From positions 1 to 51,998 of the IMG/VR virus record IMGVR_UViG_3300012358_000003: a DNA stretch of 51,998 bases; one strand, 5' to 3'. Position 1 is the first letter of the stretch. Each line of letters begins with the position of its first letter. Both the position numbers and the translations under genes were made by a program. Shown here one piece after another: positions 1 through 51,998 of this stretch. The notes under the pieces were generated by a model. It was not told the origin of the DNA. It made no database searches and saw only the letters and a program-made list of their open reading frames with translations. This DNA comes from a virus.

Positions 1-476
1 CGATCCTCCAGGACGTGTTCGAGGGATGGATCATAATCATCCGTGAGGTCATCAGCTGGATCAATTCGCTGATTACCCTTCTGAAGCGTGCCCTCGCCCT
101 CATGTCAGCCGTGGGTGCAGGCGGAGGCGGTGGAGGCGGAGGCGGTGGGGCGCACTACGGCGCTCAGTTCAACGCTGGTGAGGGCTTCGCAAATGGCGGT
201 TCGTTCGGTGTCGGTGGGACCGGTGTCGGCCGTGACACGACACCGGTAGCCTTCCGCGCTGAGCGTGGCGAGCGCGTGACCGTCGAGACAAAGAAGCAGC
301 AGCGTGCGAACGACAACCAGGGCGAGACCAAGGTGAACGTGCCTGTGAATGTCACGAGCATATTCGACCTGTCGTCGATACCTCTCGTCAACGAGAGTGC
401 TACCGGCCAGAGGTCCATCATTAATGTCGTTCGCGCCAATCGCGAAGAGATCAACGCAATCTTGGGAGCGAATTAG
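1..476 (+). CDS. Tape measure protein, C-terminal part (gene is split by the window ends)
   Basis: The reading frame is open from base 3, with no start of its own, to the TAG at 474-476. It continues the gene that begins at 50621: the last base of the window plus bases 1-2 form an ACG codon and the frame carries on. The tape measure protein sets tail length inside the tail tube and is ejected at infection. Visible here are a hydrophobic segment (Ile/Leu-rich, about bases 40-110), a run of ten glycines (about 118-148) and a polar C-terminus. ATG of the next gene follows the stop directly. Confidence 0.85.
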   Translation, partial: ILQDVFEGWIIIIREVISWINSLITLLKRALALMSAVGAGGGGGGGGGGAHYGAQFNAGEGFANGGSFGVGGTGVGRDTTPVAFRAERGERVTVETKKQQRANDNQGETKVNVPVNVTSIFDLSSIPLVNESATGQRSIINVVRANREEINAILGAN

Positions 477-1538
477 ATGCTGCGCTTCGCAGACAGTTTC
501 GAGCACTACGGCACCTTAACGTCGAATATGTTGCTGGGCTGGTGGGCCAGTCTAGCAGTAGCTGGCGGTGACACTATAACTTTATCGTCTACGTTTGCAC
601 GAACTGGCACAAAGTCGCTCAAGTTTACGGACAATATCGGTGTCAACGCAAACTGTGACGCGAGGTTCACTCTGGGCGTCAGCGCCATAACGGCAGGTTT
701 TGGCGCGAGTGTATATCTCACCTCGTTACCTGTCGCCAATGCTACGGTAGGTATGCAGTTCCGTGATAGTACCAACACCTCAATATTAACACTCTTATTC
801 CAGTCTGACGGCTCAATAGAGGCCAGAAAAGGCAGTAGCACAGGCACTGTCATCGACATCAGTGACAGCATCTTGACTGCTGGTACCTTCCACCACGTCG
901 AATGCAAGGCTGTGTTCGACACAGTTGCCGGCTCAGTCGAGGTCCGTGTCAACGGCATCACAGTCATCCAGATCGGTTCACTTAACCTTGGATCAGCACC
1001 TGCTGTGGCCTGTTCTCTAAGGATGCTCGATGCTAATGTATCTAACCCGGATGTTTACTGGGACGACGTCTTCGCGTGGGATGACACAGGAACGCACAAC
1101 AACGACTTTATCGGACCGCAGCGTATATTGACGATATTTCCGACTGGTGACACTGCCCAAGCCGACTTCACCAAGAATGGTGCAGCTACGGGTTATGGAT
1201 GTGTCAACCAGTCGACGCCGGACGGTGATACGACCTATCTCAGCTCGACAGTGGTCGGCCACAAGACCGACCTGTCTTTGCCTACGCTGCCTCCAGAGCT
1301 TGTCACTATAGCAGGTGTGATAGTCCCAGCGATGGCAAGGCTAGATGCTGCTGGCGTCGGTAACTTGAAGATGTCGATGAAGAGCGCGGCAGCTCTACTC
1401 GCCGGTGCTGATGTTCCTCTGACAACAGGGTACAACTACATAAGGGGCAACATCTTTGAGTATGACCCTAATACTACATTGGCTTGGACGAAGGCCGGTC
1501 TCGAAGCTGCTCTGCTTCGTAATGAGAAGACAGTCTAA
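477..1538 (+). CDS. Tail protein, concanavalin-like, downstream of tape measure
   Basis: The product is 353 residues. ATG 477 follows the tape measure stop with no gap, and GGGAG lies eight bases upstream. The first 200 residues are rich in beta-prone Thr/Ser/Val with a 'DSFEHYG' opening and a 'YWDDVFAWD' segment, which resembles the jelly-roll (concanavalin-like) domains of distal tail or decoration proteins. The second half carries Asp/Gly loops and a 'TGYNYIRGNIFEYDP' segment often seen in tail proteins next to tape measure genes. Position implies a virion tail role, probably distal tail or tail surface. The exact role is unknown. Confidence 0.6.
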   Translation: MLRFADSFEHYGTLTSNMLLGWWASLAVAGGDTITLSSTFARTGTKSLKFTDNIGVNANCDARFTLGVSAITAGFGASVYLTSLPVANATVGMQFRDSTNTSILTLLFQSDGSIEARKGSSTGTVIDISDSILTAGTFHHVECKAVFDTVAGSVEVRVNGITVIQIGSLNLGSAPAVACSLRMLDANVSNPDVYWDDVFAWDDTGTHNNDFIGPQRILTIFPTGDTAQADFTKNGAATGYGCVNQSTPDGDTTYLSSTVVGHKTDLSLPTLPPELVTIAGVIVPAMARLDAAGVGNLKMSMKSAAALLAGADVPLTTGYNYIRGNIFEYDPNTTLAWTKAGLEAALLRNEKTV

Positions 1539-1541
1539 AGC

Positions 1542-4500
1542 ATGTCCGACCCTGATTTCTCTAAAGTAGTTCTATTACTCTCGTTCGATGGACTGGACGG
1601 TGCAGTAGTTACAGCTGACAAGAGTCCCGCTAATCATCTTCCTACCTTTCTAGCTAATGCCCAGATCGACACCGCCCAATCAAAGTTTGGTGGGTCATCC
1701 TGCTTATTTGATGGGGTCGACGACGCTATCAGCTTCTCAGACAGCAACGACTGGAGACTGTCGGCAGCTAACTCCGACCAGTTCACAGTAGAGGGCTGGG
1801 TAAGGTTCTCGTCTGTCTCAGGCGACCGCCACTTTATGGGTCAGTGGATCGCTGCTAATCTTGGTTGGAATATTCGTAAACAAAGCGGCGGTGAACTACA
1901 GTTCGGGTGGTCCACTGACGGGTCCAACAGCTTCACAGTTGTGACCGCAGGCGCTAACTTCGTCATAAATACCTGGTACCACTTTGCTGTCGAAAAGAAC
2001 AGCAGTGGCAAGATCAGGATCTATATCGACGGTGTGATGCTTGGCAGCAGCACACCAGCTGACTCGTCTATATTTAACTCAACATCCGCGTTGATTATTG
2101 GTGAAGAAACCACCCGTGATTTTGCTGGGTGGTTTGACGATATTCGGATCACCAAGGGTCTGGCCCGCTACGACTCAGATGCTGGGTTCGCAGTCCCGTC
2201 GGCAGCATACCCTACCTTTGGCCCGACAACTATTCTCCCTGCCCGATACTGGATGCTCCAGATTTCTGCCAACAACGGAGACGGCGTTGGCACCGCTATA
2301 TCTGAGCTGAAGTTCTTTGACTCGTCAGGGACCCAGATAAGCACAGTGGGCGGCACGCCGACGGCATCGTCGATATTTAGTGCAAGCTATCCAGCTTCAA
2401 AAGCGTTCGACGGAGTGACTACCGGGTTCGTGTGGCTGAGTAGCGGTATCGCCGCCACTCAGTGGATAAAGATGGACTTCGGTGCCGGTAACGAAAAGGA
2501 TGTCGCCTATGTTGAGATGGCTACTGAGAGTGGCCAACCTACCCGTGGTCCGAGGCTGTTCAGATTAAAGTACTCTAACGACGACGTTGACTACACGACT
2601 AAGTTTGATATTGTAGATATCATGGGTCCGACGGGCAATGGCGTCCGAGCATGGAATGGCGTCGCATTTTACGCTTTCCCACCTCCTCTAAAGCGTGACT
2701 GGCGAATTCGCACTGACACTACGTACCTAACATCTAGGATTAACGTCGCAGTTGCCGAGTTTGAGTTTGCGTTAGGAGCAGCTGGAGCGGACCAGTCTGT
2801 GGTTGCATCACCTGTCTATGGTGAGCTTCAATGGTATTCTAGTAACACTCCTGCTCTGGCAGTTGACGACAACACTGGTACGTATTGGGCAACTAACGTA
2901 GGTGCAACTGTTGCCGCCCCTCAATATTACCATGTTCAATTTTCGACAGCTAAGAATATTTCTGAGATACGCCTCAGGTCTAGGAACGACACTTTTCATG
3001 ACCAGATACCAGCAACAGGTGAAGTCCACTACAGCGATGGAACCGGTGGCTGGGTCTCAGTTGGAACGTTCAATTTTACGGCCGACGGTTCCTCTGCTGG
3101 TCAGGTTCACACTTTAACGACAGGGTTGGCTGTACCTGATCTTGTCAGTGTGTCTCCTGTAAATGGTCCTCTTGCTGGTGGGACGGCAGTAACTCTTACA
3201 GGCACCACCCTCCTTGGCACGACCGACGTCAAGTTTGGTGGGGTGTCGGCGACCTCTATAGTTGTCGTCAACTCGACGACTATAACGTGCGTCACGCCAG
3301 CACACGCTGTTGGGCTCGTCAACGTCGACATATTTAACCCTGCAGGTAACGACACTCTGGTAAATGGGTTCACGTATCAAGACCTCCAGACCATAGTGAC
3401 TCAGACCCCGTTGCTGGTGCTTGATGCGAGTAACCAAGCAATAAGGGTCACTCAGGTCCCGATGCTGATCCTCTATCAAGAGAAACAGCCGACGCGTGTA
3501 ACTCAGACACCACTGCTCGTTCTTTACGAGCCCAAGCCCGTCCCGCTACCTGGACCGGTAGTGCCTGAAACTTCTGTGTCTGAGAGCTGGATCTGGAAAA
3601 CCGCGATCAGCAGCGCTTTGACAAGTAAGGAGCAGCGCAGTCGACTGCGCGAGGTTCCACGGTACAAGATGCAGTTCTCGGTCCTGATACTTGACGAGGA
3701 GGACCGCGTCAGGATATATAACCTGCTCATGAGGTTCCTGAAGACTACTTTCACATACCCGTTATACCAGTACTGTGTCCAGCTGGATCAGGACGCAGCG
3801 GTCGGTGCGACGAAACTCTTCTGCGACACCACCAAGACTGACGTGAGAGCAGGTGAGTTCGTGGCCCTATATGACCCACAGTTGGAGGAGACAACGTACC
3901 TGCTCTGCACGACTGTCGACGTCGACGGGGTGAACTTGTCTGTGCCACTCACCTCCGGCGCGTTCACGTACATGCAGCTGTGCCCCGCGATCGACTTCAG
4001 GATCATGCCTACTGTGGGCCTGAACATGAGATCAGTCGACGGCGACATGTCGATTACTATGGAGAGTGTGAAGCCGCGGATATTCCAGAGACCCGGCGCT
4101 ACACCCACGTTGGCCACGATAGACAGTATATTGGTTGTGCCCGAGCGGCCTCTCGCGAACGATGAGGTTCCCGAGAATTTTGACATGGGCAACGAGTGGT
4201 TCGACAATGGGACAAGTGTCCCAGAGGTCTTTAATGAGTGGACTAACCCACAGACGAAGAGCACGCGGAAGTATGAGTTTGATCGGAGGGTGAAGGTCGA
4301 CTACTGGAGAGCCGTCTGCGATACGCTGAAGGGAAGGCAGAACGTTGCCCTGTTCCCGACATTCAGGAACGACCTCCCGCTGCGTGATCCAATGGTGCTC
4401 AACTCAACGAGCTTCACTACAGACAACATAAACTTCTTCCTGTGGTATCTTGACCAGAATTTCCGCTACCTCGCCATCAACACCGCCAACGGGATGAAGT

Positions 4501-4721
4501 ATCGGCGAGTGTCCTCGGTAGAGCCACACTACGACGCGAATGGTGACCCATACTATCTGACGGTGAAGCTCACAGCAAGCACAGGTAACATAGCGGGTGA
4601 CAACGTCATATCGTCGATCTCTTACATGAACCTTTGCAGGTTGGACAGTGATGAGGTCAAGCTGACTCACTACGAAGTCGACACTGACATAGAGTTCGCG
4701 ATCAAGGCTGTAAACAGATGA
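1542..4721 (+). CDS. Large multidomain tail protein with LamG-like, discoidin-like and IPT/TIG domains
   Basis: The product is 1059 residues and reads as a mosaic. Residues 1-220 look like a LamG/concanavalin lectin domain ('CLFDGVDDAI', 'FTVEGWVRF', 'WYHFAVEK', 'FDDIRITKG'). Residues about 230-385 and 390-540 look like two discoidin-type (F5/8C) domains ('ISELKFFDSSG', 'VAEFEFALG'). Residues about 545-616 form an IPT/TIG domain ('SVSPVNGPLAGGTAVTLTG'). Residues about 619-668 hold three 17-residue repeats of the form TQxPxLxL. The rest resembles a tail-tip structural domain. The lectin-like modules suggest carbohydrate binding at the cell surface (inference). Its end overlaps the next start by 4 bp. 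Confidence 0.7.
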   Translation: MSDPDFSKVVLLLSFDGLDGAVVTADKSPANHLPTFLANAQIDTAQSKFGGSSCLFDGVDDAISFSDSNDWRLSAANSDQFTVEGWVRFSSVSGDRHFMGQWIAANLGWNIRKQSGGELQFGWSTDGSNSFTVVTAGANFVINTWYHFAVEKNSSGKIRIYIDGVMLGSSTPADSSIFNSTSALIIGEETTRDFAGWFDDIRITKGLARYDSDAGFAVPSAAYPTFGPTTILPARYWMLQISANNGDGVGTAISELKFFDSSGTQISTVGGTPTASSIFSASYPASKAFDGVTTGFVWLSSGIAATQWIKMDFGAGNEKDVAYVEMATESGQPTRGPRLFRLKYSNDDVDYTTKFDIVDIMGPTGNGVRAWNGVAFYAFPPPLKRDWRIRTDTTYLTSRINVAVAEFEFALGAAGADQSVVASPVYGELQWYSSNTPALAVDDNTGTYWATNVGATVAAPQYYHVQFSTAKNISEIRLRSRNDTFHDQIPATGEVHYSDGTGGWVSVGTFNFTADGSSAGQVHTLTTGLAVPDLVSVSPVNGPLAGGTAVTLTGTTLLGTTDVKFGGVSATSIVVVNSTTITCVTPAHAVGLVNVDIFNPAGNDTLVNGFTYQDLQTIVTQTPLLVLDASNQAIRVTQVPMLILYQEKQPTRVTQTPLLVLYEPKPVPLPGPVVPETSVSESWIWKTAISSALTSKEQRSRLREVPRYKMQFSVLILDEEDRVRIYNLLMRFLKTTFTYPLYQYCVQLDQDAAVGATKLFCDTTKTDVRAGEFVALYDPQLEETTYLLCTTVDVDGVNLSVPLTSGAFTYMQLCPAIDFRIMPTVGLNMRSVDGDMSITMESVKPRIFQRPGATPTLATIDSILVVPERPLANDEVPENFDMGNEWFDNGTSVPEVFNEWTNPQTKSTRKYEFDRRVKVDYWRAVCDTLKGRQNVALFPTFRNDLPLRDPMVLNSTSFTTDNINFFLWYLDQNFRYLAINTANGMKYRRVSSVEPHYDANGDPYYLTVKLTASTGNIAGDNVISSISYMNLCRLDSDEVKLTHYEVDTDIEFAIKAVNR

Positions 4722-5533
4722 GCGTCTACGACGACAAGGACAGGTCAGTTCATGACTCGGCACCCGTCGAATGCTACAAGTTTGTCGGTGAGTTAGACGT
4801 GTACCGCTACACCAACAACAATGAGGCGGTAACCGTCAACGGCGAGGTCTACGAGCCATTGTCTAGCATCTCCCGTAGCTCTATCGAGACGTACTCCTTG
4901 CTCGACAGTCCGCAAACCGTCGACATCAATATCCCGATCACGTCCGACCTGTCGCAGGCCTACTCCTTCTTGAAGATGCCGCTCACCCTCGACCTTGAGG
5001 TCAGGTCGGTGCACAGGGGGACGAACTACGCGACTGACTGGAAGCTAGTCTGGCAGGGTCAGTGTGTGGCTTTTCCGGTGGACAACAACACAGCTACCGT
5101 GAGCACGCAGTCGATCATTCAGTCCTCGCTCGGCCAGCAGCTTAACCAGCTTACGTTCCAGACACCGTGCAACCACGAAGTCTACGACGTCCACTGCGGG
5201 TTGAACCCTGCTCTATTTACGACCGTCACTACCGTTACAGATATCAAGGACCACGTCATCACTGTCGCTAATGATGGAAACGCCGACGGCGCCCTGTCAG
5301 TCGGCAAGATGGTGAATGTCAGGACCGGTGAGGAGCGAGTGATCGTGAACAACGTGGCCAACGTCGTCACCGTAGGCTACCCGTTCATCGACGTCGTCCT
5401 CGGTGACACTGTAAATTTGGTGCTTGGATGCGATAACGCTTACTCGACGTGCCAGACGGTTTTCGCCAACGTCCTGAACTTCGGCGGTTTCATGTTCCTA
5501 CCGACGACTAACCCTTACGTGGACCCGGTGTAA
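4718..5533 (+). CDS. Tail hub protein, DUF2163 / phage BR0599-like
   Basis: The product is 271 residues and starts with an ATGA overlap on the upstream gene. The C-terminal half has the cysteine pattern of the BR0599 family: 'TPCNHEVYDVHCGLN' near residue 150 and 'GCDNAYSTCQTVFAN' followed by 'NFGGFMFLPTTNPY' at the end. In phages and gene transfer agents this family sits between the distal tail protein and the large tip protein, and forms part of the tail hub with bound metal or Fe-S cysteines in some members. The order here (large tail protein, this gene, tip protein) fits that role. Confidence 0.75.
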   Translation: MSVYDDKDRSVHDSAPVECYKFVGELDVYRYTNNNEAVTVNGEVYEPLSSISRSSIETYSLLDSPQTVDINIPITSDLSQAYSFLKMPLTLDLEVRSVHRGTNYATDWKLVWQGQCVAFPVDNNTATVSTQSIIQSSLGQQLNQLTFQTPCNHEVYDVHCGLNPALFTTVTTVTDIKDHVITVANDGNADGALSVGKMVNVRTGEERVIVNNVANVVTVGYPFIDVVLGDTVNLVLGCDNAYSTCQTVFANVLNFGGFMFLPTTNPYVDPV

Positions 5534-5535
5534 CC

Positions 5536-8130
5536 ATGACGACGTATAGCAGCGAGCCCTTCACGGTCTGGTGGCCGAGGCCAAAGTCGAGTAAGACTGA
5601 GGCGAAGCAGGAAATCAAGAAGACCTACACCACCAACTATGTTGCTGGATCAGGTAAGAGTGCCGACGACGTCAGTCTGCCACGTATCGCTACAGGTGGT
5701 ACCGTCCCTCTGGTGCTCGGCCGCGACGTCGTCCGCAACCCTGACATCATGTGGTATGGTAACCTGAAGCCTGTCAGCAAGAGCGAGGTCACGCAGGATG
5801 TCGTGACTGACGCATCCGGCAACCAGACCATCACCACCACCATCACGACCACCGTCGTCGCCTACACAGTCGACATCCAGTTCTGCGTAGGTCTTGGCCC
5901 GGGCATGAGACTGCGCTCAATCTTCATCGACAACGTTGCCATCTGGACAGGGACTCAAGGACCTGTAAGATCGACCTTCACTGTTGTAGGCAGCGACGTC
6001 ATCACCGACGTCATCTTCGCTGGTGGCAACTTCGACCAGGCTGTTGACCCGTACCTAGATAATCTGATCGCTCAGGAACTTTCAGGCTACCGTGGCTACG
6101 CTTACGTGATCTTGAAGAGTCTCGACACGACGAAGCTTAGCAATATCTCTTTCGAAGTTGACAGGTATCCCGACCCTTTGGCGCTTGGCGCGAGCAACAA
6201 GGTCGGCGACGAGCTTAACCCTGCCTCGGCGATGGCTGAGATCATCACGAGCACGTGGGGTGGTGCTGGCCAGAGCGCGTCGATCATTGGCGCCAGCTTC
6301 GGTACTGTTGCAGCCCAGCTCTTCGGTGAGGGGAATGGCGTCAGCCTCATCAACCGCAACAATGTCTCGGCGAATGAGCTGAACTCGATCATCTTAGAAC
6401 AGATCGACGGTACTCTCTATGAAGACCACGAGACAGGTAAGATCGAAGTCAGCCTGTACAGAGACGAGTTCGACCGCACGAACCTGTTGCGCATATTCGA
6501 CAATGATATCCTGGACATCAAGCTCAACAAGACAGCCTGGAAGTCGACGCCAACAAGTATCAAGCTGTCGTACACCGACAGGGGACTGGTCTACAGGAAC
6601 GTGCCGATGGTCGCGCGCAACCTCGCCTCCAGCTCCAAGCTGAGTCGGTCATCCGTAGAGGTAAGTTTCCCGGCTGTAAAGACCGGCGCCCTTGCAGCAG
6701 ACCTCCTTTCTCGTGTTGGGACGAGCGTCAGCTCTCCGACGCAGCAGGTCACAGTAGTCACTGGTCGTAAAGCTGCAGGGTGCAACCCTGGCGACGTCAT
6801 CCTCATAACCTGCTCAAAATACAAGTACTATTCGATACCGGCTATCGTGCTTAAGCGCCGTACCCAACCGGTCGAGAACAACATGGTGACGTTGATCTGT
6901 AACGTCATATTGTACCCACACAACAAGGTACTGTTCGCCGCGCCTGAGGGCAGCTTCTTCGTCCCAATTGACCCGAACCCTCACGCTCCTGTCTCTGTGA
7001 AGATGTTCAGTGCCCCATATTTCCTGAGGTTCACGAGCACGTCCGTGAACGGGACGTTCGATTACCTGTCAAACCAGGCCGTGAGAGACTACACGAATGA
7101 CGTCCCAGTCGTGTTCGGTGAAGCTTACAATGCAGCCCAAGTAAAGATGGGTGGGTACTACAACTCAGGTGGCATAGACACGAGGTTCTACACTGGGCAG
7201 ACTGCACCTATCTCACCAGGTTTCGACTTTGGATACCCACTTATCGGGAAGCTGACAGGCACTATCGACAAGTTCGACCACTGGGATGGGAGCCAGGTTA
7301 CCATCACCATCCACGGGCTCAATAGCCAGGTAGCAGACTACGACTCTATCTTCAGCGCGTACCAGTCGGTCCTTGGCCAGACAGCTATCATCTGGATCGA
7401 CGACGAGATATTCGTGCTGGACCACGCTCGAGACTTCGGTAGCACGAGTATATTGATCGACACAGGAGCAGGCACACTGACGCTGACTGGCTGCCGCCGT
7501 GCGTACGGTGACACGGTCGCGCAGAACCATGCAGCGAACGCGGACGTCTACGTGACCTCGTTCACGTACACCACCAACTTCCTCTCCAAGATACCCTTCG
7601 CATACGCGACGACACCGAGTTTCAAGTTCGTTGGTGCAGCCTACCCGAAGAAGTTGTACACGCTCAGCTCCATCTCGACGGCGCTTGCCTACTCTGGTTG
7701 GACCACGAACGACAGGGCTAACAGGCCACTTCGCCCGCACGACACGAAGATCAACGCGGCCAGAGGCACGAGCACACCGGTCAACTTGACGCGTGGACTC
7801 ACTGCAGCTATAACTTGGAAGGTGCGCAGCCGCATCACCCAACCTGTCGGCTCAACCCAGACACCCTCATTCCAGACTGACGCGAACCAGGTCGGCGAGG
7901 TCCTTACAGGAAACCACATAGTGTATCGGGTATTCATCGTAGACAGCGCGTTGGTGTCTTGGGACTGTGGAACCACGTCAAGTGCGTCGGACGTCGACAA
8001 CAAGACTATCACGGTGCCTGCAGGGGCCGCCGCAGGTGTCGGTGAACTCTACGTCCAGTCGGAGTTCACGGTGACGAGTGGACTGAAGGTGTCGAAGTAC
8101 CAGGACCGTCTGCCAATAAACCTCGTTTAA
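5536..8130 (+). CDS. Tail tip / central fibre protein (host-specificity J-like)
   Basis: The product is 864 residues and starts 2 bp after the hub gene. It has a proline- and tryptophan-containing N-terminus, then 'PRIATGGTVPLVLGRDVVRNPD' (given in parts: PRIATGG, VPLVLGR), which is typical of the entry of J-like tail tip proteins. Regions with 'DGTLYEDHETGKIEVSLYRDEFD' character follow, as in hub domains that form a trimeric ring. The last 100 residues are beta-rich without a clear fibre repeat. It closes the tail operon and is followed by the lysis block. It probably forms the tail tip and contacts the receptor. Confidence 0.75.
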   Translation: MTTYSSEPFTVWWPRPKSSKTEAKQEIKKTYTTNYVAGSGKSADDVSLPRIATGGTVPLVLGRDVVRNPDIMWYGNLKPVSKSEVTQDVVTDASGNQTITTTITTTVVAYTVDIQFCVGLGPGMRLRSIFIDNVAIWTGTQGPVRSTFTVVGSDVITDVIFAGGNFDQAVDPYLDNLIAQELSGYRGYAYVILKSLDTTKLSNISFEVDRYPDPLALGASNKVGDELNPASAMAEIITSTWGGAGQSASIIGASFGTVAAQLFGEGNGVSLINRNNVSANELNSIILEQIDGTLYEDHETGKIEVSLYRDEFDRTNLLRIFDNDILDIKLNKTAWKSTPTSIKLSYTDRGLVYRNVPMVARNLASSSKLSRSSVEVSFPAVKTGALAADLLSRVGTSVSSPTQQVTVVTGRKAAGCNPGDVILITCSKYKYYSIPAIVLKRRTQPVENNMVTLICNVILYPHNKVLFAAPEGSFFVPIDPNPHAPVSVKMFSAPYFLRFTSTSVNGTFDYLSNQAVRDYTNDVPVVFGEAYNAAQVKMGGYYNSGGIDTRFYTGQTAPISPGFDFGYPLIGKLTGTIDKFDHWDGSQVTITIHGLNSQVADYDSIFSAYQSVLGQTAIIWIDDEIFVLDHARDFGSTSILIDTGAGTLTLTGCRRAYGDTVAQNHAANADVYVTSFTYTTNFLSKIPFAYATTPSFKFVGAAYPKKLYTLSSISTALAYSGWTTNDRANRPLRPHDTKINAARGTSTPVNLTRGLTAAITWKVRSRITQPVGSTQTPSFQTDANQVGEVLTGNHIVYRVFIVDSALVSWDCGTTSSASDVDNKTITVPAGAAAGVGELYVQSEFTVTSGLKVSKYQDRLPINLV

Positions 8131-8149
8131 CCGGAAGGAGAAAGTTGAC

Positions 8150-8314
8150 ATGTCAGGCTTACTCATCTCTGTCCTCGTGCTCCTGTTGATCTTAGTCCTC
8201 GTACACTTCTTGTGTGACACGCTCCCGGGCCTCGCGGGCTACAAGTCCATCATCATGGTCGTGGTCCTCATCATCGGGGTCATCTACATCCTGAGGGGAG
8301 CCATGGCCCTGTGA
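8150..8314 (+). CDS. Small two-helix membrane protein, holin candidate
   Basis: The product is 54 residues with AGGAG seven bases or so upstream of ATG 8150. It consists of two hydrophobic helices (residues about 4-21 and 33-48) joined by a short loop with 'CDTLPGLAGYK', and ends with Arg and 'AMAL'. The pattern of a Pro/Gly-rich loop between two Val/Leu/Ile helices matches small membrane proteins common in phages and alphaproteobacteria. It lies between the tail operon and the endolysin promoter, so a class II-type holin role is the simplest reading, but this is by position and topology only. Confidence 0.7.
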   Translation: MSGLLISVLVLLLILVLVHFLCDTLPGLAGYKSIIMVVVLIIGVIYILRGAMAL

Positions 8315-8316
8315 CG

Positions 8317-8383
8317 TCATATTCCAGGGGAATGACATGATGATATACTCATAAATTTCCCCTGGAGTGACTAGAGAATTACG
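8317..8383. repeat. Dispersed hairpin element, copy 1
   Basis: TCCAGGGGAA (8323-8332) pairs perfectly with TTCCCCTGGA (8357-8366) around a 24-base loop. The sequence beyond the stem also matches copies at 13544-13609 and 37507-37570 (this copy is inverted relative to those). It sits between the holin candidate and the endolysin promoter. It could be a terminator, but there is no T-run after the stem, so a protein-binding or RNA-processing site is equally possible. Confidence 0.65.
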
Positions 8384-8397
8384 CATTTAACCCAAAG

Positions 8398-8426
8398 TTT
8401 ACTTCTGATTACCGACATGATATGAT
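8398..8426 (+). promoter_or_regulatory. Promoter for the endolysin/spanin genes
   Basis: TTTACT (8398-8403), a 17-base spacer and TATGAT (8421-8426) with TGA directly before it (extended -10). The endolysin GTG lies 24 bases after the -10. The spacer resembles those of the promoters at 22487-22515 and 34685-34713. Confidence 0.7.
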
Positions 8427-8450
8427 GTTCTAAATTCACAGGAGCGGGTC

Positions 8451-9458
8451 GTGGCAGTAAAGTCAAAACCAGTTGCACGCAGTGTAGAGTCTCTCAAGGT
8501 TCTCCTAGCACAGATCAACGCCTTAGCACCTGACAGATCCAAAGTATCTGATGGCTGGATCGGGAACGCTGAACATATGGCTCGACACTCGGACCATAAC
8601 CCCGAGCCAGACGGGACCGTCGACGCGAGGGACTTCACCAACGACCCGTCAGGCGGGTGTGACTCCCGGAAGCTCTGTGAGGCGATTCTTGCCTCAAGGG
8701 ACCCTCGCCTGAGCTACGTCATCAGCAACGGTGAGATCGCATTCGGCCGCAAGGGCCCTCACCCATGGACCTGGCGGAAGTACACCGGCGCGAACGGACA
8801 CTACCACCACGCGCACGTCTCAGTCCTCGACGAGGGCCAGGACGACAAGACCCCGTGGAAGATCGAGTCCGCCTTCAAGAAGATGGTCCCCGCGCCCTCC
8901 GTGACCCTCACGAAGAAGCAGGTCAGCTCTGTCATGCACCTCGGGTCAAAGGGCGAGTTCGTTGAGACGCTCCAGAAGAACCTGAGGACCCTCGGGTACG
9001 GCCCGATCGCCGTCGACGGGGACTTCGGCGACGACACCGACAGGGCCGTCAAGGAGTTCCAGAAAGATCACAAGCTCAAGAGCGACGGTTGGGCAGGTCC
9101 AGCGACACTCGAGGCCGTCGGTCACGCCCTCGAGAGGCGGAAGACGCAGCCCAAGATCGACGAGGCCGAGAGCAAGGTTGCCGCCGCAAAGAAGGTAGTC
9201 AACGACGCTGCGGCCAACGGCAAGAGCGTCTCGAAAACAGAGTGGCTTGCAGGTCTCCTGGGGGCAGGAGGGACGGTCTCGGTCATCAAGCAGACTGCCG
9301 ACACGGTGACCGAGACCACTAAGTCGGTCAGTGACATGGTCGTGAGCCTCGGGCCATGGATCCTGCTCGGCGCCGTTACGGCCTCTGCCGCAGGCTACAT
9401 CATCTACGACCGCCGCCGCAAGCGCCTCGAGGCCGCCGCAGTCAAGAAGGTCCTGTGA
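8451..9458 (+). CDS. Endolysin: M15-type peptidase, peptidoglycan-binding domain and C-terminal membrane anchor
   Basis: The product is 335 residues with a GTG start, chosen because AGGAG lies six bases upstream. Residues about 35-145 carry the zinc-ligand pattern of M15/VanY-type peptidases: 'HSDHNP', 'DGTVDARD' and 'HYHHAHVSV'. These enzymes cleave peptide stems of peptidoglycan. Residues about 160-225 form a PG_binding_1 domain ('LGSKGEFVETLQKNLRTLGY', 'VDGDFGDDT', 'KSDGWAGPAT'). Residues about 300-320 form one transmembrane helix followed by 'YDRRRKR'. A C-terminal anchor is unusual for a soluble endolysin and suggests membrane tethering before lysis. The stop overlaps the next ATG (TGATG). 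Confidence 0.85.
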   Translation: MAVKSKPVARSVESLKVLLAQINALAPDRSKVSDGWIGNAEHMARHSDHNPEPDGTVDARDFTNDPSGGCDSRKLCEAILASRDPRLSYVISNGEIAFGRKGPHPWTWRKYTGANGHYHHAHVSVLDEGQDDKTPWKIESAFKKMVPAPSVTLTKKQVSSVMHLGSKGEFVETLQKNLRTLGYGPIAVDGDFGDDTDRAVKEFQKDHKLKSDGWAGPATLEAVGHALERRKTQPKIDEAESKVAAAKKVVNDAAANGKSVSKTEWLAGLLGAGGTVSVIKQTADTVTETTKSVSDMVVSLGPWILLGAVTASAAGYIIYDRRRKRLEAAAVKKVL

Positions 9459-9718
9459 TGTTTCCGAACATCAATACGTATATTGGGGTCGCCGTCGGGG
9501 TCGGGGTCTCCATGGGACTCGCCTGGGGATACAACGTCCTGGTCGATAACCCGTCTGTCGTCCGTGAAACAACCGCGAAGGTAGAGGCCGCAGCCCAGGC
9601 ACGCACCCTGGCCGCCATAAGTGAGGTTACAGATGCTTCTCAGAAAGCTCGTGCTATGCGCCGCCTCTGCCGCGATACTGGCAAGCTGTACAACTTCGAA
9701 ACAGGGAAGTGCAGGTAA
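9458..9718 (+). CDS. Rz: Rz-like inner-membrane spanin
   Basis: The product is 86 residues, starting at the TGATG overlap with the endolysin. It has one N-terminal transmembrane helix (residues about 8-29, Gly/Val-rich) and then an Ala/Lys/Glu-rich helical segment likely to sit in the periplasm, ending with two cysteines ('RRLCRDTGKLYNFETGKCR'). This is i-spanin topology. The second spanin gene is nested in another frame at its 3' end, the classic Rz/Rz1 arrangement. Together they fuse inner and outer membranes in the last step of lysis. Sequence identity of Rz proteins is too low for firmer naming. Confidence 0.7.
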   Translation: MFPNINTYIGVAVGVGVSMGLAWGYNVLVDNPSVVRETTAKVEAAAQARTLAAISEVTDASQKARAMRRLCRDTGKLYNFETGKCR

Positions 9719-9890
9719 GGAAGACCTGGCCAGGTCTGCCAGGGCAATCTTCGGCACAGAACTCGTCGGTACCCGTGGCTTGACGCCGCAGGACCAAGAG
9801 AATATCGACGATACTGTGGCGGGCGCTTGCGCCGTGGGGGTCTACACTAAGCCGGAGTGCCGGCGCCACCAAGAGATAACTTCACAGTAG
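9633..9890 (+). CDS. Rz1: Rz1-like outer-membrane lipoprotein spanin
   Basis: The product is 85 residues from ATG 9633, with GAGG about seven bases upstream; a GTG at 9621 is possible but less well placed. The N-terminus is a lipoprotein signal: 'MLLRKLVLCAASAAILASC' with a perfect lipobox (LASC). The mature part is 'TTSKQGS' and then a polar segment with two further cysteines near the end. It overlaps the Rz-like gene by 86 bp in a different frame. Spanin lipoproteins are required only in hosts with an outer membrane, so this is the best evidence for a Gram-negative host. Confidence 0.75.
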   Translation: MLLRKLVLCAASAAILASCTTSKQGSAGKEDLARSARAIFGTELVGTRGLTPQDQENIDDTVAGACAVGVYTKPECRRHQEITSQ

Positions 9891-9912
9891 ACACTAAGAA
9901 ACGGCAGGCGGG

Positions 9913-10458
9913 ATGGAACCTAAAGTTGAGGAACATTACATGTTCGACCATCAAGCAAAGTCTATCGCCGACAGCGTACTAATTCTAGCAATATCCAGGG
10001 TTTCCATGGTATTGGCCCTACCTACGATCGCCTTCATAGCCTGGCTAGGCGGCCAGTGGCTCGATCAGAGGTTCAACCAGCAAGACGCGAAGATAGTCGC
10101 CCAGTCCATAGCCTCGACGAACCAGAATACCCTCATCACAGCACGTATCGAGTCCACGGAGCGCACGACCGGCGCCCGTGTTGAGACCGTAGAGCGCTCG
10201 GCCAGCGCGCGCGCCGACACTGTAGAGCGCTCGGCCAACGCGGCAATCGAGCAGGCGGCGAAGGTGAACGACAGGCTCATAGCTGTCGAGGCTAACCAGG
10301 CCCAGAACTTTGCAGCGTCAGAGCGCTTCCAGAACGGGGCACTACAGAGGCTTGATAGGATGCAGGATAGCATCATACTCATGTCGAACGCTATAGCCGC
10401 GCTTACCGCCACGCTTCAGGCTGAGAAAGACAAAGAGTCTAGATCCAACTCAAGATAG
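9913..10458 (+). CDS. Membrane-anchored coiled-coil protein at the end of the lysis block
   Basis: The product is 181 residues if started at 9913; an ATG at 9940 with GAGG eight bases upstream is an equally good start. One hydrophobic helix (residues about 22-48) is followed by a long charged coiled coil with near repeats ('ARVETVERSASA', 'ARADTVERSANA', 'ARIESTERTTG', about 12-residue period). The topology recalls holin-associated or phage membrane coiled-coil proteins, but I do not recognise a family. Its last 20 bp overlap the 3' end of the convergent helicase gene, with no terminator between them. Confidence 0.65.
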   Translation: MEPKVEEHYMFDHQAKSIADSVLILAISRVSMVLALPTIAFIAWLGGQWLDQRFNQQDAKIVAQSIASTNQNTLITARIESTERTTGARVETVERSASARADTVERSANAAIEQAAKVNDRLIAVEANQAQNFAASERFQNGALQRLDRMQDSIILMSNAIAALTATLQAEKDKESRSNSR

Positions 10459-11893
10459 ACGTCCCTAGTATCTCGGCCATAACGCTCTTCTTAGCGCGGA
10501 GACTAGCGAAGATCTTCTCGTTAACTGTTCCTCGGGCGTAGTAGTCGAGGTAGAGCACACTGTCAACCTGGCCCAGACGCATCGTTCGATCCTCTGACTG
10601 TAGTCGGTGCTCCAGGTTATAACCGTTACTGAGATAGTGGTTCTCCTTCCCCGTGGTGAGAGTTCTTCCGTAACCAAGACTCTGCTGGTTGGCGACGATC
10701 CACCGAACGTCTCCTCCAGGATCTTGGAAGCTTCTGACAGCTGCCTCTCGCTCATCGTCCTTTACCCCTCCGTAGAAACGCGCCACCTTGGCGACCCCGT
10801 AATTTTTCCTCAGCTCCTCGAACATGTGCTCGAGCATGCCACGGTAGTTGCACCAGATGATGCCCTTCGCGCTGCTGTCCTCGAGCTGGGTCATCACCGC
10901 CTCAACGCGGTGGTTCTTCAGGATGCGGTAGCTGCCGTCGTCAAGCTTTAGCTGGCCCACCGCGATCTGGTCCATCTTCGATATGATCTCCATGGCCGAC
11001 GCAGCCTCGACGATCGTGTTGTCCCCGAATTGGGCAAAAGCCATGTCACGCATGTCGGAGTACATCTGCTCCTGCTCATCTGAGAGCGGGACCACGACCT
11101 TCTTGTAGATTTTCGGTGGAAGGTCGAAGCACTCGTGCCGCTCCTTGATCGAGGCGAAGGCCCTGATCTTCTTGTTGAGCCTGTCAAGATTCTTTGCCCC
11201 GGTGATCTGCTTAAAGTGCCTCTCACCGAAGTACTTTATCTCCTCGACACAGTACTCTGACTTGAAGCTGTAGAAGGACGTCGTGCCCATGATGCCCTCA
11301 CCGAGGACCTTGGACTGACCCCAGACGTCGAGCGGGCTGTTGGGGCTGAACGTCCCCGTCATGATCATGCGGTACCTGGCCAGGTGAGCGAGTCTGTAGA
11401 CCTCCTTCGCCCTCGCGGACTTGTGGCTCTTGGCAAGCGTGCTCTCGTCAAGGATGAAGAACAATCCAAGCTTCCGCGTCTTGGCGAAAGCTCTAGCGAC
11501 CTGGCCACCCTCGTGGATCATCGACTCCGCGTTAATGTTCAATATACGCAACTTATTGGAAGGCTTCACCAGGTTGCGGATATTCTGCTTCTCGTGCTCC
11601 TTCAATCCAGACCTGTAGACCTCGCAGACGTAGTCTACCTCGGGTGGCATGTGCTCAGGTATCTCGACATACTTCCAGTTGGTGTACTCACCCTTCTTTG
11701 CCATGACGATCACGGTGTCGATCTTACCAGTCAACCATAGGTAGGCCATCTTATCAATAGCCGACTTGGACTTGCCAGTGCCAGGGTCCCACAATAAACC
11801 ACGCGCAAGTGTATCGCGGTGAGCCCACTCCTCGACCTGGTGCTTCATGGGCTTGTAGACGAACGGGAAATCGTCTTGGGGGAAGTCTTCCAT
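10439..11893 (-). CDS. SNF2/DEAD-type superfamily 2 helicase
   Basis: The product is 484 residues. Motif I is 'WDPGTGKSKSAI' (near residue 35), motif II 'ILDEST' (about 150), motif III 'MIMTGTFSPNSP' (about 180), motifs V/VI 'QSLGYGRTL' and 'QSEDRTMRLGQ' (about 420-440). This is the usual length of phage SNF2-like helicases, which remodel DNA-protein complexes or aid replication and recombination. It is the last gene of the minus-strand block and its ATG overlaps the previous stop (TAATG). It converges on the lysis operon with a 20 bp overlap. Confidence 0.85.
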   Translation of the reverse strand: MEDFPQDDFPFVYKPMKHQVEEWAHRDTLARGLLWDPGTGKSKSAIDKMAYLWLTGKIDTVIVMAKKGEYTNWKYVEIPEHMPPEVDYVCEVYRSGLKEHEKQNIRNLVKPSNKLRILNINAESMIHEGGQVARAFAKTRKLGLFFILDESTLAKSHKSARAKEVYRLAHLARYRMIMTGTFSPNSPLDVWGQSKVLGEGIMGTTSFYSFKSEYCVEEIKYFGERHFKQITGAKNLDRLNKKIRAFASIKERHECFDLPPKIYKKVVVPLSDEQEQMYSDMRDMAFAQFGDNTIVEAASAMEIISKMDQIAVGQLKLDDGSYRILKNHRVEAVMTQLEDSSAKGIIWCNYRGMLEHMFEELRKNYGVAKVARFYGGVKDDEREAAVRSFQDPGGDVRWIVANQQSLGYGRTLTTGKENHYLSNGYNLEHRLQSEDRTMRLGQVDSVLYLDYYARGTVNEKIFASLRAKKSVMAEILGTSILSWI

Positions 11894-12078
11894 TATTCAG
11901 GTCTCGCTGTCTTTAGTCGCTCAGCTTCGGCCTCGAGAGCCCACTTAAGAAAGCTTTGAGACCAGTGAAAATCAGCTCTTGTTGACATGGACAGATACAC
12001 CGCTAACATGTCGACTAAGTGGTGTCTTGAGCAACCACTTTGAGCTATTTCTTTGATAATCTGTGCAGTATCATCCAT
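11893..12078 (-). CDS. Small hypothetical protein upstream of the helicase
   Basis: The product is 61 residues, predicted mostly helical, with no motif I recognise ('HHLVDMLAVYLSM', 'FLKWALEAEAERLK'). Support comes from tight packing: its start follows the previous stop directly and its TAA overlaps the helicase ATG as TAATG, which suggests translational coupling. Confidence 0.65.
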   Translation of the reverse strand: MDDTAQIIKEIAQSGCSRHHLVDMLAVYLSMSTRADFHWSQSFLKWALEAEAERLKTARPE

Positions 12079-12450
12079 TCAGAACCTCACCTTTCCGTCA
12101 CCGTAGTCCATGTGCTCGTCTGTCAGTGACGGGAACATGTACCTGACGGGCTTGCTGTTCTGCCTGGCGAACTCGACCTCTCGCTTCGTCGACGACCCGA
12201 CGTACCCGCCGACGTTGATCACGTAGATCATGTCAGCGAGATTGATCTTCTTGAAGTGGAGTCTGTCGAGAGCTTGCTTCGCTGTCGTGTCCTCGTTCCC
12301 GTCAGATGTCAGGAACCTGGAACCCACAGGTTGGTCAGCGTGGCCGAATAGCCCGAGACTGATGACGACGTGTCCAAGCATCGAGAAGTGCGCGTTGGCG
12401 AGATGGAACGCCTCGGGGAAGCGGGATGACCCACACAGGGTGATGATCAT
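12079..12450 (-). CDS. Nucleoside 2-deoxyribosyltransferase-like protein
   Basis: The product is 123 residues. The N-terminus 'MIITLCGSSRFPEAF' is a beta strand with a glycine loop, and 'LHFKKINLADMIYVINVGG' with 'GSSTKREVEFA' matches the C-terminal half of the nucleoside deoxyribosyltransferase-like Rossmann fold, including the acidic residue (Glu in REVEFA) that acts as nucleophile in true enzymes. Members may cleave or exchange bases of deoxynucleotides. In a phage with a likely cytosine-modification operon, nucleotide salvage or removal of host nucleotides is plausible. It overlaps the upstream gene by ATGA. Confidence 0.6.
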   Translation of the reverse strand: MIITLCGSSRFPEAFHLANAHFSMLGHVVISLGLFGHADQPVGSRFLTSDGNEDTTAKQALDRLHFKKINLADMIYVINVGGYVGSSTKREVEFARQNSKPVRYMFPSLTDEHMDYGDGKVRF

Positions 12451-12920
12451 TGCACTGCTCCTAACAGGTAAAGCATGAGTAGTAGGTTACCGACCTTGGA
12501 CCTCATCTCGGGGTCGTTGTACTCACGACATAGCCCCGACGGGTGTGGGATCACGTAGTAGACGAAGCCCTCAGCACTATTGGGCCTCAGGTTGAAGCCG
12601 TTGTGCTTAAGACCGAGGGTCCTGGGCACGTTCGTCCCACACATCACCACGACCCTGTTGTTGATCTTGCCCAGGATGTCGAGCCACCGCTGATGGGTGA
12701 ACCTCTCAGGGTCGAAGACCTCATCGTCTAACAGATTGTATCGGTCGAAGGCTGCCTCGTACTGCGGGGCGCCGACCACGACCGGCGGCTCCTTGGCCAT
12801 CCCGCTTATGGCGAGCATCTGCCATAATCTGTAGCCAGACGCACGAGTTGGCAACACTCCCAGGGCCTTCGCCGGATCGTCCGAGTGCGGGTTATTCATG
12901 CCGAGTAGAACGGGCTTCAC
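12447..12920 (-). CDS. Uracil-DNA-glycosylase-superfamily-like protein
   Basis: The product is 157 residues with a GTG start (GTGA overlap with the previous stop). 'VLLGMNNPHSDDP' at residues 4-16 sits where UDG-fold proteins have the catalytic motif after strand 1, 'GYRLWQML' fits the following helix, 'VVVMCGTNVPRTLG' a central strand and 'YVIPHPSGLCREYNDP' the HPS motif that closes the DNA-binding loop. Catalytic residues differ from canonical UDGs, so it may act on another base or not be a glycosylase at all. The call is from motif order only. Confidence 0.5.
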   Translation of the reverse strand: MKPVLLGMNNPHSDDPAKALGVLPTRASGYRLWQMLAISGMAKEPPVVVGAPQYEAAFDRYNLLDDEVFDPERFTHQRWLDILGKINNRVVVMCGTNVPRTLGLKHNGFNLRPNSAEGFVYYVIPHPSGLCREYNDPEMRSKVGNLLLMLYLLGAVQ

Positions 12921-13231
12921 TTAACTTCTCCAGTTTCCTTGTAGTGTACGATCTGCTTGCGGGCCTCTGTGGAGAGGGTGATCTGCTTATACCCGGCTTT
13001 CATGGCCTGGGCCAGCTGAATCAACTTCTTCTTCTCGGCCTGTTGCCTAGTGTAGAAGGCGAAGGCCCCGATCATGAACCGCTTCTGACGCCGGGCGACT
13101 CCTCGTATAGGCATCAGTGGCTCTGCCCAGGTGATCTTTCCTGTGATGACGATCCGGCACTCGCGCTCCTCGATGGGCCACACAGGCATCTTCGGGTTGA
13201 CGATGAACAGTCGGTGTATCGTGTCAGCCAT
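12917..13231 (-). CDS. Hypothetical basic protein
   Basis: The product is 104 residues from ATG 13231, which overlaps the upstream stop as TGATG (a GTG one codon earlier is possible). Positively charged ('RRQKRFMIG', 'RQQAEKKKLIQLAQ') with a beta-rich N-terminal half. No family recognised. It is part of the close-packed run that ends with the helicase. Confidence 0.6.
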   Translation of the reverse strand: MADTIHRLFIVNPKMPVWPIEERECRIVITGKITWAEPLMPIRGVARRQKRFMIGAFAFYTRQQAEKKKLIQLAQAMKAGYKQITLSTEARKQIVHYKETGEVK

Positions 13232-13467
13232 CACATCACTTGCCTTGCCAACTTCGAGTTGGATAGCAGGATGAACTTGTCAAGCGACATTTCAGACGTA
13301 AAGCCCCAGTGAGCTATTCCGTCGAACGGTACCCTGAGAAACTGTCTCCCAGTTACTCTCGCGAACTCTCTCGGGTCCATGTCCTGGGGCGACATGTGCG
13401 GGACCTTGACTTGGTAGGGGTAGCGGTGCTGGCGCTTCTCCCAATACTCTTTACTTCTCGTGGACAC
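13231..13467 (-). CDS. Hypothetical protein, first gene after hairpin element 2
   Basis: The product is 78 residues. GTG at 13467 is preferred over TTG at 13473, because GGAGG sits seven bases before the GTG and only one or two before the TTG. The sequence is basic and aromatic at the N-terminus ('YWEKRQHRYPYQVK'). No known family. No clear promoter is visible upstream, so it is probably reached by readthrough past the hairpin element at 13544-13609. Confidence 0.55.
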   Translation of the reverse strand: MSTRSKEYWEKRQHRYPYQVKVPHMSPQDMDPREFARVTGRQFLRVPFDGIAHWGFTSEMSLDKFILLSNSKLARQVM

Positions 13468-13543
13468 GGGCAAACCTCCGGTGTTTATACGTTGAACAAT
13501 GTGTCAATAGGTGTGATGAACTTGTATTCTCTCTGACACTTTG

Positions 13544-13609
13544 GGCATACTCTGAGTTACTCCAGGGGAATTTTATGACAACGTCATCACTCAATTTCCC
13601 TGGAATATC
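13544..13609. repeat. Dispersed hairpin element, copy 2
   Basis: TCCAGGGGAA (13561-13570) pairs with TTTCCCTGGA (13595-13604), ten pairs with one G-U. A second short hairpin lies in the loop (ATGAC and GTCAT). The flank GGCATACTCTG at the left is shared with copy 3 at 37507. It lies just beyond the stop of the SSB-like gene, so it could limit transcription out of that operon. Confidence 0.65.
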
Positions 13610-13621
13610 TTCAGGTCAAGA

Positions 13622-14476
13622 TCAGAAAGGCATCTCGTCGCCGTCGACCTTGTCTGCGCCGCTTCCGCCGCCGTTCCCGCCCTCTTCGCTGGCGACCGAC
13701 CCTGTGTAGGTCTCCTTCGCCTTGACGAGTAGACCACTCTGCATCAGCTCAGCGAACTTCTTCGCGGAACGATACTGGTCGGCCGTCACCATCTCGTCAA
13801 GACGTGCGATGTCGAAGTTCGACCAAGTGTTGTTGTTCTTGGTCTCCTTGACGGTCTTGAGCTGGTAAGGGTAGAGCCAGCGTGGCGCACGCGCCGACGT
13901 GTTTGGGATGAGAGTCGCCATCAGTGTCTTATTCCACCGGCGAGACTTCTTGAGCATCGTCGACTTCATCGGGATGATGATCTCCTCCCAGATGCCGTTG
14001 GTCGGGTTCTGGAAGTACACGTAGTGGTAGGCGGTTTCGATGACCAGGTGCCCGTTGCCGAGGATCGGGATGCCTTTCTCGTTCGGCTTGCACTCGGACA
14101 GGATGCCACTGTCAATATCATGGTCGGCGACATAACCGCCGCCTCCCGTGTCGCGGTCGATCCACTCAACGTACTTGCGCTCGTAAGCGCACGGGATCAC
14201 CTTCAGGCCAGTCTCTCGGCCCTCGTAGATCTCGTTACTCACGTTGTTGAAGAACATCCCGGCCTTCGCACCCTTGACGTAGGTGTCCGCGTCCTCGTTG
14301 ACCTGAGGCGAGTTGGACTGGAGGATGTATAGGTAAGGGACGGCGATGTCGTCCATGCTCATGTTTTCGACGCCGGACCCAGCGTCCTTCATGAGTTCTT
14401 CCATGTCCGCCATGCCGGCGGGTAGCTGAGCACTCTGTTTGACCGAGGCTACTTCGGTCTGATTTTTTGCAGCCAT
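13622..14476 (-). CDS. Single-stranded DNA-binding protein-like, with SSB-type C-terminal tip
   Basis: The product is 284 residues from ATG 14476, chosen because GGAG lies ten bases upstream; longer in-frame starts have no site. The C-terminus is a glycine-rich linker ('EEGGNGGGSGAD') ending in 'VDGDEMPF', the acidic -PF tip used by SSB proteins to recruit partners. The middle is beta-rich with aromatic residues ('YHYVYFQNPTNG', 'WLYPYQLK') that suit single-strand binding. Length and tail fit phage ssDNA-binding proteins that are not close to bacterial SSB. It closes an operon of Zn-finger proteins. Confidence 0.6.
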   Translation of the reverse strand: MAAKNQTEVASVKQSAQLPAGMADMEELMKDAGSGVENMSMDDIAVPYLYILQSNSPQVNEDADTYVKGAKAGMFFNNVSNEIYEGRETGLKVIPCAYERKYVEWIDRDTGGGGYVADHDIDSGILSECKPNEKGIPILGNGHLVIETAYHYVYFQNPTNGIWEEIIIPMKSTMLKKSRRWNKTLMATLIPNTSARAPRWLYPYQLKTVKETKNNNTWSNFDIARLDEMVTADQYRSAKKFAELMQSGLLVKAKETYTGSVASEEGGNGGGSGADKVDGDEMPF

Positions 14477-14545
14477 GTGCTTAGTACTCCAATAAGTCAC
14501 CCTACAGTGTGTATCGACCAAGTGGGTGACGTTTACTCAGTCGAA

Positions 14546-15376
14546 TTACTTCGGGAGCTTCAGCTCAGCCTTACGGCCGACGAAGACACCAAACATGTCC
14601 AGGGGCAGCGGGTGGCCGCCCTCGATCTGCTCCTTCACCCAGGCACGGAGAGTCTGCCAGTGCACGTTCTCCTTGTACTCGGGGTCGATGGCTTTCTCGT
14701 TGAAGCCGCGGATGAACTCGACGAACGACTTCGCTATCTCGAACTCGCCCTTGCCGAAGCTGACCTTGACGTCTGCCTTGATCATGCCGTCGAAATCGTG
14801 TTCCTTGAGCCAGTCAAACGCCTCCTCCTTGCGGTCCTCGGGGATCGAGGCCGCATAGAAAGGTTTCACGGTAATCGTGGTGCCGTCGTCGAGTACGAAC
14901 TTAGTCATCCGGACATCGTCCATCGCCTCAGGGAGGTCTTGCTCCATCACGCGGCGAAGCTGCTCTTTCGTCATGGTGAGAGTATTCTCGAGGTCTGCAA
15001 TAGCCTTTACCAAGGCCCTCTGCTTCTGACCGAAGTGACGGATACGGTCAAGCATATCCTCCGGTATTTTCTCCTCGACCGCGGCGTCCGCAGCGGCCAT
15101 CGCCAATACGTCTTCCATGCTTTCATTCTCCATGTGGTGAGCGAGTAGACGTGCTTCGGTCTGGCCGTAGTCCACAACAACTTGCTCTGCTTCAAATGGT
15201 CCCAGGTCCGTGGCTCCGCGGTTTCTCACCGAGTGGTCCGCGCACATCTCACACATGCGGTACGGACCCTCGTTTCTCGTCGGCCATCCAATCATCTTGA
15301 CTGCAGGCTTATTGCACGGAAGAGTCGGGATTAAGAAGTTTGACTCTTGACAGCCGCCAGGTTTCGCCTCGATCAT
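14546..15376 (-). CDS. Conserved phage protein with N-terminal Zn-finger and helical core
   Basis: The product is 276 residues. The first 55 residues hold cysteines in a finger-like array ('PCNKPA', 'MCEMCADH'), often found as a stand-alone unit in phages. Residues about 105-150 are a coiled coil ('IADLENTLTMTKEQLRRVME'). The C-terminal half ('LPEAMDDVRMTKFVLDDG', 'SFGKGEFEIAKSF') resembles a phage family next to SSB and recombination genes, whose function I do not know. Its ATG overlaps the preceding stop as ATGA. Confidence 0.65.
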   Translation of the reverse strand: MIEAKPGGCQESNFLIPTLPCNKPAVKMIGWPTRNEGPYRMCEMCADHSVRNRGATDLGPFEAEQVVVDYGQTEARLLAHHMENESMEDVLAMAAADAAVEEKIPEDMLDRIRHFGQKQRALVKAIADLENTLTMTKEQLRRVMEQDLPEAMDDVRMTKFVLDDGTTITVKPFYAASIPEDRKEEAFDWLKEHDFDGMIKADVKVSFGKGEFEIAKSFVEFIRGFNEKAIDPEYKENVHWQTLRAWVKEQIEGGHPLPLDMFGVFVGRKAELKLPK

Positions 15377-15573
15377 AGGTTCACTCCAAAGAAAGCGAAG
15401 ACTTCTCGACGGCAGTCGTCACAGAGGTCTTTCCATATAAACATTGGGCCTGGGCCTTCTGCCCAATTGAAGTTAGCGACAATGTCGGTGGATTGGCTGT
15501 GCTTTGGACGGACGGAGCCCATGTCCGCCTTGCAGCGGTCACATGAGTATGTCTTGTGGACGTGCTCAGCCAC
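15373..15573 (-). CDS. Small zinc-ribbon protein
   Basis: The product is 66 residues from a GTG start with GGGAG upstream. Two cysteine pairs ('CDRCKAD' at residue 11 and 'CDDCRRE' at residue 51) form a likely four-Cys zinc site. No catalytic motif. One of four consecutive Cys-rich genes. Confidence 0.65.
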   Translation of the reverse strand: MAEHVHKTYSCDRCKADMGSVRPKHSQSTDIVANFNWAEGPGPMFIWKDLCDDCRREVFAFFGVNL

Positions 15574-15576
15574 GTC

Positions 15577-15996
15577 TCAATCTCCCGAGTCGATCGACGC
15601 GTCGAAGCCACACTTCTTACAGCGCATAGGGTGCCAGCCGCGGCTGTGGTTCGCTCCAGACTCGTCCCACTCGTGCTCACACATGAAGAAGGAGTAGGCC
15701 TTACCTCGTGAAGCCAGGATCACTCCGGAGCCGTCGAATTGTCCGCTCATCCCGCCAGTGTGGAGAAAAATCTTCGGGTACCACGTGACCTCGTGGGTCT
15801 GGACACCGTGAGGAGGGTCGAACTCACGAAGCCTGAAATGGTATGGAGTTTCTGCCTGCTTTGTGCACATAGAGATAGCTGCAAGAGCTTCTTGAGCATC
15901 CTCTATCTCATCGACATTTGGAAGAGCGACCTTACCGTCGCTCTTTATAGCGGTATCAAGAATATTGCGGAATTCAGTCGACCTGACGTTAGACAT
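15577..15996 (-). CDS. Hypothetical protein with C-terminal zinc-binding motif
   Basis: The product is 139 residues. The last 35 residues hold 'CEHEW', 'NHSRGWHPMRCKKCGFDA', a Cys/His arrangement common at the end of small phage proteins and likely to bind zinc. The N-terminal part is helical with no family I recognise. It lies 1 bp after the upstream stop and 3 bp before the next start region. Confidence 0.6.
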   Translation of the reverse strand: MSNVRSTEFRNILDTAIKSDGKVALPNVDEIEDAQEALAAISMCTKQAETPYHFRLREFDPPHGVQTHEVTWYPKIFLHTGGMSGQFDGSGVILASRGKAYSFFMCEHEWDESGANHSRGWHPMRCKKCGFDASIDSGD

Positions 15997-15997
15997 C

Positions 15998-16231
15998 TTA
16001 CTTCCCCTTTGAACCTACATGCAGTAGGTAGTTGCACTTCTCGATGATGGTGATCTTGTCGCACTCCTCGCAGCGGCCACTCTTGTAGAACACGTTGGGT
16101 GTCTCCATCGTCTGCCGCGAACCACAGTGCCTGCAGGTCCACTTCTGGTGGACGGTCGCGCCAAGCGTCTGGACCTTCTCGTAGGCCTGCTCAGCGACTT
16201 TCTGAATAGGGTAGTCGTTATACTTTACCAT
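15998..16231 (-). CDS. Small zinc-ribbon protein, first gene of its operon
   Basis: The product is 77 residues with the pattern 'CRHCGSRQTM' and 'GRCEECDKIT', a four-Cys zinc ribbon. The ATG has a G-rich ribosome site (GGGGG) about eight bases upstream and follows a strong promoter at 16268-16296 with a leader of about 30 bases. It therefore begins a separately expressed unit that runs to the SSB-like gene. Confidence 0.7.
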   Translation of the reverse strand: MVKYNDYPIQKVAEQAYEKVQTLGATVHQKWTCRHCGSRQTMETPNVFYKSGRCEECDKITIIEKCNYLLHVGSKGK

Positions 16232-16267
16232 CGGTAAACCCCCATCTGCTATACAATTTATAAGATC

Positions 16268-16296
16268 ATTATATCATGCTTTTTTAATGAAGGACA
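16268..16296 (-). promoter_or_regulatory. Promoter for the Zn-finger/SSB operon
   Basis: On the minus strand TGTCCT (16296-16291), a 17-base spacer ending in TGA and a perfect TATAAT (16273-16268). The -35 is weak, and the extended -10 probably compensates. It lies between the VRR-NUC stop and ATG 16231. Confidence 0.7.
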
Positions 16297-16704
16297 CTAG
16301 CTAGTTAATATGTCACGGACGGAGTTCCACGACCTGTACGGTGGCTCCATGTTGAACACTGTCGGCAGCTCGTTCATATTGACAGTAATCCATTTCTCGT
16401 AGGGGACACGCGGGGCCTTCAGTATGACACCTGCAGGGTAGAGATGTATCGTGTCGCGACGGTCCATGACCAGCACGAACATGCGTGCTCCCAGGCGGCT
16501 GTGCTTCGCGATCCAGTTCGGCTGGAACTTCTCGAAGTAGATCAGGTCACCTTTCGTTACCTTGGTCTCTATCCAGCCGGTCTTCCCACCGATGTTGTAG
16601 AACACGTCGGACATGCCAGAGCTTACCGCATTCTCAACACGGTCACACTCTCCCCACACCATGAGGTGTGGCCTCAGCTTCGCGTACAGTTTAGTCTCTC
16701 TCAT
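16297..16704 (-). CDS. VRR-NUC / PD-(D/E)XK-type nuclease
   Basis: The product is 135 residues. 'SGMSDVFYN' and 'GWIETKV' give the Asp...Glu-x-Lys active site of VRR-NUC domains, in the usual size of the stand-alone phage form. These enzymes cut branched or flap DNA; a junction-resolving role in phage replication is likely. The ATG overlaps the polymerase stop (ATGA). Confidence 0.8.
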   Translation of the reverse strand: MRETKLYAKLRPHLMVWGECDRVENAVSSGMSDVFYNIGGKTGWIETKVTKGDLIYFEKFQPNWIAKHSRLGARMFVLVMDRRDTIHLYPAGVILKAPRVPYEKWITVNMNELPTVFNMEPPYRSWNSVRDILTS

Positions 16705-18704
16705 CGTACCAGGTCCTTCGTCTCACCCCAGCTCAATCCAACCTCGGGGTCGGCGAGGTGGGGCACTTCAAACTCTATGGCGTGCTCCATCACTTCCTTG
16801 ATACGCCACGCGTCCCTGTCGTCCCAGATCGTTTGCCCCAGCTCGTCGTATACCTGGATCTGGGGCGTCAGGCCGATGCTGTCTAGGGTGACGATAGCTT
16901 GCTTCGTCTGGTCTGCGGCGGAACCTTGACATATCGAGTTAAGCGCCTTGTGGGCGCCCGACCGCTCGATGCTCTGACCCCACATCTCGACCGCTTGGTC
17001 GTAGTCCGACATCGGAACGGACGTCCTCTTGCGGTCCCAGTCCTTCGGCTCCCACTCGTTAAACCGGCGCTTCCGCCCCAGCACGGTCCTGATGAAGCCC
17101 TGCGCCTGGACTATCTCCATGCACCGCTCTTCAAGCTTCTTAACATATGGTATACCTGTATGGTATATCTTCAGCAGGGCCTTGGCCTCGTCCCTCGAGA
17201 TGCCGAGCTTGGCGGCGAGCTTGTCGACACCCATGCCATAGGCCGACCCCAGGTTGATGTCCTTAGCTATCCGGTAGCTGACGCCTGCGTCGGCGTTCAG
17301 CGGCTTGCCTGTGTGTTCACGTATAAGCTCCTCGACAAGACGGTGGTAACTTATCGACGGGTCCTCTATATACCGCTGCCGCACCTCGGCCGCGCCCTTG
17401 TACCTCTTGAGGTAGGCGAAGTGGACCATGATTCGGGGTTCTTGTTGCGAGTAGTCATTCTTGCAGTACTTCCCGCCATCGTCTGGTACGAACACAGACC
17501 GGATCTTCTTGCCCCACACGGGGTCGCGTACCGGGATATTCGTGAGGTTTGGTTTGCTAGACGCGATACGACCAGTGGTGGTGCCGTTCTCTCGATCTTC
17601 GTCGTCCTGCCTCAGCTGGTGCCACTGCGGGTGCAACCTGCCACGTACATTATTATTGAGTATCATTGTGTCGAGGAAGTCTCGACGGATCTTTCCCATG
17701 ACCCGAAACTCTCTGAGCCACCCAAAGACCTCGTGCTCTGGTGCCATCTTCTCAAACCACTCGTTCGTGAACGACGGCTGTCCCTGAGGGTGCTGCTTCG
17801 TTGGTTTCGTGTATCGGACGTGGAAGCCGAGACCCATCTGGTTCATGAAGACTGCAAGACTCTTACTAGACCACGGGTCTACCTTGTACCCTGTGTGGTC
17901 CCATATCTTGCCGAGGACCACGTTCTCGTCTGCCTGCATCTCGACCGAGAGCATCTCAGCTTTGTCGAGGTCGACCTTGATGCCACGTGCCCGCATCTTC
18001 CACAAGACGGGAAGCAGGTCGCTCTCCAGCTTCCAGATGTCAGACAGCTTCTCCTTCTCTATCTGGTCCAGCTGTAGCTTCAATATATCTATAGGGAACT
18101 GGGCGTCGTCCTCGCCATACTCACCGACGTATTTCGAGTGCAGTCTCCACAGGTCTTTCTTCGGGTCAAGGTCGAAGTCCACTGCAGCCTGGAGCAGCTT
18201 CTTCTCACTCTTGCCCTTACCAAGGTACCTCCACGACAGCGCCTCGAGTGAGTTGCCGTCCTCTCGGTTCTCATCAAGGATGGGCTCAGCGACCTGAACG
18301 TCGGCGAACGGCCCATGCATCTCGACTCCGAGGGAGGCGAGCGCCTCCATCTCGTACATGAGGTTCGCGCCAACCTTGAGCTGGCCAGGCCTCTTGAGCT
18401 GGTCCTTGACGTACCTGACGACGAGGTCCTTGTCCATGTTCCCACCCTGCTCGTGACCGAACGGCAGGTACATCTTGGCACCGTAGTCTGTCGCCAGGTT
18501 GACGCCCACTACTCTGGCGTCGCCGCGTATGAAGCCCGGACCCATCTTCATAAGGTTAGGGTCCTTGGACTCGACGTCGACACCGATCATCTTGGCTCGT
18601 CCAAGGTCAGGCAACTCTGCCGGCGGCACCCAGTCCGACACTGGTGCAAACATGGCAAGCTGGAAGCCGCCGACGTGTGAGTTCCTCTTGGGTTTGGTCG
18701 CCAT
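16701..18704 (-). CDS. DNA polymerase I, family A, with 3'-5' exonuclease domain
   Basis: The product is 667 residues. The exonuclease half shows 'GVDVESKDP' (D-x-E), 'NLMYEME' and 'YGEDD'. The polymerase half shows motif A 'NDYSQQEPR' (usual form DYSQIELR), motif B 'RIAKDINLGSAYGMG' and motif C 'QVYDELG' (usual form VHDE). The position equal to E. coli Phe762 is Leu. There is no 5'-3' exonuclease domain. It is the replicative polymerase of the phage by inference. The start overlaps the dCMP deaminase stop as TAATG, so it is expressed with the nucleotide-modification genes. Confidence 0.95.
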   Translation of the reverse strand: MATKPKRNSHVGGFQLAMFAPVSDWVPPAELPDLGRAKMIGVDVESKDPNLMKMGPGFIRGDARVVGVNLATDYGAKMYLPFGHEQGGNMDKDLVVRYVKDQLKRPGQLKVGANLMYEMEALASLGVEMHGPFADVQVAEPILDENREDGNSLEALSWRYLGKGKSEKKLLQAAVDFDLDPKKDLWRLHSKYVGEYGEDDAQFPIDILKLQLDQIEKEKLSDIWKLESDLLPVLWKMRARGIKVDLDKAEMLSVEMQADENVVLGKIWDHTGYKVDPWSSKSLAVFMNQMGLGFHVRYTKPTKQHPQGQPSFTNEWFEKMAPEHEVFGWLREFRVMGKIRRDFLDTMILNNNVRGRLHPQWHQLRQDDEDRENGTTTGRIASSKPNLTNIPVRDPVWGKKIRSVFVPDDGGKYCKNDYSQQEPRIMVHFAYLKRYKGAAEVRQRYIEDPSISYHRLVEELIREHTGKPLNADAGVSYRIAKDINLGSAYGMGVDKLAAKLGISRDEAKALLKIYHTGIPYVKKLEERCMEIVQAQGFIRTVLGRKRRFNEWEPKDWDRKRTSVPMSDYDQAVEMWGQSIERSGAHKALNSICQGSAADQTKQAIVTLDSIGLTPQIQVYDELGQTIWDDRDAWRIKEVMEHAIEFEVPHLADPEVGLSWGETKDLVR

Positions 18705-19147
18705 TATAGTGGTATCTCGTCAGATTCGTCGTAAGGTTCTAGCTCCACTCCTGCTTCAGAGAACATGGCGCGTGTCGACTCCAGCTCGACTTCTAGAGCC
18801 TGGAACGTGCCCTTACCGTACAAGACCTTGAGTATGCCTGCCTGTATCAGAGTCCTTGCGCACGTAGCACAGGGGACATGGGTCGTGACGACCATGCAGA
18901 ACTCAGTCCTGATGCCGTTGCGTGCCGCGAACGCGATCAAGTTCGCCTCAGCGTGCGAAGCGTACATGTACTTGGTAGGTCTCTCGAACCGTTCAGGACG
19001 ATCCTCGACACCACGAGGAGGTCCGTTGAAACCTGTGAGTATCACGGACCCATGCGGGTCGACCAATACTGCACCGACCTTGGTCGAGTCCTTGGACTTC
19101 TTCGCCGCCGCCTCGGCGAAGCTCATGTAGTACTCGTCCCAGCCCAT
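18704..19147 (-). CDS. dCMP deaminase
   Basis: The product is 147 residues with the zinc site of the cytidine/dCMP deaminase family: 'SHAEANLI' (His-Ala-Glu) near residue 65 and 'VPCATCARTL' (PCxxC) near residue 93. It converts dCMP to dUMP, feeding dTMP synthesis. It follows the ThyA homologue by 3 bp. The last residues 'ESDEIPL' resemble the SSB-type tip found on four other proteins here. With the neighbour acting on dCMP, this enzyme may set the balance between T and modified C pools. Confidence 0.9.
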   Translation of the reverse strand: MGWDEYYMSFAEAAAKKSKDSTKVGAVLVDPHGSVILTGFNGPPRGVEDRPERFERPTKYMYASHAEANLIAFAARNGIRTEFCMVVTTHVPCATCARTLIQAGILKVLYGKGTFQALEVELESTRAMFSEAGVELEPYDESDEIPL

Positions 19148-19150
19148 GGC

Positions 19151-19969
19151 TCAGCCCTCGAACATCGTCAAGAGTCCTTCAGGACTGTTCGCACAGTCCC
19201 AGAGGTGTTCCACAAACTCGTCAGCGTCGTCGTACTTAGACGGGTTGAACAGTGGCCTGGAGTATCCTACAGGAGTCCCATGCTCCTCAAACTGCTCCAA
19301 CACCATCCCCACGTCAGGTGAGTTTCTTTCATAGATGTGCTTGGACCCTGCCGTAAGAAACAGGTTTCCAAGCTCAAGGACCAAGTCTACCTGGTCCTCG
19401 AATAGAGTCATGAGCTGCAACAGGACAGCAAACGAGATCGCGGAGAAGTTTACGATATCGTACGGGTGACCTAGCCACAGGTCCGAGGACCTCATCGACG
19501 CGACACAGTGTAACATGTTGTGTCGGACCAAGAACTGCAGAGATAAGGTGCACGGAACATCTTTCGTTGGACCTGGGTTCTCCCTCCAGATGTTGATGAC
19601 CGCCTGCCGGCTGTTGATGTCATTCAGCAAGGTCGCCACAACATAGTCAACCTGGCTCTTGATCTTGGGACCGTAGGCCCCGAAGAACTTTTCGCCGTCG
19701 TCGGAGAACTTGCTGATCTCTTTCGAGTAAGGTGCGATAGTCGACACGCGGTCGTCGCCAGACAGTATCCATGCCGCCTCAGCCGCCATGAACCTGTACC
19801 CGAGCTTCCGATGCTCGTTTAGGATGACCGGGTTCTTCATCGATATCGTCGACGTAAGGGCCAGACTCTCGTAGACGAGCATCCCGCGCGGTGAGACTCG
19901 GTTACCATACTTGAAGACGTGCTCAAGGTCACGTATCCAGGCCCTATCGGCACTGATAAGGTCGTCCAT
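19151..19969 (-). CDS. dCMP hydroxymethylase-type thymidylate synthase homologue
   Basis: The product is 272 residues. The catalytic core is intact: 'DVPCTLSLQFLVR' carries the nucleophilic Cys, 'MRSSDLWLG' the phosphate-binding Arg/Ser/Asp, and 'GSKHIYERN' the His and Tyr of the ThyA family. In 'HPYDIVNFS' an Asp replaces the Asn (Asn177 in E. coli ThyA) that binds the uracil ring. The same Asn-to-Asp change defines dCMP hydroxymethylase of T4 (Asp179), and shifts preference from dUMP to dCMP. Hence the product is probably 5-hydroxymethyl-dCMP (or 5-methyl-dCMP). TGATG overlap with the kinase gene. Confidence 0.8.
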   Translation of the reverse strand: MDDLISADRAWIRDLEHVFKYGNRVSPRGMLVYESLALTSTISMKNPVILNEHRKLGYRFMAAEAAWILSGDDRVSTIAPYSKEISKFSDDGEKFFGAYGPKIKSQVDYVVATLLNDINSRQAVINIWRENPGPTKDVPCTLSLQFLVRHNMLHCVASMRSSDLWLGHPYDIVNFSAISFAVLLQLMTLFEDQVDLVLELGNLFLTAGSKHIYERNSPDVGMVLEQFEEHGTPVGYSRPLFNPSKYDDADEFVEHLWDCANSPEGLLTMFEG

Positions 19970-20565
19970 CAGAGGTCACTCCTGTAATCCTCGGTGAACT
20001 CCAGGATATTATGACATATCTCTCTCATGACAACACCCCTGGAGACGGTGTCGTTGTCGAAATTGTCGAACATGTCGTATCGGCAAACGTTCTCTTTGAT
20101 GCCGAGGTAGCTCCTGTATATGTCGATGTAGCCGTCGTACACGCGGTTCAGTCCCTCGTCGTACATCTCGACGCGTCGCTGCTTCAGCTCGTTGTAGTGG
20201 GTGAGGTAGCGCTCACGGTCCTCCGGGAGGCACATGACGAAGACCACACCTAGCTTGTTTGCGACGTGCTCAAATAGTGGAAAATGCTTCGCGACCTTGG
20301 ACCCGCCTCTGTAAGCTTCAGCGTAGATGAGTTCGCTCGGCCACCACCTGTCGATGATGACCGGGTTATGCTGGGCGAGGTGAGCCGCCACGCGGATCGC
20401 TGCAAAGTGGTAGAGGTGCATCTTCTCCTTCCACCGATACGTCAAATGGATGTATCGCGCCCCCAGGAGGTCCTGCATCTCGTGAGACAGAGTCGTCTTA
20501 CCGGCCCCGTCCGGTCCCTCGAACACGATGATCGGGTATCGAGATTTCTCGAGCAGGTCGATCAT
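19969..20565 (-). CDS. Deoxynucleoside monophosphate kinase (thymidylate-kinase-like)
   Basis: The product is 198 residues from ATG 20565, the ATGA overlap with the MazG-like stop; AGGA lies upstream. 'IIVFEGPDGAGKTTLSHEM' is the P-loop of the thymidylate kinase family, 'VIIDRWWPSELIYAEAYR' the DR(x) motif, and a Lys/Arg-rich lid follows 'CLPEDRERY'. Position between a dCMP-modifying enzyme and a MazG-like protein suggests phosphorylation of the modified dCMP and/or dTMP to diphosphates. Confidence 0.75.
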   Translation of the reverse strand: MIDLLEKSRYPIIVFEGPDGAGKTTLSHEMQDLLGARYIHLTYRWKEKMHLYHFAAIRVAAHLAQHNPVIIDRWWPSELIYAEAYRGGSKVAKHFPLFEHVANKLGVVFVMCLPEDRERYLTHYNELKQRRVEMYDEGLNRVYDGYIDIYRSYLGIKENVCRYDMFDNFDNDTVSRGVVMREICHNILEFTEDYRSDL

Positions 20566-21059
20566 TCGTCCTGTTCCTTGACCAAGTCGCTCAGGTCTGG
20601 CGGCGTCCACCCACGGGGCTTGACGACGTCGTACTTCGACACACGTTTCGAGTCCGAGAGGTTCTCCACCCGGACCTTCTTCATGTTCGCCCCATGGACC
20701 CGGCGCCAGCCCTCGTGGAAGTCGACTCCGTGGAGGTGGACCGTACCAAGGAGCACGTAGGCCAGGTCGATGAGAGAATCGAACTGCACCTCAAGGTTGC
20801 GGCCCCCTTCGTTCTGGCTGGTGAGCCACCGGTTCTCCTTCTTGATGTGCTCGTGAAGCTCGTTGAGCTGCCTGGCGATGTGGGTGTAGCCTGCCGATAT
20901 CGCGTACTCGGCAAGCTCCTCCATCATGAAGCCCATGCGGAACAGGAAGAGGTCCCGCGGAAGTTCCCGCGGTCCCCCGTCGTACTCAAGCTCGAACTTC
21001 CTGTGGAAGTCCTCGACGTCGGTGAGGAACGACTGGATGCGGTGCGTTGTGTCAGACAT
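20562..21059 (-). CDS. MazG-like nucleotide pyrophosphohydrolase
   Basis: The product is 165 residues from ATG 21059; earlier in-frame starts lie deep in the upstream gene. 'FMMEELAEYAISAG' (E-E-x-x-E) and 'FDSLIDLAYVLLGT' (D-x-x-x-D) are the metal-binding helices of all-alpha NTP pyrophosphohydrolases. 'DFHEGWRRVHGANMKKV' is a common end of the phage branch. A role as dCTP/dUTP pyrophosphatase supplying dCMP to the next enzymes would fit the operon but is inference. Overlap of 8 bp with the upstream gene. Confidence 0.75.
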   Translation of the reverse strand: MSDTTHRIQSFLTDVEDFHRKFELEYDGGPRELPRDLFLFRMGFMMEELAEYAISAGYTHIARQLNELHEHIKKENRWLTSQNEGGRNLEVQFDSLIDLAYVLLGTVHLHGVDFHEGWRRVHGANMKKVRVENLSDSKRVSKYDVVKPRGWTPPDLSDLVKEQDE

Positions 21060-21990
21060 TTGCCAGATCCTTCCAGTTTTCGCTCGAGGTCCACGGCTCG
21101 GCAAGCTCCTGGATTGGAGCATACTTCCGCTCGTAACCTTGGGGAGCGACAGTCAAGCGCCAGAAGCAGTTGCGTGCCTCGCGCGGGAACAGTGGCGCGA
21201 ACAGGATCGCCGCCAGATTACTGTCGAAGTAGCCGTTGAGTCGCTCATAGACCCGATATACGTCTTGGCCGTACCTTGACAGGAGCAAGTGGTCGTAGTC
21301 CCGCTTCGACGCGAACGTGCCGAACTGTTCCACGATGCCGAAGCCGAGCTCCTCGAGCAACCAGCCCAGGGCCTCGTTCTTCATCTCATTGACGTGGTTG
21401 TCGGCAGTGTCGGTGACGTTCCAGTTCGGTGTCGACATGAAGAAGGTCGGCGTGTGGCCGTGGAACTCCTTCGTCTTCTCCATGATGTACTTCACACGCA
21501 TCAGGACGCGGATGACGTGCTCAGGCTCGATGTGCTCGAGGACTTCGAAGCATGTGATGAGGTTCGGGATGGAGAAGTAGTCCTCCCCGTTGTCGCCCTT
21601 GACGTTCAAGCAGAGTTCGCCATCCTTGGCGTTGTCGAACCACACGTTGTGGTCGTTGGCGAAATCGACCGAGCCAAAGGTCGTCGGCTTGAACCTCGTG
21701 TTCGTGAATATGTCCGTGTTGAACTTGGAGCTGTGGTTGTAGTCCAGGCCAATATACTCCAACGGGGCGATGCGATTGGACAGCATCATGCGCGCGAGAG
21801 GGACATCCACGCCGCACCCAATGTCCAGGACCCGGATGTTCTTGTAAGCGTGCTTCTGCAGTAGGAACTTGATCACGTGGGACCACCTCACGCAGTGTGA
21901 GATATAGTCCCGGTGGATGAGGATGCGCTCCTCGGCAGTGTCGATGGACAGGTGTGTATTGTCGATGGACTTGCCACGAACGTTGGCCAT
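21052..21990 (-). CDS. Class I SAM-dependent methyltransferase
   Basis: The product is 312 residues. 'RVLDIGCGVDVPLARMML' is motif I of class I methyltransferases, 'IGLDYNH' motif II, and 'ITCFEVLEHIEPEHV' motif IV. No DNA-methylase catalytic motif (DPPY or PC) is seen, so the acceptor is unknown. It starts the nucleotide-modification operon with CAGGAG before its ATG. It may act on a modified base, on a small molecule or on RNA. A terminator-like hairpin lies just upstream, so its transcription may depend on readthrough from the promoter at 22487-22515. Confidence 0.75.
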   Translation of the reverse strand: MANVRGKSIDNTHLSIDTAEERILIHRDYISHCVRWSHVIKFLLQKHAYKNIRVLDIGCGVDVPLARMMLSNRIAPLEYIGLDYNHSSKFNTDIFTNTRFKPTTFGSVDFANDHNVWFDNAKDGELCLNVKGDNGEDYFSIPNLITCFEVLEHIEPEHVIRVLMRVKYIMEKTKEFHGHTPTFFMSTPNWNVTDTADNHVNEMKNEALGWLLEELGFGIVEQFGTFASKRDYDHLLLSRYGQDVYRVYERLNGYFDSNLAAILFAPLFPREARNCFWRLTVAPQGYERKYAPIQELAEPWTSSENWKDLANV

Positions 21991-22004
21991 TCTTGTCTCC
22001 TGAC

Positions 22005-22059
22005 AGGAAAAGAAAAAGCCCGCTCCCGGTCCGGATGGAGTACGGACAGAGGCGGGCTT
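22005..22059 (-). terminator. Rho-independent terminator after the 107-residue protein gene
   Basis: On the minus strand AAGCCCGC (22059-22052) pairs with GCGGGCTT (22023-22016), with an inner GTCCG/CGGAC pairing, followed by TTTTTCTTTTCC. It should end or reduce transcription before the methyltransferase gene. Confidence 0.8.
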
Positions 22060-22063
22060 AATT

Positions 22064-22092
22064 AGCTATGGAACGAGGGAAGAACCATAGCT
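22064..22092 (-). other. Second hairpin in tandem with the terminator
   Basis: AGCTATGG (22064-22071) and CCATAGCT (22085-22092) form a perfect 8 bp stem with a 13-base loop, directly after the stop of the 107-residue protein gene and 4 bases before the terminator stem. It has no T-run. It may protect the 3' end of the mRNA. Confidence 0.6.
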
Positions 22093-22099
22093 GGGTGGA

Positions 22100-22423
22100 T
22101 TACTTCGCCGGCTTGGCGGGGGCTTCGGCCGGGGACTTTTCGGCCTTCGCCGGCTTCTCGGTCTTCTCCTTCGGCTCCTTCGGCGCCTTGATGGTCTCGA
22201 TCAAGCCAGTCTCGGCGAACTTTGGCGCGTAGTAGGCGAAGATACGATCCGGCGGCTGCCGGGTCACGAGGGCGCCGGAGGCGACGACCGCGTCCACCAT
22301 GGCCTTGCGATCCACGTCCTTGCCGACGCCCTGGGCGAGCAGATAGTCGTAGAACGCCTTCTGCTGCGGGGCAATCTTCTCGCCTTCATTGAGCTTGCGC
22401 TTCAGCACAACCTTGTCGGACAT
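22100..22423 (-). CDS. Small protein with F-x-Y-Y domain and Lys/Pro/Ala tail (paralogue 1)
   Basis: The product is 107 residues from ATG 22423 with AGGAGA upstream. Residues about 22-80 are a helical/winged-type domain ending in 'RIFAYYAPKFAETGLI'; this motif recurs in the proteins at 24874-25542 and 38881-39189. The last 30 residues are a tail made almost only of Lys, Pro, Ala and Glu, like histone or nucleoid-protein tails. It is the only gene between a strong promoter and a terminator, so it should be abundant. DNA binding is a fair guess. Confidence 0.7.
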   Translation of the reverse strand: MSDKVVLKRKLNEGEKIAPQQKAFYDYLLAQGVGKDVDRKAMVDAVVASGALVTRQPPDRIFAYYAPKFAETGLIETIKAPKEPKEKTEKPAKAEKSPAEAPAKPAK

Positions 22424-22486
22424 AAACTTTCTCCTGTTTTGTGTGGTCGCCACCTTCATTGGTTGGCGATTTCTATTTACCTATAC

Positions 22487-22515
22487 AGTGTATCACGATG
22501 TAAATCGCAAGTAAA
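22487..22515 (-). promoter_or_regulatory. Promoter for the 107-residue F-x-Y-Y protein gene
   Basis: On the minus strand TTTACT (22515-22510), 17-base spacer, TGA and TACACT (22492-22487). The block TTTACTTGCGATTTAC is nearly the same as in the promoter at 34685-34713. A 6 bp hairpin (TCGCCA/TGGCGA, 22447-22469) lies in the leader. Confidence 0.75.
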
Positions 22516-22541
22516 TAGGCTAAATGCAACTAGCCTCGTCT

Positions 22542-24758
22542 CTAAAATGGTATCTCCTCGTGAGTGATGAGCCCCCTGTTGTGCCCGACCAGGTCTTTTT
22601 CGTCTGCGACGTCGAACGACAACCAGTCGTGGTTAACGTGCATCGACTTATCGAAGTGCATCCTCGCGTCGTTGAGCCTCGGTAGCGTTGTAGCAGACTG
22701 CCTGTCTGGTCCAAGTAACTTCCTCTGGAAGTCCTCAGACGGAGCCAACTGCCTCAACCTCCTGAAGAATGCGTTTATCGTGGGCATGCGCCGGTGTCCC
22801 ATCATGTTGAGGTACGACACACAATCTTCGTGCAGTTCTGCCGTCTTGACTGACGAGAGCCAGCCAGTCTTCGACATGAGGAGCGTGTTGCCTTGTTGAA
22901 GACACGTGAACCAATATGTTGCCACTGGATCCATCGAGGTCTCTTTTTGCTGGGTCAGGGCCATCGTCTCTGGCAGGGCCCGGATGTCCGTCGACTTCAG
23001 GTCGAAGTTCATCATCTCGTGCAGGAGCGCCCCATAACCCCCGTGGTCCATCTGGTCGAGCATCGCAATAAAGTAGCTCCTGTCCTGCTTGTTGCCGTCG
23101 CCAACGTCTAGTACGGCGAACCTCCTCTCGTCGAAAGCGGCGGGTACCACCCAATCTTCATTTGTAGTGATGAGCAGGCGCAAGTAGTTATTGACCTGCA
23201 GTGAGTCACGCCCCTTCTGTTCGATACGCTGAGTGTCGGAGGTGACGAGGGACTTGAGCTTTCCCACGTGTCTAGGGTCACCTCCCCAGAAGCCTTCATC
23301 TGAGTGCAGCAGTACAGTTGAAGCCATGTGTGAGTTGAAGTTTCCAAAGAGGTACCTCTCCTGGTCGATGAGCGTGTAGTGCCTCTGTATCAGTCGCCCG
23401 AATATCTTCCCAACGATCGTCTTGCCGGCACCTTGCTTCCCTCGTAAGGAGAGGCTAGTGCCTGACTTATTTCCCGGGTGCTGGATGATGTCGGCGAACC
23501 ACCCGAACACCCACCTGTAAAGTTCCTCGTCGTCCTGGCATACGTTCTTGAGCAAGTGCTCGTGGAATATTGACCAGTCCCCGGCCTCATCTGGCTCGAA
23601 GCTGAACCCCTGCCACAGGTTGTAGTGCTCCGGACGGTCGCGACCTGGCTCGAATATCAGTCCACGATAAGTCCTGCGGTCCGGGTGGATCAGCCAGTAG
23701 TCACCCAGCTTGACTTGGTTCCTCCCACTCGCTATGAGCTGATTTGAGAAGAATTGCTTGAACGCTTCTACCGACCAGTACTCGACATCTACGCTGCCGT
23801 CGTATGGGTCCTTCTTCTCATACAAGACTGCCGGGCGTCCGCCTGTAACAATAAACGCATACTCGCGGTTTATCTTGGCAACCTGGCTGTCGGACACTGG
23901 GACGAACGGTCTGGCTCTAGACACCAGCAGATGGTAGTCGACGATGAAGCCCTCAGGCACGTCGTCCGCGACATCCCAACCCTCAGGCAATCCTGCTGGG
24001 ACCTCGACCATGTCAGGCGCGCTGCCCTCCTGCAGGAGTATCTCCGCGAGCTCGGACATGGCCTTAAAGCCTGGGTCGTCGTTGTCTGGCCACAGGATAA
24101 CTTTGCGACCTTTCAGGTACTTGGTGTCTGAGTACTTCACTGCTGCCGCGCCGCCTGGCCACGTCGTGCAGACGTACTTGTCCTTGAAGATCTTCTGGGC
24201 GGCGTCCGCGGTCTTCTCACCCTCGAATACAATTATAGGTAAGTCCTTGTTCTTGAATAGTGGCAAGTTGTAGAAGGGCCTGGGCTTGTCAAAGGATTTC
24301 CAGGTCCACGACTTTCCGCCTTTGTCGCTCAAGCAGTAGCACATCGGGATCAACGTCTTGTCTACGCCTCCCTCTGAGTTTGGCTTCTCGAAACGGTGTA
24401 TTAGCCCGATGAGTGCCCCGTCGAGTTCACGGTACTCCCACGTGCGCTTCGGTTTACCGTGCTTGAAGTGCTCTACGCCGACCGGCAAGTTTACCCCGTT
24501 TGGGACAGGCCTCATCGGCTTCCACGACTCCTGGACCGTCTTCTTGGACCACATGTCCCGGTCGACTAGAGCCTGCATGACGTCCGCTTGAGAGCACCCA
24601 GCGTGGCACTTGAACAGTATCTTCCCGTGCGGTGATCGTATTGACAGGCTCGCCTTGCCGTCGTTGTGGGCCGGGCAGGTTGTTACCCACCCGTCAGCGA
24701 CCTTTGACTCTTTACCGTTGCCCAGCGCTCGGGCTAATTCTTCTGGAGATAGTGCCAT
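22542..24758 (-). CDS. Primase-helicase (CHC2-type finger, TOPRIM, DUF5906-type ATPase)
   Basis: The product is 738 residues. Zinc finger: 'CPAHNDGKASLSI' and 'FKCHAGCS' (residues about 28-60). TOPRIM: 'IIVFEGEKTADAA' and 'VILWPDNDDPG' (about 180-245). ATPase: Walker A 'GKQGAGKTIVGK' (about 455), then 'LLHSDEGFWGG' and 'LLITTNEDWVVP', as in D5/SF3-like phage helicases. It makes primers and unwinds DNA for the family A polymerase. The C-terminus 'HEEIPF' is an SSB-type tip. It follows a 36-residue ORF by 5 bp. Confidence 0.9.
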   Translation of the reverse strand: MALSPEELARALGNGKESKVADGWVTTCPAHNDGKASLSIRSPHGKILFKCHAGCSQADVMQALVDRDMWSKKTVQESWKPMRPVPNGVNLPVGVEHFKHGKPKRTWEYRELDGALIGLIHRFEKPNSEGGVDKTLIPMCYCLSDKGGKSWTWKSFDKPRPFYNLPLFKNKDLPIIVFEGEKTADAAQKIFKDKYVCTTWPGGAAAVKYSDTKYLKGRKVILWPDNDDPGFKAMSELAEILLQEGSAPDMVEVPAGLPEGWDVADDVPEGFIVDYHLLVSRARPFVPVSDSQVAKINREYAFIVTGGRPAVLYEKKDPYDGSVDVEYWSVEAFKQFFSNQLIASGRNQVKLGDYWLIHPDRRTYRGLIFEPGRDRPEHYNLWQGFSFEPDEAGDWSIFHEHLLKNVCQDDEELYRWVFGWFADIIQHPGNKSGTSLSLRGKQGAGKTIVGKIFGRLIQRHYTLIDQERYLFGNFNSHMASTVLLHSDEGFWGGDPRHVGKLKSLVTSDTQRIEQKGRDSLQVNNYLRLLITTNEDWVVPAAFDERRFAVLDVGDGNKQDRSYFIAMLDQMDHGGYGALLHEMMNFDLKSTDIRALPETMALTQQKETSMDPVATYWFTCLQQGNTLLMSKTGWLSSVKTAELHEDCVSYLNMMGHRRMPTINAFFRRLRQLAPSEDFQRKLLGPDRQSATTLPRLNDARMHFDKSMHVNHDWLSFDVADEKDLVGHNRGLITHEEIPF

Positions 24759-24763
24759 ATCTG

Positions 24764-24874
24764 CTAGACTACCGTCAGATTAAACAGACGGCAGGTAGCG
24801 TACAGCTGCTCCAATGAAGTTATCTTTACTCTCGTATCCCCAAGAACTATCCATACTTTAATTCGGTGTTCCAT
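24764..24874 (-). CDS. Very small ORF between the F-x-Y-Y protein and the primase-helicase
   Basis: The product would be 36 residues ('MEHRIKVWIVLGDTR...FNLTVV'), with ATG overlapping the upstream stop as TGATG and TAG ending five bases before the primase ATG. The spacing on both sides suggests a real coupled gene, but it is too short to judge by composition. No family recognised. Confidence 0.45.
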   Translation of the reverse strand: MEHRIKVWIVLGDTRVKITSLEQLYATCRLFNLTVV

Positions 24875-25542
24875 CACGCCCTCGTTTTCTTAGGACGCCT
24901 CTTTCCACGGACGATGAACCCGTCCTTGATAAACTGCGGCCTATAGTACTGGAATATGACCCATGGCTTCTGCTTCGTCTTCAGGGCCCTGTTGGCGACG
25001 AGTGTATAGATCAGTTTCTTGATCTCGTCCTCGTCCAAGAACTTCTTCCCGCCGTTGAACAGGGCAGTGAAGACTGTTCTTGCTTGATTATTGTACATGT
25101 TCTTGAACGCTTCCTCGTCCTCGGTGAGCTTCTGCATCTCGCCGAGGTTCAACTCATAGTTCTCCTTTGTTGCCACACTATCGTTCTGCATCCCTCCATT
25201 CTGAGGGACCGAGAGCCGCTCACCAATGTCCTGGAGAAACTGCCAGAACAGTTTTGTAAGCTCCTCGGTCCCGACGTCAGGAGCGACACTCTCATAGTCC
25301 TCGACACTGCCGGTCGCGCTCTTCGGCGTGTAGTCGGCGTGTCTGTCGTAAGTTATTCTCCAGCACCTCTCCAGGAAGCTGTGGTCGTGTCTCACTCTGA
25401 AGTCGTTCGGTGACTTATAGACGTTGGTCATCGCGACCGACTTACTGTAGTTTCTGGCAAACGCCAGTGATGGGCAGAGTCGTGTCGCACCGGTCTGCGG
25501 GTAAAAGATCACGACCCATTCGTTCAGGGGCAGTTCAGACAT
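24874..25542 (-). CDS. Protein with C-terminal F-x-Y-Y domain (paralogue 2)
   Basis: The product is 222 residues from ATG 25542 (GAGAG about nine bases upstream; ATG 25557 is an alternative). Residues 1-110 are unknown. Residues about 140-215 match the domain of the protein at 22100-22423: 'WVIFQYYRPQFIKDGFI' lines up with 'RIFAYYAPKFAETGLI'. The end 'RGKRRPKKTRA' is strongly basic. It heads the unit that includes the primase-helicase and follows its own promoter, so a replication-related DNA-binding role is plausible. Confidence 0.7.
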   Translation of the reverse strand: MSELPLNEWVVIFYPQTGATRLCPSLAFARNYSKSVAMTNVYKSPNDFRVRHDHSFLERCWRITYDRHADYTPKSATGSVEDYESVAPDVGTEELTKLFWQFLQDIGERLSVPQNGGMQNDSVATKENYELNLGEMQKLTEDEEAFKNMYNNQARTVFTALFNGGKKFLDEDEIKKLIYTLVANRALKTKQKPWVIFQYYRPQFIKDGFIVRGKRRPKKTRA

Positions 25543-25584
25543 TGGACGATCTCTCATGGACAATAGAACGATATTCCAGGGATC

Positions 25585-25613
25585 ATTATATCACCAGATT
25601 TTACAGAAGTAAA
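25585..25613 (-). promoter_or_regulatory. Promoter for the paralogue 2 / primase-helicase unit
   Basis: On the minus strand TTTACT (25613-25608), 17-base spacer, TGA and TATAAT (25590-25585). The early transcript contains ATATTCCAGGGA in the other orientation, part of the dispersed hairpin element. Confidence 0.8.
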
Positions 25614-25644
25614 TCAGATGATTATCGCCACCGTCATCTAGCCG

Positions 25645-25890
25645 TCAAGGTAGACCATTATAGCCACAATTTGGACAATGCTCGTCAGATACACTGATAG
25701 GATAACTACACCTTGCACACTTAGGAGAGATACCCGGTATGTTGTATTGCTCACAGCAGCAAGCCCCGAACTCTGGACAGGTCTCGTCGATCGCCATATA
25801 GTCCCAGTCTGGGCAGAAGTGCTTCTTCTTACCGCTCAACCGCTTGAAGACCTCGCTCTCACGGTCCACGTTCTTTCCCGATGTTTCCAC
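25645..25890 (-). CDS. Cysteine-rich Zn-binding phage protein
   Basis: The product is 81 residues from a GTG start with AGGAGA upstream. 'HFCPDWDYMAIDETCPEF' followed by 'ACCCEQY' is a conserved motif of many phage proteins next to nucleotide or DNA genes; 'CARCSYPISVSDEHCPNCGY' at the end is a four-Cys zinc ribbon. Function unknown. Confidence 0.7.
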   Translation of the reverse strand: METSGKNVDRESEVFKRLSGKKKHFCPDWDYMAIDETCPEFGACCCEQYNIPGISPKCARCSYPISVSDEHCPNCGYNGLP

Positions 25891-25900
25891 AACACGTCTC

Positions 25901-26167
25901 CTAAAGGAGTTTCAGGTAGTTCCCGTACCTTGTCGACCCGCCGAAGATTGGCTTAGAACCCTCTACGAAAGGTACAGGTGGTCTCGCCTTGACCTTCTTA
26001 CGTTTTGGCACCTTGGCGTTACACGGGTTCTTACGGCTCATCCCCATAGCACTGAGCGCACCACGTATCGACGTAACAGACTGACCTAAGTAAGTTGCAT
26101 ATTGCTGATAAGACCAGTCCGGGTGAGTGATTACGAGCCTCCTGAGAATTGCCCGCTTACTGATCAT
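25901..26167 (-). CDS. Small helix-turn-helix protein
   Basis: The product is 88 residues. 'WSYQQYATYLGQSVTSIRGAL' (given in parts: WSYQQYATYLG, SVTSIRGAL; residues 18-38) fits a helix-turn-helix of the kind that reads DNA in small phage regulators. The rest is basic ('PKRKKVKARPP'). Its ATG overlaps the ligase stop (TAATG). A transcriptional regulator or DNA-architecture role is likely; the target is unknown. Confidence 0.65.
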   Translation of the reverse strand: MISKRAILRRLVITHPDWSYQQYATYLGQSVTSIRGALSAMGMSRKNPCNAKVPKRKKVKARPPVPFVEGSKPIFGGSTRYGNYLKLL

Positions 26168-27063
26168 TAGAAAGGAATATTCCCGTCAAGATCAGCCTTA
26201 CTCCTGAACCCTAAGAATACGGGGAAACGAGGCTTTCCGTTTGGACCAAGGCTCTGGTACTTGAACTTGATAGTTTCACCGATACACCCGTTCTTCCAAT
26301 ATGTGTCACGCTGTTGCTGGTTAAAGCCAGTTCCGACGTCGAACTCCACATCCTTCCACTTGACCGTGAATTTTCCAAGTGTTCCCATACCAAGCATGTT
26401 GGCTTTATGGGAGCTTCGCTCAGTATAACCCAGCTCATTAGTGACTGCCTCATTAGCATTGTGGACCAGCTCATGCATCGACAGTACAACTGCCTCGCCG
26501 TCGAAGAACCTCTTAAGCTTCAGGAGGATGCCCTCCTTTGTCGTCGACCGCCCGAACTTGTAGTGCCCGTCGTAGCTTCTCGCCATTATGCCCTCCCATC
26601 CTAAACTGAGGCACTTGGCTTCGAAGTCGAGGACGTCCTCCTCGCCTCGTGCATGGAGCTGGATCACGTGCTCAATATACTTCGTCTTGTGCTTATTCTG
26701 GTCGAACCACAGGCCAACGATACCGTTGCGCGTCTGGTACGGGGACGTCGGCACGGACCAGTCGTCGAAGACCATGTACCTGAAGTCGGGTCTACCAGAA
26801 CGGGTCGTCAACTTCGACTGGATGGTGTTGAAGTCGTCGACCTTGTCTCCGGTGTACGTGAGAAGCTCGCCGTCCAGTTTCGGGAGGTTCAGCTCCTCGA
26901 GTTTCGTGTACACATAGCCGTTGGGTATTGGCTTCAGGTTGCGGGACACAGGTTGACCCATCGAGTTGATAAGGCACCGAAAGCCGTCGTACTTCGGCGA
27001 CACGAGCGTCGGGTATTGGAGGATCTTGAAGTCAAGTTTCTCTGCGAGCAATGGACGGAACAT
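26167..27063 (-). CDS. ATP-dependent DNA ligase
   Basis: The product is 298 residues. Motif I is 'SPKYDGFRCL' with the catalytic Lys (residue about 24), motif III 'LDGELLTY', motif IIIa region 'RYMVFDDW', motif IV 'WEGIMAR' and motif V 'LLKLKRF', followed by an OB-type domain. This is the size of T7-like ligases. It seals nicks during replication. The C-terminus 'DLDGNIPF' is an SSB-type tip, unusual for a ligase. Confidence 0.9.
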   Translation of the reverse strand: MFRPLLAEKLDFKILQYPTLVSPKYDGFRCLINSMGQPVSRNLKPIPNGYVYTKLEELNLPKLDGELLTYTGDKVDDFNTIQSKLTTRSGRPDFRYMVFDDWSVPTSPYQTRNGIVGLWFDQNKHKTKYIEHVIQLHARGEEDVLDFEAKCLSLGWEGIMARSYDGHYKFGRSTTKEGILLKLKRFFDGEAVVLSMHELVHNANEAVTNELGYTERSSHKANMLGMGTLGKFTVKWKDVEFDVGTGFNQQQRDTYWKNGCIGETIKFKYQSLGPNGKPRFPVFLGFRSKADLDGNIPF

Positions 27064-27269
27064 CAGTTTAGACTCCTGAGTGGCTTGAAGCCAAGGTGAA
27101 GGTAGTAGTGGTCCTTGGGAGTTTCCTCAAAGGCGTAGAACCTGGTACCGCTTATGAGTTTCGTGTTCACGACCGTGAGCCTCATCCCACGGTGGACTGA
27201 GTAGTCCGAGTCACCGTACGCGTTGTGCCAGTCATTCTCCTGGCAGATGCATCGCTCACCCGGTTCCAT
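27063..27269 (-). CDS. Hypothetical protein upstream of the ligase
   Basis: The product is 68 residues with a 'CICQENDWHNAYG' N-terminus and beta-rich rest ('MRLTVVNTKLISGTRFYAF'). Unknown family. Overlaps the upstream gene by 14 bp and abuts the ligase start. Confidence 0.6.
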   Translation of the reverse strand: MEPGERCICQENDWHNAYGDSDYSVHRGMRLTVVNTKLISGTRFYAFEETPKDHYYLHLGFKPLRSLN

Positions 27270-27450
27270 GTCGTCGCCTCTCGAGGTTCTTGGAATACTC
27301 CGAGAGCTTCTCGATGTAAGACGCTTCCAGGTAAATTCTACTTATCACCGACATACCGTTGTAGGTGAAGATGACTACGTTGGAGCCGCTGTAGCCAACG
27401 TAAGCTCCATCTCCCAGGTATTCCACCTCATGAAGTTCACCTATGTCCAT
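27256..27450 (-). CDS. Small conserved phage-type protein
   Basis: The product is 64 residues from ATG 27450, chosen because the upstream gene stops at 27452. 'EYLGDGAYVGYSGSNVVIFTYNG' character (short beta hairpins, then 'RIYLE' and a helix) is common among small phage proteins of unknown function. Confidence 0.6.
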   Translation of the reverse strand: MDIGELHEVEYLGDGAYVGYSGSNVVIFTYNGMSVISRIYLEASYIEKLSEYSKNLERRRHGTG

Positions 27451-27451
27451 G

Positions 27452-27724
27452 TTATATGATCCCCATATTTTTGTAATCGCGAGTCGCCACCGCCTTACAG
27501 GCATTTCTCCAGGCTTCCTCAAGAGTGAAGCCACGGGCTGACGTGGCTGATCCACCTTTCGGGTATTTCTGGAAGGTGACTTCCCATGGTCCCTCTTGGT
27601 GCGCTACAGGGCTGTGGAAGTCCGCAGCATACCGGACGTCTGTGTGCTGGTGCTCTGCTCTGAGCAGAAACCACCCGTTTGGCGCCTCAAGCGGATAGGT
27701 CATGTTGCTGGTCCTCTTGATCAT
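27452..27724 (-). CDS. Hypothetical protein
   Basis: The product is 90 residues from ATG 27724 (ATGA overlap with the upstream stop). 'EAPNGWFLLRAEHQHTDV' and a C-terminal helix 'TLEEAWRNACKAV' that recalls small phage proteins acting on unknown partners. No function assigned. Confidence 0.6.
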   Translation of the reverse strand: MIKRTSNMTYPLEAPNGWFLLRAEHQHTDVRYAADFHSPVAHQEGPWEVTFQKYPKGGSATSARGFTLEEAWRNACKAVATRDYKNMGII

Positions 27725-28077
27725 TGTGGAAGCTCCACACCGTACTTCTTGCATATCTCCGCGGCCGCCGACCTGGACCTTATCTGCTCGACCTCCATCG
27801 CTGACACGATATAGCCAAGCTCGAACCACCTGACATGGTCGCTCTCAGCCTTCCTCATCTTGTCGAGCAGGGACGTCATGTGAGGCCACAGGTACTTCTG
27901 TTGCCAGTCACTCAGCTTCAGGTACGCGGTGAAGTGGATGAGTTCTTGGGCCGCGAGGTATAGTGGGTGGCCGTCGCGCGGCGGCTTCCACGGATTGATG
28001 CTAACTTGTTCAGCCGAGTGTCCTCGAGCTAAGTGTGGAGGTGGCTGCTCGAATAGGTCGAACTGTTCCTTGGACAA
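27721..28077 (-). CDS. Hypothetical protein
   Basis: The product is 118 residues from a TTG start: AAGGAG lies six bases upstream and no better start is in frame. Helical, with 'LYLAAQELIHFTAYL' and 'AEICKKYGVELPQ'. No family recognised. Confidence 0.6.
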   Translation of the reverse strand: MSKEQFDLFEQPPPHLARGHSAEQVSINPWKPPRDGHPLYLAAQELIHFTAYLKLSDWQQKYLWPHMTSLLDKMRKAESDHVRWFELGYIVSAMEVEQIRSRSAAAEICKKYGVELPQ

Positions 28078-28104
28078 TATACATCTCCTTGTAGTTTGAA
28101 CGAT

Positions 28105-28782
28105 CTATCGCTGGTAGTAGTGTTTTGCAGTATAGAGCGTATCCTCGTCCCAGCCAGAGGACTTGTTGATGATGTAGTCGAGGTAGTCCTTTGGCACGTC
28201 TTGCCAGAGCTTATCTTTGTGCTTCCCGAACCTGCACTTCTTGAGCAAGATCGGGTTATTCGAGACCTTCAGCATACCTTCAAGCGGCTCCTCTGACGTT
28301 GCCCTCCCCAGCAAGTGCTGGAACAAGTATGTCGTGACCTCTGAGTCGTAGAGTGCCCGGTGAGCGAACACGGCGTTTGCGTGGACGAGCTTCTGAAGAT
28401 TGAGAAAGTAGCGCAGAACCTGGTTCTTGTGGGAGGGAGCGTTCGGGTACACGACCATGGCAAGCTTATAGGTGCAGGCCCAAGGGCACTCTCCGAAATC
28501 CATGAACCGTCTGTCGAAAGCCGCGTTGTGGGCTACGACGAAGTCGAACTCTTCGTCGAAGAATGGTGCCATCGCGTCGTCGATGCTGGGCGCTTCAGCC
28601 ACGTCCTCGTCCGTGATGTGGTGTATCGCGCAAGCCTCAGGCGGTATCGGGATACCTGGATTGACGAGACTCTGGTGATACTTGACTATCTCGTTGTCTA
28701 CACAGAAGAACCCAGCGACTTCTACCGCCTTGTCCTGTGCTCCAACGCCAGTGGTCTCGCTATCCACGACCCAATACCGCAT
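28105..28782 (-). CDS. DnaQ-like DEDDh 3'-5' exonuclease with ExoX-type C-terminal domain
   Basis: The product is 225 residues. 'VVDSETTG' (Exo I, D-x-E), 'VAHNAAFDRRF' (Exo II) and 'AHRALYDSEVT' (Exo III, H...D) give the DEDDh site. The C-terminal 'FGKHKDKLWQDVPKDYLDYI' matches the small domain found at the end of ExoX-like enzymes. It may process DNA ends or RNA in replication or degrade host nucleic acid. Confidence 0.85.
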   Translation of the reverse strand: MRYWVVDSETTGVGAQDKAVEVAGFFCVDNEIVKYHQSLVNPGIPIPPEACAIHHITDEDVAEAPSIDDAMAPFFDEEFDFVVAHNAAFDRRFMDFGECPWACTYKLAMVVYPNAPSHKNQVLRYFLNLQKLVHANAVFAHRALYDSEVTTYLFQHLLGRATSEEPLEGMLKVSNNPILLKKCRFGKHKDKLWQDVPKDYLDYIINKSSGWDEDTLYTAKHYYQR

Positions 28783-28815
28783 CTTGGCTCCATACTGTTG
28801 ACTGTTAAGTTCGAC

Positions 28816-29106
28816 TCACTCGTCGTCCACGGCCAGCGGCAGGCCGAGCGTCCTGAGAGCGCTGAGGTTGACCGCGATACGCTTCTCGATGATCATGATA
28901 GATTTCTTGATCTGCGACTTCTTGAAGATGAAGTCTCTCCTGATGGACCGCAGCTGCTTAAGTTCCGAGGCGTACGCCTCACCGAGAGCCCTCAGGTCCA
29001 TCACGGAGTCGGGCTGTGCCTGGGCAGTCTCGTCATGGGCGTCGTCGAGTTCCCTGGAGATGTTCTCGGCGAAAGTGTCGAGTTGCTTGTCAAGTGCATT
29101 GGACAT
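28816..29106 (-). CDS. Helical/coiled-coil hypothetical protein
   Basis: The product is 96 residues, nearly all helical, charged and without motifs ('LRSIRRDFIFKKSQIKKSI'). Start overlaps the upstream stop (29106). Confidence 0.6.
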   Translation of the reverse strand: MSNALDKQLDTFAENISRELDDAHDETAQAQPDSVMDLRALGEAYASELKQLRSIRRDFIFKKSQIKKSIMIIEKRIAVNLSALRTLGLPLAVDDE

Positions 29107-29312
29107 TAGATGAGTTCCTTCTCATGCGCTAGATACTCAGGCATCGTCACCACGAAGATGCCCTCCTTCTTGGTTGGCTCCATCTCGATCAGAGACTTCG
29201 GGAGCCAGACAAGTCCCTCGCTGTCCTCGGTCTCCTTGAAACCCCAAGCTTTCCCACTCGGGGCCTCTCGGACGCGGATCAGCATTATGTCGACGAGGTC
29301 TGACCTGCTCAT
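29106..29312 (-). CDS. Small conserved phage-type protein
   Basis: The product is 68 residues. 'GLVWLPKSLIEM' followed by 'VTMPEYLAHEKEL' resembles short phage proteins of unknown function that carry a W-L-P-K-S motif. Overlaps both neighbours by a few bases. Confidence 0.6.
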   Translation of the reverse strand: MSRSDLVDIMLIRVREAPSGKAWGFKETEDSEGLVWLPKSLIEMEPTKKEGIFVVTMPEYLAHEKELI

Positions 29313-29875
29313 TCCACGCCCACTTTGTCCTTGGGCACGAACATCCTCATCGAGGACATCTCGAGCTCGGTGGCTGGCTTAATCAAGATCTCTCGCTTGT
29401 TCATGAGTGCCCAGACCATGAGCCTCGTGAGCCACTCTTTCGTGGTAAAGTCTGAGAAGTTGACGAGGTACTCTTTCTCGACGTCGACGTCGTCTGGGCT
29501 CTCCCAGACTTCGACTATACAGTAGATAGACACGTTTGCCATACCATAATTCCTGTCCTGTGAATAATCCATAGTAACACGAAAATTTTCTGAAGTAAAC
29601 GTCGGTGATTTCCGCGCTCTAGCTGCCAGTATCTCCGCCTTCCTCGCCGGAGTCTTCCGCTTGAGCCTCTCATTTCCGAGGAAGACTATCGCCTTCTCTA
29701 TCGCCCGCTTGACGATGAAGGCCTCGATACCTTTGTTCAGGAGGAATGCTCTGGCGTCCTGACCGTTGAGGAAGCACTTGACGGCGAGCTTCGTCATGTA
29801 GTCGATCGGCCTCGTCACGGGCTCCCGTGTCCAGTCGAGTATGTGGTGTAGCTCCGCCCGCTGCTCCGGCGTCAT
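29309..29875 (-). CDS. Hypothetical protein with an internal promoter and second start
   Basis: The product is 188 residues from ATG 29875; a longer reading upstream is only a shadow of the 29877-30140 gene. The first half is basic and helical ('RAIEKAIVFLGNERLKRK'), the second is 'MANVSIYCIVEVWESPDD...KDKVGVE' (77 residues from ATG 29542, with AGGA eight bases upstream). Between them lies a good promoter (29571-29599) read as protein. Either this is one protein with an internal promoter, or two genes fused by loss of a stop. Confidence 0.55.
   Translation of the reverse strand: MTPEQRAELHHILDWTREPVTRPIDYMTKLAVKCFLNGQDARAFLLNKGIEAFIVKRAIEKAIVFLGNERLKRKTPARKAEILAARARKSPTFTSENFRVTMDYSQDRNYGMANVSIYCIVEVWESPDDVDVEKEYLVNFSDFTTKEWLTRLMVWALMNKREILIKPATELEMSSMRMFVPKDKVGVE
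29571..29599 (-). promoter_or_regulatory. Promoter inside the 29309-29875 reading frame
   Basis: On the minus strand TTTACT (29599-29594), a 17-base spacer and TACTAT (29576-29571). It would drive the internal start at 29542 and the genes beyond. Confidence 0.6.
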
Positions 29876-29876
29876 C

Positions 29877-30140
29877 TTATTTCTTGCCAATGTAGGACCT
29901 CTTGGTCTTCTCGGCGGCGATCTCTGCCGCGCGCTCCTCGGTCCTGCTCTTGACGGCCTCCTCGACCTGAGCCTCGAGGTCTGCTTCCGCGAGAGTGACG
30001 AGCCTCTCTTGAGCCATCGCGGTCCTGAACAGGGAGTGGGCGACATGCCCGAGAAGTGTGGCGTAGTCACCCCTGCTCACCGCCCTCTCGATATACTTTA
30101 TGTTCTCGTCGACGTCTTTCTCGTAGCTGTCGGCTTCCAC
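29877..30140 (-). CDS. Helical hypothetical protein
   Basis: The product is 87 residues from a GTG start with GAGGAGA upstream. Acidic and helical ('EADLEAQVEEAVKSRTEERA') with a basic end ('KTKRSYIGKK'). No family recognised. Ends one base before the next start region. Confidence 0.6.
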   Translation of the reverse strand: MEADSYEKDVDENIKYIERAVSRGDYATLLGHVAHSLFRTAMAQERLVTLAEADLEAQVEEAVKSRTEERAAEIAAEKTKRSYIGKK

Positions 30141-30260
30141 GTCACGTCTCCTCTGCGATAAAATAGTTGTTTACTCGTCAGCATATTCGGTATATAGTCC
30201 TGGCTCAAGTGGAGGGAGTTTGCTGAAAAGCACGAGATTGAAGGCCCGTGCCTCCTGACT
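30141..30260 (-). other. Region between two early genes with amber-separated extension and promoter-like sites
   Basis: On the minus strand the frame of the 30261-30479 gene continues after its TAG (30263-30261) for 29 further codons to TAA at 30173-30171 ('AFNLVLFSKLPPLEPGLY...'). A GTG at 30233 could start a 20-residue ORF. On the plus strand TTTACT (30170-30175), a 17-base spacer and TATAGT (30193-30198) match the promoter consensus, in antisense direction. On the minus strand TTGAGC-N17-TATGCT is also present. Which of these is real cannot be told from sequence. Confidence 0.4.
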
Positions 30261-30479
30261 CTACTTACACCGTCTCTCGATCTCCTCGAAAAGGTTCTCA
30301 GCTCTTGTTATGAGGTCAAGGTAGTTTCCTCGTTGAGAGAATGTCTCCGACGCAAGCATAGCTAGGACGGCCTTCTGCATAAAGTCTCTCTTGCGGTCAC
30401 TCACAGGTCTTGGGACTACACCTGAGAGAGCGCGGCCGCTGCCGCGCCCTCCGTGGAATATCTTCGTTGGCCAAGCCAT
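30261..30479 (-). CDS. Hypothetical protein
   Basis: The product is 72 residues, starting at the TGATG overlap with the GHKL ATPase gene. N-terminus 'FHGGRGSGRALSGVV' is glycine- and arginine-rich, then a helix 'LDLITRAENLFEEIERRCK'. No family recognised. It ends at TAG with an open frame following. Confidence 0.6.
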   Translation of the reverse strand: MAWPTKIFHGGRGSGRALSGVVPRPVSDRKRDFMQKAVLAMLASETFSQRGNYLDLITRAENLFEEIERRCK

Positions 30480-31522
30480 CAGAACGGTACCTCCCCTGTG
30501 TCTGCTTCAGGCTCCTTGATCTTGCACTTGAGCAAGTACTGGAGCAGCTCAGCCAAGTCGTCAGGCAGACCTGACGCATAGGCCCACCTCTCGATCTTGC
30601 TCCTGAGACTCACGTCCTCCTTCACGGGAGGCGGGGCGTACTTGTCGTAGTACGCAAGGGCCCTAGTAGAGATATACCCTCCCCTGTGCTTCTTCTTAGC
30701 GACGACCGCGTTGAACTCCTCACTCGGTGACACGTACGAGTAGTCGAAGTCGAGCCTGTTCTCGAAGAACTTATCATCTGCGCTGACCACAGCGTTGATC
30801 AGCTTCTCGTCCTTTGACCTCGCCACGTAGGCGGCGATCCTTGACTGGGCCTCCCACACGTACTTCAATGTGCGGTCCTCAGTGAGGGTCATCTCGTCCA
30901 ATATGTTGTAGGTATAGATCGACGGCTTCTCGAGGTCGAAGACGCGCAGGCCCCTCCAGTAGATGTGGTCGGACGGCTCGTTGAAGACCTGGAGCTTGTC
31001 GTCACCCTCTCGCTTCGTCAGGGCATTCGGCAAGAACGTCTTGTCTCGGTCCGCGTACGCTTGCTCATACGGGTCTCCTTCAACTATGATGAGTGTCCTG
31101 TCTGCCTTTGGCTGCACAAGGTCTGTCATAGCACCACCAGCAAAGAACGTGTTGCCATTCTCGTCTCGTGTGTTGGACTCGATCTCTCGGAACACCTGCC
31201 ACGCCTCCCAGAACTTCCCGTGCTCCGTTGTGAACGGCAAGGCCTCATACGACCACTTCTTGAAGACGCTCGCGCGCTTCCTCATACGGCACATCTTGAC
31301 GTCGACGTCCCGGAACTTGTCGTCAACCGTGATGAACTCGTACTCAGTCAGTCCGATGAAGACCCTGACGGTGCACCCGAGCCTCAGGAGAGTGGCGACG
31401 GCGTACTTCAGACCTGTACCAAACTTACCGATAGGGTTCGTAGAGTTCGGCTTCGCGTGGAGGCCGAACGTCGTGAAGGACCTGATGTCGATCAGGCCCG
31501 GGGTCTCGTGAACAATAGACAT
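30479..31522 (-). CDS. GHKL-type ATPase (RIIA-like) with SSB-type tip
   Basis: The product is 347 residues. 'NPIGKFGTGLKYAVATLLRLG' in parts (IGKFGTGLKYA) near residue 30 is the glycine-rich ATP-lid motif of GHKL ATPases (gyrase B, Hsp90, MutL), and matches the opening of phage RIIA-like proteins. The rest is beta/alpha mixed without DNA-mismatch motifs. Its end 'DTGEVPF' resembles the SSB tip. Role unknown; RIIA-like proteins affect host membrane and exclusion in other phages. Confidence 0.65.
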   Translation of the reverse strand: MSIVHETPGLIDIRSFTTFGLHAKPNSTNPIGKFGTGLKYAVATLLRLGCTVRVFIGLTEYEFITVDDKFRDVDVKMCRMRKRASVFKKWSYEALPFTTEHGKFWEAWQVFREIESNTRDENGNTFFAGGAMTDLVQPKADRTLIIVEGDPYEQAYADRDKTFLPNALTKREGDDKLQVFNEPSDHIYWRGLRVFDLEKPSIYTYNILDEMTLTEDRTLKYVWEAQSRIAAYVARSKDEKLINAVVSADDKFFENRLDFDYSYVSPSEEFNAVVAKKKHRGGYISTRALAYYDKYAPPPVKEDVSLRSKIERWAYASGLPDDLAELLQYLLKCKIKEPEADTGEVPF

Positions 31523-31536
31523 GTATCGGGTTTCCT

Positions 31537-31734
31537 TTACTCTTCTCTTTCAAAGTTCTGTATAGCTCTTCGACACTGGTCGACTTTTACGTGGGTCTCT
31601 TTAGAGATCAAGCCACCGTGTCCACCCACCCACCTGGTGCCGACCATTTCACCGTTCTCGTCGAATGAGACGCTCTTGACGAGAGCTTTAGCTGCTTCGA
31701 CCAGTCGCCTGACTTTATCTTCCACGACGACCAT
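31537..31734 (-). CDS. Hypothetical protein
   Basis: The product is 65 residues. Helical ends around 'RWVGGHGGLISKE'. Its start overlaps the small membrane protein gene by 20 bp. No function seen. Confidence 0.55.
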   Translation of the reverse strand: MVVVEDKVRRLVEAAKALVKSVSFDENGEMVGTRWVGGHGGLISKETHVKVDQCRRAIQNFEREE

Positions 31735-31837
31735 CCTGTTTTGCCTTCACGTAGCCGACGACCTGGCCGAATGAGAAGCCAGACAGGAACGCGAAGCCGA
31801 AGCCTGCTACGACCACAATAAACATCCAGCCACTCAT
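31715..31837 (-). CDS. 40-residue single-pass membrane protein
   Basis: Translates as one hydrophobic helix ('WMFIVVVAGFGFAFLSGFSFG') followed by 'YVKAKQDGRRGR'. GGGAG lies six bases before ATG 31837, and the ATG overlaps the previous stop (ATGA). Small N-out/C-in topology by the positive-inside rule. Possibly acts on the host envelope early in infection (inference). Confidence 0.6.
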   Translation of the reverse strand: MSGWMFIVVVAGFGFAFLSGFSFGQVVGYVKAKQDGRRGR

Positions 31838-32007
31838 GGTTTCTCCCTCTTTGCGACTAGGTCAGTTAGAGCCTTCACCGCGGCCTGAGGTGTCGGACCG
31901 AACGCGTAGTCGCCACACAGTCCATCCGGGAGTACCTCCTGGGCATACCACCTCGTCTCTTCGGTAGGCTCCCAGTCTGGACCAGTCGCTTCCACGTGGA
32001 TCTTCAC
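31834..32007 (-). CDS. 57-residue hypothetical protein
   Basis: GTG start at 32007, with GGAG in the previous gene's end. 'GPDWEPTEETRWYAQEVLPDG' character then 'GPTPQAAVKALTDLV', a pattern of short phage proteins with a Gly-Pro turn and a helix. ATGA overlap with the next gene. Confidence 0.6.
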   Translation of the reverse strand: MKIHVEATGPDWEPTEETRWYAQEVLPDGLCGDYAFGPTPQAAVKALTDLVAKREKP

Positions 32008-32011
32008 TACC

Positions 32012-32233
32012 CTACTCCATCATCGAGAGCTTGCGGCAGTCGCACACGAAGTGCATGTGGTCGCGCGAACCATTGAGCGTGCCGTTTAGGAACTTGCCCT
32101 CGCAGTCGGGGCAAGGGGCCTTGGCCCTCCTGAGCCCTCGCTTGAGCATGACCTTCTTTAACTTGAAGGCGAGGTCCAGCACTTTCCTTGTGTGCCTAGC
32201 CCACTCGGCCCGATCTACGTCGTTAAGTCCCAT
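32012..32233 (-). CDS. Small basic Cys-containing protein
   Basis: The product is 73 residues, basic in the middle ('FKLKKVMLKRGLRRAK') with 'CPDCEG' and 'FVCDCRK', a possible zinc site. Unknown function. Two bases separate its ATG from the previous stop. Confidence 0.6.
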   Translation of the reverse strand: MGLNDVDRAEWARHTRKVLDLAFKLKKVMLKRGLRRAKAPCPDCEGKFLNGTLNGSRDHMHFVCDCRKLSMME

Positions 32234-32413
32234 CTAATCCTGTCTCCTGCACTTCGGGCACTGCTCAAAGTCGAGCACGCCATGCTCACATTTCGCGGTT
32301 ATTCCGCGGACGAACGACCTCTTCTGCTCTTCGATCATGGCCATGTACTCCTCAGGTGTCATCTTCGACACATGGTCCTTGGCTCGCCTGAAGAGTTCCT
32401 CGAGTTCGGTCAC
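32234..32413 (-). CDS. 59-residue protein with C-terminal Cys motif
   Basis: GTG start at 32413 overlapping the MazG-like stop (GTGA). Helical N-terminal half ('LEELFRRAKDHVSKMTPEEY') and 'CEHGVLDFEQCPKCRRQ' at the end, a likely zinc-binding knuckle. Function unknown. Confidence 0.6.
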   Translation of the reverse strand: MTELEELFRRAKDHVSKMTPEEYMAMIEEQKRSFVRGITAKCEHGVLDFEQCPKCRRQD

Positions 32414-32721
32414 TTGCCATCTCCCTGGTGGTGGGTGTACTGGAGCTTCTTCCGGAATATGCGGTCAAGCTCACCGTAGCCGTTGTCGATGAAGATGTCA
32501 CCGCACCGGTCCATCTCACCTGCAATCGCGAGCAGGTCGTTGAACTCCCTGATAAGGTCAGACCTGTTGGTGCCCCGGGTCTCCTCCGGGAGGTTAGGGT
32601 TGTAGCTACTGTATCCGTGGCGCAATACTTTGGTCGCTGCCTGGACGACCTCGGCCGCCTCCTCAATGAGCATCTCGAGCCTCTCGCGCTCCCCCTCGGT
32701 CAGTCCCGCAAACGCCGCCAT
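32410..32721 (-). CDS. MazG-like nucleotide pyrophosphohydrolase, second copy
   Basis: The product is 103 residues from ATG 32721 (TGATG overlap with the upstream stop; earlier in-frame starts lie inside that gene). 'LIEEAAEVVQAATKVLRHG' carries E-E-x-x-E, and 'LIREFNDLLAIAGEMDRCG' the second metal helix (E-x-x-D). Short, single-domain form. It may clear aberrant or unmodified nucleotides; its relation to the longer copy at 20562-21059 is unclear. Confidence 0.7.
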   Translation of the reverse strand: MAAFAGLTEGERERLEMLIEEAAEVVQAATKVLRHGYSSYNPNLPEETRGTNRSDLIREFNDLLAIAGEMDRCGDIFIDNGYGELDRIFRKKLQYTHHQGDGK

Positions 32722-33041
32722 CAATATGTTCCTTTGGAGCCTATCTCCCTCTCGAGCGCGCGGAACGTGTAGACCTTGATCAGCTCCACGTGCATCGGCA
32801 CCATCTCCATGTAAGCTCCCGCGAGATCTGTGGTCCCAACCCTCTCCGTGGCGAGTGCAAGCATCTTCAAGAGGGCGGCGGAAAGGACCTTCAGCACGAT
32901 GGTCTCCGCGCCCGAAGCCCCCGGGGACACCCTGTCGTACCCGTCGTCCTCCACGTTCCTCATCATAGTGAGGACTATCTCGTTGCTCTCGTCCTCCACG
33001 TACTGCCACAACATCTGCTCTTCACTCGTCAAGGTCGACAC
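32721..33041 (-). CDS. Helical hypothetical protein
   Basis: The product is 106 residues from GTG 33041 with GGAG six bases upstream. Helical and Met-rich ('LSAALLKMLALATERVG'). No motif recognised. It overlaps the upstream gene by 20 bp. Confidence 0.55.
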   Translation of the reverse strand: MSTLTSEEQMLWQYVEDESNEIVLTMMRNVEDDGYDRVSPGASGAETIVLKVLSAALLKMLALATERVGTTDLAGAYMEMVPMHVELIKVYTFRALEREIGSKGTY

Positions 33042-33672
33042 TGTCTTCTCCGTCGTTTATGGTAGGGGGCGGTCCCCAGTCCTCTTCTTCTTCACTCTCG
33101 GCCTCCTCGGCCTCCTCGGCCATGATCTGGTCGCGGGTCTTGCGCATCAGGTCCTGGTCTAGGTGGTAGTGCTCCGGGTACGGGTCGTCCTTGTCCGGGT
33201 TGAACTCCTTGCTCATCCAGAGCGACGACTCAGGCTCCTGGATCAGCTTCGGGTTGACCACGAGCTTCCTCGTCCTCGGGTCGAACCACCACGGGAGGTT
33301 CGCCTCCCTGATCGTCCAGTGCATCGCGTCCGTGATCTGGGACACCGTGCGCTTAGGAACCGACGGGCGCTCGCCCAGGCTGGAGCTTGGAGCCTCGGCC
33401 TGGGCGATGAGATGCCGGCGAGAAGTCGACGCGAGTATGCCCTCAGGGGTCACGAACTCGTGCGCCGGCTCCTCGTCCGACACCTGGCACAACAAGACGA
33501 TACACCCGTAGGTCGTCTTCACGGTCGTGTACTTGAGGGTCCCCGCGAGCCTGTAGTTCTTCTGAGCCACCATCATGGAGACATATTGGTACGGCTTGAA
33601 TGACGACGGCACGCAGAAGTAGTCCCCTACTTCCGTGAGCAACGACCACGGGTACGTCTCATTTCGGGACAT
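33022..33672 (-). CDS. Protein with N-terminal GDYF domain and acidic C-terminus
   Basis: The product is 216 residues. 'YPWSLLTEVGDYFCVP' and 'VAQKNYRLAG' in the first 45 residues form a small beta domain shared with the protein at 36464-36724 and similar to the 'FPF...GDSF' modules of many phage proteins. The middle has 'RTVSQITDAMHWTIREANLPW'-like helices, and the end is strongly acidic (a Glu run 'AEEAEEAESEEEEDW'). Function unknown. Confidence 0.6.
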   Translation of the reverse strand: MSRNETYPWSLLTEVGDYFCVPSSFKPYQYVSMMVAQKNYRLAGTLKYTTVKTTYGCIVLLCQVSDEEPAHEFVTPEGILASTSRRHLIAQAEAPSSSLGERPSVPKRTVSQITDAMHWTIREANLPWWFDPRTRKLVVNPKLIQEPESSLWMSKEFNPDKDDPYPEHYHLDQDLMRKTRDQIMAEEAEEAESEEEEDWGPPPTINDGEDSVDLDE

Positions 33673-33871
33673 AGTTCATCCACTTCATAAGCACTTTACC
33701 TTCATGAGAGAGCCTGATCCTGTTGTCCTCGAACTCAAATAAGCCCGGGAACCTCTTGTTAGTCTTGAGCACGAGCAGCTCGGTGTCTTCGGAGTACTCC
33801 CTCCAACCACCGCCTGCGTCCTTACTCCTGTGTAGTAGCGTGAGAAAACTCACCAACTCAGGGTTAAACAT
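33659..33871 (-). CDS. Hypothetical protein, possibly winged-helix
   Basis: The product is 70 residues from ATG 33871, with AAGGAAAAGG upstream; GTG 33913 would add 14 residues. 'FNPELVSFLTLLHRSKD' helix, then 'LLVLKTNKRFPGLFEFEDNRI' and 'LSHEGKVLMKWM', a helix-helix-strand-strand order seen in winged helices. DNA binding is only a guess. Confidence 0.55.
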   Translation of the reverse strand: MFNPELVSFLTLLHRSKDAGGGWREYSEDTELLVLKTNKRFPGLFEFEDNRIRLSHEGKVLMKWMNYVPK

Positions 33872-33934
33872 CGGACCTTTTCCTTTCTTATTTCCGACAC
33901 TCACACTAAGCACGCCAGCCTTTTCTAGTACGCG

Positions 33935-34060
33935 TCACCTCCACTCTACTCTGTTGATCGCCCTCACTTGGTCTGGTGCCAAGTCTCCGGGCCTGTGGTC
34001 CGCGCAGCCCACCGACCCCAACGTCAGCAGCATGGCAAACGCGAACAACCTACGGTACAT
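33935..34060 (-). CDS. 41-residue lipoprotein in the early operon
   Basis: The sequence reads as a lipoprotein signal: 'MYRRLFAFAMLLTLGSVGC' with an acceptable lipobox (SVGC), then a short mature part 'ADHRPGDLAPDQVRAIN'. It overlaps the upstream gene by 11 bp in another frame. Early expression suggests a change to the host envelope, such as superinfection exclusion, but this is inference. Confidence 0.55.
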   Translation of the reverse strand: MYRRLFAFAMLLTLGSVGCADHRPGDLAPDQVRAINRVEWR

Positions 34061-34676
34061 TGACGTTCTTCCTCTTCTCCCGGTCTGGGAGCTTCTCGAA
34101 CCAGTACGTGAACACGGCGATGCTCCCGTCGGGCCACTCCTTCGCGTCCACCTTCACCGAGAACTGCGGGTGGTTGTTCAGGAACTGCCTCAGCTCCAGG
34201 ACGAAGTCCCTCCGGTCGCTTGGCCTGCATACGATCATCCCGCCAAGCTCAAGCAAGAACTTGAACGGCCAGGGCCTCGTCTCGGCGAGTGGCACCTGTC
34301 GGACCTGGGTCTTCTCAGAGCCGATGAAGAGCGTCGGCAGAGGCGCACCACCATTGCCGGGATTCTGCACGTTGTCGGACCGTTTTTTTGGGAATAGTTT
34401 CTCGTTTACGAAGATTACTTTGAAGAGTTTCTCGAAAAGCCTCTCACGACAATATACCTCTATGCCTTGGCTGTAGCCAAACTTGAGGTCCTTGCGGTCG
34501 TGCCCCGCGTGGTCCGCCACGGCGACGAATGCCTCCTTTATATCTTGCAGATGGACGGGCTGAGGGTACCTCGGCGACATGAACGACGTCATGCGCGTGG
34601 TCAGTAGCTCCTTTCGTGCAAGATATTGCAGGATCATGGTAGCCGTATTGCTATGCACTGGACAAATATACCTCAT
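34050..34676 (-). CDS. First gene of the main early minus-strand operon, unknown function
   Basis: The product is 208 residues from ATG 34676. That ATG lies only eight bases after the -10 box, so the mRNA would be nearly leaderless; later in-frame ATGs lack well-placed ribosome sites. Mixed alpha/beta with 'FGYSQGIEVYCRERLFEKL' and 'WPDGSIAVFTYWF'. No family recognised. Confidence 0.6.
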   Translation of the reverse strand: MRYICPVHSNTATMILQYLARKELLTTRMTSFMSPRYPQPVHLQDIKEAFVAVADHAGHDRKDLKFGYSQGIEVYCRERLFEKLFKVIFVNEKLFPKKRSDNVQNPGNGGAPLPTLFIGSEKTQVRQVPLAETRPWPFKFLLELGGMIVCRPSDRRDFVLELRQFLNNHPQFSVKVDAKEWPDGSIAVFTYWFEKLPDREKRKNVNVP

Positions 34677-34684
34677 TCAGCACG

Positions 34685-34713
34685 ATTATATCATCAGGTA
34701 AATCACAAGTAAA
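34685..34713 (-). promoter_or_regulatory. Early leftward promoter
   Basis: On the minus strand TTTACT (34713-34708), 17-base spacer, TGA and TATAAT (34690-34685). Block TTTACTTGTGATTTAC matches the promoter at 22487-22515. It is divergent from the rightward promoter at 34877. Confidence 0.85.
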
Positions 34714-34876
34714 TCGTGGTTTTGGGGCAACAGTTTATCAGCCGCTGAACAATGACTAGAGCGCCACAGAATTACGGCCACAGACAAAGTTTGTAAGGTA
34801 GCTAGACAGACTGAGTAGCGTGAGAGCGTAGGAGGCTTTAGCTCTACGTATAATGTGGCTAGATGTAACCTGCTCG

Positions 34877-34905
34877 TTTACTTTCGCACGTGTGTAGTAT
34901 ATAAT
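34877..34905 (+). promoter_or_regulatory. Rightward promoter for the small accessory operon
   Basis: TTTACT (34877-34882), 17-base spacer and perfect TATAAT (34900-34905). Transcription would start near 34912, which rules out ATG 34908 and supports ATG 34950 as start. The stretch 34714-34876 holds no gene; it has one CACAG-CAAARTTTG repeat (34779). Confidence 0.85.
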
Positions 34906-34949
34906 GTATGTATCGATTGAGATCCTTGAGTCGGCACGGGAGAACTGAG

Positions 34950-35180
34950 ATGGTCACTGTCTTGAAGTTGTCTGGAACCATGAAGGTCATCGACACGCAC
35001 AGCGACCCGAAGAGGATGAGACACGAAGCTTGGCTCGTCGACATCTACGCGCGATACTGCAAGAAGGAGGGACTGCCTCACTACAGCTGTGACGAGCTCC
35101 TCCACGAAGATATCACAGACATGCAGCGCACGTGGTTGACCAGGTTCTACCTCATATGGACCGCACTCGAAGACGAATAG
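34950..35180 (+). CDS. Hypothetical protein, first gene of the rightward accessory operon
   Basis: The product is 76 residues from ATG 34950, with GGGAGA eight bases upstream. Two helices and 'EGLPHYSCDELLHEDITD', ending in 'FYLIWTALEDE'. Similar small proteins occur in phages without known function. A hairpin overlaps its stop. Confidence 0.65.
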   Translation: MVTVLKLSGTMKVIDTHSDPKRMRHEAWLVDIYARYCKKEGLPHYSCDELLHEDITDMQRTWLTRFYLIWTALEDE

Positions 35181-35198
35181 GCTAGTTACTTCTAGCCT
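35179..35198 (+). terminator. Hairpin terminator after the first accessory gene
   Basis: AGGCTAG (35179-35185) and CTAGCCT (35192-35198), a perfect 7 bp stem with a 6-base loop, followed by GTTTAT. It includes the stop codon and is directly followed by a new promoter. Confidence 0.6.
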
Positions 35199-35199
35199 G

Positions 35200-35228
35200 T
35201 TTATCGTCGCGTCGTTTCGTGATACAAT
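35200..35228 (+). promoter_or_regulatory. Promoter for the 35259-36457 genes
   Basis: TTTATC (35200-35205), 17-base spacer, TGA and TACAAT (35223-35228). The gene start at 35259 has AAAGGAG upstream. Confidence 0.75.
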
Positions 35229-35258
35229 ATACCTATCGAATGGGAAAGGAGAACTACC

Positions 35259-35756
35259 ATGAACATCTTCAAGGACGAGCAAGCGCACAAGAACCTCAGC
35301 GCAGACCTCAAGGCCGTAAACGAATGCTTCGACAACGTCAAGACACGCCTCGTCGAGAAGACCCTCGACACCCTCGTCGAGGACCTCTGCCAAGAGATAT
35401 GGTTCAACCTGGTCGACGACGCCCAGATCACGCTCCAGGACCTCATGATGGCACACCCAGACAGTGAGATCACGGGCATGATCGACCTTCTCGCCTTCAA
35501 GGAGTCGGTGACCATCAGGGACGCCAAGGAGTTCTACGACGAGATCGGCCTCGACCACGACGAGTCAGTCACCCAGGTCAGGGTCTACCGAGACGGATTC
35601 TACATCGAGGTCCTCAAGGACGGCCGCCACCAGCTCGTCATCGAGAATCGCTCCTGGATCGAGCCCGAGACCCCTCTGGAGACCATGGAGCTTGAACTCT
35701 TCAACTACTCTGAGGCCGCGAACTACAACATCAACCCGAAGCTCGACAACAACTAG
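35259..35756 (+). CDS. Acidic helical hypothetical protein
   Basis: The product is 165 residues, acidic, mostly helical in the first 90 residues ('LVEKTLDTLVEDLCQEIWFNL') and then beta ('TQVRVYRDGFYIEVLKDGR'). AAAGGAG upstream of ATG. No family recognised. Followed after 10 bp by the next gene. Confidence 0.65.
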   Translation: MNIFKDEQAHKNLSADLKAVNECFDNVKTRLVEKTLDTLVEDLCQEIWFNLVDDAQITLQDLMMAHPDSEITGMIDLLAFKESVTIRDAKEFYDEIGLDHDESVTQVRVYRDGFYIEVLKDGRHQLVIENRSWIEPETPLETMELELFNYSEAANYNINPKLDNN

Positions 35757-35766
35757 GAGGACTACC

Positions 35767-35997
35767 ATGGCAATACACAACGACTTGGTGGAAGCTTACA
35801 AAGGTTTCTACGAGGATGAGATTGCTCGTGATGAACCTGTTGGTGGAGAATTCTACAACTTGGTTGACGAGTGGGTTGAGGCCAAGATCAGGAGCCACAC
35901 CCCTAAGGAGAGACTCGAGGTCTACCTCGAGTGGAACGGCATCATCGGCTACACCGGCCGCATCTGGTCCATCGCCCAGGGGGAGTTCGAGTCATGA
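35767..35997 (+). CDS. Hypothetical protein
   Basis: The product is 76 residues from ATG 35767 with AGGAGG upstream. 'EFYNLVDEWVEAKIRSHTPKERLEVYLEWNGI' is helical and resembles small phage proteins with a T-P-K-E-R-L motif. Its stop overlaps the next ATG (ATGA). Confidence 0.65.
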   Translation: MAIHNDLVEAYKGFYEDEIARDEPVGGEFYNLVDEWVEAKIRSHTPKERLEVYLEWNGIIGYTGRIWSIAQGEFES

Positions 35998-36215
35998 GAC
36001 AATATATCGTCAGGTTGTCTGGGAGCGTCGGCGTTGCCACCCTCGAGATTACCCGACAGGAGATGGACGACGACCACATCAGGGCGTGGGCCGATCGGGC
36101 CCTCCCCAACTATTGGCCAGTCTACTACAAGATGCACGTCTTCAGGGACGACGACGAGGACAACACCCTCGTGGCCGACCTCACGTCGTACGTGGTGGTG
36201 AGGTCAGAGCCATGA
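35994..36215 (+). CDS. Hypothetical acidic protein
   Basis: The product is 73 residues; beta-rich N-terminus 'MRQYIVRLSGSVGVATLEI', then an acidic part 'FRDDDEDNT'. Starts and ends with ATGA overlaps, so it is translationally coupled on both sides. Unknown function. Confidence 0.6.
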   Translation: MRQYIVRLSGSVGVATLEITRQEMDDDHIRAWADRALPNYWPVYYKMHVFRDDDEDNTLVADLTSYVVVRSEP

Positions 36216-36457
36216 GACGGTTCCGCATCACCGGCCACAGCATGGGCTGTGTCGAGGTCTTCCTCAACATGCAGCAGGACAGGTGGTACGACGAGTGCGA
36301 GACGGACGAGGCCCGACACGACCTCGTGGCGCACGAGGCGTGGAGGCGCCTGTGGGACTCTGAGGCCAAGACGATGCTCAAGGTCGTATGTGACGAGCTC
36401 GGCGTCGACACCGTCTACAGGACCTTCAAGCGCGACATAAGGGTGGAGGAGATCTGA
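36212..36457 (+). CDS. Hypothetical protein, last gene of the accessory operon
   Basis: The product is 81 residues, beta N-terminus 'RRFRITGHSMGCVEVFLNM' and a helical end. ATGA overlap with the upstream gene. It ends 6 bp before the stop of a convergent gene, with no terminator between. Confidence 0.6.
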   Translation: MRRFRITGHSMGCVEVFLNMQQDRWYDECETDEARHDLVAHEAWRRLWDSEAKTMLKVVCDELGVDTVYRTFKRDIRVEEI

Positions 36458-36463
36458 GCGAGA

Positions 36464-36724
36464 CTACTCCCCTAGTCTTGCCCTCTCCGTGATGGCAATA
36501 CCGTGGCTCGTGTCGAAGCCGCCCACCTCCACGAGGATCACATACACGTACTTTTCGCTCTCTTCACAACTGTACTGGACGTGAAATCCCGGAAGATCCT
36601 TGTACCGGTAGTTTCTACTAGCTACTATAGACTTCATGTGTCTGAGGCTCTCTATCCGTTTTGATATGAGGAAGTAGTCTCCGGGCACGCGAAGCATGTC
36701 CCAAGGGTACTTGATGTTTGCCAT
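36464..36724 (-). CDS. Small GDYF-domain protein, paralogue of the 33022-33672 N-terminus
   Basis: The product is 86 residues: 'KYPWDMLRVPGDYFLI' and 'VASRNYRYKDLPGF' line up with 'TYPWSLLTEVGDYFCV' and 'VAQKNYRLAGTLKY' in the protein at 33022-33672. It has its own promoter and is thus likely expressed alone. Function unknown. Confidence 0.65.
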   Translation of the reverse strand: MANIKYPWDMLRVPGDYFLISKRIESLRHMKSIVASRNYRYKDLPGFHVQYSCEESEKYVYVILVEVGGFDTSHGIAITERARLGE

Positions 36725-36762
36725 ATGATCAGGGTCCTAGGTTCTGGGTCTTTTACGGTGGT

Positions 36763-36791
36763 ATTATATCACGAGAAAATTGGGCAGTACA
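36763..36791 (-). promoter_or_regulatory. Promoter for the small GDYF protein
   Basis: On the minus strand TGTACT (36791-36786), 17-base spacer, TGA and TATAAT (36768-36763). Leader of about 32 bases with AGGA before ATG 36724. Confidence 0.75.
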
Positions 36792-37506
36792 TCAAGGTCC
36801 TGGGGCTAGTTGACACAGGTTTTTTCAAGTTTATACTCCTGTGCTCACAAGTAACTGCCTAAGTTATTGATTTTATTGACTTATCGCATATCACACACAG
36901 TACAGTCAAAATTTGAAATTGGTCTGACCCATTTGATGTACAAATATCTATCTATCGCTTAGTAGTATAAAGTATGATATACAATATAATATATAAAGGT
37001 GTAACACCATGATAATTTGTCTGTGTGTGCTGTGCACTTGTGCCACACGTGCTGTGCATGCACTTGTGCACAATATATGTGAATTAGATATTAAGATATA
37101 CTGTGCTAAGAGTGAGAACTGCTTCAAGGAAGACTTCTTCACACCTGGACACATTATTGTTACTAACAAGGTTTTCTGGAGGCCTATAATTCTTCACGAT
37201 TTACGACGGATGTCACTTCGTTTTACTCAAAATGCCGGGCCAAGGATGGATCGACTGGCCGCTTGCAAACCTGCCATCTGAAGCGAGGTCCCAGGCCCAA
37301 GATCCTCCAGCCAATAATCTCGAACAATCCTCAGTTTTCCTGGTCTTTTCTCCCGTTTTTTCTGGAATATTCCTCGGATCTTCTGCCGTTTTCGGCCATT
37401 TTTTCCGCGTTTATTTCCCATTTTCTTAGCCATTTGTTCAAGTATTATTGACCTGATGTCCTAGGGTCAAACATATGTCACTACAAGTCACCTCTGGGTC
37501 ATTTTA

Positions 37507-37570
37507 GGCATACTCTGGGTCACACCAGGGGTTTTATCAATGGGTACTAAGGGCCTAATTCCCTGGAGAC
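37507..37570. repeat. Dispersed hairpin element, copy 3
   Basis: GGCATACTCTGGGTCACACC followed by AGGGG, a loop of about 30 bases and AATTCCCTGG. Same orientation as copy 2 (13544-13609). The stem CCAGGG/CCCTGG is kept while the loop differs. A near repeat of CTCTGGGTCA lies just upstream (37491-37503). Confidence 0.6.
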
Positions 37571-37721
37571 CTGTGGACGTCGTTTATACACTAGGGACCA
37601 GGGCCCAGGAGAGTGCTGGGAGGACCCAGGGCCGGGCGCCAGGGCTCATCGGGAGAGGTCGGGGAGGCGAGGGGCTGCAGGGCCGTGGCGGAGGGTCGCA
37701 TGGGCCGGCGCGGTGGGGCTT

Positions 37722-37739
37722 GGGAGGGGCGGGAGGGGG
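37722..37739 (+). other. G-quadruplex-type motif
   Basis: GGGAGGGGCGGGAGGGGG, four G-runs with single-base loops, on the plus strand within a GC-rich island. It lies about 90 bp before the iteron array. Formation of a quadruplex is inferred from pattern only. Confidence 0.6.
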
Positions 37740-37830
37740 CCACAGCCAAAATTTGCGGCTGAGAAGAGATCAGGCCGCCTCGCCAAAGTGCCACAGACAG
37801 AATTTGGAGCTGCGAACAGTTGTACCTGTC

Positions 37831-37951
37831 AACGTTAATGGCTCGCTAACGTTAATGCCGCGTTAACGTTAATGGGCTGGTAACGTTAATGGCGCATTAA
37901 CGTTAATGAGTAACGTTAATGAGTAACGTTGATTTCGCATTAACGTTAACG
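37831..37951 (+). repeat. Iteron-like array: eight copies of AACGTTAATG
   Basis: Copies begin at 37831, 37848, 37865, 37882, 37899, 37912, 37925 and 37942. Spacing is 17, 17, 17, 17, 13, 13 and 17 bp. Copy 7 reads AACGTTGATT and copy 8 AACGTTAACG; the rest are exact. Several are extended to TTAACGTTAA. Related CGTTAACGAG sequences occur near 38048 and 38715. Such arrays bind replication initiators or regulators in plasmids and phages. Confidence 0.75.
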
Positions 37952-38107
37952 AGGACCTTGGGCGCACGTCCGACGTTCCCATCCCGGCTGGATTAGGAAG
38001 ATTGTAGCACGAAATTGTTAGTGAAGATACAGTGGAAGTGAGAACATCGTTAACGAGAGGTCGACGCGGTCGTCGACGCTCTATTAACCAAGATTCGCAA
38101 ACCACTA

Positions 38108-38136
38108 TTTACATGTCGTGCGTTGCTCTCTATAAT
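38108..38136 (+). promoter_or_regulatory. Promoter for the 38170 gene
   Basis: TTTACA (38108-38113), 17-base spacer and TATAAT (38131-38136). Leader of about 27 bases with AAGGAG before ATG 38170. Confidence 0.8.
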
Positions 38137-38169
38137 CTACGAGTAAACTGAAACGAAGGAGTTACCCAC

Positions 38170-38547
38170 ATGAGACACACCACTCTCGCTGACCGACGTG
38201 AGACTCTTCTCTGGAGAGACGTCGTCATCCAACCACCCAAACCATCGCTCTTGAGTCGCGTGTGGACTGTGGTTTGCTACACGTCAGTCGCAACTGCTGT
38301 TGGCGTCGCAGTCTTCCTCGTCACTCCAGCTCATGCTGGTGGTAGCATGGCTCAAGAGGTGAGAGTCGTACACGTCTCTCCCTCCGTGGTTCTGTATGGT
38401 TCGAAGTTGGATCGACAGTTAAAGGTTGACAACAATAAAGCTCAAAATTCAATAAACTTGGAACAGTTAAAGTTTGAGCATTCCCGTCAACTCCTCGCTG
38501 ACAAAGCCTACTACGAGAAACTTAAAGATCAACGCAAACATAAGTAA
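38170..38547 (+). CDS. Exported or membrane protein of unknown function
   Basis: The product is 125 residues. A basic start is followed by a hydrophobic helix (residues about 30-53) that ends in 'VTPAHAGGS', which fits signal peptidase cleavage after AHA. The mature part is about 70 residues, polar and helical at the end ('KFEHSRQLLADKAYYEKL'). It stands alone between a promoter and a terminator. Possibly an envelope-acting early protein. Confidence 0.6.
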   Translation: MRHTTLADRRETLLWRDVVIQPPKPSLLSRVWTVVCYTSVATAVGVAVFLVTPAHAGGSMAQEVRVVHVSPSVVLYGSKLDRQLKVDNNKAQNSINLEQLKFEHSRQLLADKAYYEKLKDQRKHK

Positions 38548-38683
38548 AACTTGACATAGTCCAACTTGCATAAAGTTGGACTTGTCTCATCTGTGACAGT
38601 TAAAGTTTTATGTAAACTGTAACTGATGCAGCTTGAGTCAAGATTGAGTAAAACTGTACATAGCCCAAGTTGTGTAAAAACTG
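38543..38683 (+). repeat. Imperfect direct repeat in an AT-rich non-coding stretch
   Basis: A 36-base unit starting AGTAAAACT at 38543 recurs at 38647 with about three-quarters identity (shared parts ACATAG, CCAA, TTG). The stretch 38583-38880 has no gene; it holds several TAAAACTGTA-like words and CGTTAACGAG near 38715, plus a short GAGC/GCTC hairpin at 38840. Confidence 0.45.
38558..38582 (+). terminator. Terminator after the 38170 gene
   Basis: AGTCCAACTT (38558-38567) and AAGTTGGACT (38573-38582), a perfect 10 bp stem with a 5-base loop, followed by TGTCTC. No long T-run. Confidence 0.75.
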
Positions 38684-38880
38684 TATGCAGTCGTGTACCA
38701 CACAAAAGTTAGAGAAACGTTAACGAGGTAGTTAAAACTTACATAAAGAACTATTTTCAAAAAAGTGAGCTTCGTTAAAACTGTAGCTGTAAAATTAACG
38801 TTTCGCTAATACGTTCACTATAAGATGTAACTATCAAAAGAGCAATGACGCTCTCTTGAGAACGAAGATGGAGAAATATT

Positions 38881-39189
38881 ATGGCTAAGAAAGTCGCTGA
38901 AGTTGTAGTCGTCGAGAAGAAGAAAGGCTGGAGAATTAAGTCGTACTACGTCGACTTGAAGGCCTATGAGGCCTCGAAGGCAGAACTGAGCAAGGCGCCA
39001 AACCAAGTGCAGATCATGGTCAACTACTTCGCCACGAAGTACGTCGACGAAGCGTCTGCTGCGCAAGGCCGAGTGATGTGTCAGTCTGCGATCGACGAAG
39101 GTGGTTTGAAGACCGTGATCGAGCCACACGTTCTCTTCGCCTACTATCGGTCGACGATGGAGAAGTTTGGTCTCCGCCTGCGTGGCTGA
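38881..39189 (+). CDS. Small protein with F-x-Y-Y domain (paralogue 3)
   Basis: The product is 102 residues with GGAGA upstream of ATG 38881. After a Lys/Val-rich start ('MAKKVAEVVVVEKKKGW'), the domain ends with 'HVLFAYYRSTMEKFGLRL', which lines up with the same motif in the proteins at 22100-22423 and 24874-25542. It is a single-gene unit next to the iteron array and followed by hairpins. A link to the iterons is possible but unproven. Confidence 0.7.
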   Translation: MAKKVAEVVVVEKKKGWRIKSYYVDLKAYEASKAELSKAPNQVQIMVNYFATKYVDEASAAQGRVMCQSAIDEGGLKTVIEPHVLFAYYRSTMEKFGLRLRG

Positions 39190-39210
39190 GTTAACGCTTC
39201 TCTAACGAGT

Positions 39211-39240
39211 GTGTGCGCCGGCGATAGTGCTGGCGCACAC
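39211..39240 (+). terminator. Hairpin terminator after paralogue 3
   Basis: GTGTGCGCC (39211-39219) and GGCGCACAC (39232-39240), 9 bp stem with 12-base loop, followed by TCACTAGTGA, itself palindromic. Confidence 0.65.
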
Positions 39241-39278
39241 TCACTAGTGAGCGAACCAAACCGATTGCACCTTGAATT

Positions 39279-39302
39279 GTGGAGGCCGCCGCCGACCTCC
39301 AC
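39279..39302. terminator. Second hairpin between paralogue 3 and the convergent small gene
   Basis: GTGGAGG (39279-39285) and CCTCCAC (39296-39302), loop of ten bases. CACTTTCAAAGTG follows at 39316. It could stop transcription from either side. Confidence 0.45.
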
Positions 39303-39368
39303 GGACTCCGCAGCCACTTTCAAAGTGTTACTATATAACATCAGGGCTCCAGGACCGCAACCCTCGGT

Positions 39369-39593
39369 TCATGTCCCACTCGTTCGAGACCCTAGGTCCA
39401 CCCACCTAGTCACCTGCTTCGCTCTCGCATGTATGTGACACACGCATATTGGGCCCCTCATCTGGTTGGCTCGACGCGGGCACCTGTGGTCCACCTGCAT
39501 CCACTTGAACACCCACGACGGCTGTCCCTTGACGAGTGCCTCACAGCGCTCGTCGTCTGGCACGTAGAATTCTGGTCCTCTGTGGTTAGTCAT
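39369..39593 (-). CDS. Small Cys/His-rich protein with its own promoter
   Basis: The product is 74 residues. 'RCEAL', 'HRCPRRANQ' and 'ICVCHIHARA' give a Cys/His pattern found in small phage Zn-binding proteins. The ATG at 39593 lies six bases after the -10 box, so the mRNA would be leaderless. The C-terminal end is uncertain. Function unknown. Confidence 0.5.
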   Translation of the reverse strand: MTNHRGPEFYVPDDERCEALVKGQPSWVFKWMQVDHRCPRRANQMRGPICVCHIHARAKQVTRWVDLGSRTSGT

Positions 39594-39599
39594 AAGATC

Positions 39600-39628
39600 A
39601 CTATATCACGCGATTATTGACTCGGACA
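39600..39628 (-). promoter_or_regulatory. Promoter for the small Cys/His-rich gene
   Basis: On the minus strand TGTCCG (39628-39623, weak), 17-base spacer, TGA and TATAGT (39605-39600). Strength depends on the extended -10. Confidence 0.55.
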
Positions 39629-39673
39629 CAGGCTAGTTGTACCTGACCCTCAAAATAAACACCATAAGACACG

Positions 39674-39702
39674 TTTACAGGTTATATTGGGCGTGATATA
39701 CG
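39674..39702 (+). promoter_or_regulatory. Late promoter for packaging and structural genes
   Basis: TTTACA (39674-39679), 17-base spacer, TGA and TATACG (39697-39702). It is the only promoter seen before the long run of structural genes. The weaker -10 could make it dependent on an activator. Confidence 0.65.
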
Positions 39703-39744
39703 TGGTCCAGGGTACAAATTGCCAACATATATGGAGCGGGACTC

Positions 39745-39975
39745 ATGACCACTACGGTGAAGGTGCACGTAAACGGCCAGTATCGGGCCACGGTCGTCCA
39801 CACCGTCGACGGAGAGGTCAAGGACACGGTCCTCGTCGGGCCAAGTGAGGAGAAGGCCCTCGCGGCGTACCACGGTCACACCAACTCATTCACCGTCACC
39901 GAGGAGTCTATCCCCGCGGAGGCGGACGAGGCCGACGAAGATGAGGCCGACGACGAAGACGACGAAGACGAGTAG
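39745..39975 (+). CDS. Small protein with acidic tail ahead of terminase
   Basis: The product is 76 residues with GGAG upstream. The first 50 residues are beta-prone ('KVHVNGQYRATVVHTVDGE'), the rest is Asp/Glu only. Position suggests a role near packaging or control, but no family is recognised. Confidence 0.6.
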   Translation: MTTTVKVHVNGQYRATVVHTVDGEVKDTVLVGPSEEKALAAYHGHTNSFTVTEESIPAEADEADEDEADDEDDEDE

Positions 39976-39983
39976 GAGCCGCG

Positions 39984-40610
39984 GTGGCCTCGGTACTCAC
40001 CCCATACAGGCCCTCGGACGGGAACAACCCGTACACTGAGGCCCAGCTCAAGGCCCTCTGGAAGGACCTGGAGCCGTCGGCGCGTGAGCCGGGGAGGTAC
40101 TCGCTACCAGAGCGTATATTGGTCCAGAGGGAGTTCCTCTCGTACGTCGCCCAGGGCTACTCGCCGACGCGCGCTGTCCAGAGGCTCCAGGCCCTCGCGC
40201 AGAAGGAGCCCGAGAAGTGGCCCTACGCCGACTACTCCACGTTCATGGCGTGGAAGGCGTACGACAAGGACTTCGCCGAGGCGTACGAGGTCGCGTACTC
40301 GATGGGCACCGACAACCTCGAGGACAAGGGCGTCGAGCTCGCATACGCGGGCAACTCGTCCATGCTCCAGTTCCTTCTGCGCATGAGGAACCCCCAGAGG
40401 TACAACCCGAGACAGGAGGTGTCTGGGCCCGGGGGCGGCGCGATAGAGCACGTCCACACCATCAAGCTCGTCGCGGCGAAGCCGAAGGTCCTAGAGATCG
40501 AGCACGACGGGGCAGAGTCCGCCTCATCGCGCCCAGGGTTCGAGCACGATGACGGAGAGGCGCGGGTGCCGGAGGGTGCCGTGGACGCCGAGGTCGTCGA
40601 CGATGAGTGA
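39984..40610 (+). CDS. terS: Terminase small subunit-like protein
   Basis: The product is 208 residues from GTG 39984 with AGGAG six bases upstream. An N-terminal helix-rich part ('LSYVAQGYSPTRAVQRLQAL') suits DNA recognition, then 'SMLQFLLRMRNPQRYNPRQ', a motif common in phage small terminases, and an acidic tail. It overlaps the large subunit start by 8 bp. It recognises packaging DNA and feeds it to TerL. Confidence 0.75.
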   Translation: MASVLTPYRPSDGNNPYTEAQLKALWKDLEPSAREPGRYSLPERILVQREFLSYVAQGYSPTRAVQRLQALAQKEPEKWPYADYSTFMAWKAYDKDFAEAYEVAYSMGTDNLEDKGVELAYAGNSSMLQFLLRMRNPQRYNPRQEVSGPGGGAIEHVHTIKLVAAKPKVLEIEHDGAESASSRPGFEHDDGEARVPEGAVDAEVVDDE

Positions 40611-41868
40611 CGAGGCGGAAGTCGTCCTGCCGGAGAAGATGATCCCGGTATTCGAGAAGCCCCGCGGTGAGGTCCAGTACCGTGGGGCCTTCGGGGGTCG
40701 TGGCTCGGGGAAGAGCTTCAACTTCGCGAAGATGGCGGCGATCTGGGGCTACGTGGACCCGTTACGTGTATTGGCCACTCGCGAGTACCAGGGATCGATC
40801 AAGGAGTCATTCTACGCGGAGCTGAAGTCCGCGATCATGTCCGAGACGTTCCTGTCGAACGCTTACGTGATCGGGTCCGACTTCATCCGCGGGAAGAATG
40901 GCACAGAGTTCATGTTCATGGGGCTGAGGCGCTCGATCAACTCGATCAGGTCCCTCGCCCAGATCGACCTCACGATCGTGGAGGAGGCGGAGGACGTCCC
41001 CGACCAGTCGTGGCTCATGCTTGAAGCTACCGTTTTCCGGCGCCCGAAGTCAGAGCTTTGGGCGATCTGGAACCCGAGGCTCCGGGGGTCTCCTGTCGAC
41101 CTGCGTTTCCGCGTGCATCCTCCCATGAACGGCGTCTTCGCGGAGATGAACTACTGGGATAACCCGTTCTTCCCAAAGGGCCTGGAGACCCTCAGGGCGC
41201 GCGAGGAGAAGCGCCTAGACCCTGACACCTACAACCACGTCTGGGAGGGAGGCTACCTCACGAACTCGAACGCCCAGGTCTATAGCGGGAAGTGGCGCGT
41301 CGCGGACTTCGAGCCTGGACTCGACTGGGACGGACCCTACCAGGGAGGGGACTTCGGCTTCTCCCAGGACCCGTTAGCCGCGGTCCGCTGCTGGATACAC
41401 GACGAGACGCTGTTCGTGGAGTACGAGGCGGGAGCGATCGCGCTGGAGCTTGACGATACGCCCGCGTTCCTCGACTACCACATACCTGGCTGGGCGTCGT
41501 TCGTCTCGCGCTGGGACAATGCCAGGCCTGAGAGTATATCGCATTTCAAGAACCACGGGATGGAGCGCGCGGAGGCCGCGGACAAGTGGAACGGTAGCGT
41601 CGAGGACGGTATACAGTTCGTCCGGAGCTTCAAGCAGATAGTCATCCACCCGCGCTGCATGAACACGAAGAAGGAGATGCAGCTCTACTCCTATAAGGTC
41701 GACCGCTTCACGGGTGACGTGCTGCCCGTCCTCATCGACGCGAACAACCACTGGATGGACGCGATCAGGTACGCTCTCGCCCCAATCATCAAGCACCCGA
41801 TCATGGTGCAGATGTTCGTGTCGTCGAAGTACCGCCAGAGGTTCCTTGAGATGAGGAGAGCCTCATGA
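40603..41868 (+). CDS. terL: Terminase large subunit
   Basis: The product is 421 residues from ATG 40603. Walker A 'GGRGSGKSF' (about residue 32), Walker B 'LTIVEEAEDV' (about 128), and the RNase H-like nuclease with 'GGDFGFSQDP' and 'WDNARPES' place it in the PBSX-like Terminase_3 group. It is the motor and nuclease for DNA packaging. Four-base overlap with portal (ATGA). Confidence 0.95.
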   Translation: MSDEAEVVLPEKMIPVFEKPRGEVQYRGAFGGRGSGKSFNFAKMAAIWGYVDPLRVLATREYQGSIKESFYAELKSAIMSETFLSNAYVIGSDFIRGKNGTEFMFMGLRRSINSIRSLAQIDLTIVEEAEDVPDQSWLMLEATVFRRPKSELWAIWNPRLRGSPVDLRFRVHPPMNGVFAEMNYWDNPFFPKGLETLRAREEKRLDPDTYNHVWEGGYLTNSNAQVYSGKWRVADFEPGLDWDGPYQGGDFGFSQDPLAAVRCWIHDETLFVEYEAGAIALELDDTPAFLDYHIPGWASFVSRWDNARPESISHFKNHGMERAEAADKWNGSVEDGIQFVRSFKQIVIHPRCMNTKKEMQLYSYKVDRFTGDVLPVLIDANNHWMDAIRYALAPIIKHPIMVQMFVSSKYRQRFLEMRRAS

Positions 41869-43310
41869 ATGCCCTCGTGAAAGCGGGACCGCGGACATCG
41901 GTCGTCAACCTCATCCAGAGGACGCTGAGCAGCGCATTCCCAGGCTACTTCCCCGGGCAGAAGCACGACCACTACAAGGACTTCGGGTTCCCGCAGTACG
42001 TCGACTTCAAGCTGGTCTACGACATGTACGACCGGAACAGCCTGGCGAAGGCTGCGGTCGACAAGACGACCCGCAAGACGTGGCAGGACCCGCCGTGGCT
42101 GCTCGAGAAGCCGCGCGACGGCTCCGAGGGCGCGGTCAAGAAAGAGACCCGCCTGGAGAAGGCGATACGGCAGCACTTCTCCAAGATCAGGTTCTGGACC
42201 AAGGTCATGGAGGCGGACCGCCGCAGCCTCGTAGGAAAGTTTGGTGCAGTTATATTGCGCGTCGCAGACGGGAAGCCGACGAGTGAGCCACTCGAGAAGG
42301 TGAGCGGAGGTCTCGACGCCCTCGTGGACATCATCCCAGTGTGGGAGGGCCAGCTCAAGGTCACGAGGTGGGACACCGACGTGAAGTCGATGAGCTACGG
42401 CGACCCGCTCATGTTCGAGTACGACGAAGGCAGTATCGGTCAGAACTCCGGCCCTTCTCCAGTATCTCAGGGCCGCGCGAGGAAGCTCACCGTCCATCCA
42501 TCGAGGATCATCGTCTGGTCGATGGACGGGACTATGGACGGTGAGTCTTCCCTGAAGGCCGGCTTCAACGACCTCGTGACTATCGAGAAGATCACGGGGG
42601 CGGGCGGCGAAGGTTTCTGGAAGAATGCGAAGCAGGCCCCCATCCTCGAGATGGACAAGGAGGCCGACCTCCAGAAGATGGCTCGCGCCATGGGTGTCCC
42701 GGTCGACAAGGTAGCGGACGTCATGAACGAGAACGCGTCAAATTGGCAGCAGGGTTTCGACGAGCTACTGATGCTGCAGGGTATGACGGCGAAGCTCCCG
42801 AAGATCGAGCTTCCCGACCCTGAGCACTTCTACATGAACGCCCTGCAGTCGTTCGCGGCGTCATTCGACATCCCGTTGAAGGTCCTTGTTGGCACGCAAA
42901 CGGGTGAGCGTGCCTCGTCGGAGGACGCGAGCCAGTGGAACCAGACCTGCAACTTCCGAAGGAAGAATACGGTCATACCAAATATCTTGCAGATTGTCGC
43001 CCGACTCGAGAACTGCGGGGTCTTGAAGGAGAACCCCGAGTGGTTCGTCGACTGGACGGACCTGACAGAGAGCACCATGCTAGAGAAGATCGACCGTGCC
43101 GGCAAGATGGCGAAGGTCAACAAGGACTTCGGGAACATTGTGTTCATGCCGCAGGAAATTCGCGCTTCTGTCGGATACGAGCCTGTCGACGAGAAAGAAC
43201 TCGCGAAGCTCCGTGAGCAACAGAAGGACGTTACGTCGGACCCAGCTGATCCGAAAGATCCAGCTGACCCGACCGATCCGGAAGATCCGTCAACGAGTGG
43301 AGGCCAGTGA
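41865..43310 (+). CDS. Portal protein (DUF1073 type)
   Basis: The product is 481 residues. 'KLVYDMYDRNSLAKAAVDK' near the start, 'VHPSRIIVWSMDG' in the wing and 'DIPLKVLVGTQTGERASSEDAS' near residue 345 are typical of DUF1073 portal proteins. The end is a proline-aspartate repeat 'DPADPKDPADPTDPEDP'. It forms the ring through which DNA enters. The name 'Acb1-like' sometimes given to this family is not supported here. Confidence 0.9.
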   Translation: MNALVKAGPRTSVVNLIQRTLSSAFPGYFPGQKHDHYKDFGFPQYVDFKLVYDMYDRNSLAKAAVDKTTRKTWQDPPWLLEKPRDGSEGAVKKETRLEKAIRQHFSKIRFWTKVMEADRRSLVGKFGAVILRVADGKPTSEPLEKVSGGLDALVDIIPVWEGQLKVTRWDTDVKSMSYGDPLMFEYDEGSIGQNSGPSPVSQGRARKLTVHPSRIIVWSMDGTMDGESSLKAGFNDLVTIEKITGAGGEGFWKNAKQAPILEMDKEADLQKMARAMGVPVDKVADVMNENASNWQQGFDELLMLQGMTAKLPKIELPDPEHFYMNALQSFAASFDIPLKVLVGTQTGERASSEDASQWNQTCNFRRKNTVIPNILQIVARLENCGVLKENPEWFVDWTDLTESTMLEKIDRAGKMAKVNKDFGNIVFMPQEIRASVGYEPVDEKELAKLREQQKDVTSDPADPKDPADPTDPEDPSTSGGQ

Positions 43311-44455
43311 TGGCATATAAAGTTATACGGGTCAATGTCACCCGGGTCCTGAACACGAAGGCCGCGAAAAAGCAGAAGCGGAATGGACGTGACGTGATCG
43401 TTGTCCCGTCGGCGACCATGCCCGACGACATCATCATGAACCGTGTCAAGTACCCGGCCGCCGAGATCAAGGCCTCATTCCATACACTTGAGAAGACGCC
43501 GGCGCCGCTGAACCACCCAATAGTCGACGGTAAGTTCGTCTCGGCGAGAGACCCCGAGGCTCTAAATGTGGGTTGGATTGGCGCCTGGAACGAGAACGTT
43601 CGCTACGAGAACGGAAGGATCAAGCTCGACAAGATCATCGACGTCGACAAGGCGAACCAGTCGGAGGAGGGCAAGCGCGTCCTCAAGGCCATCGAGAAAG
43701 GTGAACCGGTCCACACGTCGACAGGTCTGCTCGCCCACATGGAGAAGGTCGAGAACCAAGAAGACCACGACTCTGTCGCACATGACCTCGAATTCGACCA
43801 CGACGCAATACTATTGGACTTCACGGGCGCCGCGACACCAGATCAAGGTGTCGGCATCTTCGTGAACGCTCAGGGGGCGACCGAGGAGGTCGAAGTAATC
43901 AACTCGATCTGGGATGATGCGGATCGAGAAATGGATTGGGCAGTCGAGTCGATTGCCCGAGCTCTGGAGAAGAAGGCAAAAATTCCGATCTATGAGCGAA
44001 TTAAGGCCGCGATAACCGAAGCCTTCACGGGTCTCGGGGCGGAAACCACTGCAACAAATGAGGAAGCTGAAATGTCGAAAGAAGAGATCGACAAGCTCTC
44101 CGCGAAGGTTGACGCCCTCACGGAGAGCATGAAGGGGATCGGAGACACCATCACTAACGGTGTCGCGACCGCCTTCACGACAGCTCTGAAGCCCCTCGTT
44201 GACGCCCAGGCCGCGGTCTTGGCGAACGAGAAGGCCAAGGAGGACGCGGAGAAGAGCGGCCTGATCGACAAAGTCGTGAAAGCCAATCTGCTCGACGAGA
44301 CGGCCGCGAAGGAGACTCCGCTGTCGACCCTGAAGGCACTCGCCGCCAACATCAAGGAAGCCAAGACCCCGGCTCCGATCCGTCAAGGTGCGTTTGCCAC
44401 CAATGGCGGCGTCGTGTCGGCCTTCAAGGCTCCCGTGGCCAAGAAGGAGGCCTGA
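43310..44455 (+). CDS. Prohead protease fused to scaffold-like domain (DUF2213 type)
   Basis: The product is 381 residues from ATG 43310 (TGATG overlap; GTG one codon earlier is possible). N-terminal part: 'NHPIVDGKFVSARDPEALN' and 'VHTSTGLLAH' fit DUF2213 proteins with His/Ser-type residues for prohead maturation. C-terminal part (from about 250): 'SKEEIDKLSAKVDALTESM', coiled coil as in scaffolds. A protease-scaffold fusion is known in this type of phage. Confidence 0.8.
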   Translation: MAYKVIRVNVTRVLNTKAAKKQKRNGRDVIVVPSATMPDDIIMNRVKYPAAEIKASFHTLEKTPAPLNHPIVDGKFVSARDPEALNVGWIGAWNENVRYENGRIKLDKIIDVDKANQSEEGKRVLKAIEKGEPVHTSTGLLAHMEKVENQEDHDSVAHDLEFDHDAILLDFTGAATPDQGVGIFVNAQGATEEVEVINSIWDDADREMDWAVESIARALEKKAKIPIYERIKAAITEAFTGLGAETTATNEEAEMSKEEIDKLSAKVDALTESMKGIGDTITNGVATAFTTALKPLVDAQAAVLANEKAKEDAEKSGLIDKVVKANLLDETAAKETPLSTLKALAANIKEAKTPAPIRQGAFATNGGVVSAFKAPVAKKEA

Positions 44456-44458
44456 TAC

Positions 44459-44917
44459 ATGGCCCGATACAACAAGATCTTCCTCGGCCCCGCCGAAGAA
44501 GTCAAGCCACAGGTACGGGAGCTTAACGCTTCCGTCGACTTGCTCCCCGGTCGCCTCGTTGTTATCACGGCTGGTGAGTGGGCTCTCGCCGGCGCGGCTA
44601 CCGTCGGCAAGGTCTGGATCGTCCAGGACAACTACCTTCAGATGAAGGGAGCCGACGACGTCTGGGCCACCGACAACTCTGCCATTGGCATGGAGCTTCT
44701 CCCGAACCTGCTCTATGCCGGCCGCATCGCGAACGGTGTCAACATCGCCGCGATCGGGACGCCGCTTACGCCGGGTGCCAACGGCACCCTTGCCATCGCG
44801 GCCTTGAGCGACCTCATCGTCGCCTACAGCGAAGAGGTCTACAACAACACGTCCGGCTCCGAGCAGCTCCTCCGCATTCGACCCGCGGGCGGCAGCTACC
44901 TCTCGGCGGCGGCTTAA
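44459..44917 (+). CDS. Capsid decoration-like protein
   Basis: The product is 152 residues, beta-rich, with 'LLPGRLVVITAGEWALAG' and 'LIVAYSEEVYNNTSGSEQLL', resembling small head proteins placed just before major capsid genes. Decoration or head stabilisation is the probable role by position. Confidence 0.65.
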   Translation: MARYNKIFLGPAEEVKPQVRELNASVDLLPGRLVVITAGEWALAGAATVGKVWIVQDNYLQMKGADDVWATDNSAIGMELLPNLLYAGRIANGVNIAAIGTPLTPGANGTLAIAALSDLIVAYSEEVYNNTSGSEQLLRIRPAGGSYLSAAA

Positions 44918-44932
44918 CGAGGAGGCGAACTG

Positions 44933-45982
44933 ATGCGCTACTTCGACGATCAGCTGATCGCCAACTCTCGACACCACGCCGAGTGGTGGGAACTCCAGTG
45001 TGTGAACCGTGAATGGTTCCACCAGTCCGAGGACACGTTCGCCGGCTTGTATAACTCGACGGCGATCCTCCCCCGTGACGCGTGGCAAGAAATCGACGAC
45101 ATCACCCGTCGCGTCATGCGTAACGATGAAGGTTCCACCTTCATGAACGACCTGATGCCCCTGGCCAAGACTGTCAATATCGGCAAGCTCGTGAACCTGT
45201 ACCGTGTGTCCTCGGACGCCGGCTCAGTCATGCGCTCGCTCTCCGGCCAGGTCGCCGTGCCTCTCGACAAGGTGACTTACGACTACCGTGGTTCGCCCGT
45301 GCCTATCTTCGCTACCGCCTACGGTCGCGAGTGGCGCGAGTGGAACACACTCCAGTCGGAGAACTTCGACGCACTCTCGGACGACCAGGAAGCTCACACC
45401 GCGAAGATCCGCCGTGACATGGCCCTGTATGCCCTCTCGGGCGATGCAGGCATCACCGTCGGTGGTTACTCGGCCGTGGGCATCTTGAACAGCCCATACT
45501 CGAAGCCTGTCAACTTGGGTGCCGCCGTCGGCGGGGCCAACATCGACCTGACTGCCAACGCCACCACCTCCGACGCGATCGTTGCCTTCTTCAACAACTA
45601 TGTCGGCGCCATCCTCGACGCCAACCTGGTCATCCAGAAGATCAACATCTACGTCTCGCCGGAGATCGGTCGCCGACTGGACATGCCATACTCAAGTGCG
45701 GACGGTTTCAAGACAGGGACCCTTATGGAGTTCCTTCTGAAACAGCGCCGCATCGGCAAGATCGACGTGACCTATGAGCTTACCGGCAACGCGTTCTTTG
45801 CGTTTGTCCCGAGCTCGGAGTTCATCCGTCCTCTCGTTGGTATGGCCGTTGGCACGACCCCCATGGCCCGCCTCAACCCCACGGACAACTACCAGTTCCT
45901 GATCATGGGTGCGATGGGTCTGGAGATCAAGGCCGACTGGAACAACCGCTCTGGCGTGTTCCACTCGGTTATCCAGAACTAG
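44933..45982 (+). CDS. Major capsid protein
   Basis: The product is 349 residues. 'LPRDAWQEIDDITRRVMRNDEG', 'DYRGSPVPIFATAYGREWREW' and 'LRIGKIDVTYELTG'-like strands, with an end 'MGAMGLEIKADWNN', match the HK97-fold capsid proteins of this phage type. AGGAG lies upstream of ATG, and a terminator-like hairpin follows the gene, both common for a highly made capsid protein. Confidence 0.85.
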   Translation: MRYFDDQLIANSRHHAEWWELQCVNREWFHQSEDTFAGLYNSTAILPRDAWQEIDDITRRVMRNDEGSTFMNDLMPLAKTVNIGKLVNLYRVSSDAGSVMRSLSGQVAVPLDKVTYDYRGSPVPIFATAYGREWREWNTLQSENFDALSDDQEAHTAKIRRDMALYALSGDAGITVGGYSAVGILNSPYSKPVNLGAAVGGANIDLTANATTSDAIVAFFNNYVGAILDANLVIQKINIYVSPEIGRRLDMPYSSADGFKTGTLMEFLLKQRRIGKIDVTYELTGNAFFAFVPSSEFIRPLVGMAVGTTPMARLNPTDNYQFLIMGAMGLEIKADWNNRSGVFHSVIQN

Positions 45983-46031
45983 CGGGAGCCTCAACCCCAC
46001 CCTCAGCCAGCCCTGAGGTAACTGCTAGTAG

Positions 46032-46061
46032 GAGGGGGTCTCACTCCTGGGGGACCCCCTC
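46032..46061 (+). terminator. Hairpin after the major capsid gene
   Basis: GAGGGGGTC (46032-46040) and GACCCCCTC (46053-46061), 9 bp stem with a 12-base loop, then TTCG. A partial terminator here would make capsid mRNA more abundant than downstream genes. Confidence 0.7.
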
Positions 46062-46091
46062 TTCGAGAATAGAAACAAGTTGGAGGGCCAC

Positions 46092-46382
46092 ATGGCCAAG
46101 TATCGCGCGAAGGTGGACGTTCCGCCCGGCATCAAGGCAGGCGACGTCGTCAATTTCGAGGAGCCGCTGGTTCCTTCATACGAGAAGCTGTTCGAGAAGG
46201 TCGGCGAGTCCGACGACGAGGACGATGACGCTGACAAGACTTTTGTCGGCAACCCTGACAGGAACACCCTCAAGGATAGGGCCACGGAGCTGGGCATCAA
46301 CTTCGCGCCGAACATCCCCACCGACCGGCTCATTGAGCTGATCACGGAAGCCGAAGTCAAGGCTGCGGCCGGCGGGGAGTAA
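46092..46382 (+). CDS. Small head protein with HeH/LEM-like C-terminus
   Basis: The product is 96 residues from ATG 46092 with GGAGG upstream. The middle is acidic ('ESDDEDDDADK'), the end 'LKDRATELGINFAPNIPTD' and 'LIELITEAE' resembles HeH/LEM-type helices found in phage head proteins. Placed between capsid and connector genes. Confidence 0.65.
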   Translation: MAKYRAKVDVPPGIKAGDVVNFEEPLVPSYEKLFEKVGESDDEDDDADKTFVGNPDRNTLKDRATELGINFAPNIPTDRLIELITEAEVKAAAGGE

Positions 46383-46388
46383 CTACAC

Positions 46389-46943
46389 ATGGCACGGCTG
46401 GTCACCCTGATCGTCGAAGACGGCACCATTGTCGCGGGCGCGAACTCGTTCGTGACCGAGGACGACATCGTGGCCTATGCTTTGGCGCGTGGGGTGATCT
46501 TGCCGTTTACCACAGACCCCGAGAAGGACGCTGTCGCAACTCTCGGGATCAAAGCTATGGACTACCTTCGGATACTGCCTTGGAGGGGCGAGGTCGTGGA
46601 CGTCAGCCAGACCACACCGTGGCCACGCAAGAACGTCGACGTCACGCCTTCATGGCCCGAGAATGCTATCCCGCTGGCCGTCACTGAGGCGCAGTTGCAG
46701 CTGACACTCCTCGTCAAGGCAGGAACCATCCTCCTCCCGACGATCGCCGGCACAGGTTTCTTAATCAAGGAGAAGATCGGGCCGATCGAGAACGTGTACT
46801 CTGAGAAGGTGGGCTTGTCGACGAACGGTCTGCCTATACTCCCAGGTATCAGTCTATTGCTCCAGCCGTGGCTGCTCGGCGACTATGATGGTTTCGTCCC
46901 AGTCATGCTGCTCTCCATCGGAGGCAGGGTGTATGGCTGTTGA
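46389..46943 (+). CDS. Head-tail connector (DnaT-like adaptor)
   Basis: The product is 184 residues. 'NSFVTEDDIVAYALARG', 'AMDYLRILPWRGE', 'TPWPRKNV' and 'IPLAVTEAQLQL' match the phage adaptor family named after a DnaT-like domain. It docks under the portal. Confidence 0.8.
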   Translation: MARLVTLIVEDGTIVAGANSFVTEDDIVAYALARGVILPFTTDPEKDAVATLGIKAMDYLRILPWRGEVVDVSQTTPWPRKNVDVTPSWPENAIPLAVTEAQLQLTLLVKAGTILLPTIAGTGFLIKEKIGPIENVYSEKVGLSTNGLPILPGISLLLQPWLLGDYDGFVPVMLLSIGGRVYGC

Positions 46944-47319
46944 CTATAATAGAGCGCGTGCTACAGTTGAGAGGATGATCAACGCCTACGGCAGGCTGAT
47001 CACTCTCATAGACGACAAGAAAGCTGCTGACCCAACAAACCCGCTCGGTCCTCCTGCGGCTCCGACGGTTGTCTCTGACGTCAAGGCGGTATTCGTGCGC
47101 CCGTCTGGCTACATCAAGCTAGGTGAGTCATTTTACCTGGATCCAGGCATGTGGGAGGAGGCCGAGAAGATAGCCCTCATCTTGCCGAGCCTCACGAACG
47201 ATTACGAAAGGTTCACGCGCATCCTCGACAACGACGGCAAAGGTTACAAGATCTTTAAGGTCGAGGCCCTCACGCCGGGCGACGTCCCGATAATGCTCTA
47301 CCTGGGACTTCGCCAATGA
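46933..47319 (+). CDS. Head-tail joining (head closure) protein
   Basis: The product is 128 residues from ATG 46933, overlapping the previous gene by 11 bp. 'RPSGYIKLGESFYLDPGMWEEAEKIALI' and 'GYKIFKVEALTPGDVPIMLYL' have the strand-rich look of head closure proteins. Position between adaptor and tail terminator supports the call. Confidence 0.65.
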   Translation: MAVDYNRARATVERMINAYGRLITLIDDKKAADPTNPLGPPAAPTVVSDVKAVFVRPSGYIKLGESFYLDPGMWEEAEKIALILPSLTNDYERFTRILDNDGKGYKIFKVEALTPGDVPIMLYLGLRQ

Positions 47320-47753
47320 TCACGAGCCTGGCCCAAGCAGACGACGAGATGGCTCAGCTTTTCCGCATCCCGTGGGAGGTTACAGCAAGCTACGTCTGTG
47401 AGTGGCCGAACCACAAGGAGGCGAGCCACGAGGAAGATGAGATCTGGGCACGCTGGAACCTTGATTATGTGGCCGGTAACCAGGTTACTATGGGCGGGGC
47501 CAATCGTCGCAAGTTCACCAAGATGGGGCTAATCTACATTAACGTGTATTCCCCGCTTGGTGGTGGTCTCGCGCAGGCGAGAGACGCCTCTCAGATTGCG
47601 CTATTTGCATATGAGGGGCAGCGGACACCGAATGACGTCTGGTTCCGTAACGTACGTATTGAGAGTGAAGGTCACGGTCGCGGAAGCGGCAAGAACAAGA
47701 GCTGGTGGACGACGCTCGTTGTGGCAGAGTTCATCTACGAGCACCTGAGGTAG
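47316..47753 (+). CDS. Tail terminator protein
   Basis: The product is 145 residues. 'KMGLIYINVYSPLGGGLAQA' and 'NDVWFRNVRIESEGHG' followed by 'WWTTLVVAEFIYEHLR' are typical of tail terminators (DUF4128-like), which cap the tail tube. Overlaps the previous gene by ATGA. Confidence 0.75.
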   Translation: MITSLAQADDEMAQLFRIPWEVTASYVCEWPNHKEASHEEDEIWARWNLDYVAGNQVTMGGANRRKFTKMGLIYINVYSPLGGGLAQARDASQIALFAYEGQRTPNDVWFRNVRIESEGHGRGSGKNKSWWTTLVVAEFIYEHLR

Positions 47754-47760
47754 GACCCCA

Positions 47761-49290
47761 ATGGCTATCCGCAACAAGATCGACAGCAATGAGACTGGAC
47801 TGGCAATCGCCAAGGAAGTCATCGGTCAGCCCGGTGTCCTCCCAGTTACCCCAATCTGGCACGAACTGGAACCGAATGAATATGACGACTTTGGCGGTGA
47901 GCCGACGTTGCTTGCACGCCGACCGATCAACTCGTCACGCCAACGCAAGAAGGGCTCCATCGTGGACCTGGCGGCGACAGGCGGCTTCAACCAGGACTTC
48001 ACGAACAACAACTCTCAGCTTGTCACGAGCGGCTTCATGTACGCTGACTTTCGTGAGAAGCAGAGCGAGACCCCGACGGCCGTGTCTGCGACAGGTTACG
48101 TCGTGGTCGACGAGACTCAGTACTTCGCCAACATGCTCATCCTCGCGTCTGGCTTCGCGGTGGCGGCGAACAACGGACTGAAGGTCGTTACGTCAGTCGA
48201 CGCAGGCACGAGCGAGGTTCGTGCAGCTGGTCTCGCTGTCGAGGCTGGCCCTCCCGCGGCTGCAAAGATTGTGCTCGTCGGTATCCAGGGTGGGGCCGGC
48301 AACATCGACGTCAACGCGGCGGGTGTGCTCCCTGTGATTACGTCGGCCGTGATCGACATGTCGTCGCTGGACCTTATCCCAGGTGAGGCTGTCTACGTCG
48401 GAGGTGACGCGGTTGGCACACGTTTCGGGACAGCTACAAATAACGGCATCAAGCGTATTCGGTCGGTGGCGCCTGGCGGTATCACGATCGACAAGTCGGA
48501 CGAGGTGATGGTCACGGAGGCCGATGTCGCCAGCACGATACGTATCTTCTTTGGTCGCGTTCTGAAGAACGAGCTCGCGCAGCTCATTATCCGTCAGTCG
48601 TTCCAACTTGAGCGTCAGATGGGTGCGCCTGACACGGCTTTTCCTGCACAGATACAGGCTGAGTACGTCATCGGCGCGTTCCCGAACGAGATGGAGATGG
48701 TCGTCGAGTCTGCAGACAAGATCAACTGCAACTTCTCGTTCATCGCCATCACGAACCAACAGAATATCTCGACCGTCGGCATCAAGTCGGGTACCCGTAC
48801 ACCGGTCGTTGAGTCTGACGCCTACAACACGTCGACAGATTTCTCGCGGATCAAGCTAGCTCTCGTGAGCAGCACCAACTCAGCTCCCGATCCGCTGTTC
48901 GCGTTCGTGACCGACTTTACGCTGAGCATCAACAACAATGTGTCGCTCAACAAGGCAGTCGGGTACCTCGGCGGCTTCGACGCGACGATAGGCCTCTTCG
49001 AGGTGTCGGCGGAGATCAACGCCTACTTCACGAAGATCGAGTCGCTCCAGGCGGTCCGAAACAACAATGACGTGACCCTCGACTACTTCGTCGCGAAGGA
49101 GAACCGCGGGTTCGTCGTCGACCTCCCCTTGTTAGCGCTCGGTGGAGGTCTCTCTGAGGTTGAACTCGACGAGCCGATCATGATCCCGCTCGAGTCTGAC
49201 GCCGCGACGGCCGTGAAGATGGACCCGAACTTCAACCACACCCTCATGTGGACGTTCTTCGACTATCTGCCCGATATCGCTGAAGCTTGA
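47761..49290 (+). CDS. Major tail tube protein
   Basis: The product is 509 residues, longer than usual for a tube protein. N-terminus 'NETGLAIAKEVIGQPGVLP' and 'RRPINSSRQRKKGSIVDL' with 'GFNQDFT' are marks of the phage tail tube group. 'LNKAVGYLGGFDATIGLFEVS' near residue 405 belongs to the same domain. The middle (about 120-250) seems an inserted beta domain ('DSSVAAG'-type composition), which may sit on the tail surface. Confidence 0.85.
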   Translation: MAIRNKIDSNETGLAIAKEVIGQPGVLPVTPIWHELEPNEYDDFGGEPTLLARRPINSSRQRKKGSIVDLAATGGFNQDFTNNNSQLVTSGFMYADFREKQSETPTAVSATGYVVVDETQYFANMLILASGFAVAANNGLKVVTSVDAGTSEVRAAGLAVEAGPPAAAKIVLVGIQGGAGNIDVNAAGVLPVITSAVIDMSSLDLIPGEAVYVGGDAVGTRFGTATNNGIKRIRSVAPGGITIDKSDEVMVTEADVASTIRIFFGRVLKNELAQLIIRQSFQLERQMGAPDTAFPAQIQAEYVIGAFPNEMEMVVESADKINCNFSFIAITNQQNISTVGIKSGTRTPVVESDAYNTSTDFSRIKLALVSSTNSAPDPLFAFVTDFTLSINNNVSLNKAVGYLGGFDATIGLFEVSAEINAYFTKIESLQAVRNNNDVTLDYFVAKENRGFVVDLPLLALGGGLSEVELDEPIMIPLESDAATAVKMDPNFNHTLMWTFFDYLPDIAEA

Positions 49291-49325
49291 AACTAGAAAC
49301 CCCAGTCTTAATCAGGAGAAAGACG

Positions 49326-49802
49326 ATGGGACTTTACGAGAAAATGAAGACGAGCCCTCGGTTGGAAGCCGAGGGTATCTGGCTACAGGTCGATGACACC
49401 CGTATCCGCCTTGGGCGAGCCGGTGGCAAGAACACCAAATTCATCGTCGCCGCAGAAAAGGTCGCTCGCGAACACAAGCGTGCGCTCGACCTCATGGGGG
49501 AGGAGCAAGGCAGGAAGCTCTTCTCAAAACTCTTCGCAGAGATTATTGTCCTCGACTGGCTTACGAAGGCAGCTGACGGTGACTTCGACGAGGATGGTAA
49601 CGCCGCTGGCGAAGACGTCATCGAGTCAGCTCGCTGGAAGCGGGGCATCTCTGGACCCGACGGCAATATCATCGAATTCAGCGTCGAGAATGTTGTGAGG
49701 ACCTTCGACGACATACCTGACCTGCTGAAGATGGTTAAGGAGACTGCCGAGGACCCGTCGCTGTTTCGGCAGGAACTACTGAGAGGAATTGAGGGAAACT
49801 GA
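49326..49802 (+). CDS. G: Tail assembly chaperone G
   Basis: The product is 158 residues from ATG 49326 with AGGAG upstream; an earlier in-frame start lacks a site. Helical acidic protein with 'FAEIIVLDW' and 'FDDIPDLLKMVKE'. It ends at TGA (49800-49802) right after the heptamer GGGAAAC, read G-GGA-AAC in frame. Place between tail tube and tape measure, plus the slippery site, is the classic G gene. Confidence 0.8.
   Translation: MGLYEKMKTSPRLEAEGIWLQVDDTRIRLGRAGGKNTKFIVAAEKVAREHKRALDLMGEEQGRKLFSKLFAEIIVLDWLTKAADGDFDEDGNAAGEDVIESARWKRGISGPDGNIIEFSVENVVRTFDDIPDLLKMVKETAEDPSLFRQELLRGIEGN
49793..49799 (+). promoter_or_regulatory. -1 ribosomal frameshift site GGGAAAC
   Basis: Heptamer of the X-XXY-YYZ type (G GGA AAC), one base before the zero-frame TGA. 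It is the lambda G/GT type of signal (GGGAAAG in lambda). Confidence 0.85.
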
Positions 49803-50197
49803 TCGCAGTCCTGGGTTACGAGCTAACGCAAGGTCCCACGGAGCAAGCAATCCTTCGGCAGTGCATTCGCGAAGGTAAACCATACCCTAAAGCTATCGCG
49901 AATGCCCCCGACATCGAGCAGTTCACGGAACTCTACTATTTCGCCTACGTGGACCTCGGGAGTTGTCGGAACTACGAAGGTGGAGAGATACCTTGGACTG
50001 CTATTCGGGAGTACGCCGACGAGTACGATTTAGACGAGGATCAGCGAGTAATCCTATACAGTGTGATCCGCACCGTGGATATCTGGTTCTTAAAAGAAAT
50101 ACAGGCTAGAGCGGAAAAGAAGAATGGCCGGGGAAACACAGAGCGGAGACATGGCGGCCGCGGGAAAAAGGTTCTTCCGATTGGCCAGAGGAGTTGA
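49799..50197 (+). CDS. T: T extension of the G-T tail chaperone, made by -1 frameshift
   Basis: After slipping at GGGAAAC (49793-49799) reading resumes at CTG 49799 in the -1 frame and runs 132 codons to TAG-type stop at 50195-50197. The frame has a stop at 49790-49792, just before the site, so this part is reached only by frameshift. The fusion would be about 290 residues. The extension ends in a basic stretch 'RGNTERRHGGRGKK' and overlaps the next gene by 74 bp. Confidence 0.8.
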   Translation: MIAVLGYELTQGPTEQAILRQCIREGKPYPKAIANAPDIEQFTELYYFAYVDLGSCRNYEGGEIPWTAIREYADEYDLDEDQRVILYSVIRTVDIWFLKEIQARAEKKNGRGNTERRHGGRGKKVLPIGQRS

Positions 50198-50621
50198 GGT
50201 AGCTGCTCTTACAGTAACGAAAGAGCAGGCCCTCGACGTCCAATACATGCTCGCGAAAGAGACGCCGGTCGACGTCGCTACGGCCCGCTCGAACTGGCGT
50301 ATCAGCGTTGGACGTCCGCTCGTGGGGAGGATCAAAGCTTACTTACCGTACCCCTCCAGGCACCGTAAACCTTACGGTGCAGGCGGCACCAAGAGCGAGA
50401 GCGCCAACCTTTCTGCTGTGACCTCTCAGGGTCGTGCCCGTCTGGCAACTTACGAGAAAGGCTCGATCTATATCTCAAACAATGTACCGTATATTGGTCC
50501 TCTTGACCGAGGCCACTCTCCGCAAGCTTCGTCAGGCTTTGTCGCCCGGGCTGTGCTCCAAGCTACTTTGAGGACTAAGCCGAAGATCAAGGTGATCTTC
50601 GATAAGGAGTTCAGCAAGTAA
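50124..50621 (+). CDS. HK97 gp10-like tail completion/neck protein
   Basis: The product is 165 residues (ATG 50124; ATG 50151 with GGAG is an alternative). 'TPVDVATARSNWRISVGRPL', 'GSIYISNNVPYIGPLDRGHSPQA' (in parts) and 'GFVARAV' match the gp10-like family. In HK97-type phages this gene is usually nearer the connectors; here it follows the chaperones. TAATG overlap with the tape measure gene. Confidence 0.75.
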   Translation: MAGETQSGDMAAAGKRFFRLARGVEVAALTVTKEQALDVQYMLAKETPVDVATARSNWRISVGRPLVGRIKAYLPYPSRHRKPYGAGGTKSESANLSAVTSQGRARLATYEKGSIYISNNVPYIGPLDRGHSPQASSGFVARAVLQATLRTKPKIKVIFDKEFSK

Positions 50622-51998
50622 TGGCCAACCAGATAATCAACGTAGTCGTCAACTCGAAGGGCGCCGTGACGGTTGCCCGTGAGTTGAACGCCATTGGCGA
50701 CAGTGCGAAGTCGACTGCGACATATCTGAATGGCCTGCGCGCGGTGTTGGCGGCGGCGTTGACGTTCTCCGGTGCTGGGCAGATCGTGGACACGATCAAT
50801 AGTTTCACGGCGCTTCAGAACAGGCTGAGGCAGGTCGCGGACGCTAACAACACTGTGAGTGACAGCTGGACACGCCTGTTGAATATCGCCAACCAGTCTT
50901 ATTCTGCTATCGACAGCACCGTTGATCTGTACTTCCGTGTCGCTCAAGCATATAAAGCTTGGGGCGAGAGCGCCAATGCGGCTTACAAGTTCACGGAGCT
51001 GTTCCAGAAGGCAGCTATCCTGTCCGGTTCGACTATGCAGACTACGTCGCAGGCCGTCTACCAGTTCTCACAAGCTCTCAACAAAGGCAAGCTTGACGGT
51101 GACGAGTTCAGGTCGGTCCTGGAAGGCTTACCATATGTCGCTAACCTGATCCAGAAGTCGCTCGGAGTCACGAGGTCTGAACTCTACCAGCTGTCAAAAG
51201 AAGGTAAGATTTCTGTCGATCGCATAAAGGAAGCGTTCGAGGGTGCTGCAAAGACGATCCAGAAAGATTGGAGCAACATCACTCCAACGATTGGTATGGC
51301 GATGCAGGTGCTCAGCAACAACTGGACCGACTTCGTAGGGAAGATCGAGACGTCGACAGGCGTGTTCAGCGGTATAGCTCAGCTCATCATACTTATCGCA
51401 AATAACTTTACTTTGCTTGCGATTGCTCTTGCACCTGTCGCGATCTCTCTCGGTTTCCTCGCAGGTCGACTTGGCATCGGTCTCGTCGTAACTGGCTTCA
51501 GAGACTTGACGACAGCTATCAAGGAGGTTACTATCGTCCAGTGGCTGTTCAACGCTGCCGTGTCTGCGAATCCGTACGTCCTCGCGGCTGTTGCGATCGC
51601 GGCCGTCGTCACAGGCATCATCTACTTTCGTAATGAGCTTGGACTCACGAGCGAGGCATTCAACTCATTGTGGAATGTATCAGCTAGCGTGTTGTCTGAT
51701 ATAGTTGGTTACTTGACACCGCTCTATAACGCCCTGCAACCGATCGTGAGCGCTTTCCTCGAGTGGAACATCGTCTTTGTCGCCATCCGTGCTCTTGCTA
51801 ACGTGACGATGACAGATATCGTGTCGATGTTCAGCGCGATTGGTACCGCTGTCGCGTCGACGGCCCAGTACATGATAAAGACACTAGGTCCCGTGTTCAC
51901 TGACCTGATGGGTCTCGCTAAGTCACTATACGACCTCATCAAGACTATAGTGGACATTCACGTGAAGGCTTGGGGACCGGCTGTTATCACCGTGTGGA
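50621..51998 (+). CDS. Tape measure protein, N-terminal part (gene is split by the window ends)
   Basis: From ATG 50621 459 codons plus one base are present. The N-terminal 240 residues form the tape measure domain typical of this phage type ('LDGDEFRSVLEGLPYVANLI', 'ELYQLSKEGKISVDRIKEAF'), followed by hydrophobic segments (residues about 255-290 and 310-335) that may insert in the host membrane on ejection. The frame continues at bases 3-476 of the window, giving a total of about 617 residues. By the usual 1.5 angstrom per residue this suggests a tail of roughly 90 nm. Confidence 0.9.
   Translation, partial: MANQIINVVVNSKGAVTVARELNAIGDSAKSTATYLNGLRAVLAAALTFSGAGQIVDTINSFTALQNRLRQVADANNTVSDSWTRLLNIANQSYSAIDSTVDLYFRVAQAYKAWGESANAAYKFTELFQKAAILSGSTMQTTSQAVYQFSQALNKGKLDGDEFRSVLEGLPYVANLIQKSLGVTRSELYQLSKEGKISVDRIKEAFEGAAKTIQKDWSNITPTIGMAMQVLSNNWTDFVGKIETSTGVFSGIAQLIILIANNFTLLAIALAPVAISLGFLAGRLGIGLVVTGFRDLTTAIKEVTIVQWLFNAAVSANPYVLAAVAIAAVVTGIIYFRNELGLTSEAFNSLWNVSASVLSDIVGYLTPLYNALQPIVSAFLEWNIVFVAIRALANVTMTDIVSMFSAIGTAVASTAQYMIKTLGPVFTDLMGLAKSLYDLIKTIVDIHVKAWGPAVITVW

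Follow-up and report, generated by a model that had tools for sequence, protein, structure and literature searches.

Four unrelated proteins of a viral replication module end in the same kind of acidic tip closed by Pro-Phe. We propose, with about even confidence, that such tips would be docking peptides by which several proteins bind one phage-lineage-specific pocket of the replisome, in a scheme like that of T7. The window, i.e. the whole stretch of viral DNA that was analysed (51,998 nucleotides, IMG/VR record IMGVR_UViG_3300012358_000003), encodes the four carriers and the proteins compared with them as follows.

13622..14476, minus strand: SSB-like protein (PF23977 Pam3_Gp34, phrog_2402), end ..KVDGDEMPF, tip DGDEMPF
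14546..15376, minus strand: Pam3 gp33-like protein (PF23984), adjoining the SSB-like gene, tipless, used as a control
16701..18704, minus strand: family A DNA polymerase (PolA, PF00476), end ..DLVR, tipless
18704..19147, minus strand: dCMP deaminase, end ..DESDEIPL (Leu, not Phe), not counted as a tip
22542..24758, minus strand: primase-helicase with a Toprim-like N-terminal part and an SF3-type helicase (DUF5906), end ..LITHEEIPF, tip HEEIPF
26167..27063, minus strand: ATP-dependent DNA ligase, end ..ADLDGNIPF, tip DGNIPF
30479..31522, minus strand: GHKL-like ATPase (phrog_8203), end ..EADTGEVPF, tip DTGEVPF on a disordered end

The five C-termini named by the original prediction, those of the four carriers and the -IPL end of the dCMP deaminase, are all present as quoted and all lie on the minus strand, and the sharing of acidic -PF tips by unrelated replication proteins is a real observation. 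Pro-Phe occurs internally at a rate of 0.19% in 3905 non-redundant called proteins. By chance, 0.13 -PF ends are expected in the approximately 67 genes, with a Poisson probability of about 1e-5 for four or more, or of 3e-4 for three or more if the SSB-like tip is taken as given.

Carriers of the tip

The SSB-like open reading frame was called at 13622-14521, while its true start is probably the ATG at 14476, which yields 284 amino acids and agrees with a relative of the same length in record L012. The protein matches the PF23977 profile with 195.7 bits (cut-off 27). Its AF2 model combines a core of pLDDT ~95 with a disordered tail of 27 residues (258-284, pLDDT <50), and this tail, ending in an acidic [IVLM]PF, fits the trait known from bacterial SSBs. 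Foldseek returned weak PDB matches (PrgE, RPA and SSBs; best E=0.02, to PrgE), and BFVD matches annotated as SSB had E values of 6e-5 and 1e-3. The canonical SSB OB domain, PF00436, has no match in the window; it was also rejected as a general source of tips in these phages, being found in only 2/44 records and there alongside the SSB-like gene.

That the -PF end is conserved beyond chance, as had been predicted, was borne out for two of the carriers: it is present in 52/96 SSB-like homologues, 93 of which have a hydrophobic end, and in 42/108 homologues of the primase-helicase, as compared with 1/393 non-redundant members of eight control families from the same loci (PolA, SNF2 helicase, Gam-like gp33, VRR-Nuc, DnaQ, thymidylate synthase, MazG and dCMP deaminase). 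Two of these controls, the gp33-like protein and PolA, lack the tip in all 85 and all 109 homologues, respectively. On the primase tree, 50 of 84 rows have a Phe end, and its distribution requires 10 changes, compared with 26.6 after shuffling. The tip also closes 30/49 proteins of an unrelated second primase type, AEP (PF22548), and both types bear it in phages that have the same SSB-like family. Judged by this distribution among homologues, the SSB-like and primase-helicase tips are ancient and conserved.

The GHKL-like homologues end in -PF in 15/70 cases, mostly in the short form, and those of the YuA group end in -GEPL instead. The AF2 model of the window's protein has a pLDDT of 88, with residues 338-347 below 50; no Pfam match and no significant PDB fold match to the model were obtained. 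Its putative motif residues (E113, N117, D120 and G32/G35/G37) are invariant, but the order of N-box and glycine box is reversed.

In the ligase, which matches the PF01068 adenylation and PF14743 OB domains, the tip is an extension of six residues, DGNIPF, beyond the usual domain end LGFRSxADL. Here the prediction held for the presence of the tip and nearly failed for its conservation, since only 1/86 homologues has it: the extension is confined to the window and its closest, 66%-identical relative, L012/L452 (DGDIPF), and the other homologues stop at LGFR..DL. The comparison thus rules out a general trait of phage ligases, and by it the tip was gained within this one lineage. Other ligase relatives (L098-L115) have clamp-like ends, QMSLF, QLDLFS or QLDMFK. 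The dCMP deaminase was rejected as a fifth carrier, and the prediction is refuted on this point: none of its 33 homologues ends in -PF, and the closest relative ends in QEIGF.

Constraint on the tips and matching within genomes

Across 59 non-redundant genomes, entropy is 0.7-1.7 bits at the terminal Phe (-1) and the preceding Pro (-2) and approximately 3 bits from -6 back, and the acidity of the tails is roughly double that of the proteins. The motif [DE]EIPF gave at least 120 DNA matches and at least 111 open reading frames, compared with 50 matches and 14 short open reading frames for the permuted control [DE]EIFP. Tips of the form [DE]EIPF also recur in phages on SF2 helicases, on annealing proteins and on AAA ATPases, and 20 canonical SSBs are among the phage matches listed for this end.

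Within genomes, the SSB-like tip matches the primase tip. Shuffling within primase type gave p<5e-5 (6.4 SD), the -PF ends of the two proteins are associated (Fisher p=0.0003), their tip similarity is retained in a partial Mantel test (r=0.27, p=0.003), and the matching also holds for the AEP primase. Examples are EDPPF/QEPPF, accompanied by a GHKL end EPVF, as well as DKPVF/EKPVF, DSEM/ESEI and VPFA/SVFE. Tests of independent pairs on the trees, which compared the tip with PolA and the SSB-like tip with that of the primase, were underpowered and not significant, so that part of the matching may still stem from shared ancestry. One record, L064, pairs an SSB-like DDIPF with a tipless primase. 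Taken together, conservation and co-variation of the sequences show that the tips are constrained and that those of the SSB-like protein and the primase are under a common constraint. Such co-variation is what one common receptor would predict.

The tips of relatives also depart jointly from the bacterial SSB-Ct motif (KPVF, KPPF, GSPF, SHF/KDII, ESEI/DSEM, VPF-A/SVF-E). The KP[PV]F type spans host genera, with KPPF/KPVF in Pseudomonas YuA and Bordetella CN1 and KPVF in Stenotrophomonas Sonora, while two Pseudomonas phages differ, YuA having KPPF/KPVF and Epa5 KNPF/KAPF. The tip type therefore appears, from these sequences, to follow the phage lineage and not the host.

Candidate receptors

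We infer a ranking of candidate receptors with PolA first, the SSB-like fold second and host SSB partners third. By analogy with T7, the receptor would most likely be the family A DNA polymerase, and the drift of the tips suggests that it is specific to the phage lineage. Window-type PolA lies beside nearly all tip-bearing primases: it is encoded in the locus of 25 primases with -PF and absent for one, whereas 5 tipless primases have it and 21 do not. In five phages that encode both the SSB-like protein and PolA, the primase lacks the -PF tip. A receptor pocket homologous to the T7 front basic patch was rejected, because the loop that forms it (K587, K589, R590, R591) is absent from the window-type polymerases in an alignment with T7 gp5.

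In the mechanism that we favor, the tips would serve as short docking peptides at the end of disordered tails and attach the SSB-like protein, the primase-helicase, the GHKL-like ATPase and, in the window's lineage, the ligase to one pocket of the phage replication machinery. Exchange of tails on this pocket would hand the polymerase between the helicase/primase, the SSB-coated lagging strand and the nick-sealing ligase. The original prediction of a single hub agrees with the conservation of the tips, their occurrence on unrelated enzymes and the SSB-like/primase co-variation; it does not extend to a deaminase tip or to conservation in the ligase.

The hub could instead be the SSB-like protein itself, whose OB-like ssDNA groove would bind the tips of primase, GHKL-like ATPase and ligase in place of its own, recruiting them to coated ssDNA. 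We consider this rather unlikely, although its gene accompanies tip-bearing primases more cleanly than PolA does: it is present in 25/27 records with such a primase, both misses being fragments of 31-40 kb, and in 0/18 records with a tipless primase and without window-type PolA. A profile search detected a divergent PolA in 10 of these 18, so that the link to PolA is weaker than that to the SSB-like gene. The co-variation would also be explained if the other tips imitated that of the SSB-like protein, and binding of the bacterial SSB-Ct to the OB folds of other SSBs has been reported (PMC10143822). However, the structural matches given above support an OB fold only weakly, and the tipless primase of L064 occurs together with an SSB-like tip.

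Mimicry of the host SSB-Ct, which would hijack or block host SSB partners (ExoI, RecO, PriA, RecQ, chi), is less probable still. The window's own tips (DEMPF, EEIPF, NIPF, EVPF) are near the SSB-Ct motif, and canonical SSBs are among the listed [DE]EIPF matches, but the tips of relatives drift off IPF in step when compared with the general SSB-Ct motif, YuA and Epa5 differ on Pseudomonas, and KP[PV]F is common to phages of three host genera. Among the alternatives that the original prediction had left side by side, this joint drift fits a phage receptor better than the two host-directed ones, docking on the host's SSB-binding proteins and competition with its SSB. Least probable is that the ends are inherited or weakly constrained and resemble each other within genomes through ancestry or composition, with no common receptor; the non-significant tree tests and a ligase tip in two genomes only would fit, but an entropy drop restricted to the last two residues, the Mantel and type-restricted shuffle results, the near absence of -PF in neighbouring control families and the scarcity of the permuted motif all stand against it.

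Known tail systems and implications

The phage-receptor model resembles the T7 replisome, in which gp2.5 ends in DEDGDF and gp4 in NDTDF (NC_001604) and the gp4 tails bind basic patches of the gp5 polymerase (PMC12593628). In both systems, the acidic tails of phage SSB and primase-helicase have Phe as their last residue and the phage encodes a family A polymerase. Unlike T7, the window has a penultimate Pro in an SSB-Ct-like form, the primases are SF3 or AEP and not SF4 (the helicase part of the window's protein is SF3-type, DUF5906/phrog_1156, and no SF4 ring helicase), the SSB belongs to PF23977, there are additional carriers (GHKL-like ATPase and ligase), and the front basic-patch loop is missing.

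The bacterial SSB-Ct (DDDIPF), a docking peptide for many partners whose function needs the IPF end (PMC10143822), likewise combines an acidic tail, a terminal [IVM]PF and a disordered linker. In contrast, phage tips are found on unrelated enzymes besides SSB, in a window that lacks a PF00436 SSB, and leave IPF in step within genomes. A literature search found no account of phage proteins other than SSB that mimic the SSB-Ct, which does not prove that there is none. Beta-clamp-binding ligase tails (QL[SD]LF type; H. pylori clamp-ligase peptide, PDB 5frq) are also short recruiting peptides on a ligase, but the window's ligase bears an SSB-type tip, and clamp-like ends are those of its relatives L098-L115.

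Beyond the window, we suggest, with somewhat less than even confidence, a lineage-specific tip code: one docking peptide would be placed on any DNA-processing protein that must reach the replisome, co-evolve across these proteins and become orthogonal to the host SSB tip, and new enzymes could join by acquiring about six 3' codons, as the ligase did. The carriers listed for this code are SSB, the two primase types, the GHKL-like ATPase, ligase, SF2 helicases and annealing proteins.

If true, the two-tail principle of T7 would hold for far more phages and carriers, a role would be suggested for PF23977, a large family of unknown function, and replisome clients could be sought in phage genomes from sequence only. 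The natural tip pairs DPPF/EPPF, DSEM/ESEI and VPFA/SVFE are ready material for specificity tests. Should the receptor be phage-encoded, the matched tips would show a phage insulating its replication machine from the SSB partners of its host.

Acidic -PF tails in the window and among homologues

Translation of the named genes of the window, a virus record 51,998 bases long, bore out all five C-terminal tails of the original prediction:

13622-14521, minus strand: SSB-like protein, tail DGDEMPF
18704-19147, minus strand: dCMP deaminase, tail SDEIPL
22542-24758, minus strand: primase-helicase, tail HEEIPF
26167-27063, minus strand: DNA ligase, tail DGNIPF
30479-31522, minus strand: GHKL-like ATPase, tail DTGEVPF

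The true start of the SSB-like protein is probably the ATG at 14476, which would yield 284 aa, the length of its 80%-identical relative in L012, the closest relative of the window. No further -PF ends were found among the window's remaining called ORFs. At an internal Pro-Phe rate of 0.19%, chance would give a genome about 0.13 ends of this kind; finding four in one genome has a P of about 1e-5.

The non-redundant homologues whose tails we counted were taken from phage records and, by four homology scans, from IMG/VR contigs. Conservation of the -PF end held for the primase (42/108) and the SSB-like protein (52/96, with 79/96 Phe-terminated and 93/96 ending in a hydrophobic residue) against 1/393 in eight pooled neighbouring control families, dCMP deaminase among them, but failed for dCMP deaminase itself (0/33) and the ligase (1/86). 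The end was present in 15 of 70 GHKL-like homologues and in 30 of 49 members of an unrelated AEP primase family (PF22548) that adjoins the SSB-like gene in other phages. Across 59 non-redundant genomes having both an SSB-like protein and a primase, the two terminal positions showed 0.7-1.7 bits of entropy, against nearly 3 bits at position -6 and further inward; the tails had about double the acidity of the entire proteins. In a primase tree (84 sequences, tail left out of the alignment), the Phe end changed 10 times versus 26.6 with shuffled labels. Sharing of a constrained docking tip by several proteins is well supported.

Identity of the carriers and the ligase tail

The SSB-like protein belongs to PF23977 (Pam3_Gp34, phrog_2402), a family entry without recorded function, and the helicase part of the primase-helicase is of SF3 type (DUF5906, phrog_1156). 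PF01068 and PF14743 mark the ligase as ATP-dependent; the GHKL-like ATPase is phrog_8203, for which no Pfam match was found. Canonical SSB (PF00436) was not found in the window; in two relatives (L017:18756-19196 and L018:18355-18816, minus strand) it occurs with the tip DDDIPF besides the PF23977 protein. AlphaFold models built from homologues in the window and fetched viral loci predict that the SSB-like and GHKL-like tips are carried by flexible tails, as the last 27 residues of the former (core pLDDT about 95) and the last 10 of the latter (pLDDT 88) are disordered. Compared with the PDB, the SSB-like model shows only a weak likeness to OB folds (best PrgE, E=0.02, followed by RPA and SSBs), and it matches models of viral proteins with a single-stranded DNA-binding annotation (6e-5 and 1e-3). 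In the GHKL-like ATPase the glycine box IGKFGTGLK (residues 31-39) precedes the N-box (E113, N117, D120); both are invariant among homologues, and their order looks like a circular permutation of that in canonical GHKL proteins.

In alignment, the window ligase extends the usual end LGFRSxADL by six residues, DGNIPF, and a 66%-identical relative has DGDIPF in the same place. The tip looks like a recent gain, because the remaining homologues of the subfamily end at LGFR..DL. More distant ligases, in viral records L098, L099, L100, L104, L107, L109, L110 and L112-L115, end in QMSLF, QLDLFS or QLDMFK, which we take to resemble beta-clamp-binding motifs. These ends occupy the position of the SSB-type tip, so that in these phages the tails of ligases seem to serve as interchangeable recruitment peptides. 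A clamp-ligase peptide structure exists, by its title, as PDB 5frq.

Between the replication and structural modules, at 37831-37930, lies an array of short A+T-rich iterons (core TAACGTTAATG, 17- and 13-base periods), a candidate origin or regulatory region.

Association of tips within genomes

The SSB-like family was present in 25/27 records with a tip-bearing primase, the two others being fragments of 31 and 40 kb, and in 0/18 records whose primase is tipless and which lack a window-type PolA (family A DNA polymerase; 16701..18704, minus strand, in the window). In five exceptions a tipless primase occurs together with both. For PolA, -PF primases split 25 to 1 between loci with and without the window type, and tipless primases 5 to 21. 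The SSB-like family shows the cleaner link, because a profile search found a divergent PolA in 10 of the 18 tipless records; both links may stem from one deep split.

Within a genome, SSB-like and primase tips resemble each other: partner shuffles within primase type matched the observed similarity in 0/20,000 cases (6.4 SD), -PF ends on both proteins were associated (Fisher p=0.0003), and a partial Mantel test with SSB-like distance as the covariate gave r=0.27 (p=0.003). Pairs include EDPPF/QEPPF in L081 (GHKL end EPVF), DKPVF/EKPVF in phage Sonora, DSEM/ESEI in L042 and VPF-A/SVF-E in L083, with one residue beyond Phe on both tails. Shared ancestry may contribute to this likeness, because independent-pair tests, with 5-8 pairs on supported branches, were underpowered. 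In L042, where the primase and SSB-like protein end in ESEI and DSEM, another carrier, an SNF2-type helicase (15032-16798), ends in DGDDPF.

Candidate receptors and tips in other viruses

A single hub had been proposed, either a phage receptor or host SSB-binding proteins. A common receptor is likely, and the phage side is favoured. KPPF/KPVF tips are common to Pseudomonas, Bordetella and Stenotrophomonas phages (YuA, CN1, Sonora), and Epa5, another Pseudomonas phage, has KNPF/KAPF; among these phage tips, type appears to follow phage lineage, not host, and this speaks for a receptor encoded by the phage.

As a tentative first candidate for this receptor we take PolA. Ghosh et al. (2009; cited in PMC9917605) reportedly found that T7 polymerase requires the terminal Phe of gp2.5 for strand displacement. 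T7 is a working precedent, in that gp2.5 and gp4 are both Phe-terminated (DEDGDF and NDTDF; NC_001604) and gp4 tails bind basic patches on polymerase gp5 (PMC12593628; PMC8472574). In alignment with gp5, the front basic patch is not conserved in these polymerases, so the pocket, if PolA is the receptor, lies elsewhere. We do not claim membership in the T7 scheme, since two defining features, the front basic patch loop and an SF4 ring helicase, are lacking. The SSB-like fold is a second, rather doubtful candidate; what probability PolA, this fold and host SSB partners leave goes to another phage protein or none. Host SSB partners are improbable receptors: host SSB-Ct requires an IPF end (PMC10143822), and relatives' SSB-like and primase tips depart from this form together, their type apparently tracking phage lineage.

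Finally, we scanned viral contigs for [DE]EIPF followed by a stop, with the same bases permuted ([DE]EIFP) as control. The scan returned at least 120 stretches (among the matches listed, 111 ORFs, median 190 aa, 45 clusters), the control 50 across the whole collection, with only 14 ORFs of 60-113 aa. Carriers among the matches listed include at least 20 canonical SSBs, at least about 10 SF2 helicases, AAA ATPases, Erf and other annealing proteins, Cas4-like exonucleases and AEP primases. In one phage, an SSB and a single-strand annealing protein (L232:7787-8260 and L232:9941-10759, minus strand) have the identical tail DLDDEIPF. Together, these tails indicate that SSB-type tips shared by several proteins occur outside the window's lineage.

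Follow-up and report, generated by a model that had tools for sequence, protein, structure and literature searches.

A compact array of short repeats lies in the single large gap between the gene arms of an uncultured tailed phage, which raises the question whether replication starts there or phage genes are regulated from there, and which protein binds the repeats. The window, i.e. the whole stretch of DNA that was analysed, is an entire virus record of 51,998 bp, whose ends share no exact repeat of at least 10 bp. Terminase, portal and capsid genes are encoded rightward from 40 kb, and the leftward arm carries genes for DNA polymerase I, primase, ligase and nucleotide metabolism. The original prediction described the repeats as a candidate replication origin or operator cluster in a long gene-free region, next to a G-rich island. 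The surroundings are indeed as described: the gap (Table 1) contains no family-matched gene, and its G-rich island (ca. 37.59-37.74 kb, AT fraction 0.23-0.33, i.e. 67-77% GC) forms the left flank of the array. A nucleotide search of phage records with the gap gave no match, nor did a comparison with RNA families.

Three small ORFs beside the gap, encoding 86, 125 and 102 amino acids, have no curated-level match to a Pfam or PHROG family. For the 102-aa protein a confident small fold is predicted (pLDDT 81); a search for a known DNA-binding fold gave no PDB match (best Foldseek E 1.8). A paralogue gene had been placed 0.9 kb from the array. This distance fits the 102-aa ORF, which starts 0.93 kb away, whereas the ORF that has a paralogue is the 86-aa one (36464-36724), the last of the leftward arm, which ends about 1.1 kb from the array. 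It is a weak paralogue of the leftward ORF 33022-33672 (28% identity over 78 aa), and a second weakly paralogous pair is formed by 22100-22459 and 24874-25563.

Table 1. Features in and beside the gap of the window; L021, L022 and L025 are related contigs that carry the 102-aa gene.
Feature	Position	Strand	Remarks
Gene-poor gap, 1,445 bp	36725..38169		leftward replication arm on one side; rightward small genes and structural arm on the other
TAAGTTATTGATT, only perfect IHF consensus of the window	36860..36872		about 1 kb from the array
Promoter-like block TGGAGA-N17-TATACA	37563..37591	+	conserved; TGGAGA-N17-TATACT at 1155 in L021
Half-site array	37830..37953		15 TTAA-like half-sites, 37835-37949, steps of 11, 6 and 7 bp
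Isolated TTAA half-sites	38050..38091		38050 within CGTTAACGAG; 38084 TTAACCAA; between array and next promoter
Sigma70-like promoter TTTACA-17-TATAAT (11/12) for the 125-aa gene	38108..38136	+	
125-aa ORF	38170..38547	+	strong ribosome site; N terminus, by eye, signal-peptide/membrane-like
TTAA-N7-TTAA box, one mismatch	38709..38723	-	TTAACGTTTCTCTAA on the - strand
Box TTAACGTTTCGCTAA, covering the 102-aa gene's -35 region	38795..38809	+	aligns with TTAACGTTTCTCTAA in L021
102-aa protein gene	38881..39189	+	start 0.93 kb from the array; identity 66% (L021), 49% (L022), 44% (L025)
Box TTAACGCTTCTCTAA, after the 102-aa gene's stop codon and before a hairpin	39191..39205	+	aligns with TTAACCCTTCTTTAA in L021

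Repeat searches, TRF among them, returned exactly the eight AACGTTAATG-type copies that had been claimed, with starts at 37831, 37848, 37865, 37882, 37899, 37912, 37925 and 37942 and successive steps of 17, 17, 17, 17, 13, 13 and 17 bp. When up to 2 mismatches to AACGTTAATG are allowed, all eight fall in the densest cluster, of 131 bp, and no more than 2 were clustered in any of 200 first-order Markov resamples of the window. The true unit of the array is the palindrome TTAACGTTAA. TTAA-like half-sites start at 37835, 37846, 37852, 37863, 37869, 37880, 37886, 37897, 37903, 37910, 37916, 37923, 37929, 37940 and 37946, giving steps of 11, 6, 11, 6, 11, 6, 11, 6, 7, 6, 7, 6, 11 and 6 bp. The 17-bp period thus consists of a TTAA-N7-TTAA box (11-bp step, the CtrA box) and a 2-bp junction (6-bp step), and the 13-bp period is the sum of 6 and 7; the junction of the 6-bp step is CG, which yields the palindrome. 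Boxes are found at 37835, 37852, 37869, 37886 and 37929, those at 37852 and 37886 being exact and the other three having one mismatch. The array belongs to a wider set of TTAA sites across 37.8-39.2 kb, and additional words announced for the vicinity are present as exact copies of CGTTAACGAG at 37944, 38048 and 38718.

CtrA is a response regulator that acts as a master regulator of the bacterial cell cycle. TTAA-N7-TTAA is its published binding motif (PMC9437464), and we consider it probable, from the spacing of the half-sites, that the array consists of clustered sites to which the CtrA protein of the host binds, the phage being one of an alphaproteobacterium. The closest parallel is the Brevundimonas phage vB_BsubS-Delta, in which a 1.3-kb gap between divergent arms contains 30 TTAA described as CtrA sites; CtrA shifts an 81-bp EMSA probe upstream of DELTA_120 and represses this gene (PMC9437464). 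The only 68-aa ATG-started ORF in the Delta gap, on the minus strand at gap positions 405-611, matches DELTA_120, so the probe should correspond to gap positions 612-692. This segment has exact-TTAA steps of 11, 6, 13, 11, 6, 11 and 6 bp and one TTAACGTTAA, and its three N7 boxes and two half-sites agree with the published description (PMC9437464). With the half-site definition used for the window, the steps in the Delta gap begin with 11, 6, 7, 6, 11, 6, 11, 6 and 13 bp. The array aligns to the Delta cluster with a score of 96; the maximum among 500 resampled arrays was 53. Similar to Delta, the window has a gap of ca. 1.3-1.4 kb between divergent arms with dense TTAA half-sites at 6-, 7- and 11-bp steps, TTAACGTTAA palindromes and TTAA-N7-TTAA boxes. 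Unlike Delta, in which 29 TTAA are spread over ca. 310 bp with CC, GG and CG junctions, the array of the window is compact, with a length of 120 bp, CG junctions and an almost regular period of 17 bp, and the tail, primase and helicase genes of the two phages are similar only at low identity. Opposite gene arms split by a gap, here of 1.2 kb, are also found in the Sphingomonas phage vB_StuS_MMDA13, where the repeats overlap predicted CtrA sites (MN820898; PMC7472734, PMC9437464); these are just four imperfect 12-bp repeats (TGCGTTAACCAT-like), unlike the 17-bp array of the window.

Counting of TTAA-N7-TTAA with at most one mismatch over the whole window and L021 showed that the boxes are concentrated around the gap. 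Ten of the 16 boxes in the window, including both exact ones, lie within 36740-39760 (3.31 per kb, as compared to 0.12 per kb elsewhere), five of them in the array and five nearby. With the array masked, the five remaining boxes compare to 1.2 expected, a number reached by 5 of 500 resamples; L021 has 13 boxes where 3.9 are expected (reached by 1 of 500). The class of low-positional-entropy phages (LPEG) with a CtrA-site cluster is delimited by H < 0.75 with more than 5 sites, receptor pili or flagella also being a class criterion. The window has H = 0.694 with 16 sites, as scored with the one-mismatch consensus and not with the authors' PSSM, and the lowest value among 2000 random placements was 0.812. 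The class is further marked by intergenic sites located in a gap or a terminal repeat and by an alphaproteobacterial host that has CtrA; the 10 clustered sites of the window lie in the gap or between small genes. Other permutations of TTAA at N7 spacing with enough sites are less concentrated except for TAAT, which is the array read one base on. As to the host, the best matches of the head proteins are Sinorhizobium and Rhizobium phages, and those of another gene are Brevundimonas and Dinoroseobacter phages.

The original prediction had asked for a comparison with relatives with regard to conserved spacing. L021, an 8.25-kb contig with the 102-aa gene and with terminase and portal genes, has arrays and boxes at the same place as the window, its arrays occupying 1421-1530 and 2878-3017; single palindromes are found at 3673 and 3806, and all of these precede small genes or lie between them. 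L021 also has an IHF-consensus site (798). About 200 bp of the gap (37399-37602), including the TGGAGA-N17-TATAC element, are 66% identical in L021, upstream of its first array. Two lone boxes also align between the contigs: the 102-aa gene has one at its -35 region and another behind its stop codon, ahead of the hairpin. The main array of L021, however, follows multiples of 13 bp with few N7 boxes, the other gaps being 34-48 bp. An initial view that N7 pairs alone count was given up for this reason: conservation concerns the palindrome more than the canonical box, and TTAACGTTAA is kept at three intergenic places of L021 even without N7 spacing. L022 and L025, more distant relatives, have no such sites, so that the control would be a property of this small clade. 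Among the isolates compared, no close relative of the window and L021 was detected. A second repeat family, of AGTTAAAGTTT and AAAACTTTAACTA types, occurs between small genes in both (window 38415-38680, L021 3627-3912), and in L022 a recurring promoter-like element, AAAATAGTTTGCCGC...TGTTTACA, is found ahead of several small genes (6000-8000).

A search of 2.9 million viral contigs with a pattern derived from the spacing in Delta and the window gave 16 stretches; 14 are outside any open frame, and in several the 6/11 or 6/7 rhythm continues past the 33 bp that were searched. With the pattern match masked, TTAA pairs at 6, 7, 11 and 13 bp numbered 17, 6, 4 and 8, where sequence elsewhere in these loci would lead one to expect 2.0, 0.7, 1.0 and 0.9. 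Four stretches come from two contigs of 322,272 bp (Caulobacter phage CcrBL9, 100% match) and 317,489 bp (putative CcrSC), and the Caulobacter phages of this group belong to the published CtrA set. Like the window they have tandem TTAASSTTAA blocks with half-site steps of 6, 11, 6, 11 and 6 bp; unlike in the window, the sites lie in terminal repeat regions behind hairpins, in much larger phages. Another stretch lies beside a terminase whose nearest match is a Microcystis phage, followed by Ruegeria and Phaeobacter phages, and one is closest to phages of gammaproteobacteria, so CtrA-bearing hosts are not demonstrated for all 16. Exact AACGTTAATG pairs were rejected as homologues of the array: the 14 viral matches, none of them arrayed likewise, look like chance or coding repeats. 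Among the papers listed by a literature search with the motif as letters, none was on a phage or on CtrA.

The palindrome itself leaves room for a phage-encoded dimeric repressor or activator that binds a TTAACGTTAA operator array independently of CtrA, which we regard as unlikely. Its unit is a perfect palindrome, kept in L021 in the absence of N7 spacing as described above, and a three-copy TAACGTTA pattern occurs in at least 120 viral stretches, with some non-coding operator-like clusters among the matches listed. These matches are mixed, many of them coding, so the 8-base palindrome is not diagnostic by itself; it is common in viruses for other reasons. The TAACGTTA array was not found in 80 capsid-related loci. 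The Delta probe, to which CtrA binds, likewise has the 6-bp palindrome step, single N7 boxes at -35 are compatible with CtrA but not with a palindrome binder, and the scanned window proteins include no family-matched DNA-binding regulator. The original prediction had named the protein of its third paralogue or a phage HTH protein as the binder; since the spacing matches that of host CtrA sites, such a binder is not needed. Its proposals of an operator cluster and of an ordered protein complex on the repeats agree well with what the spacing suggests.

Its other proposal, that the repeats are iterons at which a phage initiator binds a replication origin, gained no positive support, and we consider it very unlikely. 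The array does resemble plasmid and phage origin iterons in being composed of short tandem direct repeats; it occupies the only large gap, between divergent arms, and an AT-rich stretch (73% AT at 36900, ca. 0.9 kb away) and the IHF-consensus site are found at about 1 kb. However, the sequence immediately next to the array is G+C-rich, no recognisable initiator gene is adjacent, the gap contains no DnaA boxes (two degenerate matches occur in the whole window), and, unlike in iteron origins, the repeat word recurs, also as a single unit, before several separate genes of L021. GC skew was discarded as evidence for an origin: its raw minimum near 36 kb tracks gene direction and vanishes at four-fold sites, where no skew break is found at the gap. 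At the Caulobacter chromosome origin CtrA holds off replication, and CtrA-type sites, an IHF-consensus site and an AT-rich stretch do share the gap, yet a phage origin held off in this way at high phosphorylated CtrA is highly improbable, as there is no direct sign of an origin and the Delta cluster is demonstrated to act on transcription.

With CtrA as the preferred reading, we infer binding, host identity and target promoter as follows. Most likely, the cluster recruits phosphorylated CtrA of the host, by which phage promoters in the vicinity are controlled, so that the phage probably uses the host cell-cycle clock to time its genes. Binding to the boxes would probably be cooperative, with neighbouring dimers stacking, and nearby promoters would be switched with the cell cycle or motility state of the host. 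By analogy with Delta, the dense array may cause repression, and single boxes at -35 could mediate activation or repression. Candidate targets are the 125-aa gene with its promoter, the 102-aa gene with a box at -35, and the leftward arm. CtrA binding with a change in transcription is demonstrated for Delta, phiCbK and Cp1R7A-A1 only (PMC9437464). Phage use of host CtrA ('lytic deferment') so far rests on few isolates, to which the window and L021 add an uncultured pair; the locus looks like one more case of a type of switch already described rather than a novel type of replication origin. It illustrates that repeats arrayed in the gap of a phage do not have to mark an origin, and the spacing rule (17 = 11 + 6, 13 = 6 + 7, palindrome TTAASSTTAA) picks such arrays from raw sequence and predicts stacking of CtrA dimers.

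Outside the cluster, a one-mismatch CtrA-type box, TTAACCCAAAGTTTA at 8387-8401, overlaps the -35 of a good promoter, TTTACT-17-TATGAT, just ahead of the endolysin gene (8451-9458). Just six boxes lie outside the cluster, and the presence of this one may be due to chance; if functional, it would place lysis under CtrA. A wider scheme would couple several phage steps to the host cell cycle via CtrA: the array would restrain early genes or the phage's own replication start at high phosphorylated CtrA, the box over the endolysin -35 would time lysis directly, and the 6/7/11-bp spacing would serve as a general code by which CtrA polymers form cooperatively on the DNA of phages. As a whole, this scheme seems unlikely to us.

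Other repeats were seen in the contigs compared. A capsid relative (L097, 2520-2590) has a different tandem repeat, TGTTTCACG, with 12-17-bp steps. Dispersed intergenic NTAACGTTAN palindromes, often around hairpins, are numerous in the phage contigs L108, L173 and L205 and perhaps represent a separate operator system. In L126, L151, L165 and similar contigs, GTAACGTTAC repeats with 11-12-bp steps lie inside open frames of ca. 860 bp and are possibly origin repeats in a replication gene. Finally, an apparently unrelated phage contig of 118.7 kb (L186) has a 1-kb non-coding region (2690-3720) that resembles the gap of the window, with TTAACSTTAA palindromes at steps of 6, 7 and 6 bp and an IHF-consensus site.
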